NCBI RefSeq assembly: GCF_003010915.2
Contig: NZ_CP028426.1
Location: 372,001-436,000, forward strand
DNA from: Gulosibacter molinativorax
GTDB lineage: Bacteria; Actinomycetota; Actinomycetes; Actinomycetales; Microbacteriaceae
Length of the DNA stretch: 64,000 bases
Direction: 5' to 3'
A program made the translations under genes and the position numbers. Under the pieces are notes generated by a model. The model was given only the letters and a program-made list of their open reading frames with translations, did no database searches and had not been told where the DNA came from. This document shows positions 1-64,000 of the stretch, one piece after another (position 1 is the stretch's first letter; each line of letters starts with the position of its first letter).

Positions 1-1345
<1,345 letters not shown>

Positions 1346-1463
1346 TGTTGTTCGCGTCCGCTTTGTGGTTCTCGATATATAGTCGGGCATCACGCTGTCA
1401 CTAGGGCTACTGACTTGTTTGGTTGGTGGTGTTGGTGGGGTGTGGTGGTTGATAATTCGATAG

Positions 1464-1583
1464 TGTTTCGGTGGTTATAGCGAGATGGAAACGCCCGGTT
1501 ACATTCCGAACCCGGAAGCTAAGCGTCTTTGCGCCGATGGTACTGCATGGGGGACTGTGTGGGAGAGTAGGTCACTGCCGGAC
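1464..1583 (+). rRNA. rrf: 5S ribosomal RNA
   Basis: A 120-nt segment begins GTTTCGGTGGTTATAGCG, contains CCGAACCCGGAAGCTAAG, and ends GGTCACTGCCGGAC, the standard actinobacterial 5S pattern with complementary ends. It follows the 23S gene by about 120 nt, as expected for the end of an rRNA operon. Confidence 0.96.
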
Positions 1584-1591
1584 TTCTTTTT

Positions 1592-1629
1592 GAGGGGGAC
1601 ACTCGTTTTGGGTGTTCCCCTCTTTTTTG
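1592..1629 (+). terminator. rRNA operon intrinsic terminator
   Basis: GAGGGGGACAC and GGTGTTCCCCTC form a GC-rich stem (one G-T pair) around the loop TCGTTTTG, followed by TTTTTT. It lies 9 nt after the 5S gene and closes the rRNA operon. Confidence 0.9.
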
Positions 1630-1713
1630 TTTCCGAAACAAATGCCCAAAGGTCTGCGAGCGCGTAGACTTGCAGGTGATAACTCCACAGCGCACCGACG
1701 AAGGGAACTAATA

Positions 1714-3981
1714 ATGGCTGAAGACCGCCGAGACGGCCGAGACAGGCGAAACGACCGCAATCAATCTGGCGACGGTCGGCGAAACAGCCAGGACCGAGGT
1801 CGGTCCGGAAGCCAAGATTCCCGCGACGGTGCACGTGGCAATAGCTCGCGCGATGGCGGATACCGCAAGCGCAACGAATCGTACCGTTCTCGGGACGATC
1901 GCGATGGTGGCGGTCGCGGAGAGCGGCGCTCCTATGGGCGCGACGGTGAACGCAAGCAGTACGGTCGTGATGACGACCGTCGCAAGTCGTACGGCGGCAG
2001 CGATGATCGTCGGAAGTCTTACGGGCGCGACGGCGAGCGGAAGCAGTACGGTGGCGGCGACGACCGTCGGAACTCCTATGGTCGTGATGGTGAGCGGAAG
2101 CAGTACGGCGGCGGGGACGACCGCCGCAAGTCGTACGGTCGTGACGGTGAGCGCAAGCAGTACGGTCGCGATGACGACCGCCGCAAGTCGTACGGTCGTG
2201 ACGGTGAGCGGAAGCAGTACGGCGGCGAGGATCGCCGCAAGTCGTACGGTCGTGACGGTGAGCGGAAGCAGTACGGCGGCGAGGATCGCCGCAAGTCGTA
2301 CGGTCGTGACGGTGAGCGCAAGCAGTACGGTCGCGATGATGACCGCCGCAAGTCGTACGGTCGTGACGGTGAGCGCAAGCAGTACGGTCGCGATGATGAC
2401 CGTCGCAAGTCGTACGGTCGTGACGGTGAGCGCAAGCAGTACGGTCGCGATGATGACCGTCGCAAGTCGTACGGTCGTGACGGTGAGCGAAAGCAATACG
2501 GTCGCGATGACGATCGTCGCAAGCCGTACGGTCGCGATAGTGAGCGGAAACAGTATGGTCGCGATGATGACCGTCGCAAGTCGTACGGTCGTGACGGTGA
2601 GCGGAAGAGCTATGGTCGCGACGGGGACCGACGCGATTCCTATGGCCGTGATGGCCGATCGGGTCGCGATCAGCGTGACGAGCGCGAGCAGAACAGTGCT
2701 CGTCTTGTCCCCTCGCGTCCGCAAGAGCTGCGGTCTGTCCGGTCTGAGCACATCGACCCGCCGATTCCCGATGAGATCACTGAGCGCGACCTTGACGGCA
2801 AGGCACGCATGGAGCTCAAGACGCTCTCGAAAGAGAATTCTGAGTTCGTTGCAAAGCACCTCGCGATGGCCGCAATCCTTATCGACGACGACCCCGAGTT
2901 GGCTCACCAGCACGCGCTGAGTGCATCGAGGCGAGGTGGTCGAATCGCGATGGTTCGAGAGTCGCTCGCGATTACCGCGTATAACATCGGTGACTTTGCG
3001 CTGGCGCTCCGCGAACTTCGCACCTACCGACGGATCTCGGGCAAGGACGACCAGCTTGCGCTAATGGTCGACTGCGAGCGTGGCCTCGGTCGCCCCGACC
3101 GAGCACTCGAGCTCGGTCGCTCGGTCGAGAAGTCCACGCTTCCCGTTGAGCAGCAGGTGCAGCTCGCGATCGCCATGTCAGGTGCGCGACTTGACCAGGG
3201 TCAGGCCGAGCTTGCACTCGCCGAGCTCGAGATTCCGCAGCTCGACCGGAGTCGCGCATTCTCGTACAGCCCCGCGCTGTTCACCGCGTACGCGACCGTC
3301 CTCGAAGACCTCGGCCAAAATGAGGAAGCTCGTCGCTGGCACTCAGCAGCAAAGCGCGCGACGACCGCCCTCGAGGCCGTATCCCACAACGAGTTCGAAA
3401 CCATCGAGGTGATCTCGGAGGCTATCGAGCTCGACGAAGAAGACGATGATTTTGCTGATGCTGATGCTGATGCTGATGCTGATGCTGATGCTGGCACCAC
3501 CGAAGAAGTCGCCGAATCCACCGTCCCGGACGCGGTGGTTACTGACTCCGAGGATGCCGCAGATGAGGATGCCGCAGATGAGGTTGCCGCAGATGAGGTT
3601 GCCGTAGACGAGGCCGCCGAAGACGAGTTTGCGGCTGCCGAGAGCGACATCGAACTCCCTGAGCTGACGGAGTCGGTCGAAGCCCAGATTCAGGCGGAGT
3701 ATGAGGAGATCCTCGCGGAAGTCGAGGCAGCAGCGGATGCCGCTGCGGCCGAAGCTGACTCCGACACGGTCGATGCTGGCGACGACGAATCTCCCTTCGA
3801 GCTTCGCGTTCTTGCAGAGGACACCCTGGAGCCTATTGACGGCGACGACTCGGCAGAATCCGACTCGGCAGCGACGTCGGAGGATGGGAGTACCGTCGAG
3901 GGAGAATCGAAGGCGAAGAAGGATGGCGATCCGGACGGCGAGTCGGACGACGACTCGCAGCTTTCACTGTTCGACATTTGA
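1714..3981 (+). CDS. Arginine-rich repeat protein with TPR-like core and acidic tail
   Basis: A 755-residue protein in three parts. Residues ~1-310 are disordered and highly basic, with about a dozen copies of a ~19-residue unit of the form YGRDGERKQYGRDDDRRKS (about 1930-2640). Residues ~330-560 are alpha-helical and TPR-like, with helices such as ELAHQHALSAS and DFALALRELRTYRR. The tail is strongly acidic, with an (Asp-Ala)n run near 3455-3495. I chose ATG 1714 because AAGGGA lies 8 nt upstream; an upstream in-frame ATG at 1612 falls inside the rRNA terminator. Proteins of this plan occur next to the HAD/tlyA/nadK genes in related actinobacteria. The basic arm resembles RGG-type RNA-binding tails, but the function is unknown. 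Near-identical repeats can be mis-assembled, so copy number is uncertain. Confidence 0.85.
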   Translation: MAEDRRDGRDRRNDRNQSGDGRRNSQDRGRSGSQDSRDGARGNSSRDGGYRKRNESYRSRDDRDGGGRGERRSYGRDGERKQYGRDDDRRKSYGGSDDRRKSYGRDGERKQYGGGDDRRNSYGRDGERKQYGGGDDRRKSYGRDGERKQYGRDDDRRKSYGRDGERKQYGGEDRRKSYGRDGERKQYGGEDRRKSYGRDGERKQYGRDDDRRKSYGRDGERKQYGRDDDRRKSYGRDGERKQYGRDDDRRKSYGRDGERKQYGRDDDRRKPYGRDSERKQYGRDDDRRKSYGRDGERKSYGRDGDRRDSYGRDGRSGRDQRDEREQNSARLVPSRPQELRSVRSEHIDPPIPDEITERDLDGKARMELKTLSKENSEFVAKHLAMAAILIDDDPELAHQHALSASRRGGRIAMVRESLAITAYNIGDFALALRELRTYRRISGKDDQLALMVDCERGLGRPDRALELGRSVEKSTLPVEQQVQLAIAMSGARLDQGQAELALAELEIPQLDRSRAFSYSPALFTAYATVLEDLGQNEEARRWHSAAKRATTALEAVSHNEFETIEVISEAIELDEEDDDFADADADADADADAGTTEEVAESTVPDAVVTDSEDAADEDAADEVAADEVAVDEAAEDEFAAAESDIELPELTESVEAQIQAEYEEILAEVEAAADAAAAEADSDTVDAGDDESPFELRVLAEDTLEPIDGDDSAESDSAATSEDGSTVEGESKAKKDGDPDGESDDDSQLSLFDI

Positions 3982-4005
3982 CGCGCTAGCAATTTAGGAG
4001 AGACG

Positions 4006-5049
4006 TTGGGACTGTTCCGTTCGAGCACCGGACTCGGGGCCGCTCCGATCGAGGGCGTGGATGTAATCCTCGCCGACCTCGATGGCGTGGTGTACAAGGG
4101 CAAAGACTCTGTCGTTCACGCGGTGGATTCGCTGAATGCGTACGCACACGACGGAATTCGTGTCGGTTACATCACGAACAACGCGGCGCGGACCGACGAG
4201 TCCGTGGCCGAGCAGCTCCGTGGTTTCGGCCTAGAAACCAACGCGTCCGACGTGGTCACGAGTCCGCAGGCAGCGGTTGAGATGCTGCGCGGTCTCGTGG
4301 ACCCGGGGGCCCTCGTCCTTGTCGTCGGCGGCGATGGGCTGACTGATGAGCTCGCGAAGGCCGGGTTCCGCATCACGCGTTCCGCCGAGGACTCCCCAGA
4401 CGCGGTCGTGCAGGGCTTCGCGCCGGATGTGTCCTGGACGCACCTGGCCGAGGCTTCCTACGCCCTGGCGCGCGACATCCCTTGGGTTGCGACCAACCAG
4501 GACTGGACGATTCCGCGCGAACGCGGGATCGCCCCGGGCAACGGCACGCTCGTCTCGGCAGTGCACACCGCGGTTGCCAAGCTACCGCTCGTCGCGGGCA
4601 AGCCCGAGACGCCGCTGTTCGAAGCCGCACAGGTCCGCTTCGGGGCAACCAACCCGATCATGGTGGGCGACCGTCTCGATACCGACATCAAGGGCGCACG
4701 CGCTGCCGGTTTTCGTTCGGCACTTGTGCTGACCGGAGTCGACGGCCCGAAACAGCTGATCGCGGCGAGCCCGCTCGAGCGACCGGACTTCATCCTGGCC
4801 GACCTCCGCGGTCTGCGCGAGCCGTACCCGAACGTGACGGTGACGCATCCGGCCGCCGAGGTCATCGACGCGCGAGTTGGCGACGAGCGATGCGTCCTCG
4901 AGGGGATTGAGCTCAAGATTCGTTCGAAGGGCAAAAACCAGCTCGACCTGCTTCGCGCCGCCTGCGCCGCGATCTGGAACTCGGACAAGCTCATCTATGC
5001 CCTGCAAATTCCGGAGTCGCTCTACCAGCAATGGGACGCGCAGTCGTGA
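4006..5049 (+). CDS. HAD-superfamily (NagD-like) sugar-phosphatase
   Basis: A 347-residue HAD hydrolase of class IIA. Motif I is ADLDGVVYKG with nucleophile D24 and acid D26; motif II is YITNNA; the motif III lysine is in GKPETPLFEAA; motif IV is MVGDRLDTDIKGA. Such enzymes dephosphorylate small phosphometabolites; the true substrate is not visible. About 75 residues follow the HAD core, longer than minimal NagD proteins. The start is TTG 4006, preceded by AGGAGAG, 24 nt after the TPR-like gene. Its stop overlaps the GTG of the next small gene, so it is translationally coupled within the tlyA-nadK-recN run. Confidence 0.9.
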   Translation: MGLFRSSTGLGAAPIEGVDVILADLDGVVYKGKDSVVHAVDSLNAYAHDGIRVGYITNNAARTDESVAEQLRGFGLETNASDVVTSPQAAVEMLRGLVDPGALVLVVGGDGLTDELAKAGFRITRSAEDSPDAVVQGFAPDVSWTHLAEASYALARDIPWVATNQDWTIPRERGIAPGNGTLVSAVHTAVAKLPLVAGKPETPLFEAAQVRFGATNPIMVGDRLDTDIKGARAAGFRSALVLTGVDGPKQLIAASPLERPDFILADLRGLREPYPNVTVTHPAAEVIDARVGDERCVLEGIELKIRSKGKNQLDLLRAACAAIWNSDKLIYALQIPESLYQQWDAQS

Positions 5050-5195
5050 GCGACGCATCCGAGTCGAACAACCCTGACCGACACCCGATCGAGGACTTGC
5101 CCTTGAGCGAGCGCTCCGCCGCGTACGAACGCGAGCTCGAACAGCTCCGCGAGCGACTCGACGGTACCGACACCGAACTCGATTTCGGAGCCTAA
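5046..5195 (+). CDS. Small coiled-coil protein (49 aa)
   Basis: GTG 5046 overlaps the HAD phosphatase stop as GTGA, and the frame runs 49 codons to TAA 5193. The sequence is charged and helical in its second half (ERSAAYERELEQLRERL), predicting a short amphipathic coiled coil. tlyA starts 3 nt later. Both junctions are tight, and similar ~50-residue proteins often sit between the HAD and tlyA genes in related genomes, so it is probably real. It is too short to assign a function. Confidence 0.7.
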   Translation: MSDASESNNPDRHPIEDLPLSERSAAYERELEQLRERLDGTDTELDFGA

Positions 5196-5198
5196 CGC

Positions 5199-6029
5199 GT
5201 GGCGGAACGACTTGACCGGGCCTTGCCCAGCAGAGGACTTGCGCGGAGCCGAACGGCGGCCGCACGGCTCATCGACTCCGGGGCGGTCGCGGTCAACGGC
5301 GTTACGACGACGAAGGTCGCTCAGCAGGTCGATGACTCCGACCGAATCGAGATCACCGAGCCGGAGCGTTACGTGTCACGCGCCGCATACAAACTCCTCG
5401 CTGCACTCGAGCAATTCGAGATTCAGCCGCGAGGACGCGTGGTGCTTGACCTCGGGGCATCCACGGGTGGGTTCACCCAGGTGCTGCTCGAGCGCGAGGC
5501 GAGCGAGGTCATCGCACTCGACGTGGGGCACGACCAGCTCGACCCGATCATCCGCAGCGACACCCGCGTGACGGTGATCGAGGGCGAGAACGCGCGATTT
5601 CTTAATGAAGATCGCCTGAACGCAGTCATTCAGCAGAATCGGGATGCGCGACCACCAATTCGCGCGGGTGAGATCTCGCTCGTGGTTGGCGATCTCTCGT
5701 TCATCTCGCTGCGCCACATTCTGCCGGTGTTCCTGGCGTCGGCACCAAACCTCGAACACGCCATCCTCCTCGTAAAGCCACAGTTTGAGGTTGGGCGAAC
5801 GCACGTCAAGGGCGGCATCGTGATGGACCCCGAGGTTGCCGCCGAGGCGGCCATTGATATCGTGCGTGAAGCAATCGAGCTGGGATGGATCCCGCGCAGC
5901 TACGTGCCCTCGCCGCTCACCGGGACGCACGGCAACCAGGAATTCCTCCTGTGGCTCTCACGCTCAGGTGACACTGCGCGACAATGGGAGGATCACGTTC
6001 GAACGGTCACGATGAAAGGTGCGACATGA
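5199..6029 (+). CDS. tlyA: TlyA-family 2'-O-methyltransferase (S4 + FtsJ fold)
   Basis: A 276-residue protein with an N-terminal S4 RNA-binding domain (residues ~1-60, RLDRALPSRGLARSRTAA) and an FtsJ/RrmJ-like methyltransferase domain whose SAM-binding loop reads LDLGASTGGFTQVLL near residue 85. In mycobacteria TlyA 2'-O-methylates 16S and 23S rRNA and affects capreomycin susceptibility; homologues are often mislabelled hemolysin A. The start is GTG 5199. The stop overlaps nadK as ATGA. The tlyA-nadK-recN order is widely conserved in actinobacteria. Confidence 0.93.
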   Translation: MAERLDRALPSRGLARSRTAAARLIDSGAVAVNGVTTTKVAQQVDDSDRIEITEPERYVSRAAYKLLAALEQFEIQPRGRVVLDLGASTGGFTQVLLEREASEVIALDVGHDQLDPIIRSDTRVTVIEGENARFLNEDRLNAVIQQNRDARPPIRAGEISLVVGDLSFISLRHILPVFLASAPNLEHAILLVKPQFEVGRTHVKGGIVMDPEVAAEAAIDIVREAIELGWIPRSYVPSPLTGTHGNQEFLLWLSRSGDTARQWEDHVRTVTMKGAT

Positions 6030-6955
6030 CAACCTCCGATCAGGCACCGGCCAGGCGAATCCTTGTAGTCAGCCACTTCGCTCGGCAGGAGGCGATCGAC
6101 ACCAGCGTCAACGTCATCCGACGTCTCGACAACGCCGGCATCGTTGCCGTCCTGGAACCGCAGACCGCAGCAGAACTGGATGCTCGGGCCGGTGTGCGGC
6201 TACCGTCCTCGGTGGAACGACTCGGCGTCGAGTGCGCGGTCGACCAGTGCGAACTCGTTGTGGTCCTCGGCGGAGACGGCACAATCCTGCGCGGTGTCGA
6301 AGTCGCCCGCCCAGGCGATGTGCCGGTCTTGGGCGTCAACATGGGCCACGTCGGCTTCCTCGCGGAAAGCGAGAAGGAGGCCCTGCCCGACGTCGTGCGC
6401 GGCATCATCGCCCGTAATTACGACGTGGAAGAGCGACTCGCGCTGCAGATCGAGGTGGAGGATGCGGCCGGCAACCTAACGCGCGAGTGGGCGCTCAACG
6501 ATGCCGCGCTCGAGAAAGGTAACCGCGAGCGGATGCTCGACGTGATGATCTGGATCGACGGCGAACCGCTGTCGAGCTTCGGCTGCGACGGCGTGCTGTT
6601 CTCGACGCCGACCGGCTCCACCGCATATTCGTTCTCCGCGGGCGGCCCCGTGGTCTGGCCGCAGGTCGAGGCGATCCTGCTCGTGCCGGTATCGGCACAC
6701 GCGCTCTTCGCGAAGCCGCTCGTCGTCGGCCCCGATTCGGAGCTCGCGGTCGAAGTCCAGCCGCGCGATGAGGGTTCGGCGGTGCTTTGGCTGGATGGTC
6801 GACGTTCGATCGAGCTGCCGGCGGGGGCGCTCGTGAAGGCAACGCGATCGCCGCAATCGGTGAAGCTCGCGCGCTTGCACCAATCGCCGTTCACGACCCG
6901 GCTCGTCAATAAATTCCAATTGCCAGTGATCGGCTGGCGAGGGAAAGCAAACTAA
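6026..6955 (+). CDS. nadK: NAD kinase
   Basis: A 309-residue enzyme that phosphorylates NAD+ to NADP+. The catalytic GGDGT motif is at residues ~82-86, followed by GVNMGHVGFL and the substrate loop TPTGSTAYSFSAGGP. I placed the start at ATG 6026, overlapping the tlyA stop as ATGA, rather than at an in-frame ATG 42 nt upstream inside tlyA. The length matches actinobacterial PpnK. Its stop overlaps the recN ATG by one base. Confidence 0.96.
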   Translation: MTTSDQAPARRILVVSHFARQEAIDTSVNVIRRLDNAGIVAVLEPQTAAELDARAGVRLPSSVERLGVECAVDQCELVVVLGGDGTILRGVEVARPGDVPVLGVNMGHVGFLAESEKEALPDVVRGIIARNYDVEERLALQIEVEDAAGNLTREWALNDAALEKGNRERMLDVMIWIDGEPLSSFGCDGVLFSTPTGSTAYSFSAGGPVVWPQVEAILLVPVSAHALFAKPLVVGPDSELAVEVQPRDEGSAVLWLDGRRSIELPAGALVKATRSPQSVKLARLHQSPFTTRLVNKFQLPVIGWRGKAN

Positions 6956-8685
6956 TGCTGGAAGACATCGAGATTCGTGGCCTCGGCGTCATCGAGCAGG
7001 CCCGGCTGCCGCTCGGACGCGGGTTCACGGCGATTACCGGTGAGACCGGCGCCGGTAAGACGATGGTCGTCACGGCGCTCGGACTCGTCCTCGGTGGCCG
7101 CTCCTCCGCAAGCGCGGTGCGGAAAGACGCCGAGCGAGCGAAGGTCGAGGGCAACCTTGTCATCGACCCCGCGGGCACGTTCGCAACGTTCGTGGATGAG
7201 GCCGGCGGCGAGGTCGAGGCGTTCAAAGATGAGGACGGCGAGGACCGCGGGGCCGTCGTTATCTCGCGGCAGATCGCGAAGAACGGTCGCTCGCGGGCGT
7301 GGCTCGGCGGCCAGTCGGTCCCGGCGAGCACGCTCGTCGAGGGCGGCGAGCTCCTCGTGGCGATCCACGGCCAGTCGGAGCAGCTGCGACTGACCCAGGA
7401 GGGCGCCCAGCGCACCGCGCTCGACGAGTACGGCGGCGAGGATGCGGCGGCCGCGATCGCGACGCTCGAGGAACGATACGACACCCTCGCGTCGCTCCGA
7501 GCCGAGCTCGAACGCCTGAGTACGAGTGCATCCGATCGCGAGGCCGAGCGCGAGCAACTTCGCGAGCTGATCGACGCCGTCGAGGCCGTGAACCCGGAGG
7601 TCGGGGAGGACGAGTCGCTGCTCCAACGCATCGAACGGCTGAGCAACCGCGAGCAGCTGCGCGCGGATATCGGCGGCGCGCACACGCTGCTGGCCGGTGA
7701 GGTTCCGGGCGGTTCGCTCAGCGATCGCGTGCGGGATGTGCGTACCAGCATCGATCGCGGCCTCCGCTCCGACACATCCCTCGACCTCGCGGCCGAGAAC
7801 GCGGCCGACCTCGAGTACGCGATTGACGAGCTCGCCGAAACGCTCGCGCGCTATCTCGCGGATCTCGACACTGACGGCGTGGGCGAACTCGAAGCGCTCA
7901 ACGATCGGCTCGCGACCCTCGAGAACCTCAAGCGGGACCACGGCAAGGACCTCGCGGTGATCCTCGCCGACTACGAGCAGGCGGGCATTCGCCTCCTCGA
8001 GCTCGCCGGTGACGACACCCGCCTGCCTCAGCTGAAGAGCGACGTAGAGGATGCGCAGCAGGCGCTCGAGGATGCCGCCACCAACCTGAGCGAGGTGCGC
8101 GCTCGGGCGGCCGAAGCGCTGCAGGCCGAGGCGACCGAAGAGCTGCGTGCCCTTGCCATGCCTCACGCGAAGCTCGTCGTCAGCGTGACGCCCGAAGCGA
8201 ACATCCGCCGCCACGGACGCGACCGGATCGAGTTCCTGCTGGAGCCGCATCCCGGCAGCGATCCGACGCCGCTGCGAACCGGCGCATCCGGGGGTGAACT
8301 CAGCCGCGTGATGCTCGCCCTCGAGGTGGTGCTCGCGAGCGCGAACCCGGTGCCGACGCTCGTGTTCGATGAGGTGGATGCGGGAGTCGGCGGCGCGGCC
8401 GCACTCGAGATTGGCGCGCGGTTGCAACGACTGGCGCGTTCGAGCCAGGTCATCGTGGTGACGCACCTCGCGCAGGTCGCGGCGTTTGCGGATCACCATG
8501 TGCGCATCGAGAAGTCGACCTCCGGGGGAGTCACGAGCTCGTCGATCCGCGAACTCGACGAATCCGGGCGGGTCGAGGAGATGACGCGACTGCTGAGCGG
8601 CCTCACGGATTCCGAATCGGGACAGGCCCACGCCCAAGAATTACTGCGGCGTGCCGAAGAAGCGGGCGCAAGAGTCGCAAGGTGA
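6955..8685 (+). CDS. recN: DNA repair protein RecN
   Basis: A 576-residue SMC-like ATPase of double-strand-break repair. The Walker A motif GETGAGKT is at residues ~29-36, long coiled-coil segments fill the middle ([30 protein letters not shown]), the ABC signature is [10 protein letters not shown], and Walker B is [13 protein letters not shown], followed by the switch histidine in VVTHLAQVA. Length and architecture are normal. It is coupled to nadK (TAATG overlap) and followed by pyrG. Confidence 0.96.
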
Positions 8686-8701
8686 GATAGGATCGAAATC
8701 C

Positions 8702-10411
<1,710 letters not shown>

Positions 10412-10414
10412 CTA

Positions 10415-11110
10415 ATGACTGTGGCGGAGGGCAAGGGCGTCGAGACGGGCATCCCGGAGTTCAAGGACATTCCCGAAGACCACGAGGTCCTCGAAAGCTC
10501 GACGCCGTATCGCGGCTGGGTGTGGAACCTGCGCGCCGAGACGGTTCGTTACGGCGACGGCGAGCTGCAGCGTGAATTCATCGACCACACCGGGGCGGTG
10601 CAGATCATTGCGCTCGATGAGGAGGACCGCGTCCTGTTCATCCGGCAGTATCGTCACCCGGTGCGTTCGCGAACGTGGGAGATCCCCGGCGGGCTCCTCG
10701 ATGCTCCGGGCGAATCGGCGCTCGAAGCCGCGAAGCGTGAGCTCGCGGAGGAGGCCGACTACAGCGCCTCGCATTGGGCCGTGCTGGTGGACTTTTGGAC
10801 CACTCCGGGCGGCTCGAGCGAGTCGATCCGCGTCTACCTCGCCCGCGGACTGAAGCCCACAGGCGAGACCTTTGCCCGCACGCACGAGGAGGCGGACATC
10901 GAGGTGGCGTGGATTCCCCTTGAGGATGCGGTCGACGCGATCCTTCGCGGCGACATCCACAACCCTGCGGTCTCGGTCGGCATCCTCGCGGCCAACGAGT
11001 CGCGGAGACGCAACTGGGAAACACTCCGCGACGAAAACGCCGAATGGCCGACTCGGCCGGAATTCCCGAAGGTGACGCCGAAGGCGCTCGCCAGCGGCAA
11101 CCGGGCGTGA
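10415..11110 (+). CDS. Nudix hydrolase, ADP-ribose pyrophosphatase type
   Basis: A 231-residue Nudix protein. The Nudix box runs from GGLLDAPGESALEAAKREL to AEEADY and keeps the REUxEE core; the usual Gly after EE is replaced, as in some ADP-ribose pyrophosphatases. IRQYRHPVRSRTWEIPGG before the box is typical of ADP-ribose hydrolases, which cleave ADP-ribose to AMP and ribose-5-phosphate. ATG 10415 follows the pyrG stop by 3 nt, and the stop overlaps xerD as GTGA. The pyrG-nudix-xerD order is common in actinobacteria. Confidence 0.9.
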   Translation: MTVAEGKGVETGIPEFKDIPEDHEVLESSTPYRGWVWNLRAETVRYGDGELQREFIDHTGAVQIIALDEEDRVLFIRQYRHPVRSRTWEIPGGLLDAPGESALEAAKRELAEEADYSASHWAVLVDFWTTPGGSSESIRVYLARGLKPTGETFARTHEEADIEVAWIPLEDAVDAILRGDIHNPAVSVGILAANESRRRNWETLRDENAEWPTRPEFPKVTPKALASGNRA

Positions 11111-12036
11111 CGGAGACGACGCCACTTCGCCAGTCGATCGACCGGTATTTGCGCTACCTCACGATCGAGCGGGGACTCTCGCGCAATTCCCTTCAGGCAT
11201 ACGAGCGCGATCTCGAGCGGTACTGCGAATTTCTCGCGGGCCGCGAGGTCGGCTCGCCCCGCGCGATCACCTCGGAGCACGCCCGCGAATTCGTGGCGTG
11301 GCTGCGCGCTCCGCAATCGGAGGATGGCTTGGGGCTGGCCGCGTCTTCGACGGGCCGCGCCGTGTCCAGCGTGCGCAGCCTGCACCGGTTCTTTGAGGAA
11401 GAGGGCGAGATCGAGGAGGACGTCACCCGCGATCTGCGCGCACCCAAGCTGCCGAGCCGCCTCCCAAAGGCCCTCACGATCGACGAGGTGCAGCGGCTGC
11501 TCGACGCCGCGGGTGGTGACGAGCCGCAGCAGATTCGTAATCGGGCGCTGCTCGAGTTGCTCTATGCCACCGGTGCGCGCATCAGCGAGGCAGTGTCGCT
11601 CGACGTCGACGACGTCATCGATCGGGATTTCGTGCGCGTTCGTGGCAAGGGCGACAAACAGCGCATCGTTCCGCTCGGCTCCTATGCGCAGGATGCGCTG
11701 AATGCATACCTTGTTCGGGTTCGGCCGTTATTCGCCTCGAAAGGGAAGGGGAGCCCCAGGCTCTTCCTCGGCGTCCGTGGGGCACCGCTCTCGCGACAGT
11801 CGGTCGGGCTCATCCTGCAGGAGATCGCGAAGAACGCGGACCTGCAGAAATCGGTATCGCCGCACACCCTGCGCCACTCGTTTGCGACGCACCTCATGCA
11901 GGGCGGGGCGGATGTGCGGGTTGTGCAGGAGCTGCTCGGCCACGCGTCGGTCTCGACGACGCAGATTTACACCAAGGTCACGCAGGATGCGCTGCGCGAG
12001 ATGTACGCGACCTCGCATCCGCGGGCGCGCGGCTAG
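11107..12036 (+). CDS. xerD: Site-specific tyrosine recombinase XerD
   Basis: A 309-residue tyrosine recombinase resolving chromosome dimers at dif with XerC and FtsK. The N-terminal SAM-like domain contains YLRYLTIERGLSRNSLQAY. The catalytic set is Arg in ATGARISEA, His and Arg in HTLRHSFATHL, His in LLGHASVSTTQIYT, and the final Tyr. I chose GTG 11107, which overlaps the Nudix stop, over the upstream in-frame ATG 11044. This chromosomal recombinase is distinct from the element integrase near 32 kb. Confidence 0.95.
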   Translation: MTETTPLRQSIDRYLRYLTIERGLSRNSLQAYERDLERYCEFLAGREVGSPRAITSEHAREFVAWLRAPQSEDGLGLAASSTGRAVSSVRSLHRFFEEEGEIEEDVTRDLRAPKLPSRLPKALTIDEVQRLLDAAGGDEPQQIRNRALLELLYATGARISEAVSLDVDDVIDRDFVRVRGKGDKQRIVPLGSYAQDALNAYLVRVRPLFASKGKGSPRLFLGVRGAPLSRQSVGLILQEIAKNADLQKSVSPHTLRHSFATHLMQGGADVRVVQELLGHASVSTTQIYTKVTQDALREMYATSHPRARG

Positions 12037-12110
12037 GTACCCACCAGGCACGAGCCACAATGTCGCCGGACTCGCTGGTCGCGGGATCCGCGATTCCTGA
12101 CCGAGCGCGA

Positions 12111-13475
12111 CTACTCGGTGGAGGAACCAGTCGTGCCCGTCGACTCCGAGGTCGAGTTCTGCGGGGAATTATTCTTGTCGGGAGTGAAGTTGGGCCGCGC
12201 GCCGCTGGAATTCGGCGCGGTTCCTTCGTTGTCGGGAGCTACGGTGTTCGGGCCATTGGTTGATCCGCCATTGGGACTGCTCGTCCCGCCGGTGCCGCCG
12301 CCGGTAGTGCCGCCGCCGGAGCCGCCATTAGTCGTGCCGGCATCGGTGCCGCCGCCATTGGAGCCGCCGCCATCGCTGCTGCCGCTCCCGACGTTGCCGC
12401 CGCCGGACGTGCCGCTATCAGGGGTCGTACCGCCCTGCCCGCCGCCATTCGGGACGCTTTCGTTGGGGGTGGATCCGGTGTCAGGTGTGGCGCTCGTTCG
12501 AGGCGTGTCGGAGCCCTGGTTCGAGGGCGATTGGGGCGTTGCGTCAGGCGTTGTGCCGGAGCCGCCGGGAGCGGTGTCGTCTCCGGTCGAGCCGGGTCCG
12601 CTCCCGTTCGGTCGTTCATCCTTGCCCTCGGGCTCGCCCGAGGGCAAGTCTTCCGTCGTCGGGTTGGCGCTATCGCCGGGCACGGGCTCACCCGTGCCGT
12701 TGCTGAGCGGCGAAGTGATGATGCGCATTTCAAACTCGGCCGCATCGCCACCGAGCTCCACGTGCATCTTCAACTCGTAGTTTTCGCCCTCTTTGAGGCT
12801 TGCCGCGAGTTCGCGCTCCAGCGTACGAAAGGTGTCCAGCTCGTCGCTCGTCACCTCGCGCCCCGCGCTGATCCCCAGCGACGGCCAAGAGCCGGGCGGC
12901 GTGGCGAGGTCGACCGTGCCATGGGTGAGCCATTCGGGCCGTTCAAGCGTCTGGATGCGCTCATACTCCGTCGCGGGATCGGCCACGAAGCTCGTCATGT
13001 TGAGCCAGTAAGTCGCTTCTTCCGCGGGACCAACCTGATTCACCGACGCAGTCGCCGGGCCCGCGCTCGTGACGTGTTCAATGAGCGCGCCCCACTGCGA
13101 CTCGCTGCGTTCGAGTCGCGTTGTATTCAACTTGTGCTCGTTCGCGAAGGTGAGATCCACTTTCGCGACAGACTCGATCTCGCCGTAGAGCGACTGCATC
13201 AATGCGCCGACCGATGTGGGAGCAGCACCTTCACATATGTGGATCTCGAGCGTGAATCCCGGCTTGCCTTCGGCGACTTTGAGAACCGTGTAGCCAGTGA
13301 CGACATCGGAGTCGTCGACTGCCGCGCGAATCAGTTCTTCTTGCGCGACGGCTTTGGTGTTCGTCGCGGAAAAATGGACGACGAGCCAAGCGACCACAAG
13401 CGCGACAACCACTGCGATCGCGATTGCTCCACCGAGGCGAAAACCTCGCCGCGCCGTTAGTTCCGCGAAAGACAC
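12111..13475 (-). CDS. Membrane-anchored protein with Pro/Gly/Thr-rich C-terminus
   Basis: A 454-residue protein I do not recognise. Residues ~14-35 form one transmembrane segment (IAIAVVVALVVAWLVVHF), likely leaving the rest outside. Residues ~40-245 look like a folded extracellular domain containing CEGAAPTSVGALMQSLYGE. From about residue 255 the chain is low complexity, rich in Pro, Ser, Thr, Gly and Asn, as in wall-spanning linkers. It is convergent with xerD and divergent from parA. The plus-strand frame over its tail is a compositional shadow. Confidence 0.8.
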   Translation of the reverse strand: MSFAELTARRGFRLGGAIAIAVVVALVVAWLVVHFSATNTKAVAQEELIRAAVDDSDVVTGYTVLKVAEGKPGFTLEIHICEGAAPTSVGALMQSLYGEIESVAKVDLTFANEHKLNTTRLERSESQWGALIEHVTSAGPATASVNQVGPAEEATYWLNMTSFVADPATEYERIQTLERPEWLTHGTVDLATPPGSWPSLGISAGREVTSDELDTFRTLERELAASLKEGENYELKMHVELGGDAAEFEMRIITSPLSNGTGEPVPGDSANPTTEDLPSGEPEGKDERPNGSGPGSTGDDTAPGGSGTTPDATPQSPSNQGSDTPRTSATPDTGSTPNESVPNGGGQGGTTPDSGTSGGGNVGSGSSDGGGSNGGGTDAGTTNGGSGGGTTGGGTGGTSSPNGGSTNGPNTVAPDNEGTAPNSSGARPNFTPDKNNSPQNSTSESTGTTGSSTE

Positions 13476-13551
13476 ATAGACCAGAATACTGGGAATGAGC
13501 GAAAAGCCACGTTAATAGTTGGTTTAAATAATTCGCGTCCAGATATTAAAC

Positions 13552-13570
13552 CCTCAAGTAGCGCTTGAGG
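13552..13570. promoter_or_regulatory. Small inverted repeat upstream of parA
   Basis: CCTCAAG and CTTGAGG form a perfect 7-bp inverted repeat separated by TAGCG, in the roughly 195-bp divergent region between the membrane protein (-) and parA (+). The flanking sequence around 13515-13550 is clearly AT-richer than its surroundings and probably holds promoters. A regulator site is possible but unproven. Confidence 0.3.
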
Positions 13571-13669
13571 TGCCTTCTCGACACCCCCCTCTCGCCCATC
13601 CAAAATGGCCGGTCCCCGGGGATAGCATCGGGGAACGCGCGAAAGACTAGGAAGAGGAGGCGGTTGCCA

Positions 13670-14656
13670 ATGGCCATTTCGGAAGCCGACCTGCCCGCAC
13701 TGCCGGGCCTCGAAGTTCCCAAGGACCTGCTGAAGCCGACGAAGAAGCAAGAGCCTCGCACCGATCCCAACTTCGTGCCGGAGCCTGCGAAGGGTACCGA
13801 ACCCGGGGTGCAGCGCTCCGCCGAAGCAGTATCGACGCGCCTCTACAACAAGTTCCCTGTTCCTGCACCGCTTACGAGTCACGGCCCGGCCCGAGTCATT
13901 GCGATGTGCAATCAGAAGGGTGGTGTTGGGAAGACCACGACGTCGATCAACCTCGCCGCCTCGCTCGCCGGGTATGGGCGTCGCGTCCTGTGCGTCGACT
14001 TCGACCCGCAGGGCGCACTGTCCGCGGGGCTTGGCGTCTCGACGCATAACGTCCCCACCATTTACGACCTCCTGATCGGTCAGATTAATGACCCCCGCGA
14101 GGCTATCCAGGAGACGGAGTTCGAGGGGCTCGACCTCATCCCTGCGAACATTGATCTCTCCGCCGCCGAAGTGCACCTCGTGACCGAGGTCGCCCGCGAG
14201 CAGATTCTCGCGTCGATCCTGCGTAAGGTCAGCGACGACTACGACGTCATCATCATCGACTGCCAGCCCTCGCTCGGCCTGCTTACGGTGAACGCGCTGA
14301 CCGCCAGTCACGGCGTGATGATTCCACTCGAGTGCGAGTACTTCGCGCTGCGCGGCGTGGCGCTCCTCATCGAAACCATCGAGAAGGTGCGCTCGCGACT
14401 CAACCCGTCGCTGGAGCTCGACGGCATCCTGCCGACGATGTTCGACGGTCGCACCCTCCACTCCCGTGAAGTGCTTGACCGCGTCTTCGAGGTCTTCGGT
14501 GACAAGGTCTTCGACACCGTGATCGGCCGCACCGTCAAGTTCCCAGATGCGTCGGTCGCGGGTGTGCCGATCGTCGAGTTCGCGCCCACGCACCCTGCCG
14601 CGCAGGCCTATCGGCAGCTAGCCCGCGAGCTGGTGGCGCGCGGTGCAGCCGCCTAG
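13670..14656 (+). CDS. ParA/Soj-family ATPase adjacent to scpAB
   Basis: A 328-residue ParA-type ATPase with deviant Walker A KGGVGKTT at residues 83-90, the switch region VDFDPQGALS and IIIDCQPSLGLLTVNAL. A disordered extension of about 70 residues precedes the ATPase core. ATG 13670 follows GAGGAGG by 9 nt. There is no parB here; a lone parA upstream of scpA-scpB is a conserved actinobacterial arrangement, distinct from the parAB locus near oriC. A role with condensin loading or chromosome organisation is inferred from this context. It overlaps scpA by 14 nt. Confidence 0.9.
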   Translation: MAISEADLPALPGLEVPKDLLKPTKKQEPRTDPNFVPEPAKGTEPGVQRSAEAVSTRLYNKFPVPAPLTSHGPARVIAMCNQKGGVGKTTTSINLAASLAGYGRRVLCVDFDPQGALSAGLGVSTHNVPTIYDLLIGQINDPREAIQETEFEGLDLIPANIDLSAAEVHLVTEVAREQILASILRKVSDDYDVIIIDCQPSLGLLTVNALTASHGVMIPLECEYFALRGVALLIETIEKVRSRLNPSLELDGILPTMFDGRTLHSREVLDRVFEVFGDKVFDTVIGRTVKFPDASVAGVPIVEFAPTHPAAQAYRQLARELVARGAAA

Positions 14657-15491
14657 CGAGCCCGACGCCGTCGAGCCTGATCCCGCTGAGCCTGATCCCG
14701 CCGAGGAAGACGACGATTTTCGCGTCGATCTCGACGTGTTCCAGGGCCCGTTTGATCTGCTGCTGCAGCTCATCTCGCGTCGCGAACTCGACATCACCGA
14801 AGTCGCGCTCTCCGACATCACGGATGAGTTCATCGCCTACGTCGCCCAGATCGACTCGACCGAGGACCTGAACCGGGCGACGGAGTTCATCGTCGTCGCG
14901 GCGACTCTCTTGGATATGAAGCTCGTGAGCCTGCTGCCGCAGGGCGACTATGTGGATGCGGAGGACGTCGCGATCCTCGAAGCGCGAGACCTGCTCTTCG
15001 CGCGACTGCTCCAGTATCGCGCCTACAAAGAGGCGGGGCTGTGGTTTGCGGAAAGATTCGTGGTGGAGGAAACTCGGCACGCGCGGACGGTGCCGCTCGA
15101 GGCGAAGTTTCGGGAGCGCATTCCCGAACTCGTGTGGACGACATCGCTCGAGGACTTCGCGGCGCTCGCGACGCTCGCCCTCACACCCAAGGCAATACCG
15201 ACCGTCGGGCTCGACCACCTGCACGCACCGCTCGTCTCGATCCGGGAGCAGGCAAGCATCCTGGTGAATCGACTTCGCGAGAGCGGGCCGATGACGTTTC
15301 GCGAGCTCGTCGCGGACGCGGACGGCAAGGGCGTGCTCGTCGCACGGTTTCTCGCGATTCTTGAGCTCTATCGACGCGCCGCGGTCGAGCTCGAGCAGGG
15401 GACTCCGCTCGGCGAGCTCACCGTGACGTGGGATGCCGAGGATTGGCACGACGAAGAATTAACGACCCTGGGAGCGGACTATGACCGATGA
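14643..15491 (+). CDS. scpA: Segregation and condensation protein A
   Basis: A 282-residue kleisin that bridges the SMC heads with ScpB in bacterial condensin. The hallmark N-terminal segment (FQGPFDLLLQLISRRELDI) and the C-terminal winged-helix region (MTFRELVADADGKGVLVARFLAILEL) are present. A short acidic Pro-Asp-Glu leader precedes the core. The GTG 14643 start overlaps the parA 3' end, and the stop overlaps scpB. Confidence 0.94.
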   Translation: MQPPSEPDAVEPDPAEPDPAEEDDDFRVDLDVFQGPFDLLLQLISRRELDITEVALSDITDEFIAYVAQIDSTEDLNRATEFIVVAATLLDMKLVSLLPQGDYVDAEDVAILEARDLLFARLLQYRAYKEAGLWFAERFVVEETRHARTVPLEAKFRERIPELVWTTSLEDFAALATLALTPKAIPTVGLDHLHAPLVSIREQASILVNRLRESGPMTFRELVADADGKGVLVARFLAILELYRRAAVELEQGTPLGELTVTWDAEDWHDEELTTLGADYDR

Positions 15492-16128
15492 CGTGACCGA
15501 CGCGACGCTTGCGGAGCGTGCGCTCGCCGCGAACGAAGCGACTGAGACCGAGGCAAGCTTCGAGGCCGCGCGTGAGAACACTGAGCTCGATCTCGACCGG
15601 GCTATCGAATCGATCCTGTTCGTGAGCGACGAGCCCGTTCCGCTCGTTTCGCTCGCCACGGCGGTGTCCGCGCCGGTGCGAAAGGTTCGGGATGCTGTGC
15701 TGCGGCTTGTTGACGACTATGATGGAAAGCTTGACGGGCCAATTCGAGGCTTTGAGCTTCGCGAGGTTGGCGGGGGATGGCGAATGTACGTGCGCGAGTC
15801 CTTCGACGAAATCGTGGGCGACTACGTCTCGGTCCGGCAGCCCTCGAAACTTTCGCAGGCAGCACTCGAGACACTAACCGTGATCGCGTACCGCCAGCCG
15901 GTCTCGCGATCACAGGTCGCGCAAGTGCGAGCCGTGAATGTCGATTCGGTTGTCCGGACGCTGCTCGCCCGCGGTCTGATTACTAAGGCGGGCCACGAAG
16001 AAATAACGGGCGCCACACTCTACGTGACGACCGAGCTGCTCCTGCAGCACCTAGGAATTAATTCACTCGAAGAACTGCCGAAGATCTCGCCACTTCTCGA
16101 GGACGGACGGGATGGATTTGATGCGTAA
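15481..16128 (+). CDS. scpB: Segregation and condensation protein B
   Basis: A 215-residue ScpB with tandem winged-helix domains. Recognisable blocks are ESILFVSDEPVPL, GFELREVGGGWRMYVRESF and the conserved AALETLTVIAYRQPVSRSQV. It dimerises and binds the ScpA centre in the SMC complex. The start ATG 15481 overlaps scpA by 11 nt, and the end overlaps the rluB start, so this is one transcription unit. Confidence 0.95.
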   Translation: MTDDVTDATLAERALAANEATETEASFEAARENTELDLDRAIESILFVSDEPVPLVSLATAVSAPVRKVRDAVLRLVDDYDGKLDGPIRGFELREVGGGWRMYVRESFDEIVGDYVSVRQPSKLSQAALETLTVIAYRQPVSRSQVAQVRAVNVDSVVRTLLARGLITKAGHEEITGATLYVTTELLLQHLGINSLEELPKISPLLEDGRDGFDA

Positions 16129-18055
16129 CGAGCAGCCGAGATCAGGCCGCGGGGGTTCTTCGCGACGCCAATCGCAGGGTATACAGCGCTCGCGGAACAC
16201 GCGCTGGGATGACCAGCGGGACCGTCCGGACTCGGAGTCGCGCGATGGCCGCGGCGGTAAGCGCGGCGCCCCTCGCAGCGGTGTGAACGGCGGCAGCCGG
16301 GGCGCTGCGGGCCGTGGCGGCCACCAGCGTCGTGACCAGGACGAGCGTGGTGGTTACCAGCGCAGTGACCGGGACGAGCGTGGCGGCTACGAACGTCGTG
16401 AGCGTGATGAGCGTGGCGGTCAGCAGCGTCGTGACCGGGATGAGCGTGGTGGTTACGAGCGACGGGATCGCGGCGAGCGTGGCGGCTATGAGCGTCAAGA
16501 GCGCGGCGAGCGCGGCGGGTACCAACGTCGCGACCGTGATGACCGCGGCGGCCAGCGCGGTGACCGTGATGAGCGTGGTGGTTACCAGCGACGGGATCGT
16601 GACGAGCGTGGCGGCTACCAACGTCGCGACCGTGATGACCGCGGCGGCCAGCGCGGTGACCGTGATGAGCGTGGTGGTTACCAGCGACGGGATCGTGACG
16701 AGCGTGGTGGTTACCAGCGACGGGATCGTGACGAGCGTGGCGGCTACGAGCGCCGCGACCGCGAGGACCGGGGCGCTCAACGTAACGATCGCGGTGGTTA
16801 CGAGCGTCGCGATCGTGGTGAGCGTGGTGAGCGTGGCGGCTATGAGCGTCAGGAGCGCAGTGACCGGGGCGGTTACCAGCGTCGCGACCGCGATGAGCGC
16901 GGCGGCAACGAACGTCGCGAGCGCAGTGACCGTCGCGGCTACCAGCTCGAGGGGCGAGACCAGTCGCGCCCGAACCGTCGCCGGGCAGAGCCGACGCGTG
17001 GAAGCTGGCAGGACACCCGCAGCTACGAAGAACGTCAGCAGGCGCGGCAAGCGTCGCTCGAGGCCCGCGAAGACACCGAGCAAGGGCGCGCCGCAGTCCG
17101 GAAGGCCGCACAGCAGCGCCCCGACGGTGGTTACTCGCTCGCTGACTTCGACGACATCCCGTTCAACCCCGACCACCGACCCGAGGGCGCGGCTCCCGCA
17201 TCAGACCGCAGCACCGAGGGCGTTCGCCTGCAGAAGGCGCTCGCGAACGCCGGCGTCGCATCGCGTCGCGTGTGCGAGCAGCTCATTACCGAGGGTCGGG
17301 TTGAGGTCAACGGCGAGGTCGTCACGGAACTCGGCAGCCGCATCCAGCCCGAGCAGGATCGCGTGACGGTCGACGGCACGCCCGTCCAGTTCGACCAGAC
17401 GAAGCGGTACATCATCCTGAACAAGCCCGTCGGCGTCGTGTCTTCGTTGCACGACGAGGAGGGGCGCCCAGACCTGCGCCAGTACACGCAAGAATTCGAA
17501 GAGCGCGTGTACAACGTTGGCCGCCTTGACAATGACAGCTCGGGGCTGCTCATCCTCACGAACGACGGTGAGGTCGCGCACATCTTGTCGCACCCGTCGT
17601 ATGAGATTTCGAAGACCTACGTCGTGAAGGTTAAGGGCAAGCTCACGGAGCGCGACCTCAACAAGCTGCTCGAAGGCGTCCGCCTCGAGGACGGCTTCGT
17701 CAAGTTCGACTCCGGGCACGTCATCGCGAAGGGCTCGACCTCGCGGGCAACGCTTGCCGAGGTCACCCTGCACTCGGGGAAGAACCGCGTTGTCCGTCGC
17801 ATGTTCGACAGCATCGGGTTCCCCGTCGAGGAACTCGTGCGGCGTAGCTTCGGTCCGCTGCGGCTCGGCACGCTTCGCGCGGGGGAGATGCGCGAGCTCG
17901 ACTCGCAGGAACTCGGCCGACTCCTTCGCCTCGCGCGCAAGGCAGAGGCCGCAAAAGCTCACCGCGAAGGCAAGGGGCAGGACAAGCCGACCGACGCATC
18001 GGATCGAGACCGTGGCCGGAACGACTCGAACCGAGACGGAGGATCACGTCGATGA
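16112..18055 (+). CDS. rluB: RluB-like 23S rRNA pseudouridine synthase with long Arg/Gly-rich arm
   Basis: A 647-residue protein. The C-terminal ~270 residues are a normal RsuA/RluB enzyme: an S4 domain (LQKALANAGVASRR) and the catalytic motif GRLDNDSSGLLILTNDG with the uridine-attacking Asp, followed by KTYVVKVKG. The N-terminal ~300 residues are a disordered arm with many near-repeats of DERGGYQRRDR (about 16315-16940), resembling RGG RNA-binding tails. The start is ATG 16112, with ATG 16121 also possible; both overlap scpB. The stop overlaps tyrA as ATGA. Antisense frames over the repeat are shadows. Confidence 0.92.
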   Translation: MDLMRNEQPRSGRGGSSRRQSQGIQRSRNTRWDDQRDRPDSESRDGRGGKRGAPRSGVNGGSRGAAGRGGHQRRDQDERGGYQRSDRDERGGYERRERDERGGQQRRDRDERGGYERRDRGERGGYERQERGERGGYQRRDRDDRGGQRGDRDERGGYQRRDRDERGGYQRRDRDDRGGQRGDRDERGGYQRRDRDERGGYQRRDRDERGGYERRDREDRGAQRNDRGGYERRDRGERGERGGYERQERSDRGGYQRRDRDERGGNERRERSDRRGYQLEGRDQSRPNRRRAEPTRGSWQDTRSYEERQQARQASLEAREDTEQGRAAVRKAAQQRPDGGYSLADFDDIPFNPDHRPEGAAPASDRSTEGVRLQKALANAGVASRRVCEQLITEGRVEVNGEVVTELGSRIQPEQDRVTVDGTPVQFDQTKRYIILNKPVGVVSSLHDEEGRPDLRQYTQEFEERVYNVGRLDNDSSGLLILTNDGEVAHILSHPSYEISKTYVVKVKGKLTERDLNKLLEGVRLEDGFVKFDSGHVIAKGSTSRATLAEVTLHSGKNRVVRRMFDSIGFPVEELVRRSFGPLRLGTLRAGEMRELDSQELGRLLRLARKAEAAKAHREGKGQDKPTDASDRDRGRNDSNRDGGSRR

Positions 18056-19158
18056 CACCCACGCGCACGAATTCCCCGGTGCTGGTCGTCGGCACGGGGC
18101 TGCTCGGTAGCTCGGTGGGCCTCGGCCTGCGGCGGCTCGGGGTGGATGTGCTGCTTTCCGATGCCTCGCCCGTCGCGCTCGGTCTCGCGGCCGATTATGG
18201 CGCGGGCCGGATCGCGCCGGCGAAATCCATCGCGACGGCGGCGCCCGAAGACGTACCCCAGATCGTGGTCGTGTGCGTGCCGCCCGATGTGGCCGGCGAG
18301 GTTGTCGTCTCGCAGCTCGAGGCATGGCCGGACGCGATCGTCACCGATGTCACGAGCGTCAAGGTCGCGCCCCTCGAACATGTCATCGATGCAGGTGCTG
18401 ACCTGTCTCGCTACGTTGGTTCGCACCCGATGGCCGGACGTGAGACAGGCGGTCCGCTCGCCGGCCGCGCCGACCTCTTTACCGGGCGTCCGTGGGTCGT
18501 GGCCTCGAACGAAAAAACCACCGTGTTCGGCCTGCAAGAGGTCGAGGGCCTCGCGCTCGACCTCGGCTCGAGCGTCGTGAGCATGACGGCCGAGGAACAT
18601 GACGACGCGGTTGCCCTTATCTCTCACGTGCCGCAGCTGCTGTCGACCGCAATGGCCGAGCGACTCCTTGAGGACGAGACCGACGCCACCGCGCTCGCGG
18701 GCGGCGGGCTGCGCGACGTGACGCGCATCGCCGCATCCGATCCGACCCTGTGGAGCCAGATTCTTGCCGCGAACGGGCCGCGCGTCGCGCGCATCCTGCG
18801 CCTGCTGGCCGACGACATCGTCGACCTCGCCGAGGCGCTCGAGGACATGAATCAGCCGGGTGCGCGTCGCAAGGTCGCCGAGCACATGCTCGCGGGCAAC
18901 GAGGGCGTCGCGCGGATCCCGGGTAAGCACGGCTCGCGCCGCACATTTACGAACGTCACCGTCATGGTGGACGACCGTCCGGGCCAGCTCGCGCGACTCT
19001 TTCACGAGATCGGCGAGGCGGGCATCAACGTGGAAGAACTCGACATCGAGCACTCGCCGGGCGCCAACATTGGCCTCGCGACAATCGGCGTGTTGCCTGA
19101 GGTTCGACAAAAGCTCCTCGACGAGCTCGACGCACGCGGATGGAAGGTGGCGCAGTGA
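18052..19158 (+). CDS. tyrA: Prephenate dehydrogenase with ACT domain
   Basis: A 368-residue enzyme of tyrosine biosynthesis oxidising prephenate to 4-hydroxyphenylpyruvate. The Rossmann motif is VVGTGLLGSSVGLGLRRLG; SHPMAGRETGG is the conserved substrate-pocket segment. A C-terminal ACT domain (NVTVMVDDRPGQLARLF) suggests feedback control by an amino acid. The start ATG 18052 overlaps the rluB stop, and the stop overlaps cmk as GTGA. Confidence 0.94.
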   Translation: MTPTRTNSPVLVVGTGLLGSSVGLGLRRLGVDVLLSDASPVALGLAADYGAGRIAPAKSIATAAPEDVPQIVVVCVPPDVAGEVVVSQLEAWPDAIVTDVTSVKVAPLEHVIDAGADLSRYVGSHPMAGRETGGPLAGRADLFTGRPWVVASNEKTTVFGLQEVEGLALDLGSSVVSMTAEEHDDAVALISHVPQLLSTAMAERLLEDETDATALAGGGLRDVTRIAASDPTLWSQILAANGPRVARILRLLADDIVDLAEALEDMNQPGARRKVAEHMLAGNEGVARIPGKHGSRRTFTNVTVMVDDRPGQLARLFHEIGEAGINVEELDIEHSPGANIGLATIGVLPEVRQKLLDELDARGWKVAQ

Positions 19159-19841
19159 CGGCGCGGGATCAAGCAGTGGTGGTCGCAATCGACGGGCCCT
19201 CGGGCTCGGGCAAGTCAACCGTGTCAAAGGCGGTCGCAAAGCGCCTGGACTGGCAGCTGCTCGACACGGGATCGGTCTATCGCGCCCTGACCTGGTATTC
19301 GCTGCAGCGGGGTGTTGACCTCGACGACAAGGATGCGGTCATCGCCACCGTGCCCGGTTTTCTCGAGGCGTGGTCGCTCTCGCTCTCACCGGATGAGCGC
19401 TGGGTCCGCGTCGGGGACACCGACGTGACCGATCGCATCCGCGAGACCGAAATCTCTGCTGTCGTCTCGAAGGTCGCGGGCATCCCAGAGGTGCGCGACG
19501 CGGTGAACCAGCGGTTCCGCGAGATTCTCGTGGGCACGGATGCGGACGGGATCGTCGCCGAAGGCCGCGACATTACGACGGTAGTTGCCCCGGATGCCCC
19601 CGTGCGCATCCTGCTCACCGCCGACGAGGACGTGCGCATCGCGCGCCGCCTCGCCGAGAAATCGGGGGAGGATGCGGCGCGCGTCGCCGCGACCGTCACC
19701 GAGCGGGATAAAAAGGATTCTCGCGTGACAAACTTCACCGCGGCAGCCGACGGGGTTGTCGTGCTTGACTCAACCGATCTCGGGCTCGAGGCGACCATCC
19801 AGGCCGCGCTCGACCTGATCTCAGCCAGGAGCGCCCAATGA
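19155..19841 (+). CDS. cmk: Cytidylate kinase
   Basis: A 228-residue (d)CMP kinase. The P-loop is [17 protein letters not shown], followed by [12 protein letters not shown] and the conserved [11 protein letters not shown] chose GTG 19155, overlapping the tyrA stop, over the in-frame ATG 19140 inside tyrA. The cmk-der pair is conserved across bacteria, and the stop overlaps the der ATG. Confidence 0.95.
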
Positions 19842-21400
19842 CAGACGCAACCAATACCCCCGGGTACGAACCCGAGTTCGTCGCTGGCGACGAATCCTAC
19901 GAGGAAGCGTACGAAAGTCAGGCGGAGTCGTTCCAGGAGACTGTCGACGGCATCGACGACGAAACGGCCGAGATGCGCGCCGACGTGCTGCGTCGCGCAC
20001 TGCTCGAGTACGACCTCGACGCCGATGACCGGGATGTGCTCGAGGGTCGCTTCGCTGACGACGGCACGTTCCTCATGCCGGCGCTTCCCGTGCTCGCGAT
20101 CGTGGGTCGTCCGAATGTCGGTAAGTCGGCGCTCGTGAACCGCATCCTGGGCCGCCGCGAGGCGGTCGTCGAGGATGTGCCGGGCGTGACGCGCGACCGC
20201 GTCTCGTACCGCGCGCAGTGGGGCGATCGTCACTTCACCCTCGTGGACACGGGCGGTTGGGAACCCGACGCCAAGGGCATCGACCGTTCGGTGGCCCAGC
20301 AGGCCGAGATCGCGATCGAGCTCGCGGACGCGGTGCTCTTCGTGGTCGACGCAAACGTCGGGCCGACCTCGACCGACGAGGAGGTCGTGAAGCTGCTGCG
20401 ACGGAGCGAACGCCCGGTGTTGCTCGTCGCCAACAAGATCGACGACCCGGTGCACGAGCCGAACGCCGCGATGCTCTGGAGCCTCGGACTCGGCGAGCCG
20501 CACGCGGTATCCGCACTGCACGGCCGTGGCGTCGCCGACATGCTCGACGAGGCCATGCGCATCCTGCCGACCGTCTCGAAGGTCGCGAAGGAAGAGGTTG
20601 GCGGACCGCGTCGCGTCGCGATTGTCGGCCGACCCAACGTCGGCAAGTCGAGCCTGCTGAACAAGGCCGCGGGGGAGACCCGCGTCGTTGTCAACGAGCT
20701 CGCCGGCACGACCCGCGACCCCGTCGACGAACTCGTCGAGCTCGGTGGCCAGACCTGGCGCTTCATCGACACCGCGGGCATCCGCCGTCGCGTGCACCTG
20801 CAGCAGGGCGCCGACTTCTACGCCTCCCTCCGCACCGCGACCGCGATCGACCGCGCCGAGGTCGCCGTCGTTGTGTTCGACGCCACCGAGCCGATCGGTG
20901 TGCAGGATGTGCGCATCGTCGAGATGGTGCTCGAGGCGGGCCGCGCGCTTGTGCTCGCCTTCAACAAGTGGGACGAGATCGACGACGAGCGGCGGTGGCT
21001 GCTCGAGCGCGAGATCGAGCAGGACCTCGGCCACGTGGACTGGGCGCCGCGCGTCAACATTTCCGCGAAGACCGGTCGACACCTCGACAAGCTCGTGCCG
21101 CGACTCAACACCGCACTCGAGTCGTGGGACACCCGAATCGCGACCGGCAAGCTCAACGCGTTTCTCACCGAACTCGCGCAGGGCTTCCCGCACCCGCTTC
21201 GCGGCGGCAAGCAGCCCCGCGTGCTCTTCGCGACGCAGGCGCAGACCCGCCCGCCGACGTTTGTCCTGTTCACGACCGGGTTCCTCGAGCCGGGGTACCG
21301 ACGCTTCATCACGCGTCGACTCCGTGAGACGTTCGGATTCGAAGGCAGCCCGATTCGCGTAAACATGCGTGTACGTGAACGCAGATCAAAAAAGAAGTAG
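19838..21400 (+). CDS. der: Ribosome biogenesis GTPase Der (EngA)
   Basis: A 520-residue protein with two tandem GTPase domains, each with GRPNVGKS ([13 protein letters not shown] and [13 protein letters not shown]), NKID/NKWD specificity motifs, and a C-terminal KH-like domain ending in a basic tail ([10 protein letters not shown]). Der acts in 50S subunit assembly. About 80 acidic residues precede the first G domain, an extension seen in actinobacterial Der. It ends the scpAB-rluB-tyrA-cmk-der run. Confidence 0.96.
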
Positions 21401-21448
21401 TCGGCGAGCCGTCCTGCGGTAACCGGGTGCGGAATATCGGTATCTAGT

Positions 21449-21500
21449 TGGGTAAGCTGGGAAGACGCAGGCAATTGCGTGTTTGACCCAGCCTTACCCA
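21449..21500 (+). promoter_or_regulatory. Structured leader just before the gap ribosome binding site
   Basis: TGGGTAAGCTGGG (21449-21461) can pair with CCCAGCCTTACCCA (21487-21500), leaving one bulged C; inside, ACGCA and TGCGT form a second short stem. The arm ends 2-3 nt before the Shine-Dalgarno GGAGGG (21503-21508). TATCTA at about 21441 could be a -10 box. A folded 5' leader controlling gap translation is possible; no known riboswitch class is recognised. Confidence 0.4.
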
Positions 21501-21517
21501 CTGGAGGGAAACCCCAT

Positions 21518-22974
21518 ATGACCGATTTGCACGCTCAGTCTCAGGCGGACTGGTTCGATCGCGTCGAGACGGCGGAGAAGATGATCCCGCTCATCTCGAA
21601 GCTGTACCGCGAGCGAAACATCGTGACTTCGATTCACGGCCGCCGACTGATCAATCGATCAGCGATTGAAGTGATTAAGGCTCACCGCGCCGCACGGCGA
21701 AACCACGGCCAGGACCTCGAGCTCGAGCAGTCCATCGCGATCCTTGAGGTGCTCGGCGACCTGAGCATCGAGACCGCGTCGGTAGACATCGCGACGCTTG
21801 CGTACCTGTACTCGCAGGAGGCCGAGGGCACCGACCTCACCGAGTTCATCAAGGACCAGCTCAAGGAAGTTGGCCCCGTCGAGACGACGAACAAGTCGGC
21901 CAACGTAGTGCTCTATGGCTTCGGCCGTATCGGCCGCCTCCTCGCACGCATCCTGATCGACCAGGCGTCGACCGGCCCCGGCCTCCGCCTGCGCGCGATT
22001 GTCGTTCGTAAGAATGGCGAAGACGACATCGAAAAGCGCGCCTCGCTGCTGCGCCGCGACTCGGTCCATGGCCCGTTCAACGGCACGATCAAGGTCGACA
22101 AGGAAAACAACACGATCCTGGCGAACGGCACGCTGATCCAGGTCATCTACTCGAACGACCCGACCACGGTCGACTACACCGCGTACGGCATCGACGACGC
22201 GATCGTCGTTGACAACACCGGTCGCTGGCGCGACGAGGCTGGCCTCAGCCAGCACCTCCAGGCCAAGGGCACGAGCCGCGTGCTGCTCACCGCGCCGGGT
22301 AAGGGCAGCATCCCGAACATCGTGTTCGGCATCAACCAGGACGTCATCACCGACGAGACGAAGATTCTCTCGGCCGCATCCTGCACGACGAACGGCATCA
22401 CCCCGGTGCTCGCCGCGCTCGACCGCAAGTACGGCGTGAAGCACGGTCACGTCGAGACGGTTCACTCGTTCACGAACGACCAGAACCTCATCGACAACTT
22501 CCACAAGGGTGCACGCCGCGGTCGCGCCGCGACGCTCAACATGGTGCTGACCGAGACCGGTGCCGCGAAGGCTGTCTCGAAGGCGCTGCCGCAGTTCGAG
22601 GGCAAACTCACCGGTAACGCGATCCGCGTTCCTACCCGGATGTCTCGATGGCCGTGCTCAACCTCGAGCTCGAGCAGGATGTCACGCGTGAGGACCTCAA
22701 CGACTACCTCCGCAACGTCTCGCTGCACTCGAACCTGCGCCAGCAGATCGACTACGTTGAGTCGCCCGACATCGTCTCGACCGACTTCGTGGGCAACGAC
22801 CGTGCCGGTGTCGTCGACGGTCTCGCTACCATCGCCACCGGTAACCGCGTCGTCCTCTATGTCTGGTACGACAACGAGTTCGGCTACTCGAAGCAGGTCG
22901 TTCGCACGATCGAGCACATCGGTGGGGTACACCCGCTCGTCGTGCCGGTTCGTCGCGAGGTGACCGCGGTCTAG
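21518..22974 (+). pseudogene. gap: Glyceraldehyde-3-phosphate dehydrogenase, frameshifted (long type)
   Basis: It encodes a ~485-residue GAPDH of the long class (like corynebacterial GapX) with an N-terminal extension of about 125 residues. ATG 21518 follows GGAGGG. The Rossmann motif is GFGRIGRLLARIL and the catalytic Cys is in SAASCTTNG. The frame breaks near 22635: after GNAIRVPT the sequence CCTACCCGG reads out of frame, and one more C restores PDVSMAVLNLELE and the C-terminal half, including WYDNEFGYSKQVV, to TAG 22972. The rest is conserved, so this is more likely a base missed in a C run than a dead gene. As written, a truncated product would lack part of the catalytic domain. Confidence 0.85.
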
Positions 22975-23009
22975 TCCATGTTGCCGTTCACGTGAATCGT
23001 CGCGGAACT

Positions 23010-23050
23010 GAGATGGGGCACTCCGGAAGGAGCGCCCCATCTCACGTTTT
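23010..23050 (+). terminator. Intrinsic terminator after gap
   Basis: GAGATGGGGCACTCC and GGAGCGCCCCATCTC form a long stem, with one A/C mismatch, around GGAA, followed by ACGTTTT. It separates gap from the SulP gene. Confidence 0.8.
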
Positions 23051-23077
23051 CCGGGGGACAGGATTAAGGTTGGACTT

Positions 23078-24892
23078 GTGAGCGGTGGGGAGCCATTGGG
23101 GAGACGACCGGGATTGCAGCGGGCAGTTCGTGCGGTTCTTCCCGGTGTGCACACGGCGATGGGGTACCAGCGAGCGTGGTTGTGGTCCGACTTGCGCGCG
23201 GGCGTCGTATTGTCGGCGCTGCTGATTCCAGCGGGCATGGGGTATGCCGTCGCGTCTGGTCTGCCCGCCTACACCGGCCTTTACGCAACCATTGTGCCGC
23301 TGATTGCCTACGCCATTTTTGGGCCTTCGCGCATCCTGGTGCTTGGACCGGACTCGTCCCTGGCGCCAATCATCGCTGCCGCGATTATCCCGCTGGCGGT
23401 CGGGGATTCAGATCATGCGGTGGCGCTCGCCGGGCTACTGGCGATCATGGTCGGAATCCTGCTGTTCGTCGGCGGACTCTTGCGCCTAGGATTTCTGACC
23501 AGTCTCCTGTCGAAGCCCATACAAATCGGCTACCTCAACGCGATTGCGCTCATCGTGCTCGTGTCGCAGATCCCGGGGCTGCTCGGATTCTCGTCTTCCG
23601 GCGCTGCGCTTGCTGAGCGTGTCACTGGCATTGTCAGGGCGGTCACGAATGGTGAGGTGCAGGTGATTCCCGCACTGATCGGTTTCGGCTCGATCCTGGT
23701 GATGCTGTTTTTCAAGTGGGTCATTCGCCAAGCTGGACTCGGGATTCTCCTGGCCGTTCTGGTTGCGAGTGTGATTACCGCCGTATGGCAGCTCGGGGGC
23801 GTGATCCCCGTGGTCGGGCCGATGCCGGGCGGACTGCCGACTCCCGCGCTAGGAGGGCTGGCCTGGGGTGACGTCGGCATGCTGGTAGCGCCCGCCCTTG
23901 GTCTTGCGTTGATTGCGTTCGCTGATACCTCGGTCCTCTCTCGAACGATGGCCGCTCGGAGAGGCGAGTCGGTCGATGGAAGTCGCGAAATGATCGGTCT
24001 TGGAATTGCCAATGCTGCAGGTGGGGCCTTTGGCGGCTTCCCGATCTCGGCCTCAACCTCGAGGACCCCGGTCGCGGAGCAGGCCGGATCCAAGACTCAG
24101 TTCACGGGTGTGGTCGGGGCGGTGGCCGTGTTGCTCTTCATGCTCGTCGTGCCGGGCGTGACCGCCTACCTCCCCAATGCGGCGCTGGCCGCAGTCGTGA
24201 TCGTGGCGGCCTCGAGCCTCATCGACGTTCCGGCCTACGTACGTCTCTGGCGCAATGATCCACCCGAGGCGGTGCTGTCGTCGTTCGCGTTCGTCGGGGT
24301 GTTCCTCGTTGGGGTGCTCGAAGGCATCGTGCTGGCGATCGTGCTTTCGTTTGTCGCCATGGCGTGGCGGGTGAGCCGGCCATATCGGGCCGAGCTCGGC
24401 CATGTGAGAGGACTGCGCGGATACCACGACGTCACGCGCCACGAAGCCGAGCGCATCGATGGCGTGGTCATCGCTCGGTTCGACGCACCGCTGTTTTTTG
24501 CCAACGCGAGTCTCTTCACGGACTTCATGCGGCGCACTGTTGATGCCGCGGTGAACGCAGCCGCCTTGGAGGGACGCCCCGCGATCGAGACCGTCATCCT
24601 GGCTTCGGAGCCGATCACCGATATCGACTCCACCGCGATGGACGAGATTCTGACCCTCGATACCTACCTTTCAGCGCGCGGCATGAAGTTGATCTTCGCC
24701 GAAATGAAGGGTCCCGTGCGCGATCACTTTGCCAACTATGAGCTCGTGCAGCGTTTCCCGCCCGATCGATTCGCGCCCACGGTCGGGGCAGCAGTCGACG
24801 CGATCACGGGTCAGCTACGCACGGACATCGCTGGCCCGGATGTTCTCGGAACGGATGGTAGCGATCGCGACCGCAGGCTGCCGGAGGGTTAA
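23078..24892 (+). CDS. SulP-family inorganic anion transporter with STAS domain
   Basis: A 604-residue membrane protein. About a dozen hydrophobic segments span residues ~40-430, beginning with the SulP signature region LSALLIPAGMGYAVASGLPAYTGLYA. A cytoplasmic STAS domain follows (residues ~460-590; IDSTAMDEILTLDTYL). SulP proteins carry sulfate, bicarbonate or other anions; nothing nearby (no cys genes, no carbonic anhydrase) fixes the substrate. The start is GTG 23078 with AAGG about 8 nt upstream. Confidence 0.9.
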   Translation: MSGGEPLGRRPGLQRAVRAVLPGVHTAMGYQRAWLWSDLRAGVVLSALLIPAGMGYAVASGLPAYTGLYATIVPLIAYAIFGPSRILVLGPDSSLAPIIAAAIIPLAVGDSDHAVALAGLLAIMVGILLFVGGLLRLGFLTSLLSKPIQIGYLNAIALIVLVSQIPGLLGFSSSGAALAERVTGIVRAVTNGEVQVIPALIGFGSILVMLFFKWVIRQAGLGILLAVLVASVITAVWQLGGVIPVVGPMPGGLPTPALGGLAWGDVGMLVAPALGLALIAFADTSVLSRTMAARRGESVDGSREMIGLGIANAAGGAFGGFPISASTSRTPVAEQAGSKTQFTGVVGAVAVLLFMLVVPGVTAYLPNAALAAVVIVAASSLIDVPAYVRLWRNDPPEAVLSSFAFVGVFLVGVLEGIVLAIVLSFVAMAWRVSRPYRAELGHVRGLRGYHDVTRHEAERIDGVVIARFDAPLFFANASLFTDFMRRTVDAAVNAAALEGRPAIETVILASEPITDIDSTAMDEILTLDTYLSARGMKLIFAEMKGPVRDHFANYELVQRFPPDRFAPTVGAAVDAITGQLRTDIAGPDVLGTDGSDRDRRLPEG

Positions 24893-25001
24893 CCGAGGGT
24901 TCTCAAATCCGCGTGGCAATAGGTCTGTAGACTCAGCTCTGTTTTCTGCCCGGCCATCCCGTCGGCGCATCCCGATCTCAGAAGTGAGGTATTAGCTCCG
25001 C

Positions 25002-25073
25002 ATGGAGTCCCCCGAACGATCTATCTGGCCCGCCCTGCTCACTGACGACGCGGTGAGGCGGGTGGGCTCATGA
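25002..25073 (+). CDS. Possible 23-residue leader peptide before the CNNM gene
   Basis: ATG 25002 opens a 23-codon frame ending in TGA 25071-25073, which overlaps the ATG of the CNNM/CorC gene (ATGA). GTGAGG lies about 10 nt upstream. The overlap would allow translational coupling, and leader peptides control some Mg2+ transport genes in other bacteria. Reality and role are unproven. Confidence 0.3.
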   Translation: MESPERSIWPALLTDDAVRRVGS

Positions 25074-26491
25074 TCACAGCAGTGGGAACATTGTTGCTCG
25101 GGCTGCTTGTCATCGCCGTCATCATTGTCGCGAACGGGTACTTCGTTGCTCAAGAGTTCGCATACATGTCGGTGGATCGCACGCAACTTCGGGCTCGCGC
25201 TGAAGGCGGAGATAAGAGGGCTGCTCGGGCATTAGCGATCACCGATCGCACATCATTCATGCTCTCAGGGGCCCAGCTCGGCATCACTGTCACAGGACTT
25301 CTGGTCGGTTTCGTCGCTGAGCCGCTCGTTGGAGAATCACTCGGAATGCTGCTGGGCGGCGTTGGCGTTCCAGCCGGGGTGTCGGTCGCCGTTGGAACCG
25401 TACTGGCGTTGGCGTTGTCGACGATCGTGCAGATGATTTTCGGTGAACTATTTCCGAAGAACTACACCATTGCGGCGCCCATGAAATCCGCACTGGCCTT
25501 GGCGCGTTCGACATCCATGTACCTCGCGGTCACGGGCTGGCTAATCAAGTTCTTCGATGTGTCCTCGAATGCGGTGCTGCGGTTGTTTCGGATCGAACCG
25601 ATTGAAGACCTCGACTCGTCTGCCACAGTTGAGGATCTCGACCACATTGTGACCAGTTCCCGGCTGAGCGGCGCCTTGGATGACCACACATACATGGTGT
25701 TGGACCGACTTCTGGACTTTCCCGACCGGAATGTCGGCCACGCGATGATTCCTCGCTCGCGTACGGATGTCCTCTCGGCGGGGGACACCGTCGGCCACGC
25801 GCGGGATCTGATGGCCACCGGTCACACGCGATACCCGATCATCGACGATGACCACGTGCCGGTTGGGGTCATTCACCTCCTCGACGTCCTCTCCACGGAG
25901 CTGTCAGAGACCTCGCTGGTGACTGAGCTGATGCGCCCCGCGTTGGTCGTTCCTGAATTGATGCGGTTGCCTGACACCGTTGCGAAGTTGCAGCAAGAGG
26001 ACGAGAAGCTCGCCTGTGTAATTGACGAATACGGTGGGTTCATCGGCGTCATCACTCTCGAGGATCTGGCCGAGGAGATCCTTGGCGACGTCACCGACGA
26101 GCACGATCTTCCTCCCTCGCCGGACATCGCCGGGACGAGTCAAAATGAGTGGCTGGTCGACGGTGACTCTCCCCTTGATGAAGTTGAACGCGCGATTGGG
26201 CATGACCTCCCCGAAGGTGACTTTGAGACCGTCTCCGGGCTGGTGCTTGCCCACGCGGGGGGTCTCGTTGAAGAGGGCGAGACCTACGACATCCAGTTGG
26301 CCGCCCAACCCGAGGACTTCATCGACGCGAAACGTGCTGCAGTGCGGATTGTGCGCATCCATGTGGAATCCATTGAGCGCAACGTGCCAGCGGCCGTGCG
26401 ATTGACGTTGATTGACGACAACTCATCATCGGGCGAGACGCAAGCCCGATCGGCCGGCGATGATGAGACTCAGGCAGAGGAAGGTCGCTAG
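25070..26491 (+). CDS. Hemolysin/CorC family (CNNM) ion-transport protein, full length
   Basis: A 473-residue protein with a DUF21 membrane domain (residues ~1-190, about four transmembrane segments including LGLLVIAVIIVANGYFVAQE), a pair of CBS domains (residues ~205-335) and a C-terminal CorC_HlyC domain (residues ~350-430). CNNM/CorC proteins are linked to Mg2+ or Co2+ efflux; true haemolysin activity is not implied. It forms an operon with the shorter paralogue 3 nt downstream, a pairing common in actinobacteria. Confidence 0.9.
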   Translation: MITAVGTLLLGLLVIAVIIVANGYFVAQEFAYMSVDRTQLRARAEGGDKRAARALAITDRTSFMLSGAQLGITVTGLLVGFVAEPLVGESLGMLLGGVGVPAGVSVAVGTVLALALSTIVQMIFGELFPKNYTIAAPMKSALALARSTSMYLAVTGWLIKFFDVSSNAVLRLFRIEPIEDLDSSATVEDLDHIVTSSRLSGALDDHTYMVLDRLLDFPDRNVGHAMIPRSRTDVLSAGDTVGHARDLMATGHTRYPIIDDDHVPVGVIHLLDVLSTELSETSLVTELMRPALVVPELMRLPDTVAKLQQEDEKLACVIDEYGGFIGVITLEDLAEEILGDVTDEHDLPPSPDIAGTSQNEWLVDGDSPLDEVERAIGHDLPEGDFETVSGLVLAHAGGLVEEGETYDIQLAAQPEDFIDAKRAAVRIVRIHVESIERNVPAAVRLTLIDDNSSSGETQARSAGDDETQAEEGR

Positions 26492-26494
26492 CTC

Positions 26495-27559
26495 ATGACC
26501 GAATGGTATTTCGCTCTTCCCGCAACGCTGTTGCTGATTGCGTTGTCGGCTTTCTTCGTCATTATCGAGTTCGCTCTCCTGGCAGCTCGACGGAACCGGT
26601 TAGAAGAGACCGCCGAAACTTCGGCATCTTCTCGCGCCGCACTACGCAGCCTCAACGAACTCACATTGATGTTGGCCGGTGCTCAGCTCGGTATCACCGC
26701 GTGCACGTTTGCTCTGGGAGCTATTACGAAGCCCTGGGTGCATGATGCACTGATGCCGGGGTTCGAGGCAATGGGGATCCCAATGGCTGTGGCCGAGGTC
26801 GCATCCTTCGTCCTGGCTCTCTTTGTCGTCACGTTCTTACATCTTGTCATCGGCGAGATGGCGCCCAAGTCCTGGGCGATCACTCACCCGGAATCAGCAA
26901 TCAGGTTGATTGCGCTACCGGCCCGAGGGTTCATCAATGTATTCCGACCCCTGCTGTCGTGGATCAACCGAATCGCCAATCGATTGGTTACGGCGACGGG
27001 TGAAGAACCAGTGAATCGGGCGGCGGCGCGAGGTTACGATGCGGACACGCTGTACATGCTCGTCGAACACTCGAGGAACACCGGTGCTCTGGACGATGCC
27101 GCAGCGACGCAGATAGCCGGAGTCATTGAACTTGAACGCGCCACGGTCGGCCAAGCGGTCGATGCACCCGGCAACGATCCCAGCACATTACCGGCCACGG
27201 CCACGGTAGCGGATGTCCAGGCGGCTGCGCGGAACTCCGGGCACCTTCGGGTGTTGCTCTCAGATGACGAGTGGGCGACCCCTCGGGTGGTGCACGTACG
27301 CGACACGCTTCGGGCCGACAAGACAGAGCTGGCTAGGACCTGGTCGCGACCTGCCTTGACGCTGACGGACACAACTCCCATTCAGGAGGCACTGGAAACG
27401 ATGCGGGTGGCGCGTGAACAACTCGTTGTGATCGTGTCCGCCACAAATCAACAGTCCGTCCGTGGCGTCCTGACCTGGGACTACATCTTGGACCATTTGT
27501 GGCCGAACATTGAAAAGGAACTCGACCGCGCCCAGGCGCGTCGTGAGAGCGAGAGCTAA
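26495..27559 (+). CDS. CNNM/CorC family protein, short paralogue
   Basis: A 354-residue protein with a DUF21 membrane domain (SAFFVIIEFALLAARRNR; LAGAQLGITACTFALGA) and a CBS pair ending near residue 335 (VRGVLTWDYILDHLW). It lacks the C-terminal CorC_HlyC domain of the preceding gene, so the two may work as a heteromer. ATG 26495 lies 3 nt after the upstream stop. Confidence 0.88.
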   Translation: MTEWYFALPATLLLIALSAFFVIIEFALLAARRNRLEETAETSASSRAALRSLNELTLMLAGAQLGITACTFALGAITKPWVHDALMPGFEAMGIPMAVAEVASFVLALFVVTFLHLVIGEMAPKSWAITHPESAIRLIALPARGFINVFRPLLSWINRIANRLVTATGEEPVNRAAARGYDADTLYMLVEHSRNTGALDDAAATQIAGVIELERATVGQAVDAPGNDPSTLPATATVADVQAAARNSGHLRVLLSDDEWATPRVVHVRDTLRADKTELARTWSRPALTLTDTTPIQEALETMRVAREQLVVIVSATNQQSVRGVLTWDYILDHLWPNIEKELDRAQARRESES

Positions 27560-27573
27560 AGCTCGCTCTCACG
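27542..27573. terminator. Hairpin overlapping the CNNM stop codon
   Basis: CGTGAGAGCGAG and CTCGCTCTCACG form a perfect 12-bp stem around an 8-nt loop. It spans the stop codon of the CNNM gene and faces the convergent minus-strand genes. There is no clear T-run, so it may act bidirectionally or with Rho. Confidence 0.55.
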
Positions 27574-27653
27574 ATGAAAAGGGGGCATAGCACCCGACAA
27601 GCTGCGCCGACGGTTTTCAGTGCATCGCCTGAGCCCCCGACACCTAGCCCGAC

Positions 27654-27944
27654 CTAGGAAATCGGCAGCCAGCGATTCCTGACGCGCTTCGTCACGGCCG
27701 CGTGTTCGACCACGCAAAAGTTCGCAGCGCTGTCGCGCGTGTGCACACCAACGGACACGGCTTCGGCGTCGGAAAGTCCGGTGAATCGCGTCACGACCAC
27801 AGGCATCCCGCGTTCGAGCGCGATGTCGCACGCCTCGACAGTGGCTACTTCGGCGCAGGCTTCGCGGATGCGTGGCTGCACATCCTGAGGGGCGATCGGC
27901 GCAATGAAACGGCCAAGCCTCAATGTGACTCGGTAGGACGGCAT
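27654..27944 (-). CDS. Hypothetical protein (96 aa)
   Basis: A 96-residue protein, moderately charged, with no transmembrane segment and no family I recognise. It starts 3 nt after the stop of the glycosylase-like gene on the same strand, so the two probably form one transcription unit, which supports its reality. It is convergent with the CNNM pair. Confidence 0.6.
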   Translation of the reverse strand: MPSYRVTLRLGRFIAPIAPQDVQPRIREACAEVATVEACDIALERGMPVVVTRFTGLSDAEAVSVGVHTRDSAANFCVVEHAAVTKRVRNRWLPIS

Positions 27945-27947
27945 CGG

Positions 27948-28906
27948 TTACTCGCCGTGGTTGAGCGCAGAAGGCATTGCCGAGGCGATGCCTGACACAG
28001 ATCGGGCTCTCGCGATCACAGCGAGGAGGCGCTCACGCAGCGCTTGCCCTCGCACCGCGTACTCCCGCTGCAGTCGCACATACTCGGCCTTGCCCTCTGC
28101 CGTTTCGATCGCAATCGGCGGCACGCCGTAGTCCGTCACCTCATAAGGTGAGGCCCGCATGTCCGTCCATCGGATCTCCCGCGCCAACGCGAAGGCGTCG
28201 AGCAGCAACTCACCGGGCACCAATGGCCCGAGCTTGATACACCATTTGTAGAGATCCATATTGGCGTGCAGGCATCCTGCCTGGTCCACAGCGCACTGCG
28301 ACTCGCGGGTGGGCTGTTGGACGTTGAGCGGCCGCGCCTCCTCGGTGAAGAACCGAAACGCGTCATAGTGAGTGCAATTGATCTGATGCGACTCGACGAC
28401 AGCATCCGTTCCTCGCTGCCCTAACCGAAGCGGCACCCGATGCCGGCGCTCCTCCTGCTTGTAGACCATCGCCCACTCGTGCAGGCCGAAGCATCCGAAC
28501 CTTGCTGGCCGAGTCGCAATCGATTGGGTCAGATCCTCGATGCTTCGAACGAGGTCAGCCTTCGCCGCAAGAAACGCGACCACGTCCACCTGGACGCGAC
28601 CCGACTCATCCACCCGATACCAGCGCTTGTCGCGCCAGGTCGGGGAGTCTTCGAGGCGACGACCGACGCCGGGGTGCCAGCGCCGCAAGACCGCGGGTTT
28701 GTAGGAGTAGTAGGTAAAGAGGAAGTCGTCGATCGCGTGCTTTGACCGGCGGCGCGGAAGTCTCGATAGACCTGCGTGAGCGCGTCTGCACGGACCCGGT
28801 GCTGCTGCTCGTGCCGCCGCCAGTCGCTCTCGGTGAGTGCGCGACCGTCGTCGAATGCGGATGCGCGGGCGGCGCGATCGACCAGTTCAGAAGGCACGTG
28901 GAGCAT
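27948..28906 (-). pseudogene. 3-methyladenine DNA glycosylase-like protein, frameshifted
   Basis: This is a ~318-residue protein of the actinobacterial family usually annotated 3-methyladenine DNA glycosylase, recognised by DDFLFTYYSYKPAVLRRWHPG; biochemical support for that name is weak to my knowledge. Translation from ATG 28906 gives MLHVPSELVDRAARASAF through VYRDFRAAGQ and then breaks. Adding one A to the CAAAG run (plus strand TTT at 28741-28743) restores QKHAIDDFLF and continues in frame to the stop at 27948. The frame downstream is long and intact (CLHANMDLYKWCIKLGPL), so either the shift is very recent or it is a consensus error. Confidence 0.75.
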
Positions 28907-28972
28907 GATGACAACCAGTGTATTGCCTGCCTCGGTCGGCGGCTCGGTTTGCGAACGTCGGGGATGAGCAGC

Positions 28973-29533
28973 ATGCTGGACTGCGTGAATTCGACTCCAA
29001 CGCACTGGCACACCGATCGCGAAGCCCAGGAAATCTGGGATGTCGTCGACATCAACGGGCGCTCGGTGGGGCGCACGACGAAGCGAGGCGCACCCAGTTT
29101 TGCTCCAGGCGAGTTTCACATCGTCGTCGGTACGTGCGTGTTCACTCCACGCGGCGAGGTGCTCGTGACGCGCCGAGCGCCGAACAAGACCCATCCGGGA
29201 AAGTGGGAGTTCTCGGCGGGCAGCGCGCTCACCGGCGAATCAAGCGTTGAGGCGGCGCGTCGTGAGCTGGCCGAGGAGACGGGGCTCGAATTCGGGATTG
29301 AGGAGTTCCAGACCGTTGGGCGTCTCGTCGAGCCGATCGCGCTCTTTGATATCTATGCGGTGCAGATCCCCACCGTTGCCAGCGTGACCCTGCAGGCCGG
29401 CGAGGTGGACGACTACCGCTGGGTCGATCTGGATGCCGTGCTCGAGCAGCCGCGCGAGGTCGCCTTCACGGGGCCATGGAACCGACGCATTGACCAGATT
29501 CAGGATGTTCTGCGAAAGCTTGTCGAGGGATAG
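28973..29533 (+). CDS. Nudix hydrolase
   Basis: A ~186-residue Nudix protein. The box GSALTGESSVEAARRELAEE followed by TGLE matches GX5EX7REUXEEXGU. TREAQEIWDVVD-type N-terminus plus FTGPWNRRI resembles IDI/YfcD-like Nudix enzymes acting on small phosphate esters; the substrate is unknown. The frame is open far upstream, overlapping the minus-strand gene, but the conserved part begins only here. ATG 28973 follows GGGGATGAG; ATG 28964 and GTG 28985 are alternatives. Confidence 0.85.
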   Translation: MLDCVNSTPTHWHTDREAQEIWDVVDINGRSVGRTTKRGAPSFAPGEFHIVVGTCVFTPRGEVLVTRRAPNKTHPGKWEFSAGSALTGESSVEAARRELAEETGLEFGIEEFQTVGRLVEPIALFDIYAVQIPTVASVTLQAGEVDDYRWVDLDAVLEQPREVAFTGPWNRRIDQIQDVLRKLVEG

Positions 29534-29574
29534 CGACGGGTGTAATTAGAGGTGAGGATGCTCGACCGGGCACG

Positions 29575-30279
29575 CTAGCGAGCCTCGGCTAGAAGCGAAG
29601 AGAGCCTGCGCGCAACCAGCACCGCAAAGACCGACCAGGGGAGTAGCGACGCCAGCGCGAACACGAGGCCCACTGTGCCGAAGTTCGAAGGCACAGCCAT
29701 GAGTATCGCCGCGAGCAGCCCCCACACGGCGGTTGGCCGGCCGAAGACGGGGCTGCGGAACATCAACGACGCGAACACCAGCAGCGCCGCGAAGTTGAGA
29801 ACGTAGTAGACGTCAAACGCCGTTCCGGTCCAGGTGGCGAGCATGCCCTCGGCGACAGCAAGCAGTGCCGTCTGCTCGGTCGGGCCTGCCGCCGAATAGA
29901 GCTGCGCGAGCTGCAGCATTTCGACCGGACGTGGGGAAGCCATGTACGCCGCCATGCCGAGAGTTCCAAACGCGAGGGCGACGGCCACCGCCGACCGACT
30001 GACTCGCCACAGCACCACCGCCAGCGCGAGGTAGACGAAGAACGTCAGCAGATTGCTTAGCGGGTAGAGAAGGTCGAGCGCAAGGAGACCCTGCACCGGC
30101 TCTTCAGTGAGCAGCTCGAGGAACTCGGCGGCGGTCTCGGGTGGCGGCCAGATCACGTAGAACACGATCTGCAGGGCGATGAGCGCGACGCTCACCACGG
30201 CCGACCAGATGCCGACGCGCACCAGCCCCGACCACTTTCGGATGTCGTTCAGGAGCTCATCCTCCTGAGATGCGTTCAT
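29575..30279 (-). CDS. Integral membrane protein of unknown function
   Basis: A 234-residue protein with about five to six hydrophobic segments, for example IWSAVVSVALIALQIVFYVIW near residue 25 and LLTFFVYLALAVVLW. I do not recognise a named family; the arrangement resembles DUF4386-type membrane proteins. The start ATG 30279 (MNASQEDELL) was chosen because upstream translation is unconserved-looking and overlaps the SixA-like gene. It lies alone and convergent with the Nudix gene. Confidence 0.75.
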   Translation of the reverse strand: MNASQEDELLNDIRKWSGLVRVGIWSAVVSVALIALQIVFYVIWPPPETAAEFLELLTEEPVQGLLALDLLYPLSNLLTFFVYLALAVVLWRVSRSAVAVALAFGTLGMAAYMASPRPVEMLQLAQLYSAAGPTEQTALLAVAEGMLATWTGTAFDVYYVLNFAALLVFASLMFRSPVFGRPTAVWGLLAAILMAVPSNFGTVGLVFALASLLPWSVFAVLVARRLSSLLAEAR

Positions 30280-30359
30280 TGGCGTGGCCTTCCGTGAGAG
30301 CAGCCTGTTGTTCTTGCGAGTTGGGTGACGGAGCCGGGGCGAGTCGACGGATGCAATGG

Positions 30360-30866
30360 TCAGCCCCGCGGCACGACGAAATCGACCAGCGTGCACGTCT
30401 CGCGGCCAAGGTCCCGCCAGTCGACGTCGAACTCGAGGGTCGCGATGGCGCTCGTTGGGAATTTCTCTGCCATGCGCATCCACCCGGGATTGGAATCGGG
30501 AACCCCGAGGGTCACGACGAGATCCTCGACGGTGGGGAAATGGCCGATCCAAAGGACGGACTGCGTCTCAGGGACGACCTCGCGAAGGATGCGCAGCGCC
30601 TGCGGTGTCGAGGCCTCGTAGATTTCGTCGAGGAAGTCGACTTGGCGGGCCTCGAGACCCTGCTTTTCAACCCGTGCCCACGTCTGGCGAGTGCGAGTCG
30701 ACGACGAGCTCAGCACGCGCTCAATCGGTTGACCGAGAGACGTGAGATATTCGCCTGCCGCAAGCGCGTCTCGGCGCCCCCGCGCATTGAGCGGTCGCTC
30801 GTGGTCTGGGTCGCCGGTAGACCAATCGGACTTCGCGTGCCGCATGACGTGCAAGATTCGAGGCAT
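30360..30866 (-). CDS. SixA-like histidine phosphatase
   Basis: A 168-residue member of the histidine phosphatase superfamily. The catalytic RHG-type motif reads LHVMRHAKSDW at the N-terminus (RHA, as in SixA), with Arg in RPLNARGRRDA and the second His in WIGHFPTVEDL. SixA removes phosphate from histidine phosphotransfer proteins in E. coli; here the target is unknown. I start at ATG 30866 (MPRILHVMRHA), not at the far-upstream frame crossing the tRNA region. Confidence 0.88.
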   Translation of the reverse strand: MPRILHVMRHAKSDWSTGDPDHERPLNARGRRDALAAGEYLTSLGQPIERVLSSSSTRTRQTWARVEKQGLEARQVDFLDEIYEASTPQALRILREVVPETQSVLWIGHFPTVEDLVVTLGVPDSNPGWMRMAEKFPTSAIATLEFDVDWRDLGRETCTLVDFVVPRG

Positions 30867-30956
30867 GGCCTCAAGCGTAGGAGTTGCGAAGCGTAAATGG
30901 TGCGGATGCTCGTGGCTGTGGATAAATCCGCGGTGCGCTACCGTCTGTGGATGATT

Positions 30957-30983
30957 TTGACTGCCGAGATTTTGCGTTAGGAT
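30957..30983 (+). promoter_or_regulatory. Likely promoter of the tRNA-Pro region
   Basis: TTGACT (30957-30962) and TAGGAT (30978-30983) are spaced by 15 bp and resemble -35 and -10 elements, 38 bp ahead of the first tRNA-like copy. Confidence 0.45.
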
Positions 30984-31020
30984 AGTGAGGTTGCTTCGGC
31001 AGCAGCCGGTAAACCGGCAT

Positions 31021-31089
31021 CGGGCTGTGGCGCAGTTTGGTAGCGCACTTGACTGGGGGTTAAGGGGTTTACCCCCCCGGACGGCCCAA
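31021..31089 (+). pseudogene. Degenerate tRNA-Pro-like copy lacking a T-arm
   Basis: The first ~46 nt nearly match the intact tRNA-Pro downstream, including acceptor CGGGCTG, the D-arm and an anticodon loop with GGG in a pairable stem. After the anticodon arm the sequence becomes GGGTTTACCCCCCCGGA and has no TTCAAAT T-loop. CGGCCCA at the end can still pair with most of the acceptor. It looks like a decayed or rearranged tandem duplicate. Confidence 0.6.
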
Positions 31090-31111
31090 ATACAACTGAA
31101 AATCGATGCCA

Positions 31112-31185
31112 CGGGCTGTGGCGCAGCTTGGTAGCGCACCTGACTGGGGGTCAGGGGGTCGCAGGTTCAAATCCTGTCAGCCCGA
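31112..31185 (+). tRNA. tRNA-Pro (anticodon GGG)
   Basis: A 74-nt cloverleaf: acceptor CGGGCTG pairs with CAGCCCG, the D-arm is GCGCAGCTTGGTAGCGC, the anticodon stem CCTGA/TCAGG holds loop CTGGGGG (anticodon GGG at 31146-31148), and the T-arm is GCAGGTTCAAATCCTGT. The 3' end faces the integrase gene, so it is the probable attachment site of the adjacent element; CCA is not encoded. Confidence 0.95.
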
Positions 31186-31190
31186 CAGAA

Positions 31191-31224
31191 AAGCCCTGAT
31201 GAGACGCAAGTTTCATCAGGGCTT
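31191..31224. terminator. Hairpin directly after tRNA-Pro
   Basis: AAGCCCTGATGA and TCATCAGGGCTT form a perfect 12-bp stem around a 10-nt loop, starting 6 nt after the tRNA. It could terminate tRNA transcription or mark the element edge. TTTC follows at a short distance. Confidence 0.6.
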
Positions 31225-31382
31225 CATCGTTTCTGCCGACGGGTTTTTGTTGGTCCCCCTCTGGTCCCCCTGGCCGATTCCGAGCTGGCGCTTGGATACC
31301 GGGGACCGGGTCGAAATGGGCTGGCCTGTGGATAAGGGGACCAAAAGGGGACCAGAACCGCTCCGAGCATCGTTTCCGCCTC

Positions 31383-32612
31383 TCACAGCCGTCGCATCGA
31401 CGACCCGGTGCGGCCGTTCTGGCGCTTCTGCCCCGACGGTGAAAGGAACGCATTCGCCTGCTCCGCAGCGGACGCAAGGTGTCGGTCGTCGGGGTGGAGA
31501 TACCCGCGCGTGGTCTCCATCGATGCGTGCCCGAGGATCTCTTGGAGCACGTGTAGTGGGACACCGGCGTCGGCCATCCACGTCGCGCCCGTGTGGCGGA
31601 GCCCGTGACGGGTGAGATCGGGCAGGCCGAGGTTCGCGACGATCTTGTCCCAGTTCGTCGCATCCCGCACCGTCGCCGTCGTCAGCACACCGCCCTTCGG
31701 CCCGACCAACAGCTGCGCCTCGGGCTCTTTGCTTTCAGTAAGTCGTTCGAGCACCGGGCGCAGCGGCTCCAAGATCGGCACGCGCCGTTCTTTACGGCTC
31801 TTCGTGGGTTTGGTCACGAGGCCGCCTTTGCCGGGGAAGATCTGACGGGCGATGACGACGAGATTCTTGTCGAACCGCACATCCCCGACCTGCAACCCGG
31901 AAACCTCGGAGGAGCGCGCGGCGAGGAGGGCGGCGAGCATGACGAAGTCGCTGTAGGACTGGTCGATCTTCCCGCACGCCTTCGCGAGCCTGTTCAACGT
32001 CTTCATGTCCGGGATCGCGTGCGCCCGTGGTGATGCTTGCTCGGCTGACTGAGTGCGGAACGCGTTGCGATTCAGGCTGCGCTTGGCGCGGTTCTTCGCG
32101 GGGTTGATGGTGAGGAGCCCATCGCGTACGGCCTCGTCGAGCACGCGCACGAGGGGTGCGATGGAGTTCTTGATCGTGGATGCCCCGTAGCGCTGCTCCC
32201 ATTCATCGATCGTCCGGTCGATGATCCCAGCCGTGATCTGCGTCACCGGCAGATGTCCCAGCGCGGGCAGCACCCGCAGCTTGAGCCCGAAACCGTAGGT
32301 CTCGCCGGTGGAGGTCGGATCAAGACCGCGCGCCCAGCGGTCGCCGATAGAGGTGACGAACTCCGTCAACGTCATGGCCGTGTCCATGCCCTTGACGGAG
32401 GAGTTGCGCAGTTGATCGAAGAACGCGTGTGCGGCGGCTTCGTCGGTGACGATCTCCGAGCGGATCACTCGGCGTTTCGTGATCGGGTCTGTCCACCTCG
32501 CCCGGGCACGGATGCCGTAGGAACGGCGCTCCATGTCGGTCGAGACCTTCACACCGATGGGCGGCACCGGCTTCGGATCAGCTTTCGGGAGCGGTTCACC
32601 CTTCCGCGGCAT
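31383..32612 (-). CDS. Element tyrosine integrase
   Basis: A 409-residue phage-type tyrosine recombinase. It has an N-terminal arm-binding/SAM-like region and a catalytic domain with Arg in AARSSEVSGL, HGLRHTGATW (His-x-x-Arg), His in LGHASMETT and the Tyr in TRGYLH. Start ATG 32612 overlaps the excisionase stop by 17 nt, an int-xis coupling typical of actinobacterial integrative elements. The gene ends about 200 bp from the tRNA-Pro 3' end, which supports site-specific integration there. Confidence 0.93.
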   Translation of the reverse strand: MPRKGEPLPKADPKPVPPIGVKVSTDMERRSYGIRARARWTDPITKRRVIRSEIVTDEAAAHAFFDQLRNSSVKGMDTAMTLTEFVTSIGDRWARGLDPTSTGETYGFGLKLRVLPALGHLPVTQITAGIIDRTIDEWEQRYGASTIKNSIAPLVRVLDEAVRDGLLTINPAKNRAKRSLNRNAFRTQSAEQASPRAHAIPDMKTLNRLAKACGKIDQSYSDFVMLAALLAARSSEVSGLQVGDVRFDKNLVVIARQIFPGKGGLVTKPTKSRKERRVPILEPLRPVLERLTESKEPEAQLLVGPKGGVLTTATVRDATNWDKIVANLGLPDLTRHGLRHTGATWMADAGVPLHVLQEILGHASMETTRGYLHPDDRHLASAAEQANAFLSPSGQKRQNGRTGSSMRRL

Positions 32613-32811
32613 GATCTTGTTCCAACTCGACAAGCCACGCCTCGACCGCCTCAAGCCGGTAGCGGGCGATCCCACTCATGCGGATGAACGGCGGCCCGGT
32701 CCCCGCAGACCGCCACCGCGACAGGGTAGATTCCGACACCTTCAGATAGGTGGCAACATCGCGACTGTGCAGCAACGGAGACTGCACGACCGGTACCGTG
32801 GTCTCGTTCAT
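32596..32811 (-). CDS. Excisionase / MerR-like helix-turn-helix protein
   Basis: A 71-residue protein with a winged-helix motif (SRDVATYLKVSESTLSRWRSAG followed by RYRLEAVEAWL) typical of the excisionase/AlpA HTH_17 family. It overlaps the integrase start, so it is the likely recombination directionality factor. Its start overlaps the end of the preceding hypothetical gene by 4 nt. Confidence 0.85.
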   Translation of the reverse strand: MNETTVPVVQSPLLHSRDVATYLKVSESTLSRWRSAGTGPPFIRMSGIARYRLEAVEAWLVELEQDHAAEG

Positions 32812-33377
32812 GAGATCTCGCCCGTACGCGGATCGAGGGAACGATAGAACTGGTCCTCTTCCTCACGCCGCTTCTCAACCTCGGCGAGCACGAACTCGAT
32901 GAACTCGGTCTCCCGGTCATCGATGATCACGTCCTCGACCTGAGGTGCTGGTGCTTCGCCGGGCCAGGCCGTCTGACGGGTGGGGCGATCACGGTCAAGA
33001 CGCGTGCCGTTCGTGGCGACCCAGTCGCGAAGACGGAGCCGTGCGTCGGCGAAGTCTCGATGCCACGCCAGCGGTGCCGAACCACTCTTCTCCGCATCGA
33101 AGCAGCACAGCCAGTGCAGGTGCAGCGCGGACAGCTCCCACAGCAGTTCCGGGTGGTGGTGCCAGAACGGCGGGACAACTGCCGCCGGGAGTCCATAGGT
33201 ACGGCGAAGCCAGTGCACCCAGCGGTTCAGTTCCAGCCACTCCGCTTCCAGGTCTTCGGGCCCGAGCAGGTTCCAGTTGATCGGATGCGGGGGCTCAACC
33301 AACAGTGGCCCTTCGAAGTCGGCATCGAACTCGACTTCTTCATCGACAGTGTCGTCTGCGGTGGTGTTCTCGTCCAT
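32808..33377 (-). CDS. Hypothetical element protein between ssb and xis
   Basis: A 189-residue acidic protein I do not recognise. It has an acidic N-terminus, a Trp-rich central helix region (WLELNRWVHWLRRTYGLPA; WHHHPELLWELSALHLHWL) and a charged C-terminus. Proteins with the central Trp pattern occur beside conjugative ATPases in actinobacterial elements. ATG 33377 is chosen; GTG 33389 is possible. It lies between ssb and xis in one transcription unit. Confidence 0.75.
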   Translation of the reverse strand: MDENTTADDTVDEEVEFDADFEGPLLVEPPHPINWNLLGPEDLEAEWLELNRWVHWLRRTYGLPAAVVPPFWHHHPELLWELSALHLHWLCCFDAEKSGSAPLAWHRDFADARLRLRDWVATNGTRLDRDRPTRQTAWPGEAPAPQVEDVIIDDRETEFIEFVLAEVEKRREEEDQFYRSLDPRTGEIS

Positions 33378-33391
33378 GACGATCGCCACCG

Positions 33392-33850
33392 TCAGACGCT
33401 TGCGCGTGTCGGACTGGTGGGCTGAGCGCGGGTCGCCGCATCGTGGCCGAGATCATCATGGCTCGGCGCATCGTGATCGACGCTGGGGCGTCGGGGTGTG
33501 CGGTCGACCTCGTAGCGGGTGCGGGCGAGATCGTGGCCGATCCGAGAAGCGATGAACTCCTCCGCGGGCACCTGCTGCCCATCCTTCTCATACGTGTACT
33601 CGTGGATGCGTCCGGAGGCGACGAAGCGGTCGCCCTTGCGGAACCGTGCTGCAGCTTCCTCTGCGGTCTTGCGGAAGATCGCGAGGTCATGGAACGTCGG
33701 CTCCAACTGCGTGAACGACCCATCAGGCTCCTGCCGAGCATGCTCAATGCCGACACGGGCGTGAAACCTCGACACCCCATTCTCACCGACACTCAGCCGG
33801 GGCTGTGTGGCAATGAATCCTGAGATGGACTGCTGCGTATCGATGGTCAT
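33392..33850 (-). CDS. ssb: Single-stranded DNA-binding protein (element-borne)
   Basis: A 152-residue SSB with an OB fold (FIATQPRLSVGENGVSRFHARVGIE; FHDLAIFRKTAEEAAARFRKGDRF) and a short disordered tail. The tail lacks the acidic DDDIPF tip of chromosomal SSB, so it probably does not recruit the same partners. It would coat transferred single-stranded DNA. GAGAGGAG lies about 8 nt before ATG 33850, and the AGGTGCGC motif lies 51 bp upstream. Confidence 0.88.
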   Translation of the reverse strand: MTIDTQQSISGFIATQPRLSVGENGVSRFHARVGIEHARQEPDGSFTQLEPTFHDLAIFRKTAEEAAARFRKGDRFVASGRIHEYTYEKDGQQVPAEEFIASRIGHDLARTRYEVDRTPRRPSVDHDAPSHDDLGHDAATRAQPTSPTRASV

Positions 33851-33900
33851 GGGGTACTCCTCTCAAAGACGGTGACCGCGGTGGTCGCCGTTCATTGGAG

Positions 33901-33908
33901 AGGTGCGC
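33901..33908 (-). repeat. Recurrent element motif GCGCACCT (copy 1)
   Basis: Minus-strand GCGCACCT, 51 bp upstream of the ssb start. It is followed (minus strand) by CTCCAATGAACGGCGACC, the same GGCGACC trailer as copies 2 and 3. Confidence 0.5.
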
Positions 33909-33932
33909 GGCACGTTCCCGCTCTTGACCTGG

Positions 33933-35708
33933 TTACGGGCGTTGACGCAAGGATTCTTCGACCACGGCCCGCTGTGCGCGGAGTTCGCCGCTGTCCCGCC
34001 TGCCCGTCCATGCGCGCAACTTCGCGACGATGGGTGGGGCTGCGCGAAGCAGGATGAGGCCGGTGCCGAATGGCAGGGTGCGAATCACGTCGGGCGGCAT
34101 GATCGCCACCCGCCGGATCGAGCGCTGCGCGGTACGGGAGCCGTGGTCGCCGATGGTCGTGGAGTCCGTGATCTCATCGCGTTCCCCGATCAACGTGGTG
34201 AGGTCTTGGAGGTCGCGACTATTGGATGCCCCACCGAGGATGATCTTCACGATCGAGGCGTCCCAGATCGCGCCGGCAGCGTTCTCCGACCACTTCTCCC
34301 GTGCTTGGGCGAGTGACTGCAGCACCGGCATTGTCGTGATCCCCGTACCCCCGCCTTCCGCCATCAGCGTCGGTAAGGACGGGAGTGGGGCGAGATTCCC
34401 GATCTCATCGAGGGCGAGGAGCAGGGGCGGGTCGAGGCGCGCGGATGGTGATCTTGCGGCGAGGCGTCGGGCAGCTTCGACGAGGTCTTCCACGAACGCC
34501 GACACCAACGCCGCACTGTTATTCGCCCCAGCCCCCGTCGCCAAGAGATACACAGTGCCGCGTTTGCGGAGGAACTCTTCCGGGTCGAACCGCTCGTCTG
34601 GGCCGGGGCTCACGGCGTCGAGGACGCGCGGGTCGGCGAGGGCTGCGAGTGAGAGGGAGACGCCTTGCCAGATTGAGTCACGGGTGCGGGGGTCGGAGTC
34701 GATCATTGCTTGCAACGAGTCCGCCCACCCTGTTGCAGCGTTCGGGTTGGCGGTGAGGATCGCGACGGCATCGGACGCTGCGGCGGGGTCGAGGGTCCAC
34801 CGGAACAACTCGGCTGGGGTGCGGTGGTCGAGGGCTGCTGCGTGGAGGAGGGCTTGGAGTGCGGTGCGGGTTTTCCCTTCCCAGAAGTCACCGCCCTCAA
34901 CACCACCCGCGGACAGGCCGGTGCCGGCTGCGAGGCCGGTGGCGCGGATCATCGCCGTCAACGGGTCCTCACATCCCCGAATCGGCGACCACCGGAGCCC
35001 CGCCGGAACACCTTCGGCGAGGTGTTGCGGGTCGAACACCGCCACCGGCCGCCCCTCAGCACTGCGGGCGGTGAGAGTGGCGGTCAGGTTATCCGGGCGG
35101 GTGGAGGTCGTGACGACCGCACCGGGTGCGTCGAGGATCGCATTGATCACGACGTGCAGGCCCTTGCCTGAGCGCGGTGGCCCGATCAGCAGGATCGAGT
35201 CCTCGACACTCGCCCACACGTTCACGCCCCGCGATGCCCCGAGCAGATAGCCCACGTCTTGCGCTTCGGGCTTTGGCAGTGAGGGGCGGAGTTGCCCGCC
35301 GCGGCGCAGCAGCGCCTTCTCCGACGCAGCGGTGGTGACATCGGTGCGGGTCGCGATCCCGACGATCCGATACGGGTCGATCTTCGTGCGCCGGGTGTGC
35401 TCCCGGAACGTGCGCCACACCCACCAGCCCGCGGCACCAACCGTGATGATCAGGAGCCCCGCGACGATCCAGTAGACGACGGCGTTGAGCCCATCGGCAC
35501 CAAGCGCGGTACCCGGGTCGGCGGGGTGCAAGAGTACGCCGAGACCGGATTCGATGCCACCGCTCGGCTGCGCGGCCCCTGTCGCCCACGCGGCGATCGT
35601 GCCGGTCATCCGGAGGATGACGGCAAGGGCCGCGGCCGCGATGAGGGCGATGATCCCGAGGTTCGCTAGCTCATCACCGAGCGCCCCGCCCTGCCTCGGG
35701 GTGCTCAT
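33933..35708 (-). CDS. VirD4/TraG-like type IV coupling ATPase
   Basis: A 591-residue protein with two N-terminal transmembrane segments, a Walker A motif in LLIGPPRSGKGLHVVI, Walker B LLLALDEIGNLAPLPSL and the conserved TMPVLQSLAQAREKW. Such ATPases bring DNA-protein substrates to the transfer channel. ATG 35708 overlaps the preceding gene by 4 nt (ATGA). It is the first strong indicator that this is a conjugative rather than merely mobilisable element. Confidence 0.92.
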   Translation of the reverse strand: MSTPRQGGALGDELANLGIIALIAAAALAVILRMTGTIAAWATGAAQPSGGIESGLGVLLHPADPGTALGADGLNAVVYWIVAGLLIITVGAAGWWVWRTFREHTRRTKIDPYRIVGIATRTDVTTAASEKALLRRGGQLRPSLPKPEAQDVGYLLGASRGVNVWASVEDSILLIGPPRSGKGLHVVINAILDAPGAVVTTSTRPDNLTATLTARSAEGRPVAVFDPQHLAEGVPAGLRWSPIRGCEDPLTAMIRATGLAAGTGLSAGGVEGGDFWEGKTRTALQALLHAAALDHRTPAELFRWTLDPAAASDAVAILTANPNAATGWADSLQAMIDSDPRTRDSIWQGVSLSLAALADPRVLDAVSPGPDERFDPEEFLRKRGTVYLLATGAGANNSAALVSAFVEDLVEAARRLAARSPSARLDPPLLLALDEIGNLAPLPSLPTLMAEGGGTGITTMPVLQSLAQAREKWSENAAGAIWDASIVKIILGGASNSRDLQDLTTLIGERDEITDSTTIGDHGSRTAQRSIRRVAIMPPDVIRTLPFGTGLILLRAAPPIVAKLRAWTGRRDSGELRAQRAVVEESLRQRP

Positions 35709-36283
35709 GCGAGCCTGCTGACGACGAGGGTGCCGGAGATACGGCCGAGGAGAATCACTTCACCCGTCACCGCGGCCGCTGCTTGTTCCGTGGTGAGAAG
35801 CGCGCGGGCGGTGCCGTCGGGACTGGCATCTGAGTGGGCGTGGATGACCGCGACCGCGACATCCTCACCCGGCACGAACCCAGAACCCGCGACCTGATGC
35901 AGCACCGGCGGCACCGCTGCCACCGGAGGCCTCACCACCTCCGGTGCCGGTGCCTCCCAAGGTCTCGCGGTGGGTCGTTCTCGTGGTGGGGTGATGATGT
36001 CGGTGAACGTAGACCCGTCCGCTTCCCGAACCTGCACCCGCAGCGGCGTCCGGTGCCGGGCTGCGAGGGTGTCGAGAATCGCGGGGAACGATTCGCGCCG
36101 CCACCCGGGTGCGAATGGCTGCGGCAGATACGGTGCTCCGTCGACGGTGACACTCATGACGCCGTCCACGCTGATGGTGAACTCCACCACCGGCACCACC
36201 ACCGGCCCACCACTCTTGGGTGCAGGTGCTGTCGGGGGCTGAGTGTCGGGGTTGGTGCGGCGGTAGCGGGGCTTCGGGGTCAC
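35705..36283 (-). CDS. Hypothetical element protein upstream of virD4
   Basis: A 192-residue protein with no recognised family. A basic Pro-rich N-terminus is followed by VVEFTISVDGVMSVTVDGAPY, probably beta-strand, and a Pro-rich linker around residue 130. GTG 36283 is chosen over an upstream in-frame ATG because GGAAGGA precedes it by 8 nt. The element motif lies 37 bp upstream, and an intrinsic terminator separates it from the surface-protein gene, so this gene probably has its own promoter. Confidence 0.75.
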   Translation of the reverse strand: MTPKPRYRRTNPDTQPPTAPAPKSGGPVVVPVVEFTISVDGVMSVTVDGAPYLPQPFAPGWRRESFPAILDTLAARHRTPLRVQVREADGSTFTDIITPPRERPTARPWEAPAPEVVRPPVAAVPPVLHQVAGSGFVPGEDVAVAVIHAHSDASPDGTARALLTTEQAAAAVTGEVILLGRISGTLVVSRLA

Positions 36284-36320
36284 AAGCGGGTCCTTCCAAG
36301 ACGAACAGCGGTCGCCATGC

Positions 36321-36328
36321 AGGTGCAC
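36321..36328 (-). repeat. Recurrent element motif GTGCACCT (copy 2)
   Basis: Minus-strand GTGCACCT, 37 bp upstream of the gene starting at 36283 and downstream of the surface-protein terminator. It is followed by GCATGGCGACC. Confidence 0.5.
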
Positions 36329-36347
36329 CCGCACCGCCTGAGCGCAG

Positions 36348-36392
36348 AAAAGGCGGGATGGCACGAACCTGGGGGTTGGTTCGTGCCCTCCC
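36348..36392 (-). terminator. Intrinsic terminator of the surface-protein gene
   Basis: On the minus strand GGCACGAACC and GGTTCGTGCC form a perfect 10-bp stem around an 8-nt loop, followed by ATCCCGCCTTTT. It lies 48 nt past the stop of the LAxTG protein gene. Confidence 0.8.
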
Positions 36393-36439
36393 GTGCTGAC
36401 CCACCATGTGGGGGGCGCCAGCGGATCAGCAGCCTGTGG

Positions 36440-39400
36440 TTAGTCCTCCTTTGCTCCCTCGAACTGGGCCTTGAACTCCTCGAACGCCTCGTCCTCCTCA
36501 CGGACGTACCCAGTGCGTTCGCGGGCGATCGCGAGGCGGCGACCGAACAGCAGCACCCCGCCGGTTACGGCGGCGATCAGGCCACCGGCGAGCCCGAGCG
36601 GCCACCAGTTGCCATCCGCGCCGGTCTGCGCCAACTCACCCGGCGTGCCGGGCTCCTCGGGCGTCTCCGGCACGGGGGTGACGATGGTGGTCTCATCCGG
36701 TGCGCCGCAGAGGCCACGGTGCAGGATCAGGCCGTCCTCGTCGATCACCGTCTCCACCCAGTAATAGGTGCCGACCTCATCGAAGATCACCTCATCCGAG
36801 GTGTAGTCGCCGGGACCGTCGAGGTCGATCGCGGCGGAGGTGAACACGAGCTCTTCCGCGGTGCACAGCGCCTCATCGGTGTGCTGCCGGTACGCCTCGA
36901 ACACGAGCCGTGCCCCCTCCGGCACGGTGCCGGTGACGGTTGCGACATCATGCGCCGCCTCACCCAACACGACGGTGGGCACCGCGTTCGTCTTCACCCG
37001 CAGTTCTTCCGGCTGCTCGGTGACGACGGTCGTCTCGCCCGGTGCTCCACACTTCCCTTCAGCGATCACATCGCCGTCGGTCGCATAGAGGGTTTCGACC
37101 CAGTACACGTTCCCAGGCTCCGCGGCGATGGTGGTGCCGGAGTGGTAGATGCCGGCCTGGGTGACGGGGATCTCGTCGCTGACGAAGAACGGCGACTCAC
37201 ACACCGCCCCGACCTCTGCCGGGTGCGGCCCGTAGGCGCGGAACACCAGGTACGCGCCGTCGGGAATCTTCGTGCCCTGCACCAGCGCGGTGTCCGAGAA
37301 CGGTTCCCCGACAGCTGCTTCCGGGGTTGCCTGCGTGATCACCGACACCGGCACCTCCGTGCCTGTCGGTGGGACGTAGAAGCGTTCCAGTACATCCGCC
37401 GGAGACGACTGATAGGGCTGCACCCGGTCGTCGCCCTCGAACGTCGTCACGAGCACATAGAACCCCGGCTCGGTCGGCACGATCTTGTCGTCATCCGTGT
37501 AGCCGAGCTTGTAGACCCCATTCCTCGCCGGCGTCGTGAGCTCCGCCAGTACCGGTGCCGTGGTCAGGTCGAGATCATCCGTGAGTTCGGTATCGGTGGC
37601 GAAGGGGCCGTAGACGGTGTGTCGGAGCACGTCGAGGTCGGGGCTCCAGTAGCCATCGCCGGTGAAGTCGCCGTGGTTTGCCGGGAACCCCGACACGGTG
37701 GCGACATCGAAGGCGCGGCCGTCGGGGTGCACGTTGTACTCGCGCATCAGCGAGGTCACCGTGATTGGCCATCGCACGGATGTCGTCTCGACGTTGATGC
37801 CGTAATCGTCGGCCCAGTCGTTTGCGAGGTAGTCGCGCACCCACTCCGGCTGCGAGGACTTCTTAACCTCCCACACCCAGGTCACGAACCCGCCCGACGG
37901 CGCCACCACCGACGGTGACGTGTAGACGCCAGGGCCATCCGCAGTGACCGTCACCGTGCCGAGAGGAACCGCGTTCGAGTCGATCGCCGTGTTCTGTGCC
38001 GGGGGCAGGGTTCCGGGGACTTGGTAGGCGGTGCCCTCGAACACCACCGGAATGTGTGCGCCGTCCTTCTTCAACCACACACCGTTGCTGCTCGATACGG
38101 TGATCGTGTCCCTCAGGGCATCACTAGGGACGGCGAGGCGCTGGTCGGCTTCGGAGACGGTGACGGGCTGGAACGGCACCACCGAGGTCTCAGCGACCTG
38201 CCCGAACCGGTCGGTGAACGAGTCGGTCAGGTACTTCGCGTTCTCGCCGTGCGCGGCCTTGTCGATCGACCACACCCACGTGTAGAACCCCGATTCCGGG
38301 GCGATGATCGTGCCAGGCGACGAATACGACCCCGCACCCGTCAACGTCACCGTCTCGGCGCCCGCGACAGGGGCGCCAGCTGGTGGGGTGTCCGATTCGG
38401 TGGGCTGCTCATCGAACGGCCCATACAAGGTGCCGGTCGCGGTCACCTCGACAGGGTTCCCGTCGAGGTGAATCCAGGTGCCCTTCGACACCGACACCGT
38501 CAGCCCGTCCACGAACGCATCACCTTCAGCGACGAAGCGGGACGCAACCTGGGTGCTGATCTCCGGCTGGAAATCAAGGTCGATCACCGGAGACTCCACC
38601 GACGCCGACAACCCCGTGGAAGAGCCCGCGACAGCGGCGACAAGGCGCTGCGCACCGGGCGTCGTGTAGAGATCGAGCGCGGCCCCATATCCGGCGGCGG
38701 CGATGTTCATCGACGCGCCGATCTTGTACGACGGAACTCCATCAGCGGGGGTGCCGGTGATCGGGTGCGCACCGACGGCGAGATTCCGAGTCGAGGCCCC
38801 GTCCGCGAACACCGCATTCGTTAGCGACGCACTCCCCGTGAGAGAGTCCGGATGCGCTGCAACGGTGAGGGTGCCGTTGTACTGATCCGTCATGTCCAGC
38901 GCTAGGGACAACGACGGGTCCGTGACCGCGTTCACTGCTGCCTGCTGCCGCATGGTCGAGAGGTTCGCGAGGATCGTGCCCCGCTCCGACGCCGGCGCGC
39001 GGCCGACGTAGTAGGTGTCACCGGACATGCCGTGGGAGTTGTAGGTGCCAGCGCTGGTGACCGACCACACATACAAGGCGACCGCGGAGGTCACATTCGC
39101 ATCGCCCGACTGCCCCCACCGGTCCAGGACATAGTTCAACTCCGCGAGTTGCTGCCTCGACAACGAATCCAGCGACGTGATCGTCTCCGGGCCGGAGGTT
39201 TGCGCGAACGGAGAATCAGCATCCAAGTCAGCGCAATACGCCTGCCGGCCATCGACATCGGTGTTGTAGGCGCCGAGGAACCCCATCCCGATGTCGTACC
39301 CGACGCCAAGACTGCCCGCATGAGCTGCCGGTGCATTCAGCGCGAGCGACCCGGCGAGAAGGAACAGGGCCAGCAGCACCGACAACCAGCGCCGCACCCC

Positions 39401-39454
39401 TCTCCTTGGTGGCGCAGCTACCGGCTGCGGAATGTGGGTGAGTGATCCTGACAC
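36440..39454 (-). CDS. Large cell-wall-anchored surface protein with LAxTG sortase motif
   Basis: A 1004-residue secreted protein. A basic N-terminus and hydrophobic stretch (residues ~22-47, cut after AHA) form the signal peptide. An N-terminal domain with YCADL (Cys ~74) and VALYVW resembles a thioester adhesin domain, but the usual Gln before the second motif is absent. Several beta-rich domains follow, with two similar C-terminal repeats ending LVFRAYGPH and LVFEAYRQH. The end has LAQTG, a hydrophobic segment and a charged cytoplasmic tail, matching class E sortase substrates (LAXTG). GTG 39454 follows AGGAGGC. It probably mediates mating-pair contact or host adhesion. Confidence 0.88.
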   Translation of the reverse strand: MSGSLTHIPQPVAAPPRRGVRRWLSVLLALFLLAGSLALNAPAAHAGSLGVGYDIGMGFLGAYNTDVDGRQAYCADLDADSPFAQTSGPETITSLDSLSRQQLAELNYVLDRWGQSGDANVTSAVALYVWSVTSAGTYNSHGMSGDTYYVGRAPASERGTILANLSTMRQQAAVNAVTDPSLSLALDMTDQYNGTLTVAAHPDSLTGSASLTNAVFADGASTRNLAVGAHPITGTPADGVPSYKIGASMNIAAAGYGAALDLYTTPGAQRLVAAVAGSSTGLSASVESPVIDLDFQPEISTQVASRFVAEGDAFVDGLTVSVSKGTWIHLDGNPVEVTATGTLYGPFDEQPTESDTPPAGAPVAGAETVTLTGAGSYSSPGTIIAPESGFYTWVWSIDKAAHGENAKYLTDSFTDRFGQVAETSVVPFQPVTVSEADQRLAVPSDALRDTITVSSSNGVWLKKDGAHIPVVFEGTAYQVPGTLPPAQNTAIDSNAVPLGTVTVTADGPGVYTSPSVVAPSGGFVTWVWEVKKSSQPEWVRDYLANDWADDYGINVETTSVRWPITVTSLMREYNVHPDGRAFDVATVSGFPANHGDFTGDGYWSPDLDVLRHTVYGPFATDTELTDDLDLTTAPVLAELTTPARNGVYKLGYTDDDKIVPTEPGFYVLVTTFEGDDRVQPYQSSPADVLERFYVPPTGTEVPVSVITQATPEAAVGEPFSDTALVQGTKIPDGAYLVFRAYGPHPAEVGAVCESPFFVSDEIPVTQAGIYHSGTTIAAEPGNVYWVETLYATDGDVIAEGKCGAPGETTVVTEQPEELRVKTNAVPTVVLGEAAHDVATVTGTVPEGARLVFEAYRQHTDEALCTAEELVFTSAAIDLDGPGDYTSDEVIFDEVGTYYWVETVIDEDGLILHRGLCGAPDETTIVTPVPETPEEPGTPGELAQTGADGNWWPLGLAGGLIAAVTGGVLLFGRRLAIARERTGYVREEDEAFEEFKAQFEGAKED

Positions 39455-39510
39455 GAGATGCCTCCTGACGTTCTGGTGAGCAGCAACCCGGCACGGGTCG
39501 CCTTCACAGC

Positions 39511-39518
39511 AGGTGCAC
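39511..39518 (-). repeat. Recurrent element motif GTGCACCT (copy 3)
   Basis: Minus-strand GTGCACCT, 56 bp upstream of the surface-protein start and just after the dprA stop. It is followed by GCTGTGAAGGCGACC. Confidence 0.5.
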
Positions 39519-39535
39519 CGCCCAGGCCATCGACC

Positions 39536-40549
39536 TCACAACCCCGGACCCTGCGGCCTCCGGCCGAGACCGGGCTTCTCCTGATCGAGCGGCTCGGCCT
39601 CGAGCCCTGCCCGCTCCCGCACCGCACGATGCGCACCGTCACGTACTCCGTGGAGGAGTTCGCGGATGTCGTCGTAGCCGGTGATGATCGACCCGAGCCG
39701 GTCACGCAACAGGCGGTGACACCCCGCAGACGCGGCACTCGTCAGCGGCCCAGGGACCGCACCGACCGGACGACCCAGTTCCATCGCACGGGCGGCGGTG
39801 TGGAGGGAGCCCGAGCGGTAGCCGGCCTCGGTGATGACGACGGTGCCGGAGAGCGCGGCGAGGAGCCTGCCGCGTTGCAGAAACCGCCACCTCGTCGGCG
39901 CAGCACTGGGCGGCAACTCACTCAACAACACGCCGTCGTTGGCGACCTGGCCCAGGAGTTCGGTGTGCCCTGCCGGGTAGGGGCGGTCCAGGCCTCCGGC
40001 GAGCACCGCGATCGTGGAACCATCAGAGGCGAGCGCGGCACGGTGTGCGGCGCCGTCGATCCCGTAGGCCCCACCGGAGAGCACCGTGCGGCCATCCGAG
40101 ACCGACGCCTGCACCAACTCCGTCGTGACGTGTTCCCCGTACCCGGTGGACGCCCGCGCCCCGGTGACGGCGAGGCGATCCCACACCGGCCCTACGAGCA
40201 GGCTGGTGTCGCCTTTCGCCCACAGGGCCACCGGGGCATGATCTCCGAGCGCGTTGGCCGATGCCGGCCAGTCCGGATCACCGGGGATCAGCACCCGCAG
40301 CCCGTGCCGCTCAGTCTCCGCAATCACCCGCCGCACCTGGGCCGCGTCGAGGCGCGGGGCCAGACGCCGCTGCCAGGTGTCACCATCCGGCCCGACCGGC
40401 ACCTCATCGGCGACGGCACGGGCCACAGTCTCGGATGCGCCGACGGTGCGGATCATCCGCCCCGTCACCGCATCACCGGGTTCAGAGACAGTCGCGAGGA
40501 TGATCCTCGCGGTGCGCTCGTCGGTGGCGAGCTCGTTGATCGTGTCCAT
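39536..40549 (-). CDS. dprA: DprA/Smf-family DNA-processing protein (element-borne)
   Basis: A 337-residue DprA-like protein with the Rossmann-fold signature: VTGARASTGYGEHVTTEL, GGAYGIDGAAHRAAL, AGGLDRPYPAGH and VVITEAGYRSGSLHTA. Chromosomal DprA loads RecA on incoming single-stranded DNA during transformation. Here the gene sits between virB4-like and surface-protein genes of the conjugative element and may protect or process transferred DNA. The start is ATG 40549; 159 bp without an obvious gene separate it from the ATPase gene. Confidence 0.9.
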   Translation of the reverse strand: MDTINELATDERTARIILATVSEPGDAVTGRMIRTVGASETVARAVADEVPVGPDGDTWQRRLAPRLDAAQVRRVIAETERHGLRVLIPGDPDWPASANALGDHAPVALWAKGDTSLLVGPVWDRLAVTGARASTGYGEHVTTELVQASVSDGRTVLSGGAYGIDGAAHRAALASDGSTIAVLAGGLDRPYPAGHTELLGQVANDGVLLSELPPSAAPTRWRFLQRGRLLAALSGTVVITEAGYRSGSLHTAARAMELGRPVGAVPGPLTSAASAGCHRLLRDRLGSIITGYDDIRELLHGVRDGAHRAVRERAGLEAEPLDQEKPGLGRRPQGPGL

Positions 40550-40707
40550 CGGTTCTGCTCCCTCGGTCGTGGCGAATCAATCGAGAGATAGGTACGAACC
40601 TGCACGCCACGCTGGTCACCGAGAGCAAGCCGGTCGCGGCGGGAACTTACAACCTCACAGCACCCCACAGATCGGCGAAAACTGTTGGAATCACGCGGAA
40701 AGAGGCT

Positions 40708-42207
40708 TCAGAATTCCTGAACCCGAGCGTTTTGTCTCATCCGCGCGGTCGTATCGAACGCGGCGAGCTCTGCCGGGTGGAGCTGGTGTTGCACGACGAA
40801 GGATCGTTCTTTGATCCGCCACAGCCCTTGCCCGGTGCCGAGGCCTGGGAGGAGTTTCTGTTCGGTGTCGGTGAGGCCGAGGGCTGCGGCGGTGGCTCCG
40901 AGTTGGTCGGGTTCTTGCCGATAGATAATCCGCGTCTCCGCATTCGCCAGCAGTGAATTGGCGAGGGCTCGCATGGCGGAACCTTGGTCGCCGACGTTGT
41001 CGAGGTCGGTGAGTTTGTGAAAGATCAGCATGTTCGCGATCCCGTAGTGCCTTGCCAGCCTCCATTGCGCATCCATGCGTTTCAGGAGGGCTGGGTAGGC
41101 CATGAGTCGCCAGGCTTCGTCGTAGATCACCCACCGGTGCCCACCATTCGGGTCCATCAGCGCTGACTCCATCCATGCCGACGAGCACGTCATCAGCACC
41201 GAGATCAGTGTCGAGTTCTCCGCCACCCGCGACAAGTCCAGGCTGACCATCGGCAATGACGGGTCGAACCGCACCGTCGACGGCCCATCGAACAGCCCGG
41301 CGAGGTCACCAGCGACGAGGCGACGGAGGGCGTGTCCGACGAGGCGGCCATCTTCCGAGAGCCGCCCGTCGGTGTCGGTTGCGGGGTCAGGTGTGAGGAT
41401 GCGGTCGACGACCATCGGCAGGATCGGCACCTCGGATGAGCGGACAGCGTCTTGGAGGGCGAGGTCAATCGCGGTGTGCTCCAACGGTGACAGCACCCGA
41501 TCCAGCACCGTCTCCGCAAGAGCGCCGATCAGCTCACGGCGGCGAGAGGCAACCTGCGCCGCCCATTCGGCGTCTGAGAGGCCGCCGGGGCGGTGGCCTT
41601 CATCGAGCGGGTTGAGACGGTTCCGCAGCCCATGGCCCAGGACGATCGCACGCCCGCCGACCGCTTCCGCAACAGCAGTGTGCTCGCCCTTCGGATCGCC
41701 GGGGACGTAGACGCGGCGGCCGAACGGGATCGACCGTGTGTAGAGGGATTTCGCGAGGGACGATTTGCCGGAGCCGACGATCCCTGCGAGGACGATGTTC
41801 GGCGCGGTGATGACACCTCGGGCGTAAAGCGTCCAAGGGTCGTAGACGAATGAACCTCCGGAGTAGAGGTCCTGCCCGATGAACACCCCGTCAGCACCGA
41901 GACCACCTTCAGCGAGAAACGGGTACGCCCCCGCGAGCGTCGCGGAGGTGTCCTGATGACGGGGCAAGCGAAACCTGCCCGGAGTCCGAAGCGCCGCCGC
42001 CCCGGGTTCGCCTGCTGCGGGGAGGTAGTTGGTGTTGCGGCGTTCGGCACGCTCCGCCGCCACCCGCTCACGTTCGACCGCCTGGCCGACCTTACGGGCG
42101 TCGGTCTCGATCTTCACCGCGGCATGCTTGCGCGCCTTCCGGTATTTGCGGTGTTCCCCGGCGGGTTCCACCAGTGCCGCGGTGTGGAGCTTCTGCCGAT
42201 CGCTCAC
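40708..42207 (-). CDS. VirB4/TraC-like conjugation ATPase
   Basis: A 499-residue ATPase with Walker A in VLAGIVGSGKSSLAKSLY, GDPKGEH, Walker B RWVIYDEAWRLM, and the VirB4 helicase-like C-terminal region (ANMLIFHKLTDLDNVGDQGS). It represents the C-terminal ATPase half of VirB4; N-terminal functions appear to lie in the two preceding proteins. The start overlaps the preceding gene by 4 nt. Confidence 0.9.
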   Translation of the reverse strand: MSDRQKLHTAALVEPAGEHRKYRKARKHAAVKIETDARKVGQAVERERVAAERAERRNTNYLPAAGEPGAAALRTPGRFRLPRHQDTSATLAGAYPFLAEGGLGADGVFIGQDLYSGGSFVYDPWTLYARGVITAPNIVLAGIVGSGKSSLAKSLYTRSIPFGRRVYVPGDPKGEHTAVAEAVGGRAIVLGHGLRNRLNPLDEGHRPGGLSDAEWAAQVASRRRELIGALAETVLDRVLSPLEHTAIDLALQDAVRSSEVPILPMVVDRILTPDPATDTDGRLSEDGRLVGHALRRLVAGDLAGLFDGPSTVRFDPSLPMVSLDLSRVAENSTLISVLMTCSSAWMESALMDPNGGHRWVIYDEAWRLMAYPALLKRMDAQWRLARHYGIANMLIFHKLTDLDNVGDQGSAMRALANSLLANAETRIIYRQEPDQLGATAAALGLTDTEQKLLPGLGTGQGLWRIKERSFVVQHQLHPAELAAFDTTARMRQNARVQEF

Positions 42208-42986
42208 AGTGCTCGCCCCCGCGACAGCGAGGACGAGCGGGACGGCGCGAACGGGTCATCCTCATCCTCGACCATTTCGGTTTGCCGACGGGCTTTTGGA
42301 CGTGCCGGTGTGCGCTTGGCCGCCGGAGCCTCGGCAGCGGGTTCCGGTGGTTCGGGGTGCGTGCGCAGGAGGGAGACGTGTCCGTGGTCGTGGTTGTACG
42401 TCAGCATGTACTCGCCGCTGCGGGTGGTGCGGTCGAGGAGGCCGGCAGGGATGGCGTCATAGACGTACCCGTTGACGAGCGCCGCCTGAGTGGTCTCATC
42501 TCCCATGTCGAACCCGGCCAGATGCTCGATCGCCGTATTGGCCCCGTCGCGGTCGATGATCGCCAGCACCTCATCAGCGTCCTGCCCTTGCAGGAACACC
42601 ACGCTCACCCACCGCGACACCGACGGCGGGTCTGTGGGTTCGGGGTGCCAGGCGATCCGCCCAGACGCGGCCATTGCCGCATCCACCCGATCATGCACCG
42701 CATCCACCAGAGCGGCCGCCTGCTGCAGTTCAGCGGTCGCGGTCAGCGCGTTCGTCGCGCCGGCGGCTTGATCCCCGGCATCGTCATACGCGCGAACTCG
42801 GTGGGTGACGTGCACGGTCGCGACCTGATCGAACACTTGGCGAAGCGATCGCACCCCGGCGAGGAGATCACCCAGCACCGCATACGTGTCGGCAGGGTCC
42901 TCGAAGACACGGGTTGCGTGCGCGAGGCCACGGAGGGCTTCGGAGGCATCTGCCGCATCCGCGGTCGGGTTCTGAAAGGTCGGCAT
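42204..42986 (-). CDS. Hypothetical element protein between PrgI-like and VirB4-like genes
   Basis: A 260-residue protein not assigned to a family. The N-terminal half is helical and Ala-rich, the middle includes RWVSVVFLQGQDADEVLAII, and the C-terminal 50 residues are basic and disordered. It overlaps the ATPase gene by 4 nt and follows the PrgI-like gene by 10 nt. Its fixed place between them suggests a type IV secretion accessory. Confidence 0.75.
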   Translation of the reverse strand: MPTFQNPTADAADASEALRGLAHATRVFEDPADTYAVLGDLLAGVRSLRQVFDQVATVHVTHRVRAYDDAGDQAAGATNALTATAELQQAAALVDAVHDRVDAAMAASGRIAWHPEPTDPPSVSRWVSVVFLQGQDADEVLAIIDRDGANTAIEHLAGFDMGDETTQAALVNGYVYDAIPAGLLDRTTRSGEYMLTYNHDHGHVSLLRTHPEPPEPAAEAPAAKRTPARPKARRQTEMVEDEDDPFAPSRSSSLSRGRAL

Positions 42987-42996
42987 CGGTTACTCC

Positions 42997-44460
42997 TCAG
43001 ACGGTGCGGCACAGCGGCAGGGCTGCGACGGTGAAGGCTTGGGCTTGCTGCCCGACAAGACGGCGGGTCTCACAAGACGCTTGGATCGCGGCCTGTTCGA
43101 TCGCCGCGACCGCGGTGTCGAGCTCTTCCGGCGTGGGCGCGCTGATCGAGATGAGGCCGGTGTAGCGGAGGACGCCGTGGCCGGCGGTGAGGTCTGCTTC
43201 TTGTTGGAGGACATCGCCGTATTCGGCGGTTTGGGAGGCGTCTTCGATCTGCCCCATCTTGGAGCGTTGCGCCGCATCCGAGATCAGCTCGGTCTTCTTC
43301 TTCCGAATATCCCTCGCCGCCTGATCCGAACGGATCGGCGTGCACACCAGCGAAAACGAGCGCTGAATCCCCGACGACAGCAACACCGGGGCGAGGAACC
43401 CCGGATACACCTGAGACCTCGGCCACTCGCTGATCCACAGCACCGCGTGGTGTGCGGAGTCCGACCGCAACCGATCCCACGACTCCGTCACCGCCACGGG
43501 TCCCGCAGTCGCAAGGCTCCGACCGATGTCGCCGTGACGTTCAAGAAGCGCAGCGGTGGCGGGGTCATACGCGGATCGGAGGATCACGGCGACCTCTGCT
43601 GGTGTGAGCCAAGCACCGACGGTGAGTTCCGCGGCGCGCAGCGCGGTCACGAGCGTCGTCATCTCCTGACGGAGCACTGCCGCAGCCCCCTTGATCCCGC
43701 CACCGTTGGTTCGCACCTGGCGTGCTGCGGCGCGGAGGTCGAGGGCGAGACTGATCGTCGTCGCGTGACGTTCCCCGGCGGGGCCTGCGCGGTCGATGAG
43801 TTCCCGGTAGACCGTCGAGGTCCACGAGCCGTCATCCGTGCCGTGACTGCGCCACCACTCAACGAGACCAGAGCCTCCGTCGGGGAGAGTGCGTTCGCAG
43901 ACCTGGAGACGCGCGATCCTGCCGGAGCGGCAGGTCGTGGCGAGCACGCGCCCCCAGGTGGCGACGCGGCGTTCTTGTTCGCTTGGGTCGAGGAGCACGA
44001 ACGCGGGATGCGACACCGCGATGATCGCCGTGAGCGTCTGATTGTGGGGGTCGTGGATCATCGCCGCCCACGTCTCGGGGTCTTCCCACTCGCGGAGCGC
44101 GGCGGCATCGCCCGGGAGTGCGAGGGTGCCTGCGGGGCGGGGTTTCACGATCCTGCGCCGGAACACGGTCTGCCGTGCCTGTGTGCGTGCGACCCACCGG
44201 AAGGTGACGGGCACCCACTCGATGAGCTTCCTGCCCCCGACCGGCGTCCACGCGAGGGCTGCGCTGAGGAGCCAGATGGGTGCGGTCCAGGTCAGGAGGA
44301 TGCCGCCGCCGGCGTAGAGGGCACCGACGATGGAGAGCACTCCGACGGCGAGGACGATGAGTTGTGGGAGGGAGAGGCCGAGGAGGATACCGCGGCGGGT
44401 GAGGCGGGAGAACTGCACCGCCCGCAACCCAAACTCCACCGTGCTCTGCTGGTTCGACAT
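42997..44460 (-). CDS. PrgI-like / SCO6880-family type IV secretion protein
   Basis: A 487-residue protein with two transmembrane segments near residues 25-75 (LSLPQLIVLAVGVLSIVGALY; LLTWTAPIWLLSAALAW), as in PrgI/VirB3-type proteins, and a long cytoplasmic domain resembling the VirB4 N-terminal region (HAVLWISEWPRSQVYPGFLAP). SCO6880-family proteins accompany such ATPases in Streptomyces and related elements. It lies 3 nt after the TrbL-like gene. Confidence 0.82.
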   Translation of the reverse strand: MSNQQSTVEFGLRAVQFSRLTRRGILLGLSLPQLIVLAVGVLSIVGALYAGGGILLTWTAPIWLLSAALAWTPVGGRKLIEWVPVTFRWVARTQARQTVFRRRIVKPRPAGTLALPGDAAALREWEDPETWAAMIHDPHNQTLTAIIAVSHPAFVLLDPSEQERRVATWGRVLATTCRSGRIARLQVCERTLPDGGSGLVEWWRSHGTDDGSWTSTVYRELIDRAGPAGERHATTISLALDLRAAARQVRTNGGGIKGAAAVLRQEMTTLVTALRAAELTVGAWLTPAEVAVILRSAYDPATAALLERHGDIGRSLATAGPVAVTESWDRLRSDSAHHAVLWISEWPRSQVYPGFLAPVLLSSGIQRSFSLVCTPIRSDQAARDIRKKKTELISDAAQRSKMGQIEDASQTAEYGDVLQQEADLTAGHGVLRYTGLISISAPTPEELDTAVAAIEQAAIQASCETRRLVGQQAQAFTVAALPLCRTV

Positions 44461-44463
44461 CGG

Positions 44464-45870
44464 CTAGTCCTTTCCGGTCGTCTGCTTCGGAGCCGGTGGT
44501 GGCGTCTGCTTCGCCGGTGGCACAGACGGCGACGTGGGCGGTGCCGTGGGCGTGTGGTTCGGTGCGGGAGACGGTGCCGGCTGGACGGTTTCACCCGCAC
44601 CGGCCGCGTGGCCTTCCGCAGCCCCACCGACAGCGCCGCCGAGTTTCGGACCCGCGGTTGCGGCGGCTTTGGCGACTTGCGCGCCGATCACGACCGCAGC
44701 CGCAGGCCCTGCAGCGGCTGCACCAGCACCTGTCCCAGCACCGGCCGCACCAGCTCCACCTCCCGCGCTCCCTGCGCCAGCACCAGCGGCGGCGCCGGAA
44801 CCACCGCTCGCCGCTGATCCACCACCAGCACTGGGCGCCGCTGTCGATGCTGGTGACGTGCCACCACCAGACGGTGCCGCGCCCCCACCCTTGTCGCCGG
44901 CGCCGTCGAGGACCTTCTTGGCGCCGTCGGCCTTCGGGGCCGAGGGCACGGGGACGGGGCGGTTGAGAGCGGATTTCGCTTCTTGTTCCGCGCTCATCGA
45001 GTGGTACATATCGAACCCGACGAAGCTGACGAACTTGTACGTCATGTAGGGGGCGAACGCGGCGATGAACATCAACACGACCCCAGCGATGGGATCACTG
45101 ATCGACGCGAGATCGAGTTCGATCGGTGCGGAGACTTGGGTGATGGCGACGAGGAAGATCACCACGAGCACGAGCTTCGACAGGATCAGGGCGATCACGA
45201 ACGTCGCCCACTTCCCGAACCATCCCTTGGTGGCGTCCCAGGAGAAACCGGCGAGAGCGATGGGAGCGAACACGATCGCGACGAGCAGGAGGGCTTTGCG
45301 GATCAGGAGCGAGAACCACACGATCGCAGCCGCGCTAATGGCGAGGCCGGCGAGGAAGATCGTGACGATCGCCCCGACACCGGGCGCGGCGATGTTGATC
45401 CCCGCGAACCCTGCGGCAAGCAGCGTGATGCGGTCGCCGATGGATTCCATCGTGTTCCCGGTGGCTTGCGCGATCCCGACCGCGAGCTGGTCCGTGATCT
45501 CCAACAGGAGCCCGGTGAGGCCGATGGCGACGAAGGAACCGAGGATGCTCTTCGCAGCCCCCGTAGCGGCGCGGGTGAGGGCGGTGGGGTCGCGGTGGAT
45601 GAGGCCGGTGATCAGTTGCAGGCAGAAGAAGATCAGCACCACGAACACCGCCACCCCGAACAGGATGTTGTAGACCCCGACGTAACCTTCGTCGGTGACA
45701 TCGACGAGGGTGGTCGTGTCGAACACCGCCCACACAGCCTCGAAGAGCCAGGCGGCGGCGCCTCCCATGGCTTGGGCGAGCCAGTCGAACGGCGCCGCGA
45801 TCAACGTGGCGGCGCCTTGGCCGACGGTGTCGCACACGGCCGAGATGACCGGCACATCACACACACTCAT
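44464..45870 (-). CDS. TrbL/VirB6-like polytopic channel protein
   Basis: A 468-residue membrane protein with about six transmembrane segments between residues ~50 and 270 (ILFGVAVFVVLIFFCLQLI; IFLAGLAISAAAIVWF; LVLVVIFLVAITQV). The last ~170 residues are Gly/Ala/Pro-rich and disordered. TrbL/VirB6 proteins form part of the inner-membrane translocation channel. ATG 45870 lies 28 nt after the small pilin-like gene. Confidence 0.85.
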   Translation of the reverse strand: MSVCDVPVISAVCDTVGQGAATLIAAPFDWLAQAMGGAAAWLFEAVWAVFDTTTLVDVTDEGYVGVYNILFGVAVFVVLIFFCLQLITGLIHRDPTALTRAATGAAKSILGSFVAIGLTGLLLEITDQLAVGIAQATGNTMESIGDRITLLAAGFAGINIAAPGVGAIVTIFLAGLAISAAAIVWFSLLIRKALLLVAIVFAPIALAGFSWDATKGWFGKWATFVIALILSKLVLVVIFLVAITQVSAPIELDLASISDPIAGVVLMFIAAFAPYMTYKFVSFVGFDMYHSMSAEQEAKSALNRPVPVPSAPKADGAKKVLDGAGDKGGGAAPSGGGTSPASTAAPSAGGGSAASGGSGAAAGAGAGSAGGGAGAAGAGTGAGAAAAGPAAAVVIGAQVAKAAATAGPKLGGAVGGAAEGHAAGAGETVQPAPSPAPNHTPTAPPTSPSVPPAKQTPPPAPKQTTGKD

Positions 45871-45898
45871 CGCATCCTCCTTCCCTCACGCGGTGGGG

Positions 45899-46168
45899 CT
45901 AGACGGCTTGGCCTACGCCCCAGAAGAAGTTGATGAGCGTCACCGATGCGCCGCAGATGATCGCCGCTCCACAGGACACGAGTACCCCGACCTTCCCGCG
46001 CGACGCGAGATGTGGGTTGCTGCTGTTCGCGCCGAATCCCCACACGATCGCGGAGACGATCAGGGCGAGGACGGAGAGGATCAGGCCGACGGTCATCACC
46101 GCGCCGACGATGATGCGCAACTGCTCGATACCCGGAAGCCCGGTACCGTTCGGATCAATATCAATCAC
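45899..46168 (-). CDS. Small pilin-like membrane protein (DUF6112 type), copy A
   Basis: An 89-residue protein with two hydrophobic segments (IVGAVMTVGLILSVLALIVS and VGVLVSCGAAIICGASVTLI) joined by a short charged loop, the size and plan of VirB2/TrbC-type pilins. It is clearly paralogous to the protein at 47.7 kb. GTG 46168 is chosen because AAGGAG lies 7 nt upstream; the open frame further upstream overlaps the divergent plus-strand gene. The element motif lies 50 bp upstream. Confidence 0.82.
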   Translation of the reverse strand: MIDIDPNGTGLPGIEQLRIIVGAVMTVGLILSVLALIVSAIVWGFGANSSNPHLASRGKVGVLVSCGAAIICGASVTLINFFWGVGQAV

Positions 46169-46218
46169 AGGGTGCTCCTTCAGCTCACACCGCCACCAAG
46201 GAGGCGGACTTGCCAGCC

Positions 46219-46226
46219 AGGTGCAC
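46219..46226 (-). repeat. Recurrent element motif GTGCACCT (copy 4)
   Basis: Minus-strand GTGCACCT, 50 bp upstream of pilin-like copy A and about 45 bp from the divergent plus-strand gene. Confidence 0.5.
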
Positions 46227-46270
46227 CCACTTGCCCACGGCGAATCTAGGAGCTCTCCTAAAATGAGGAG

Positions 46271-47626
46271 ATGACGGGAAATACCGAGACAACGAGGCCT
46301 CTGGTGATGTACGTCGTGCACGCGAAGGGCGCGAACCGAATCAGTTACCTGAGCGTTGAGAAGATCAGCGAAGCCTTCGATAAGGAATCCACTCCGACCG
46401 TCGGCTCCCTCTGCGCTATCGTCCGCGAAGGAGATGAAGAACTCGGCACCGGGGACTACCTGATCGGGTTAGCCGTCACGCGCGGTGTCGCAGGCATTGC
46501 GAGTGGCACGCTGCGTGCGACCTTGTCACCAATCCTCCGACTGCTCGCACCACTCGAACTTGAGCAGTTGCGAGAACAAGCAGTTTCAATGCCAGCAATG
46601 CCGCAACACTTCTATTCGCGCCGACTCGACGGCCCTACAGCGACGGCCTTGTTGAACCATCTCCGACAAGTCGACCCGACAGTCGGCCCCTGGCTGGACT
46701 CCGTGTTCAGAGAACCGCGCACGTTCGACGATGAAGTACAACAGTCGAGAGTCGAAGCGCGAGATGCGGTCCTGCTCGCATCACAGATTGCGGAGGTTCC
46801 GTTGCCCGCAGATGCCTTTGGCGAGCCGCCCAGCGTCGAGGAGAAAGAGACGCTTCTCGACACGGTACTGAACGCCGGCTACGAGCGAGACATGGAAGAG
46901 GAACTACTGCCACTCGATCTTCAACGTTTTGACGGCAAACTCATCGCCGACCAGCGAGCGGCAAGCCTCGCCGTTTTCGAGGATCGAAACGGCCAACGGA
47001 AGCTCCTGGTCATGTCAGTGAACAAGAAGCCCATCGAAGAAGAACTTGGCGTCGACCTCCTCTACTGGGACCAGGTTCACGATGCCTTCACCTTCGTCCA
47101 GTACAAGCGACTCGAACGAGCTGACAGCGGCGACGGACACGGCACCTACGAGTGGGTCTATCGGCGCAGGAAAGAGATAGAGAAGCAGCTCGACCTCATG
47201 CCGAAAGGTCGCGAACTGCCGAAGATGGCTGCGGACTGGCGAGCTTTCGATACCCGTTCTGGTTCAAGTTCGTGCGCGGAGACGCTGGACGAAAACTCGA
47301 CGGACAGACACTCAAAGGCATGTATGTCTCGGCTGACTGGCTGCGGCTCGCCATGACTGATTCGACATTCAAAGTCGGGCCGCGAGGCGGTTTCCGAGTC
47401 ACTTACAAGAACGCGAAGTATCTGGGCGGAGAGTCTTTACGCAACTCGTCTCGCGCGGATTCACTGGAACTGCAAGCACGCGTTCCAAGGCGTTCAAGAA
47501 AGCGATGGAAGAGCTGGCTCTGACCGAGAACTCATCATCGCGATCAAGGCCGAGTGGCAAGAAGACGCTGAACCCGAGCCATCAACTGCATCTTCCGACA
47601 TACCCTCAGCGGCGCTGCCGTTCTAG
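46271..47626 (+). pseudogene. Putative PD-(D/E)XK-type nuclease gene, three frameshifts
   Basis: This is the only substantial plus-strand gene in the conjugation region. The first frame (to 47356) encodes LVMYVVHAKGANRISYL through a central block ending GVDLLYWDQ and FTFVQYKRLE. The spaced Asp and Q-x-K resemble a PD-(D/E)XK nuclease core, though the family was not recognised. Near 47245, 47436 and 47530 single added bases (two in TTT runs) restore a continuous protein: RYPFWFKFVRGD, then FTQLVSRGFTG, then LIIAIKAEWQED to TAG 47624, about 450 residues. ATG 46271 directly abuts GAGGAG, so ATG 46307 is an alternative. Cargo or defence function is inferred from orientation and position. Confidence 0.6.
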
Positions 47627-47663
47627 GAATACTGCGACCTCAGTACTTCCCGCGGTTCCGCGT

Positions 47664-47927
47664 CTACAGGTTCTCGCCGACGCCGAGGAGGAAGTTCACC
47701 CACGCGACTCCGGCACCAGCGAGAGCTGCCGCGCCGAGTGCGACCCACGCTCCGATTCTGGCTTTAGTGGCGGTGTGGGCGTTGCCGGTAGAGGAGGCGA
47801 TGGCCCAGATGATCGCGGAGACGACCAGCATGAGTACGGCGATTATGAGCACGAACATCAGCAGCGCACCGATCACCGCACGAAGTTCGCTGTCGGCGCC
47901 GACACCGCCGAAGTCGGGGAACACCAT
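47664..47927 (-). CDS. Small pilin-like membrane protein (DUF6112 type), copy B
   Basis: An 87-residue protein with two transmembrane segments (ALLMFVLIIAVLMLVVSAIIW and AWVALGAAALAGAGVAWVNF). It aligns along its whole length with copy A: LRxxIGA, VSAIxW, GAAxxxGAxV and NFxxGVG are shared. It probably forms pilus or channel subunits. ATG 47927 overlaps the end of the wall-hydrolase gene by one base, so it belongs to that transcription unit. Confidence 0.82.
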   Translation of the reverse strand: MVFPDFGGVGADSELRAVIGALLMFVLIIAVLMLVVSAIIWAIASSTGNAHTATKARIGAWVALGAAALAGAGVAWVNFLLGVGENL

Positions 47928-49111
47928 CAGCGCCCACCCCCGCCCAGCGTGCACGACGCGCGAGAGGTGGTGCCGCCGGTGATGCCTTCCGCGCCCTGAT
48001 CAGTGAGCCACTGGTCGGCGTCGATCGCGGGCTGCCCGGTGCCGCCGGGGCGGATTTCAAGGTGGAGGTGGGGCCCGGTGGATTTCCCGGAGGAGCCGAC
48101 ATCGCCGATGTGTTGCCCGGCGGTGACGGTCATGTCTTCGGTGACGTGGATGCCGTACTCCCACATATGTGCGTAGTACGACGCGATGCGTTCCCCGCCG
48201 ACGGTGTGCTCGACGATGATGAGCCCGCCCCAGTTGCCGGTGTATCCGGCGTGGGTGACGATCCCGTCTGCGACGGCGTAGATCGGGGTGCCGTCTGCGG
48301 CGGCGAAGTCGCTGCCGGAGTGGAATGCCTGCTCGAAGGTGATCGGGTCGGTGCGCCAGCCGAACGGACTCGTCCGCACCCACATACCCTCCGGCAACGG
48401 GAACACCACCCGGGTCGTCTCCGGCACCACAACCTCACCACCGTTGCCACTGCCGCCGTTTGATGCTGCGGGCTTGGTGAGGGCGGCCAGTATTGCTTCG
48501 GCGACGGGCTGATAGTTCTGATACCTGTCCGGGTACGCCGACACCTCGACGGCCTGCGCTGCTTCGCCGGGGTCGAGCTGCTGCCAGCCCGGAATGTCCA
48601 ACAAGCCGCGCGGTGAAGGGTAGTTGGGGCCGGTGGGTCCGCCGTAGAACGCACGGGCTTGATAGTTCGGGTCCATGAGCTCAGCGACGGTGCCCCATCC
48701 GGCTTGTGGGCGCATCTGGAACAGGCCGAGTGAGTCGTGGTCGGAGGCGTCGCCGTCGTTGGGGTAGTTCGCTGATTCGGGGTAGGTGCCGGTGTTGGCG
48801 AGCATCCGTAGATGCGACTCCGTGAGCGCCGCCATCAACGCAATCACCACACCCGGACGCCCCACCCCATCGGTTTGACTACCGACAGTGATGATCGTCG
48901 CGGCGTGGGTGAGCTGCTGACGATTCAGCGTCACCGTCTCACTGTTCTTCGCCGTTGCGGTGAGCGAGTCCGGGATCGGCCCCACGATCAACGACCCCGG
49001 CGCGCACGCGGCGACCGCAGGATTCGCTAGAACAGCAACGGACAGGAGTGCGGTCGCGGGGCCGAAGCAGACCGCGGCGATGGCGAGGGTGGCGAGGAGT
49101 TTCTTGAGCAT
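47927..49111 (-). CDS. Bifunctional lysozyme-like / M23 peptidase (VirB1-like wall hydrolase)
   Basis: A 394-residue secreted protein. After a signal peptide (residues ~1-34, LATLAIAAVCFGPATALL) comes a lysozyme-like domain with a catalytic-type Glu in ALTESHLRML and SLGLFQMRPQAGWG, then an M23 endopeptidase with HxxxD in HSGSDFAAADG and HxH in GPHLHLEIRPGG. Such enzymes open peptidoglycan for the conjugation channel. ATG 49111 is chosen; upstream in-frame translation overlaps the next gene and is low complexity. Confidence 0.92.
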   Translation of the reverse strand: MLKKLLATLAIAAVCFGPATALLSVAVLANPAVAACAPGSLIVGPIPDSLTATAKNSETVTLNRQQLTHAATIITVGSQTDGVGRPGVVIALMAALTESHLRMLANTGTYPESANYPNDGDASDHDSLGLFQMRPQAGWGTVAELMDPNYQARAFYGGPTGPNYPSPRGLLDIPGWQQLDPGEAAQAVEVSAYPDRYQNYQPVAEAILAALTKPAASNGGSGNGGEVVVPETTRVVFPLPEGMWVRTSPFGWRTDPITFEQAFHSGSDFAAADGTPIYAVADGIVTHAGYTGNWGGLIIVEHTVGGERIASYYAHMWEYGIHVTEDMTVTAGQHIGDVGSSGKSTGPHLHLEIRPGGTGQPAIDADQWLTDQGAEGITGGTTSRASCTLGGGGR

Positions 49112-49118
49112 GACCGGG

Positions 49119-49814
49119 TCACCGCAGCGGGGTGTCGAGCTGCGAGAGCCGCAAGAGCGCGCATGTCTCGGTGATCGGATCGGCAGGGGCTGGTGCGGGG
49201 TTTCGTTCGGGTGTGCAGGTGAGGAACACGGTGAACGCCACGTCGTGCGTGGTGGTGATGGGGTCGGTGCCCCAGTAGCCGGTGCGGTGGCGGGTGCCGG
49301 TGATCGTGTACGCGGTCGTGCCGTCGGGCAGTTGTCCCGGCGCCGCCTGCACGACCGCGTCCTCCCATACGGTCGGGATCTCGATCGTGTCGATAGTGAG
49401 CCACTGCTTCGTCTGATGCGTGCGCAACTGTGCCCACGCCTCCGGTGCGGGCAGGTAGGCGCGCATGTCGGTGGCTGCGGCGTCGGCTTCCTCATCAGCG
49501 GTGACATCGGCGAGCATCTGCGCATAGTCCGTGGGTCCGTATCCGCTGGTGGTATCCCAGGTGAACAGCGCCTCCGCGACCGCGGCCGCGAACTCCTCCG
49601 GCCCGCCAACAGTGACTACCGGCTCCGGACCCGTAGGTGTGTCGGCGGGGTGCGTCGCTGCTGGGCTGTCCGTTGCGACTACGTCTGCGAGTTCGGTGGT
49701 CTGGGGTCCGCGGATGAGTCCGTAGACGCCGACGCCGACGAGGATGAGCAGGATGATGGCGCCTGCGATGGCGGCGATCAAGAATGTGCGGTGGCGGCGA
49801 GCAGTGGGGTCCAT
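49119..49814 (-). CDS. VirB8/TcpC-like membrane-anchored conjugation protein
   Basis: A 231-residue protein with one N-terminal transmembrane helix (FLIAAIAGAIILLILVGVGVYGLI), a short linker and an extracellular domain that looks NTF2-like (EEFAAAVAEALFTWDTTSGYGPTDYA; TAYTITGTRHRTGYW). This plan matches VirB8/TcpC assembly factors, but identity is inferred mainly from architecture and position before the wall hydrolase. Confidence 0.75.
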   Translation of the reverse strand: MDPTARRHRTFLIAAIAGAIILLILVGVGVYGLIRGPQTTELADVVATDSPAATHPADTPTGPEPVVTVGGPEEFAAAVAEALFTWDTTSGYGPTDYAQMLADVTADEEADAAATDMRAYLPAPEAWAQLRTHQTKQWLTIDTIEIPTVWEDAVVQAAPGQLPDGTTAYTITGTRHRTGYWGTDPITTTHDVAFTVFLTCTPERNPAPAPADPITETCALLRLSQLDTPLR

Positions 49815-49851
49815 CCTGGTGTCCTTCCCGACATGTGCGGATCACCAGACA

Positions 49852-49859
49852 GGTGCGCT
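49852..49859 (-). repeat. Recurrent element motif GCGCACCT (copy 5)
   Basis: Minus-strand GCGCACCT, 37 bp upstream of the VirB8-like gene start. Confidence 0.5.
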
Positions 49860-49892
49860 CAGGCGTTCAGGCGACGGAACCGACTCGGCGAG

Positions 49893-50960
49893 TCAGGCGG
49901 TGTGCCGGTGTGCGTCCCGTGCGGCGCGGGCGAGATCCAGGAACGCGACTGTCGCGGCGACGGCCTGCTCGAACATGACCCACTGCTCCTTCGAGAGGGC
50001 GAGGCCGATAGCTTCGGGGTCGTAGCGTTCCGTCCAGGTGGAGAGCTCGTCCCAGAGATAGACGAACGACCGCACCGGCAGGAACTCCCGTCCTGGTTCT
50101 TCGACGGCGTGGAGGCGTGCGGACGCGAGCTGGTTGGGGCGCTTTTTCGTCGCGGTCTTCGCCCGCTCGACCGCAATCTCAGCCAGTCGTTGCAAGTCCG
50201 CGGGCCTGGCGGTGTGTTCGAGTTCCCGCAGGCGTGCTGCGCCGGACGCGGCAGTATCGCGGATGCCTGCCGGCTGTGCGGGATCGGCGGCGAGGGTGTC
50301 GAGCTCGGCCAGGCATTGTGCTGCCCGGATACGCTGTTGTGCCCCGGTGATCGACCCGCCTGCGTCGATCCGGTCAAGCTCGTGGGACGCCCGTTCCCGG
50401 ACATCGTCAGGCTGGGAGAGATCGGCGGCGATCTGCTGCAACTCGTTGATGCGTTCCAGCGAGGTGTAGGCGTTGCGTCCGGTCACCATGAGTGCGGCTT
50501 GCTGGCGGGTTTCGCCTTTCTGCGGTGCCGCCACGGTGGCGGCACCGTTTGACCTGGAGTTTTCTTGTTTCGAGGTGAACCGTGACGCTTCCTGTCGGCC
50601 TGCCGCGTCCTCGGCCATGAGGGCTTTCAGCTCGGCGTAGAGCGTGGCTTCTTCCGTGCGGGTGAGGGGCTTGTGGAGCAGGTTGTCGTCCTGTTCGGCG
50701 AGGAGCTGCCCGAGGGTGGTAGAGATGCCGGAGCGCACCCACACATTCACGGTCTTCCACCCGAGTTTGCGGATGGCGGCAAGGCGGCGGGCGCCGCAGA
50801 TCAGCATCCCGTCCGGGGTGATCGTGATCGGCTGCAAGAGTCCCTCGCGCGCGATCGACTCCACCAGCGGGTAGAGGTCGCCAAAGTCTTCCCGGTGGCG
50901 GCGTCCGGACCAGATCGAATGGACGGCCCGCTCCAGCTCGATATGCCCCGGCTCGCTCAT
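49893..50960 (-). CDS. ParB/Spo0J-type nuclease-domain protein
   Basis: A 355-residue protein whose N-terminal ParB domain includes HREDFGDLYPLVESIAREGLLQPITI and LICGARRLAAIRKLGWKTV (the GxRR motif), followed by helix-turn-helix-like and helical regions. No parA lies beside it. It may stabilise or regulate the element. The start overlaps the preceding gene by 4 nt. Confidence 0.88.
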   Translation of the reverse strand: MSEPGHIELERAVHSIWSGRRHREDFGDLYPLVESIAREGLLQPITITPDGMLICGARRLAAIRKLGWKTVNVWVRSGISTTLGQLLAEQDDNLLHKPLTRTEEATLYAELKALMAEDAAGRQEASRFTSKQENSRSNGAATVAAPQKGETRQQAALMVTGRNAYTSLERINELQQIAADLSQPDDVRERASHELDRIDAGGSITGAQQRIRAAQCLAELDTLAADPAQPAGIRDTAASGAARLRELEHTARPADLQRLAEIAVERAKTATKKRPNQLASARLHAVEEPGREFLPVRSFVYLWDELSTWTERYDPEAIGLALSKEQWVMFEQAVAATVAFLDLARAARDAHRHTA

Positions 50961-51823
50961 GGCCGGCCCCGCATGATGCCAGGGGCGGCGACCTTGATCG
51001 CGGCCCCCAGTTCGGTGTCATCCATGAGATGCCAGAGGGGTTCACCGATCAGGAGCCGCAACAGCAACCCGCGGCCCGCATTCGTTCCGGCCAGGTGCGT
51101 GTCGGGAGAACCGAGGATGATCCGCAGCAGCCGATACCAAGACGGGGCAGGGATGTCCAGGAGCGCGCGGGCGTGACGATCCCGCCGCAGCGACTCATAT
51201 GCCCCGGCGCGGGAGACGGATTCCGCCAGGCGGGCGCAGATGCACTCCACCGCAGCCCGCGCCACTTCTGGCTCCCACCCATGCCAGCACAACAGTGCGA
51301 TGGTGTCCTCCACCGCGGACTCCACACCCGTCGACCCAGTGTTTTCGGTCGTGTGGTCAACGTCGTCCTCTTCGTCAGTGAAGGGGTCGGCGCGGAATGC
51401 GGGGTGGTAGTCGGTGAGAGGGTTTTCGCGGTCGGAGAAGCGTTCGGCGTCATGGAAACTCGAGTACCGAGGCCGGCGTGCCTGATGCACCGAACAGAGC
51501 AGCCCGTTAGCGCGGTTCTCTGCGATGCAGGTGATCTGCACGGCGCGGGTGATGGCTGCCCACGGGTCATCGGCTCGGCGGACGGCGGCGGTGCGCATCG
51601 CCTCGAACGCCGCCGTCGCCGCCTCCCACGGATCAAGCCCATGCTTGCGCGCGAGAGCCGCGTACTTCTGGGCGGCGTGCCGCATGAGCGCTGCCGCTTC
51701 CGCGTCTGTTCGCCAGGCGTCTGGTCCATCGTCGTTCAGGCGGGTGAGGAGTTCGCGGAGTCGTTCTGAGTTCTCGAAACCCTGCCCGCGGCGGTTGGGG
51801 CCTGTGTTGTGATGTTGTGGCAT
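50957..51823 (-). CDS. Hypothetical element protein preceding parB
   Basis: A 288-residue, mostly helical, acidic protein I do not recognise. It contains RHAAQKYAALARKHGLDPWEAATAAFEAM, whose pattern hints at a sigma-factor or helix-turn-helix-like region, but the evidence is weak. ATG 51823 follows AGGAGG by 8 nt. The element motif is 20 bp upstream. It overlaps the ParB-like gene by 4 nt, suggesting shared function. Confidence 0.75.
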   Translation of the reverse strand: MPQHHNTGPNRRGQGFENSERLRELLTRLNDDGPDAWRTDAEAAALMRHAAQKYAALARKHGLDPWEAATAAFEAMRTAAVRRADDPWAAITRAVQITCIAENRANGLLCSVHQARRPRYSSFHDAERFSDRENPLTDYHPAFRADPFTDEEDDVDHTTENTGSTGVESAVEDTIALLCWHGWEPEVARAAVECICARLAESVSRAGAYESLRRDRHARALLDIPAPSWYRLLRIILGSPDTHLAGTNAGRGLLLRLLIGEPLWHLMDDTELGAAIKVAAPGIMRGRP

Positions 51824-51843
51824 GGTGGCACCTCCTGACAGGC

Positions 51844-51851
51844 AGGTGCGC
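51844..51851 (-). repeat. Recurrent element motif GCGCACCT (copy 6)
   Basis: Minus-strand GCGCACCT, only 20 bp upstream of the gene starting at 51823 and close to its Shine-Dalgarno; the nearest copy to a start codon. Confidence 0.5.
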
Positions 51852-51901
51852 GCCGGCTCCCCACCGACCCTGTCGCGCCATCGTCTTCTGCGCATGGCGG
51901 T

Positions 51902-52333
51902 TCACCCCAGCCCGATCCCGGCCGGCCGCACCCACGACGACGAGCGCGGCCGATCCTGCGGCTCGAACACATCGAACGACTCGAACACCGACGCCTCATC
52001 GGTAACCGTTCGTTCAGCGCGGCGATCCCGGATGCTGCGAACACCGTTACGAGTTGCTCGGTAGGCGTGGCCTGGTGCACGGCGGGCACGGTGTGCGAGT
52101 TCGGTCTGGAAGTTGATGCCGCGGCCAGCGATCCGGGCGGTGCTCGACGCGATCAGATCGGTGGGGCGTACCCACGCAATCCCACGCCCCACCCGCGAAC
52201 CAGGACCAGTGCTGGTGGTGAGCGAGGGGTCGCGGTGCACAGCGAACGCCGAACGCTCCGCCTCTGACCCCTCCACCGACTCCAGCCGAACATCCAGTGG
52301 CTCAGTCCGGTTCGTCTCTGCAACGTCGTTCAC
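51902..52333 (-). CDS. Hypothetical basic element protein
   Basis: A 143-residue protein, Arg-rich in its central and C-terminal parts (RARRAPGHAYRATRNGVRSIRDRR), with no recognised family. It overlaps the upstream DUF2637-like gene by 4 nt, so it is likely translated, possibly as a DNA-associated protein. Confidence 0.65.
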   Translation of the reverse strand: MNDVAETNRTEPLDVRLESVEGSEAERSAFAVHRDPSLTTSTGPGSRVGRGIAWVRPTDLIASSTARIAGRGINFQTELAHRARRAPGHAYRATRNGVRSIRDRRAERTVTDEASVFESFDVFEPQDRPRSSSWVRPAGIGLG

Positions 52334-53022
52334 GATGTCTCCTCCTTCACTTCAGCGCCGAACCAGCGGCCCACAGTCGACGGGTGCACGCCCAGGTGCC
52401 GGGCGATCTGCTTGTTCGACCACCCCTCCACCTCCCGCAGTTGCGCCGCCTCCTCCCGCCGCTCGCTTACCGGCACCACCGGGACCGGCGGCTTGGACGT
52501 CGGTGCGTCTTCCAGCCCCGGCACGGCATCACCTGTTGTCGCCACAGCGCGCACGACCGGCGCCAGGTCCGGCACGGTCTCGTTTGCTTTCGTGATCGGC
52601 GCGACGGGGCGGGTGAGCATGACGGTCAAATGAGTGATTGCGAGCAGCACGAGCGGTGGGATCGCGGCGACCGATGCGGCAAGGACGCTGGGAACGTCGG
52701 TGTCGGCGGCGATGATCGCGTGGATCGCATTCGCAGTCACCGACACCACAGCCCCCGCAGCAAGCAACGTCCAGGGATACCAAGTAGGTCGGTGCTGGCT
52801 GGCGAGAGCGACGACGGCGACGGTCGCGACGACGATGATGCCGTCCACGATCAACGGCCACGCCCACGCCTGCCGCGCATCAATCCCAGACCGCCGAGCC
52901 AGATCAGCAAGCGCCGTGAACGACAACCAGAACGCCCCCGCTGCGATGAACACCGTGCCCGTGATCGCCGTGACCACTGCCAACTGGCGGCCCCGCGGCA
53001 TCACCGTCTCCGCAGTGTTCAT
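52330..53022 (-). CDS. DUF2637 membrane protein with C-terminal helix-turn-helix
   Basis: A 230-residue protein with four transmembrane segments in residues ~12-140 (AITGTVFIAAGAFWLSF; PLIVDGIIVVATVAVVAL), matching the DUF2637 family found beside actinobacterial plasmid replication and transfer genes. The end carries a DNA-binding motif, EVEGWSNKQIARHLGVHPSTVGRW, so it couples a membrane part to DNA binding. The gene overlaps both neighbours by 4 nt. Confidence 0.85.
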   Translation of the reverse strand: MNTAETVMPRGRQLAVVTAITGTVFIAAGAFWLSFTALADLARRSGIDARQAWAWPLIVDGIIVVATVAVVALASQHRPTWYPWTLLAAGAVVSVTANAIHAIIAADTDVPSVLAASVAAIPPLVLLAITHLTVMLTRPVAPITKANETVPDLAPVVRAVATTGDAVPGLEDAPTSKPPVPVVPVSERREEAAQLREVEGWSNKQIARHLGVHPSTVGRWFGAEVKEETS

Positions 53023-53924
53023 GAGAGCACCCGCCCCGGTGATTCGCGCACGAGATGCCGCCGATCCGCCACGGGCTCTGCGTCAGCACGGTGCATGGGG
53101 TAGGTGGTGCGGTAGGCGGAACGGATCGTCGCCATGATCTCCCGTGACCTCAGCCCCGCGTGTTCGGCCGCAGGCCCGAGGGCTTCGAGAGTCGCATCGG
53201 GAGGGGTGCCGGCTTCGGCGAGACGACACGCAGCCCAGAACAGGCCCCGGTTCCGCTCACCCTCGCCACGCCCAGCCACCCAACCGGCAAGCACCTTCGC
53301 ATCCGAACCCCGCGGCTCGAACCGTGACGCACGGGCACGGTCGAACGGCACCGGGGTGCGGGTGTCGAGGAAGTCGCGCAGCCGCGCTGCATCCACCGGT
53401 GCCGGGGTGTTGCCTGCGACGATCAGCCGGTACGGGGTCCGTACCCCGCCGGGGCGGAGCACGCGGGAGGGCGGGGCGATGATGTATCCGCCGTCACCCC
53501 GAAAATCGACGTGCGCCCGTGCCGCTTGCCACGACGACTGCGACCGATCTGGGTCTGCCGGATAGTACGCGTGCAGCCCGCCGGAAGGCGTGCGCACCAG
53601 CGACGCCCACCCCGCAGCGAGGCCTTCACGATGTGCGGTGCGGAAAGCGGGGAATCCGGTGCCGGTGGAGTGGACGTCGACATCGACGACCTCCACTCCA
53701 GACGGGGTGCCGGTGGGGACCCCGATGTTCGCCGCCGGCCACCTCGACCACCAGTCCGCAACCTGGGCTGGATCGCTGGTGGCGTCGTGGAACCCGCGAC
53801 GCACCAGCGGCCGCTTCTCACCCGGCACACACGGGAACACCGGAACCCCCGCCGCCGCGAACCGCGCCGCAGCTTCGGGGAGCGGCATCCGGCTGACTTC
53901 GGAAAACAGATCAAAGGCACCCAT
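53019..53924 (-). CDS. Bifunctional DNA primase/polymerase (PrimPol-type)
   Basis: A 301-residue protein with an N-terminal Prim-Pol domain: AARFAAAGVPVFPCVPGEKRP, WPAANIGVPTG, the metal-binding VEVVDVDVHSTG (D-x-D) and GGLHAYYPA. The C-terminal ~100 residues resemble the primase accessory region but no helicase domain follows. Similar proteins start replication on actinobacterial integrative elements. It overlaps the ArdC-like gene by one base. Confidence 0.9.
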   Translation of the reverse strand: MGAFDLFSEVSRMPLPEAAARFAAAGVPVFPCVPGEKRPLVRRGFHDATSDPAQVADWWSRWPAANIGVPTGTPSGVEVVDVDVHSTGTGFPAFRTAHREGLAAGWASLVRTPSGGLHAYYPADPDRSQSSWQAARAHVDFRGDGGYIIAPPSRVLRPGGVRTPYRLIVAGNTPAPVDAARLRDFLDTRTPVPFDRARASRFEPRGSDAKVLAGWVAGRGEGERNRGLFWAACRLAEAGTPPDATLEALGPAAEHAGLRSREIMATIRSAYRTTYPMHRADAEPVADRRHLVRESPGRVLS

Positions 53925-54922
53925 CAGAGGCTCCTCGCTGAGGATGCGACCGGGCGGCGCGGCTCCTCGCTCAACGGATCAGCCGCCGTCTCGACCGCCG
54001 TCTCGGGTGGCTTCTTCGCTGCGGTGTCGCGACTGAGGCCGGGAGGGTCACCGTTGCCGATCTGCGCAGTGGGGAGCTGATCGAGAATCGCAGCGGCACT
54101 CTTTCGGACTCGTTCGCCGGTGGCTTGGACGACTTCAACCGGGGACTTCTCCGGCACCGTCGCTGCCCACCACGACACATACGGCACCGTGTAGTCACTC
54201 GTGTCCATGCCGTGAGCTGCGGCGACCATCAACGCGACCGAGTCCGCCTCCACTTCACCAATCCCGCGATGCCCGGTCGCATCGGCGTTGTCTGGTCCGT
54301 GGAGGAGCACGTGGGCGAGCTCGTGCACGAGAGTCTTCACCTGTGCCGCCTCGGGCATGTTCTCCCGCACCGCCACCGTCCGCGCACCGAAATCGGTGAG
54401 GCCGTTCGCGCCACGGATCATGCCCTCGTGCGACACCCGCAACACCGTGAACCCCTGCGCCTCGACTTGCGCGGCGATGCCCTTCCAGAGCCCATCGGGT
54501 GCTTCGCCTTCGAGCAACCGGGGTGACGGCGGGACAGGTATCGGATCACCCGCGGTCTGCGAAACATCCCACACATAGGCGGGGCGAACACCGACCATGC
54601 GGGACCGCACCGCCTCACCCGGCTTCGGCTTCTCGAACCGGCCAAGCCTTCGCCACGACTCCGCCACCTTCGGCGTGAACGACGCGAAACGGCCCGTGAC
54701 GGGCGCGAGGATCATGTACCCCGACTGGCCCTTCTCCACTTGCCGGCCGAGCGCCTGCCACTGCTTGAACCCCGCCACATACGACGGCACTGGCTCCGGC
54801 ACTCGGCCTGCCTCGAACGCTGCCTGATGCTGCACGAAGATCAGCAGCGTGTTATTGAACGAACGGGCACGGAACCGGGCCGCGAACTCTAACGCCTGCT
54901 TCCAGTCCTCACCCGACACCAA
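53924..54922 (-). CDS. ArdC-like anti-restriction protein with zinc metallopeptidase motif, 5' end frameshifted
   Basis: The open frame encodes 332 residues with an ArdC-like N-terminal ssDNA-binding domain (ARFRARSFNNTLLIFVQ; GRQVEKGQSGYMILAPV) and a metallopeptidase motif HELAHVLLHG with downstream Glu in GEVEADSVAL. ArdC proteins protect incoming DNA in the recipient. The true start is probably ATG 55005 with AAGGAG upstream; adding one base near 54973 restores MATSEEARVRED followed by AKLDALHEQLTGAVESLVSGEDW. As written only the first ~28 residues are out of frame. It would be the first gene of the conjugation transcription unit. Confidence 0.88.
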   Translation of the reverse strand: MVSGEDWKQALEFAARFRARSFNNTLLIFVQHQAAFEAGRVPEPVPSYVAGFKQWQALGRQVEKGQSGYMILAPVTGRFASFTPKVAESWRRLGRFEKPKPGEAVRSRMVGVRPAYVWDVSQTAGDPIPVPPSPRLLEGEAPDGLWKGIAAQVEAQGFTVLRVSHEGMIRGANGLTDFGARTVAVRENMPEAAQVKTLVHELAHVLLHGPDNADATGHRGIGEVEADSVALMVAAAHGMDTSDYTVPYVSWWAATVPEKSPVEVVQATGERVRKSAAAILDQLPTAQIGNGDPPGLSRDTAAKKPPETAVETAADPLSEEPRRPVASSARSL

Positions 54923-55060
54923 CGACTCGACCGCGCCGGTGAGCTGTTCATGGAGGGCATCGAGCTTCGCATCTCGCGCACCCGCGCCTCTTCGCTGGTC
55001 GCCATCGTCGTGCTCCTTCCGCAGGTACCCGCAACACGGCGGGTGACCTCTGCGACCAGA

Positions 55061-55068
55061 AGGTGCGC
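55061..55068 (-). repeat. Recurrent element motif GCGCACCT (copy 7)
   Basis: Minus-strand GCGCACCT, 55 bp upstream of the restored ArdC start at 55005. A related site, ATGCACCT, lies at 55126-55133, also upstream, followed by GGCGGTCGC. Confidence 0.5.
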
Positions 55069-55232
55069 GAAGGGACTCAGGAAACGCAATCGAGACGGAC
55101 GACGGACAGAAAGTGAGCGACCGCCAGGTGCATCACTGAACCCGACGTGGTCAAACTCGGTCTAGCTCATTCGGGAGAGTCCTGGTGATCCGTGCGCAAA
55201 AAGATGAGCGTTTCACCCGGCAAGACGCGCGT

Positions 55233-56264
55233 TCACTCAGGGTTGAAGGGCGCCGGGACAACCTCGCTGATTCTGCGGTACTCGCTGGGGGAAACGCCGA
55301 TACTCCGGCGGAACTGAAGTGCAGCGAAGTCAGGATCCCCCCAGCCCACCTGGGCTGCGATCTCAGAGATGGGCGCGTTATCCACACGCAGTAGGTGAGC
55401 CATGCGCTCGGCACGAAGCATCGTCAAGTAGGAGATCGGCGACTTACCAAAGGCCTCGACGAACACCCGCCGCAACTGAGACACGGACAAGTGCGCTCGG
55501 GCTGCGAGCTCAGTCACAGTCCAGTGCCGATCCAACTCCGCACGCAGGACCTGCGCGACCTCAAGAACCTCTGGACGTACCGGACGGAATTGACGATGAC
55601 GTGGCACGGTGGGCGCCGATGCACTTCGCCGCGCGCCAGCTGTCCCTTCATTGGCAACCACAATGAACGGAACCAGAATGTCGAACACGGCGGAGACGAG
55701 CGATTGCGCTCGATAGAACCGATCAGGAGGAATGCCGTCTACGCTCAATGCAACCAACTCATCGAGCCATGGCATCATCAGTCCCGCCCTGTGCCTACCG
55801 ATACGGACCACCTGGGTGGGTTCTGCGTAATGGGCGTCAAGGAACTGACTGGCGTCGAGCCGCTCATGGAACCGGGACGCGTACTGCCAGAACACTTGAT
55901 CGATGACATAGTCTCGGTCAAGGTAGAGCGTCGTGGTCGAAATCCACCCCTCGGGCTCAGCGCCACAGAGAGTGTTCGCGGCCAGAATCACGACGTCACC
56001 CATGCTGACGAAGTGCACGCCAAACTCACTGAACAGTCGAGCTCTGCCCGCGCGAACGACGATGAACTTGAGACAGTCAAAAGCGATCGGGTCAACCGGG
56101 GCGTGTGCGACCTGGGTTCGGGCGAGGAGTGGCGAAAACGTGGCCACCGGCGCCAACGACACACCGTTGGGCCTCGTGAATACGTCCTGTCGACCATCGA
56201 CCGTCACACTCGCTAATCGAAGGCTAGTCGCCGCCGAGAATCGAGTACCCCTAACGGTACCCAT
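55233..56264 (-). CDS. AraC-family transcriptional regulator
   Basis: A 343-residue regulator. An N-terminal cupin-like sensing region (residues ~60-150) precedes a C-terminal pair of helix-turn-helix motifs (HWTVTELAARAHLSVSQLRRVF and ISEIAAQVGWGDPDFAALQF). The overall plan resembles AraC-binding-like (NimR/XylS-type) proteins. No operon partner adjoins it. Its role in the element or in nearby catabolic genes is unknown. Confidence 0.88.
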   Translation of the reverse strand: MGTVRGTRFSAATSLRLASVTVDGRQDVFTRPNGVSLAPVATFSPLLARTQVAHAPVDPIAFDCLKFIVVRAGRARLFSEFGVHFVSMGDVVILAANTLCGAEPEGWISTTTLYLDRDYVIDQVFWQYASRFHERLDASQFLDAHYAEPTQVVRIGRHRAGLMMPWLDELVALSVDGIPPDRFYRAQSLVSAVFDILVPFIVVANEGTAGARRSASAPTVPRHRQFRPVRPEVLEVAQVLRAELDRHWTVTELAARAHLSVSQLRRVFVEAFGKSPISYLTMLRAERMAHLLRVDNAPISEIAAQVGWGDPDFAALQFRRSIGVSPSEYRRISEVVPAPFNPE

Positions 56265-56335
56265 ACGATGCGGGCCGAGAACCCTAACGCTGGCCTCGCA
56301 CTGGACTCACAGAATCGAAGGTTGAGTCGGGTCTG

Positions 56336-56731
56336 TCACCAGAACATCGGTAGAAGTGACGCAAGGAACCCTACTACTGCGGTGCTGAGCATGGTGATCG
56401 CGAGAGTCCAGCATAAGCGCTCAGCGTGGGAGCGCTTATGAAGTTCAAGTCTCTCTGGATCGCGTTCTGATACGAAACCTGTGACGCTTGTCGATTCGCG
56501 GTCACGGATCTCGTCGCGTGCTGTCAGGGGGCGCGTGTAGGTGCGGTCCTGCACGCTCCACATCGCGATCGGTCTCTGGTCGAGGTCCTCGACGATGGTG
56601 ACGTTCGTGGTGAGGCGGGGCCCGTCGATGGCGCGGATGATGAGGGCGGCGATGGCGAAAGGGACGCCGATGATCGCACCGATCCAGGACAGCAGCTCAC
56701 CGATGATGCCGATGGTGTCGAGGATACTCAA
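56336..56731 (-). CDS. Small membrane protein of unknown function
   Basis: A 131-residue protein with two transmembrane segments, at the N-terminus (LSWIGAIIGVPFAIAALIIRAI) and the C-terminus (LAITMLSTAVVGFLASLLPMFW), and a charged middle. No family recognised. It lies 22 nt after the kdpE stop on the same strand and may be cotranscribed. Confidence 0.6.
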   Translation of the reverse strand: MSILDTIGIIGELLSWIGAIIGVPFAIAALIIRAIDGPRLTTNVTIVEDLDQRPIAMWSVQDRTYTRPLTARDEIRDRESTSVTGFVSERDPERLELHKRSHAERLCWTLAITMLSTAVVGFLASLLPMFW

Positions 56732-56753
56732 GGTCGCGTCGGGTTTCCGAAGG

Positions 56754-57446
56754 TCAGGTGGTCATGCCGTCGAGACGGTAGCCCATACCCGGCTCGGTCA
56801 GGATATGCACCGGACTGGTGGGGTCTTCTTCGAGCTTGCGTCGCAGTTGGGAGACATAGAGGCGGAGGTAGCCAGTGTCTTCGGCGTGTTCGGTGCCCCA
56901 GATGGTGGTGAGGATTGTTTGGCGAGTAACGAGCTTCCCGGCGTTGCGGATGAGGATGTCGATGAACTGCCATTCCGTGGGGGTAAGGCGTATTTGCTTT
57001 TGCCCGTCGGGAGTATCGCGGGTGACGCTGTGCGCGGCGAGGTCGATGGTTACCGCACCGAGGTGGACGACGGGGGTGGCGTCTTCTGGGGGGACTCTGC
57101 GGGTAAGGGCGCGGATACGGGCGAGGAGTTCTTCGACGGCGAAGGGCTTGGTGATGTAGTCGTCCGCGCCAGCGTCGAGCGCTTCGACTTTGTCAGCGGC
57201 GCCGGCACGTCCGGAGACGACGAGGATGGGTGCCTGCGACCAGCCGCGGATGCCGTGGATGACTTCGATGCCGTCGAGTTTGGGCATGCCGAGGTCGATG
57301 AGGAAGATGTCGGGGTGGTGGTCGATCGCGGCTGCGATAGCTTCGGCACCGTCTGCTGCGGTGAAGATCTGGTAGCCCTTGGCGGTGAGGGTGATGCGCA
57401 GGGCGCGGAGGATCTGCGGGTCGTCGTCGGCGATCAGGATTCTCAT
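56754..57446 (-). CDS. kdpE: KdpE-like response regulator
   Basis: A 230-residue OmpR-type regulator. The receiver domain has acidic pocket ILIADDDPQIL, the phospho-accepting Asp in IFLIDLGMPKLDG, Thr/Ser and Lys in VSGRAG and DYITKPF. The DNA-binding domain ends RLYVSQLRRKLEEDP. It pairs with the downstream-truncated kdpD sensor (4-nt overlap). KdpE normally drives kdpFABC potassium ATPase genes, which are absent here. Confidence 0.9.
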   Translation of the reverse strand: MRILIADDDPQILRALRITLTAKGYQIFTAADGAEAIAAAIDHHPDIFLIDLGMPKLDGIEVIHGIRGWSQAPILVVSGRAGAADKVEALDAGADDYITKPFAVEELLARIRALTRRVPPEDATPVVHLGAVTIDLAAHSVTRDTPDGQKQIRLTPTEWQFIDILIRNAGKLVTRQTILTTIWGTEHAEDTGYLRLYVSQLRRKLEEDPTSPVHILTEPGMGYRLDGMTT

Positions 57447-58750
57447 GATTGCTCCTGGCTGGTGCTGGTGGTGTTGAGGGAGATGACCATGGTGAGCCCG
57501 CCACCGGGGGTGTCCTCGGGCGTGAGGGTGCCGTGCATTGCTTCGATGAACCCGCGGGAGAGGGCCAGGCCGAGACCGAGGCCGGTGGTGTTGTCGGTGT
57601 CGCCGAGGCGTTGGAAGGGCAGGAAGATGTCGTCCAGTTTCTCGGGCGGTATGCCGGGGCCGCGGTCGATGATGCGGATCTCGAGCCGGTCACCGAAGGT
57701 GCTGGTGCTGACATGGATCGGTGTGCCGGCCGGGGTGTAGCGGTGGGCGTTGGCGAGGAGGTTCACCAGGACTCGTTGCAGGAGTACGGGGTCGCCGTGG
57801 GCGAGCGCGTCGCCGTGGGCGAGATTGAGGGTGACGTCGGTCGGGCCGAGGTGGAGTTCGTCGAGGGCGGGAGCGATGGTTTCTGCCGGGTCGGTGGGGA
57901 TATCGGCGATCGTCAGGACCCCTGCTTGTAGGCGGCTGACGTCGAGGAGGTCGGTGACGAGAGCCGCGAGGGCTGCGAGGCTCTCATCGGCGGTGTCGAG
58001 GAGTTCCTTCTTGTCTGTCAGCGCCAGGTCGGGGCCCGCCGCCTTCAACCCTCCGACCGCCGCGGCTGCGGCTGCAAGGGGGCGGCGCAGATCATGGCTG
58101 AGAGCGGAGAGGAGGGCGCCGCGTACCCGATCCGATGCCGCGATCGGTTCGATCTGCTGCGCCGTCTGGGTAAGGTGCTGGTGTTCGAGTGCGGCGGTGA
58201 GTTGGGCGGTGACGACCGCGAGGAGGCGTTGTTCCGCCGCAGCAAGGTCGGGGCCGTGCAGTTCCAGAGTGGTGTCGTCGGTGACGCGAATGCTGGTGTG
58301 GTGATTGTCGGGCAGCGGTTCCCCCGACCGGGCGAGCACGTCTTCGCCGCGCATGAGGCGGACGCCGGGAAGTTGGAAGGCTTCGCGGGTGCGGTCGATG
58401 AGCGCTTGGATCGCGTTGTCTGCGCGCAGGACGCTGCCGGCGATGGTCTGGATGAGTTCGGATTCGGCGGCGGATCTGCGGGCGGCGCGGGTGTAGCGGG
58501 CGGCACGGTCGACGATGAAGCTCACCAGACTCGCGATCACCACATACAGGATGAGAGAGAGGAGGTGGTGGGGCTGGTGGATGTGGATCGTGTAGAGCGG
58601 CTCGATGAACAGAAAATCCAGGGTGATCCCGGACAGCACCGCGGCGAACAGGGCCGGCCAGATCCCTCCGACCAGGGCGACGATGACGACGAGGAGCTGA
58701 TACGCGAGGACGTCGGTGGTGATGGAGTCTTCGCTGCGGAACAGGGTCAA
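57443..58750 (-). CDS. kdpD: KdpD-like sensor kinase, N-terminally truncated
   Basis: 435 residues covering only the membrane and kinase parts of KdpD: the DUF4118 region (LLVVIVALVGGIWPALFAAVLSG; FLFIEPLYTI), GAF-like segment, HisKA with the phospho-accepting His in LSALSHDLRRPLAAA, and HATPase_c (NLLANAHRYTP; TGLGLGLALSRGF). The ~400-residue N-terminal KdpD and USP-like domains of normal KdpD are missing. TTG 58750 is the annotated start; the frame continues upstream only about 11 codons before hitting the agmatine deiminase end (stop at 58780). The gene appears cut at a recombination junction near 58,770. Confidence 0.82.
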   Translation of the reverse strand: MTLFRSEDSITTDVLAYQLLVVIVALVGGIWPALFAAVLSGITLDFLFIEPLYTIHIHQPHHLLSLILYVVIASLVSFIVDRAARYTRAARRSAAESELIQTIAGSVLRADNAIQALIDRTREAFQLPGVRLMRGEDVLARSGEPLPDNHHTSIRVTDDTTLELHGPDLAAAEQRLLAVVTAQLTAALEHQHLTQTAQQIEPIAASDRVRGALLSALSHDLRRPLAAAAAAVGGLKAAGPDLALTDKKELLDTADESLAALAALVTDLLDVSRLQAGVLTIADIPTDPAETIAPALDELHLGPTDVTLNLAHGDALAHGDPVLLQRVLVNLLANAHRYTPAGTPIHVSTSTFGDRLEIRIIDRGPGIPPEKLDDIFLPFQRLGDTDNTTGLGLGLALSRGFIEAMHGTLTPEDTPGGGLTMVISLNTTSTSQEQS

Positions 58751-58779
58751 AAGTGCGGTGAGCGCGGAGTGCAGGCTGC

Positions 58780-59805
58780 TTAGGCGACCTTGGGCTGCTG
58801 CTGCGTGATGCAGTGAATGCCACCGCCGCGCGCGAAGAGCGGGCGGGCGTCGATGCCGACCACGGTGCGACCCGGGTAGACCTCGCGCAGTGTGGCGAGG
58901 GCGCGATCGTCTGCGGGATCGCCGAAGGCGCAGGCGAGCACCGCGCCGTTGAGCACGACGTGGTTGATGTAGCTGTAGTCGACGAAGCCTTCTTCGTCGC
59001 GCAGCGTCTCAGGTGCGGGCATGTCGATGATCTCGAAGCCTGCGGAGGTGTCGGTGCGGTACTCCTCGGCCACGGCGCGGTTGGTCTTTGCGATGACGTG
59101 ATCGGGGTGCGATTCGGCGTCCTGGCGGTGCATGAGCAGCACCTCGGGCGTTGCGAATGCGGCGAGGATGTCGGAGTGCCCGCGAGTGCCGAAGGTGTCG
59201 TGGTCGCGGGTGAGGCCGCGGGGCAGCCACATGGCGCTGGTGGTGCCGATGGTGCGTGCGAGTTCGGCTTCGACCTGCTCCTGCGTCCATCCGGGGTTGC
59301 GGCCCGGATCGAGCTGCACGGTCTTGGTGAGGATGACGCGGCCGGTGCCGTCGACCTGGATGCCGCCGCCTTCGTTCGTCATCTCGGAGTTGATGAGTTC
59401 GGCGCCGGCGGCTTCTGCGACGATGCGGCCGATGTGCTGGTCTTTGTCCCACTGGGCCCAGTCCTGGCCGCCCCAGCCGTTGAAGATGTAGTTCACGGCA
59501 CCGAGTCGGCCGTCGTCACCGATGACGAAGCTGGGCCCGATATCGCGCATCCAAGCATCGTTGAGGGGCGCGGTGATGCGGTCGATCTGCGCCGAGAGGT
59601 ACTTCGCTGCGATGTCTTCGTCGCCCGGGTTGACGACGACGGTGACGGCTTCGAACTCGCTGGCGGCGTTCGCGACGGCTGCCCAGGTGGTGCGGGCTTC
59701 TTCGACCTCGGCCTCGGTTTCGCCGAGGGTGTAGCCGCTGGTCGGCCACGCGAGCCAGAGCCGCTCCTGCTCGTGTCCCTCGATGGGCATGCGCCAAGTA
59801 GTCAT
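58780..59805 (-). CDS. Agmatine deiminase family protein
   Basis: A 341-residue guanidino-modifying enzyme of the agmatine deiminase family, converting agmatine to N-carbamoylputrescine. Visible motifs: WLAWPTSG, the conserved WMRDIGPSFVI, EGGGIQVDGTG, and the C-terminal GGGIHCITQQQP with the catalytic Cys. ATG 59805 follows AAGGAG. It diverges from the cupin-permease-amidotransferase genes and forms a polyamine catabolic cluster with them. Confidence 0.92.
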   Translation of the reverse strand: MTTWRMPIEGHEQERLWLAWPTSGYTLGETEAEVEEARTTWAAVANAASEFEAVTVVVNPGDEDIAAKYLSAQIDRITAPLNDAWMRDIGPSFVIGDDGRLGAVNYIFNGWGGQDWAQWDKDQHIGRIVAEAAGAELINSEMTNEGGGIQVDGTGRVILTKTVQLDPGRNPGWTQEQVEAELARTIGTTSAMWLPRGLTRDHDTFGTRGHSDILAAFATPEVLLMHRQDAESHPDHVIAKTNRAVAEEYRTDTSAGFEIIDMPAPETLRDEEGFVDYSYINHVVLNGAVLACAFGDPADDRALATLREVYPGRTVVGIDARPLFARGGGIHCITQQQPKVA

Positions 59806-60035
59806 GTGGTTGCTCCTTGAATCTCGCGGCGCCACCTCAAAGCAGGCAAGCAGGCCGCTAGCGTGCCAGTTTACCTGGCGCGTGAGGGCTGTGTCTCGGT
59901 CGGCGCGGTGACGGGGTGCCGGGTTGCGGGACCGTGGGGTCGTCCCTCACCGTTCGCGAACCGATCGACGTTCATGCACAGATTTCTCGGGGATCGGGGT
60001 GTTTGAACCTCGATCGGTGCGGGAAGATGGCGCGA

Positions 60036-60062
60036 GGGGGACGAGGGGGCGAGGGGGTGGGG
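60036..60062 (+). other. G-rich tract, possible G-quadruplex
   Basis: Four close runs GGGGG, GGGGG, GGGGG, GGGG with loops of 1-4 nt, followed by GGG and GGGG runs at about 60071-60078. This is an exceptional G-quadruplex match on the plus strand, upstream of the cupin gene. Confidence 0.5.
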
Positions 60063-60079
60063 TGGCGAGAGGGTGGGGC

Positions 60080-60097
60080 GGCGGATCGCGATCCGCC
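60080..60097. promoter_or_regulatory. 18-bp perfect palindrome, candidate operator
   Basis: GGCGGATCGCGATCCGCC is fully self-complementary, between the divergent agmatine deiminase and cupin genes. Confidence 0.5.
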
Positions 60098-60186
60098 CCT
60101 TCCGCATAAATCATCTATCACGCTAAGGTTTAGTTGGCGGGCGCAGCTGCCCACCGTTTGACGAACATCCAACGATGGAGATTGCA

Positions 60187-60543
60187 ATGACGCAACACGT
60201 TTCCGTGACCGAGGTTTTCGAGCGCATCGCCGATGCTGGGCCGCTGGGCGCTCCGTTGGGCACCTCGACGACGGGCCCCACGCAGACCTGGCTTGAGGAG
60301 TTCACTTCGGATTCCGAGAAGGGCGTGCACACCGGTTTCTGGCGCTGCGACCCGGGTGTCTCGGAGTGGGACTTCGCCGATATGGGTGAGGTGATCCATG
60401 TGCTGCGAGGTCGAATGGTGGTGACCGAGCAGGGTGGCGAGCCCGTCGAACTCGGCCCCGGCGATGTGGCGTCGTTTCCTGTCGGTTGGAAGGGAACGTG
60501 GGAGATTACCGAGGCGCTTGAGAAGTTTTACGTGATGCTCTGA
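60187..60543 (+). CDS. Cupin-domain protein (DUF861 type)
   Basis: A ~118-residue single-domain cupin (WEFxxMGEVIHVLRGRMVV-type core: SEWDFADMGEVIHVLRGR; LGPGDVASFPVGWKGTWE). Cupins of this type often accompany polyamine or amino-acid catabolic clusters with unknown substrates. ATG 60187 is preferred over 60175 because GGAG lies 6 nt upstream. It heads the plus-strand polyamine genes. Confidence 0.85.
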   Translation: MTQHVSVTEVFERIADAGPLGAPLGTSTTGPTQTWLEEFTSDSEKGVHTGFWRCDPGVSEWDFADMGEVIHVLRGRMVVTEQGGEPVELGPGDVASFPVGWKGTWEITEALEKFYVML

Positions 60544-60560
60544 ACTGTTGTGCGGGCAGG

Positions 60561-60588
60561 GGCCGGGGTCGTGAGATCCCGGCCTTTG
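60561..60588 (+). terminator. Terminator after the cupin gene
   Basis: GGCCGGGGTC and GATCCCGGCC form a 10-bp stem (one G-T pair) around GTGA, followed by TTTG. It may attenuate transcription into the permease. Confidence 0.65.
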
Positions 60589-60612
60589 TCGTCTCGGCGA
60601 CATCTGCTCGAT

Positions 60613-60638
60613 AAATTCATGCATCTGTGCATGAATTT
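60613..60638. promoter_or_regulatory. 26-bp inverted repeat, candidate operator upstream of the permease
   Basis: AAATTCATGCA and TGCATGAATTT are perfect 11-bp inverted arms separated by TCTG, within a notably AT-rich stretch 145 bp ahead of the permease ATG. A second small palindrome, CTACATGTAG, lies at 60699-60708. The form is typical of dimeric regulator sites. Confidence 0.6.
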
Positions 60639-60782
60639 GTTTCCAATGTGTTGCGATATCGATTTCGTTGCCGCGCATCGCTTGCGATTCAAAATCATCT
60701 ACATGTAGTTTGTATTTGGCGATCCCGTTGGCGACGGCGGGTGCGCCACTACCAGCAGACGTACAAGGGAGTACTTGCGACC

Positions 60783-62279
60783 ATGTCAGACAATACAACC
60801 GTCGTGGAGCACGACGAGGACGCGGCTCATCTCGCGTCCCTCGGCTATTCCTACGACACCACCTTCAAACGAGACATGACCTTCTGGGGCAACGTCTCGC
60901 TCGGTTTCACCTACTTGTCACCGATCGCCGGCGTCTACTCGATGTTCGCGATCTCGCTCGGCACCGCCGGGCCTCCCATGGCGTGGGCTGTGGTGATTGC
61001 CCTCGTCGGTCAGTTCCTCGTTGCGCTGGTGTTCGGCGAGGTTGTTTCGAACTATCCCGTCTCGGGTGGCGTTTACCCGTGGTCGCGGCGCTTGTGGGGT
61101 CGCAAGTGGGCGTGGATGAACGGCTGGATCTACGTGGTCGCGCTCGTCGGCACGATCGCCGCGGTCGCCTACGGCGCGGCTCCCTTCGTGGGTGCGGTGT
61201 TCGGTGCTGAGGTGAGCGCCGGCACGACGGTGGCGATTGCGCTGGGCACGCTCGTGGTGGCGACGCTGCTCAACTTCTCGGGCACGAAGGTGCTGAGCTG
61301 GGCTGCGACTGTCGGCCTCATCGCCGAGATGATCGGCGCGCTCGTGATCGGCGGCTACCTGCTGCTCTTCGGTCGCCAGTGGGACTTCTCGATCTTCTTC
61401 GACAACATGGGGATCGGTCTCGACGCCCCCGGTGGCTACCTCGGGGCGTTCGCGGCTGCAGCGCTGATCGGTATGTACGCCTACTACGGCTTCGAAGCCA
61501 ATGGTGACGTGGCCGAGGAGATCAAGAACCCGAGCTCTGTGGTGCCCCGGGCGATGCGTATGACGCTCTACATCGGCGGTTTCGCGACGATCCTGCTCAC
61601 CTTCTCCCTGACGCTCGCGGTTCCGAACTTCATGGCGGTCGCCGACGGCGAGGTCGCCGACCCGATCGCGGATCTGCTGCAGCAGGCTTTCGGCCCGGTC
61701 TACCCGGTCGCGATGGCGGTCATCGTGATCGCGTTCGTGTCATGCATCACCAGCCTGCAGGCCGCTGCGACCCGTCTTGTCTACTCGATGAGCCGCGACC
61801 ACTTCCTGCCGGCGTCGAACTTCCTGTCGAAGTTCAACGAGCGCCGCCACGTACCGACGAACTCGCTGCTCACCGCGGCTTTCTTCCCGGCCATGATCTT
61901 GCTGCTCTCGCTGCTGCTCGAGGACGCCCTGACGGCGATGGTGAGCTTCGGCACCGTGGGCATCTACATCGGCTTCCAGATGGTGGTCTTCGCGGCGCTG
62001 CGAGCCCGCATCCTCGGCTGGCAGCCGGCGGGCAAGTTCCGGCTCGGTGCTTGGGCGTACCCGGTCAACATTCTCGCGCTCGTGTGGGGGTTGGCTGCGG
62101 TTGTCAATATCCTCTGGCCGCGTCCCACGGGCGGCGGCTGGGGCGAGGACTACCTGCTCATCATGACGACCGTCGGCGTTGTCGGCTTCGGCTGGATCTA
62201 CATGCTGGCCTCGAAGGCGTACGCCAAGGGCGACGCGCCCGCCGGTGACGCGAGCGGGCCGATCCGCACCACGGTCTGA
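60783..62279 (+). CDS. APC-superfamily amino acid / polyamine permease
   Basis: A 498-residue transporter with about 12 transmembrane segments: SLGFTYLSPIAGVYSMFAI near the N-terminus, then WAVVIALVGQFLVALVFGE, FAAAALIGMYAYYGFEANGDVAEEIKNPS (the conserved APC E-E-x-K region) and MVSFGTVGIYIGFQMVVFAALR. It resembles the amino acid/choline/GABA permease branch. With agmatine deiminase and a C26 amidotransferase beside it, uptake of a polyamine or amino acid is the best inference. ATG 60783 follows AAGGGAG at some distance. Confidence 0.9.
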   Translation: MSDNTTVVEHDEDAAHLASLGYSYDTTFKRDMTFWGNVSLGFTYLSPIAGVYSMFAISLGTAGPPMAWAVVIALVGQFLVALVFGEVVSNYPVSGGVYPWSRRLWGRKWAWMNGWIYVVALVGTIAAVAYGAAPFVGAVFGAEVSAGTTVAIALGTLVVATLLNFSGTKVLSWAATVGLIAEMIGALVIGGYLLLFGRQWDFSIFFDNMGIGLDAPGGYLGAFAAAALIGMYAYYGFEANGDVAEEIKNPSSVVPRAMRMTLYIGGFATILLTFSLTLAVPNFMAVADGEVADPIADLLQQAFGPVYPVAMAVIVIAFVSCITSLQAAATRLVYSMSRDHFLPASNFLSKFNERRHVPTNSLLTAAFFPAMILLLSLLLEDALTAMVSFGTVGIYIGFQMVVFAALRARILGWQPAGKFRLGAWAYPVNILALVWGLAAVVNILWPRPTGGGWGEDYLLIMTTVGVVGFGWIYMLASKAYAKGDAPAGDASGPIRTTV

Positions 62280-62302
62280 TCCCGATTCGCCTCGCAACAC
62301 AC

Positions 62303-62361
62303 GACGGGAGTCCCGCCGCCCTGCCCCACAGAAGTCGGGGCAGGGCGGCGGGACTCCCGTC
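62303..62361. terminator. 25-bp perfect hairpin between permease and amidotransferase
   Basis: A perfect 25-bp inverted repeat starting GACGGGAGTCCC surrounds the 9-nt loop ACAGAAGTC. There is no T-run. It sits 21 nt before the next gene ATG, so it may act as a terminator, stabiliser or attenuator. Confidence 0.65.
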
Positions 62362-62381
62362 TCTCACTAGAAAGGACCCCG

Positions 62382-63161
62382 ATGACCGACCTCGTCGTCG
62401 ACCCGACCCCCTTCCTCGCCGTGGGTGAGGAGGATCCGGATGGCCCGCTGATCCCGATGGTGGTGTCACTCACCTTCCCAGGGATGGATGCCCTGTCGCA
62501 CAGGCTGCAGGACGAGTTCACGCGGATCGCGTTCGACGCGGTGCGCGCGGCGGGCGGCAGGCCGCGGCTCGTCGATTCGGCCGGCGCGCGTCTGGCGTCA
62601 GCGGAGGAGGTGCTGGGCGGTGCTGACGGGGTGGTGTTCCTCGGTGGCGGAGATGTCGATCTCGATTGTTACGGCCACGGCGGCCCGCCGCCGGCGAATC
62701 TGTACGGTGTGGATCGTCGCGCCGACGATTACTGCATCGGGTTGATCCGCGACGCGGTGGATCGTGATCTGCCGACGCTTGCGATCTGCCGCGGCTCGCA
62801 GTTGCTCAATGTGGCGTTCGGAGGCACCTTGATTCCTGACATCGGCAACTGGCCGATGCATAAGGGCGGTCCCGGTGAGGAGCTCTTCATCGACGAAGAG
62901 GTCATACTCGAACCCGGCTCAGAGATCGCGCGCATTCTGGGGCGTTCGCGCGCCGTCGTGCGCAACGGCCACCACCAGGCCGTCGCGGAGGTCGCGCCCG
63001 CGCTGCGGGCGACGGCACACGCGCACGACGGCATCGTGGAGGCGACGCAGCATCGCGAAGCGGCTTGGGTGCTCGGGGTGCAGTGGCATCCTGAGGAACC
63101 GGATGCGGATGCGGCGGATCGGGCGCTGATCTTCGGCGAGCTCGTGCGTCGGGCCGCCTGA
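62382..63161 (+). CDS. Class I glutamine amidotransferase (peptidase C26, PuuD-like)
   Basis: A 259-residue hydrolase of the gamma-glutamyl-gamma-aminobutyrate hydrolase family. The nucleophile Cys is in LAICRGSQLLNV, and the His-Glu pair in GVQWHPEEPD. PuuD-type enzymes free GABA from gamma-glutamyl-GABA in putrescine breakdown. ATG 62382 follows AGAAAGGA. The neighbours support polyamine catabolism, but the gamma-glutamyl ligase and other Puu enzymes are not in this window. Confidence 0.88.
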   Translation: MTDLVVDPTPFLAVGEEDPDGPLIPMVVSLTFPGMDALSHRLQDEFTRIAFDAVRAAGGRPRLVDSAGARLASAEEVLGGADGVVFLGGGDVDLDCYGHGGPPPANLYGVDRRADDYCIGLIRDAVDRDLPTLAICRGSQLLNVAFGGTLIPDIGNWPMHKGGPGEELFIDEEVILEPGSEIARILGRSRAVVRNGHHQAVAEVAPALRATAHAHDGIVEATQHREAAWVLGVQWHPEEPDADAADRALIFGELVRRAA

Positions 63162-63195
63162 GCGCGTTCGGCGGTGCGGCTTCCGTTGTGGCCAA

Positions 63196-63249
63196 CATGC
63201 CTTCGCAGGGGTGCACTATGAGTGAATAGTGCACCCCTGCGAAGGCGTG
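63196..63249. terminator. Bidirectional hairpin between amidotransferase and flavodoxin
   Basis: GCCTTCGCAGGGGTGCACTAT and ATAGTGCACCCCTGCGAAGGC form a perfect 21-bp stem, extended by three wobble/Watson-Crick pairs, around GAGTGA. It lies between convergent genes and probably ends transcription from both sides. Confidence 0.75.
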
Positions 63250-63299
63250 TGCAGGAGGCGGGGACCCTGAGGCCGAAAGCCAACGGTCGCCCGGGTCGG

Positions 63300-63758
63300 C
63301 TACACCGTGGCGGAGGCCGCTTCGAGCACGCCGGGCAGCCACTCGAGCGCGACATCGCTGCCCATGTCCCATGAAGAGGCGTCGTGGCGGCCGTAGTCAC
63401 CCACCCGTTCGGCGCCCTGCTGCGCGAAGCGGCGGTCGATGTGCTCGCTGCCCTGGCTGTACGTCTCTTCATAGAAGGTGTCGCCGAGCCCGAACATGGC
63501 GTAGCGCACACCGGTGAGATCGGGCAGCGCAGCATCGAAGGCCTCGGCGAACGGGATCGCCGTGTTGGGTAGATCTCCCTCGCCGTGCGTGGAGCACACC
63601 ACGATGGTGAAGCGCTCGGGGGTGAGCTCTGCCGGGTCGAAGTTCTGCAGGTCGAAGACCTCCACATCGTCGTGGGTCTCGCGCAGCTTCGCGCCGAGAT
63701 CCTCGGCGATGAGCTCGGAGTTGCCGGATTCGGTGCCGTAGAGAACCGTGAACTTCAC
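63300..63758 (-). CDS. Flavodoxin-domain protein (MioC/CysJ-like)
   Basis: A 152-residue flavodoxin fold protein. The FMN phosphate loop is VLYGTESGNSELIAE, with CSTHGEGDLPNTA and FGLGDTFYEETY as the other flavin-contact loops, as in MioC and sulfite reductase flavoprotein domains. It is a stand-alone electron carrier; partner enzymes are not visible. Start ATG 63758. Confidence 0.9.
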   Translation of the reverse strand: MKFTVLYGTESGNSELIAEDLGAKLRETHDDVEVFDLQNFDPAELTPERFTIVVCSTHGEGDLPNTAIPFAEAFDAALPDLTGVRYAMFGLGDTFYEETYSQGSEHIDRRFAQQGAERVGDYGRHDASSWDMGSDVALEWLPGVLEAASATV

Positions 63759-63824
63759 AGCTGGTTTCCTCTCAGAAGGAGCGTTGTGCTCGGTGGTCGG
63801 GGGTCGAGCCAGGGGCTCGGTGGT

Positions 63825-64000
63825 CTACGCCCCGCGGGCGATGTCGATCATGCGGTCGTGGTCGGGAAGCTTGCGTCTGACCCGGTCGGAGGCGGCGAGG
63901 GAGCGCTCGTGCTCATCGAGCCTGAGCCACTGCTCGTAGCCGATGGCGCGATCGCGCACCTCCGCGGCGAGCCCGTCGAAGCCGAGTGTAGACGGCGAGG
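63825..64000 (-). CDS. Partial gene at the window edge, product unknown
   Basis: A minus-strand frame open from the window end to TAG at 63825 gives a 58-residue C-terminal segment, charged and helical (GYEQWLRLDEHERSLAASDRV). The 5' part lies outside the window. It lies 66 nt from the flavodoxin start, so the two probably form one transcription unit. No family recognised. Confidence 0.55.
   Translation of the reverse strand, partial: SPSTLGFDGLAAEVRDRAIGYEQWLRLDEHERSLAASDRVRRKLPDHDRMIDIARGA

Follow-up and report, generated by a model that had tools for sequence, protein, structure and literature searches.

We identified a 26-bp motif before genes of an integrative conjugative element, which we read as a promoter belonging to a transcription system private to these integrative conjugative and mobilizable elements, with the sigma-like protein P0001 as its most likely reader; we give this reading a probability of about 60%. 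The actinobacterial mobile-element family concerned appears to encode a sigma-like switch protein of its own and, to match it, a start signal before many of its genes that seems not to have been described. The window is the whole 64-kb stretch analysed here, and all coordinates are positions within it. The following genes bear on the argument:

31383..32675, minus strand, tyrosine integrase gene beside tRNA-Pro (31112-31186); PF00589 3e-25
42997..44460, minus strand, SCO6880-family conjugation protein gene, the anchor for gathering relatives; NF042935 461 bits
49893..50960, minus strand, ParB-like gene that overlaps the sigma-like gene in the same operon; TIGR00180 1e-8, below its cut-off
50957..51823, minus strand, gene of the sigma-like protein P0001 (288 aa), whose predicted model resembles sigma region 2
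55233..56264, minus strand, AraC-family regulator gene upstream of the ArdC-like gene, a rival candidate for the motif; PF12833 4e-19

An earlier note had listed seven copies of AGGTGC(A/G)C and one variant, and our scan of the window found them all, as exact sites at 33901, 36321, 39511, 46219, 49851 (given before as 49852, off by one), 51844 and 55061 and a one-mismatch site at 55126. The genes lie on the minus strand, and in the sense direction their motif is therefore G(C/T)GCACCT. The claimed distance of 20-56 nt to a start codon held for the seven exact sites but not for 55126, which is situated behind 55061 at about 120 nt from the start codon. Both strands of the window contained 15 exact matches (expected 6.1 +- 2.4; at least 15 in 0/100 shuffles), and across a 26-kb stretch of the element seven exact matches were in sense and one in antisense. 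A matrix trained on diverged relatives only, from which the bit scores below are taken, recovered in the window exactly the seven sites and the 55126 variant:

33893..33918, minus strand, promoter-like motif before the single-strand-binding protein gene (ATG 33850); 15.5 bits, predicted start 33893
36313..36338, minus strand, promoter-like motif before the gene at GTG 36283; 18.6 bits, predicted start 36313
39503..39528, minus strand, promoter-like motif before the 1004-aa surface protein gene (GTG 39454), with A and no pyrimidine at position 14; 14.1 bits, predicted start 39503
46211..46236, minus strand, promoter-like motif before a small membrane protein gene (GTG 46168); 23.5 bits, predicted start 46211
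49843..49868, minus strand, promoter-like motif before the 231-aa membrane protein gene (ATG 49814); 15.2 bits, predicted start 49843
51836..51861, minus strand, promoter-like motif before the sigma-like gene (ATG 51823); 28.2 bits, predicted start 51836, predicted leader opening with AGGAGG
55053..55078, minus strand, promoter-like motif before the ArdC-like gene (ATG 55005); 18.2 bits, predicted start 55053
55118..55143, minus strand, promoter-like motif, upstream copy of the ArdC-like operon, variant ATGCACCT with GGG at -10..-8; 12.5 bits, predicted start 55118

Related loci were gathered through the anchor gene; a single genome scan gave 494 relatives of this gene, and the motif was examined in the best 80 of them. 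Some loci are duplicates of one element (G004_a with L058; G077 with L098). Across 91 related loci, GCGCACCT and GTGCACCT in the sense direction were the top two intergenic 8-mers, and they occurred at 1.95/kb between genes versus 0.066/kb within them with a 12-fold strand bias, so that neither equal density in coding sequence nor a lack of conservation in relatives, the two outcomes named beforehand as refuting the motif, was found. Matrix matches above 12 bits in these 91 loci numbered 430 in sense and 12 in antisense. The shuffles, the intergenic enrichment, the strand bias and the matrix from diverged relatives together ruled out chance or base composition as the source of the motif. Plain k-mer counts over whole loci were swamped by conserved coding sequence. 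Genes that overlap or closely follow their upstream neighbor were said to lack the motif, and this was borne out: it preceded 17/676 genes that overlapped the neighbor or began within 10 nt of it, versus 199 of the 290 with gaps of 40-99 nt (3/212 at 10-39 nt, 50/154 at 100-400 nt, and 7/34 at larger gaps).

The comparison also yielded several features beyond the earlier note, namely the 26-bp length, a second block GG at -10/-9, a spread over elements from several actinobacterial families, and a co-travelling sigma-like protein. The complete motif is GG-N8-GYGCACCTGnYnGKY-R, in which the GG ten bases upstream of the core and GKYR at positions 12-15 are conserved at fixed spacing. By contrast, a GGCGACC trailer proposed as a fixed part of the motif was rejected because its offset from the first base varies from 12 to 19 (12, 16 and 19 at 36321, 39511 and 33901). 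No conserved -10 or -35 element was found at a fixed distance upstream, each column from -50 to -11 holding at most 0.12 bit. In the el3 and G004_c clade the sequence is GGGCACCT, one base nearer the start codon, and the strict pattern misses these elements for that reason; as the two are near-identical, we note this as a lead only.

The relation of the motif to start codons suggests that its final R is the first transcribed base. Among 246 distinct sites, R15 was the first base of an ATG or GTG at 27 (24 ATG and 3 GTG), nine of which were called gene starts, and ATG counts at offsets 14, 16, 17 and 18 were 0, 1, 0 and 1. No gene start was called at offsets 16-26 at these sites; the remaining called starts lay at least 27 nt from the first G, with the next class at 27-31. 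Gene starts across the loci came from a simple gene finder, which placed some of them wrongly. In held-out loci scored with a matrix ending at position 11, ATG stood at offset 15 in 9/66 and never at 16-18, and a pyrimidine-purine step at 14/15 was present in 42 of 50 intergenic sites. The sigma-like gene belongs to the 27-31 class, and its Shine-Dalgarno sequence begins on R15. The earlier proposal of an operator, promoter part or transcript-processing site is supported in these general terms, and the promoter is the best backed of the three, because start codons fall either on the purine at offset 15 or at 27 and beyond.

If transcription does start on R15, the GG would lie at -25/-24, the core GYGCACCTG would span -15 to -7 and the pyrimidine would stand at -1, with base frequencies of 0.90 for G at -25, 0.67 for G at -24, 0.97 for G at -13 and 0.92 for C at -12; a -35 element about 17 bp from a -10 element is absent. 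Sigma-54 promoters have GG at -25/-24 and GC at -13/-12, ten bases apart, and given this start the motif would fit GG-N10-GC with transcription beginning about 12 nt further on. However, P0001 is no RpoN, as Pfam at E 5 gave no RpoN family for it, and sigma-54 is not known from actinobacteria.

The likely reader of the motif is P0001. In its predicted model residues about 11-110 resemble sigma region 2, residues 113-163 are mostly of low confidence, and residues 167-280 form a helical domain with no known match, sigma factors being absent from the matches of this domain in the fold search. The top three Foldseek matches were sigma factors, and all 50 entries in the VIA-align list were sigma factors or RNA polymerase holoenzyme, as judged by title and chain letter (for example AlgU, 2.7 A over 84 residues). 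The candidate sigma identity comes from this modeled fold, and sequence profiles give it no backing: Pfam at E 5 returned no sigma family, a further profile search at E 10 returned none, and links to sigma factors through Pfam, NCBIfam, PDB sequences and an hhalign comparison with a sigma alignment (0.1%) were all negative. By tblastn, P0001 relatives were found in 70 of the 91 loci; 15 of the other 21 did not reach the length of the full stretch, and two of the six that did have a relative just outside it. The motif precedes the P0001 gene in 52/69 loci. Relatives occurred in 47/398 genomes of the host's family, in one record of the plasmid collection and in none of the phage collection. In a branch with diverged P0001 the core is shifted as well, with G at position 0 in 3/9 sites versus 115/125 and T at position 3 in 5/9 versus 12/125.

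Three mobilizable elements (el5, G042 and G592) carry the motif before a P0001-type gene and before the relaxase gene. When they were compared with 17 window proteins, only P0001 matched, plus AraC in G042; ParB was not found, and no conjugation genes were present among those tested.

We propose that P0001 would supply RNA polymerase with a sigma-2-like domain that acts on the core, as the melting region, with its novel C-terminal domain in place of sigma-4 and perhaps serving the GG at -25/-24. Because the P0001 gene itself has the motif, a small rise in P0001 could turn on its own gene, and the ArdC, SSB, membrane-protein and surface-protein operons would then follow as a group. Genes with a start codon on R15 would have leaderless mRNA, as the sequence suggests, and elsewhere the mRNA would carry a 12-60 nt leader with a Shine-Dalgarno sequence. 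In RNA reading through from upstream, the bases before R15 could pair with the Shine-Dalgarno sequence; translation of these transcripts would then be poor, and we propose this as a second lock. The computed probability that the Shine-Dalgarno sequence is unpaired was 0.29 in read-through RNA, 0.49 in RNA from R15 and 0.34 with the upstream bases of another site (p 1e-4). More tentatively, and with doubt outweighing confidence, we suggest that P0001 represents a new class of initiation factor, with a sigma-2-like and a new C-terminal domain and no sigma-4, that uses a promoter with the -25/-13 spacing of sigma-54, drives leaderless and leadered genes, and is common to conjugative and mobilizable elements, so that the latter could be switched on in step with or by the former.

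A rival reading is that the motif is an operator. In such a model, for which the stoperators of mycobacteriophages provide the precedent, a repressor or activator encoded by the element (P0001, the AraC-family or the ParB-like protein) would bind the DNA at the motif and so silence or activate ordinary host promoters. The site is asymmetric, points one way and precedes many genes of one element; AraC sites are themselves asymmetric two-box sites, and ParB is present in 104/107 and AraC in 37/107 loci. But no host-type promoter is conserved at a fixed distance, the start codons at offset 15 and the empty 16-26 range have no reason under an operator, AraC was not found in 70/107 loci (many of them too short to reach its gene), and the three mobilizable elements yielded no ParB, so that we consider an operator unlikely.

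The motif could instead act in the mRNA, either as a processing site or by supplying the 5' arm of a hairpin in which the Shine-Dalgarno sequence is buried; this is compatible with a promoter, and the odds of these readings therefore need not sum to one. The real upstream bases gave lower Shine-Dalgarno access than shuffled, core-kept or swapped ones, and hairpins with differing stems precede the relaxase genes of el5 and G042 (fold z -1.61 in G042). An endonuclease cut on the 5' side of R15 would look the same as a transcription start. At 33893..33918 the hairpin CTCTC...GAGAGGAG covers the Shine-Dalgarno sequence in read-through RNA (fold z -2.73). Against an RNA element, the GG at -10/-9 and the pyrimidine-purine step have no evident pairing role, the leader of the 51844 site folds no better than shuffles (z -0.42), and an Rfam scan of 31000-57000 reached the gathering score for tRNA-Pro only, placing the motif in no known RNA family. 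A pure Shine-Dalgarno-sequestering RNA was demoted because there is no Shine-Dalgarno sequence to hide wherever the start codon stands at 15, and we hold an RNA element of either kind to be quite improbable. Slightly less probable still is a promoter read by a host sigma factor (ECF or other), with another task for P0001. The pyrimidine-purine start and the fixed spacing only show a promoter, and the host genome contains, in addition to its main sigma region 2 locus, another three; however, elements from several actinobacterial families retain the motif, and one branch shows it shifting together with the element's own protein.

A literature search of titles and abstracts returned no description of the motif or of P0001. 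The portions of PMC6868719 on the host of locus L062 mention VirB4, VirD4 and relaxase matches and no such promoter. As described in parts of PMC6751061, SigN (ZpdN) of the Bacillus subtilis plasmid pBS32 is a weakly ECF-similar mobile-element sigma, active in vitro, that drives its own expression and an element regulon from -35/-10 promoters. The candidate sigma role of P0001 would be alike, but P0001 has no detectable sigma sequence similarity and a C-terminal domain without a known fold, its motif has GG at -25 and no -35 element, and it belongs to a conjugative element in an actinobacterial host. The start-associated sequences of cluster K mycobacteriophages (13 bp, 11-19 copies; exact copy absent from M. 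tuberculosis H37Rv), according to sections of PMC3203893, are likewise asymmetric, mostly one-way and repeated before genes of one element; they typically lie 3-7 bp before start codons and include AGGAG in their consensus, whereas the first base of our motif lies 15 or at least 27 before the start codon and AGGAG is absent. Leaderless mycobacterial genes, in the relevant text of PMC4633059, have the start codon at the transcription start, as would the genes that begin on R15, but their promoters have an ordinary -10 box where the core here is GYGCACCTG.

If the promoter reading is true, one transcription factor and one readable promoter code would run many actinobacterial conjugative elements, and an element could turn on its transfer machinery as one unit. 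Transfer regulons could then be read off genomes, leaderless genes would have a clear case around a dedicated promoter, a possible sigma without region 4 would be added, and actinobacteria would gain a compact expression switch. With one gene and one promoter at issue, transfer control in these elements would be directly testable.

The sense strand of the element is the minus strand, on which the motif reads G(C/T)GCACCT, and a sequence search recovered every site that the earlier note had listed, seven exact ones and the variant at 55126, with one coordinate displaced by a single base. The element adjoins a tRNA-Pro gene, is of the actinobacterial integrative conjugative type, and has the following gene content.

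Gene content of the element
First part: integrase, SSB-like, VirD4-like and VirB4-like, SCO6880 and SCO6881 proteins
Second part: M23-type peptidoglycan hydrolase, ParB-like, primase-polymerase, DUF2637 and ArdC-like proteins

A second copy of the element lies on the same contig about 47 kb further on (C1:450000-476500, L030 and L031; SCO6880 protein 98% identical), and copies of the sigma-like gene number five across the genome. At most 100 bases from the tRNA gene (31022-31186), the 3' part of the tRNA-Pro recurs in degenerate form; this repeat may be what stacked insertions have left of an attachment site. The ArdC-like gene (54922-55005, minus strand) appears frameshifted in the window, since its start ATG at 55005 is out of frame with the main reading frame (TTG 54922). 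A foreign-looking insert at 46271-47640 (GC 0.60 in 46001-48000 vs 0.67 in the surroundings), whose plus strand encodes a 361-aa protein that belongs to no known family, separates membrane-protein genes and immediately adjoins the motif at 46219. The conjugation gene cluster also includes a gene for a DprA-like protein (39536-40549; TIGR00732, 201 bits, above the cut-off).

In order to measure enrichment of the motif, we used the SCO6880 protein to gather relatives. This genome and related ones yielded 10 further element stretches, and named genomes supplied 80 loci, which were the best of 494 SCO6880 relatives. Together with the window's own locus these make 91 loci and 1.79 Mb, in which a few elements are counted twice. 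Genes were called, approximately, with a simple codon-usage finder. Intergenic DNA contained 304 sense copies of GYGCACCT (1.95 per kb) and 25 antisense copies (0.16 per kb), and same-strand genes contained 95 sense copies (0.066 per kb). N runs aside, the two most frequent intergenic 8-mers in these loci were GCGCACCT (164) and GTGCACCT (140); among 8-mers with at least 30 occurrences, GTGCACCT ranked first in intergenic over genic enrichment and GCGCACCT fourth, after N runs and a Shine-Dalgarno word. Because the 91 loci are kin, these counts are not independent; dropping near-copies reduced the exact sites from 301 to 177 and the matrix sites from 430 to 246. A matrix trained on relatives only (180 sites from loci L074-L129, anchor protein at most 81% identical) gave eight matches above 10 bits when both strands of the 64-kb window were scanned, precisely the eight reported sites, vs a mean of 2.2 and a maximum of 6 in 30 runs of a first-order Markov null; above 14 bits there were seven vs 0.27. 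When the entire own genome was scanned with a loose 26-mer pattern, there were 48 matches vs 11 for the reversed pattern; 15 of the 48 lay within identified element stretches and the remainder elsewhere in the chromosome. The proposal that presence of the motif tracks the gap preceding a gene was borne out.

In the matrix for the 91 loci, seeded from exact core sites, the core GYGCACCT (positions 0-7, followed by G8, 0.70, and Y10, 0.93) is flanked by an upstream block of G-10 (0.90), G-9 (0.67) and G-8 (0.58) and a downstream block of G12 (0.76), K13 (0.75), Y14 (0.95) and R15 (0.99). Each column from -50 to -11 holds at most 0.12 bit, and downstream conservation dwindles past 18. A start triplet falls on offset 15 in 27 of the 246 distinct sites (ATG 24, GTG 3), while ATG at offsets 12, 14, 16, 17 and 18 numbers 0, 0, 1, 0 and 1. 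Nine of these 27 triplets are gene starts according to the gene finder, and two (L090, L099) are not starts, as they lie inside SSB leaders; the others include genes that the finder missed or began later. Offset-15 starts span several gene families, including a 231-aa membrane protein, and at L084, L122 and L124 the frame of a short conserved peptide with MDFE(R/H)FEYL as its first residues opens exactly on offset 15, which suggests a leaderless upstream frame ahead of the next gene. Further peaks are ATG at offset 9 (n=12) and GTG at 13 and 20 (n=23-24), the latter because the motif and the Shine-Dalgarno themselves supply GTG. No called gene starts at offsets 16-26 among the 246 distinct sites, as placed by the approximate finder. 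In a held-out set of previously unused protein-centred loci (n=17 once 3 near-copies were dropped), scanned with a matrix truncated at position 11 to keep later positions free of selection, ATG occupied offset 15 in 9/66 sites and offsets 16-18 in none, and pyrimidine-purine stood at 14/15 in 42/50 intergenic sites.

A promoter starting at R15 explains both start classes and the empty range 16-26. In mycobacteria a 5'-terminal ATG or GTG suffices for translation (PMC4633059). Ahead of the sigma-like gene, R15 and the bases after it read AGGAGGTGCC-ACC-ATG, so the predicted leader of this gene would open with the Shine-Dalgarno. RNA cleavage directly 5' of R15 would also account for both start classes and the empty range.

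The position of R15 also bears on pairing of the Shine-Dalgarno, whose mean unpaired probability over 165 sites is 0.29 in RNA running through the site and 0.49 if the RNA begins at R15. The value was 0.41 with shuffled upstream bases (165 sites), 0.34 when shuffling spared the core (p 2e-6) and 0.34 when the upstream bases were swapped for the real ones of another site (p 1e-4; p 0.01 for the swap at sites with d of at least 36). CACCT itself thus gives most of the pairing effect, and site-specific pairing a smaller part. Upstream pairing over the Shine-Dalgarno is a possible second lock on translation of read-through RNA. Among the window leaders that were folded, that of 33901 folds better than its shuffles (z -2.73) and that of 51844 does not (z -0.42).

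ParB and a membrane protein adjoin the sigma-like gene nearly always. Three integrated mobilizable elements also carry this gene.

Mobilizable elements with the sigma-like gene
el5: own genome, locus L180
G042: locus L172
G592: locus L230

These are 74-83% identical to one another where alignable. The relaxase and large serine recombinase were identified by Pfam in el5 (TrwC, Resolvase/Recombinase) and assigned in G042 and G592 through likeness to the el5 sequence. Of 17 window proteins tested, only the sigma-like one was present in these stretches, plus AraC in G042. In 3/3 the motif precedes the sigma-like gene at offset 28, and in 3/3 an opposite-strand motif precedes the relaxase (offset 40 in el5, 46 in G042; for G592 the finder did not call the relaxase start, whose ATG is visible). 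Judged from sequence, long hairpins with differing stems are possible over the Shine-Dalgarno of the el5 and G042 relaxase leaders (fold z -1.61 in G042). There is an additional intergenic matrix match of 21.2 bits in el5 with no called gene behind it, as well as two inside its relaxase, and the G042 and G592 stretches have weaker additional ones. A DUF2637 membrane protein encoded in the window two genes upstream of the sigma-like gene (52330-53022) has a C-terminal helix-turn-helix like sigma region 4 (PF08281, 1.9e-6) and could be a membrane-held partner lending the sigma-like protein its missing region 4; it has no match in el5, G042 or G592.

Among loci whose sigma-like protein has diverged to about 30% identity (L105, L115, L123, L125 and L075, with L098 left out), position 0 is G in 3/9 distinct sites vs 115/125 elsewhere, and position 3 is T in 5/9 vs 12/125. 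Since L098, G077 and G238, on the same tree arm, mostly keep GCGCACCT, the core shift marks one branch. The near-identical elements G000_el3 (L032, L033) and G004_c (L040, L041), with a diverged sigma-like protein, have GGGCACCT and a start codon one base closer. Counting against a linkage of protein and motif, the strict pattern precedes the sigma-like gene in only 6/19 loci of a class-wide sample.

Our literature search found no description of this motif or of the sigma-like protein. Sigma-54 promoters have GG-N10-GC spacing; the motif shares it, but without an RpoN protein. Start-associated sequences (PMC3203893) are likewise one-way motifs before phage genes, positioned elsewhere than this motif. 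The closest known case, SigN of pBS32, is a sigma factor from a mobile element that drives its own expression together with a regulon borne by the plasmid (PMC6751061). The present system is most likely a variant of a mobile-element sigma factor with its own promoters, and there is a real chance that the sigma-like factor represents a new class.
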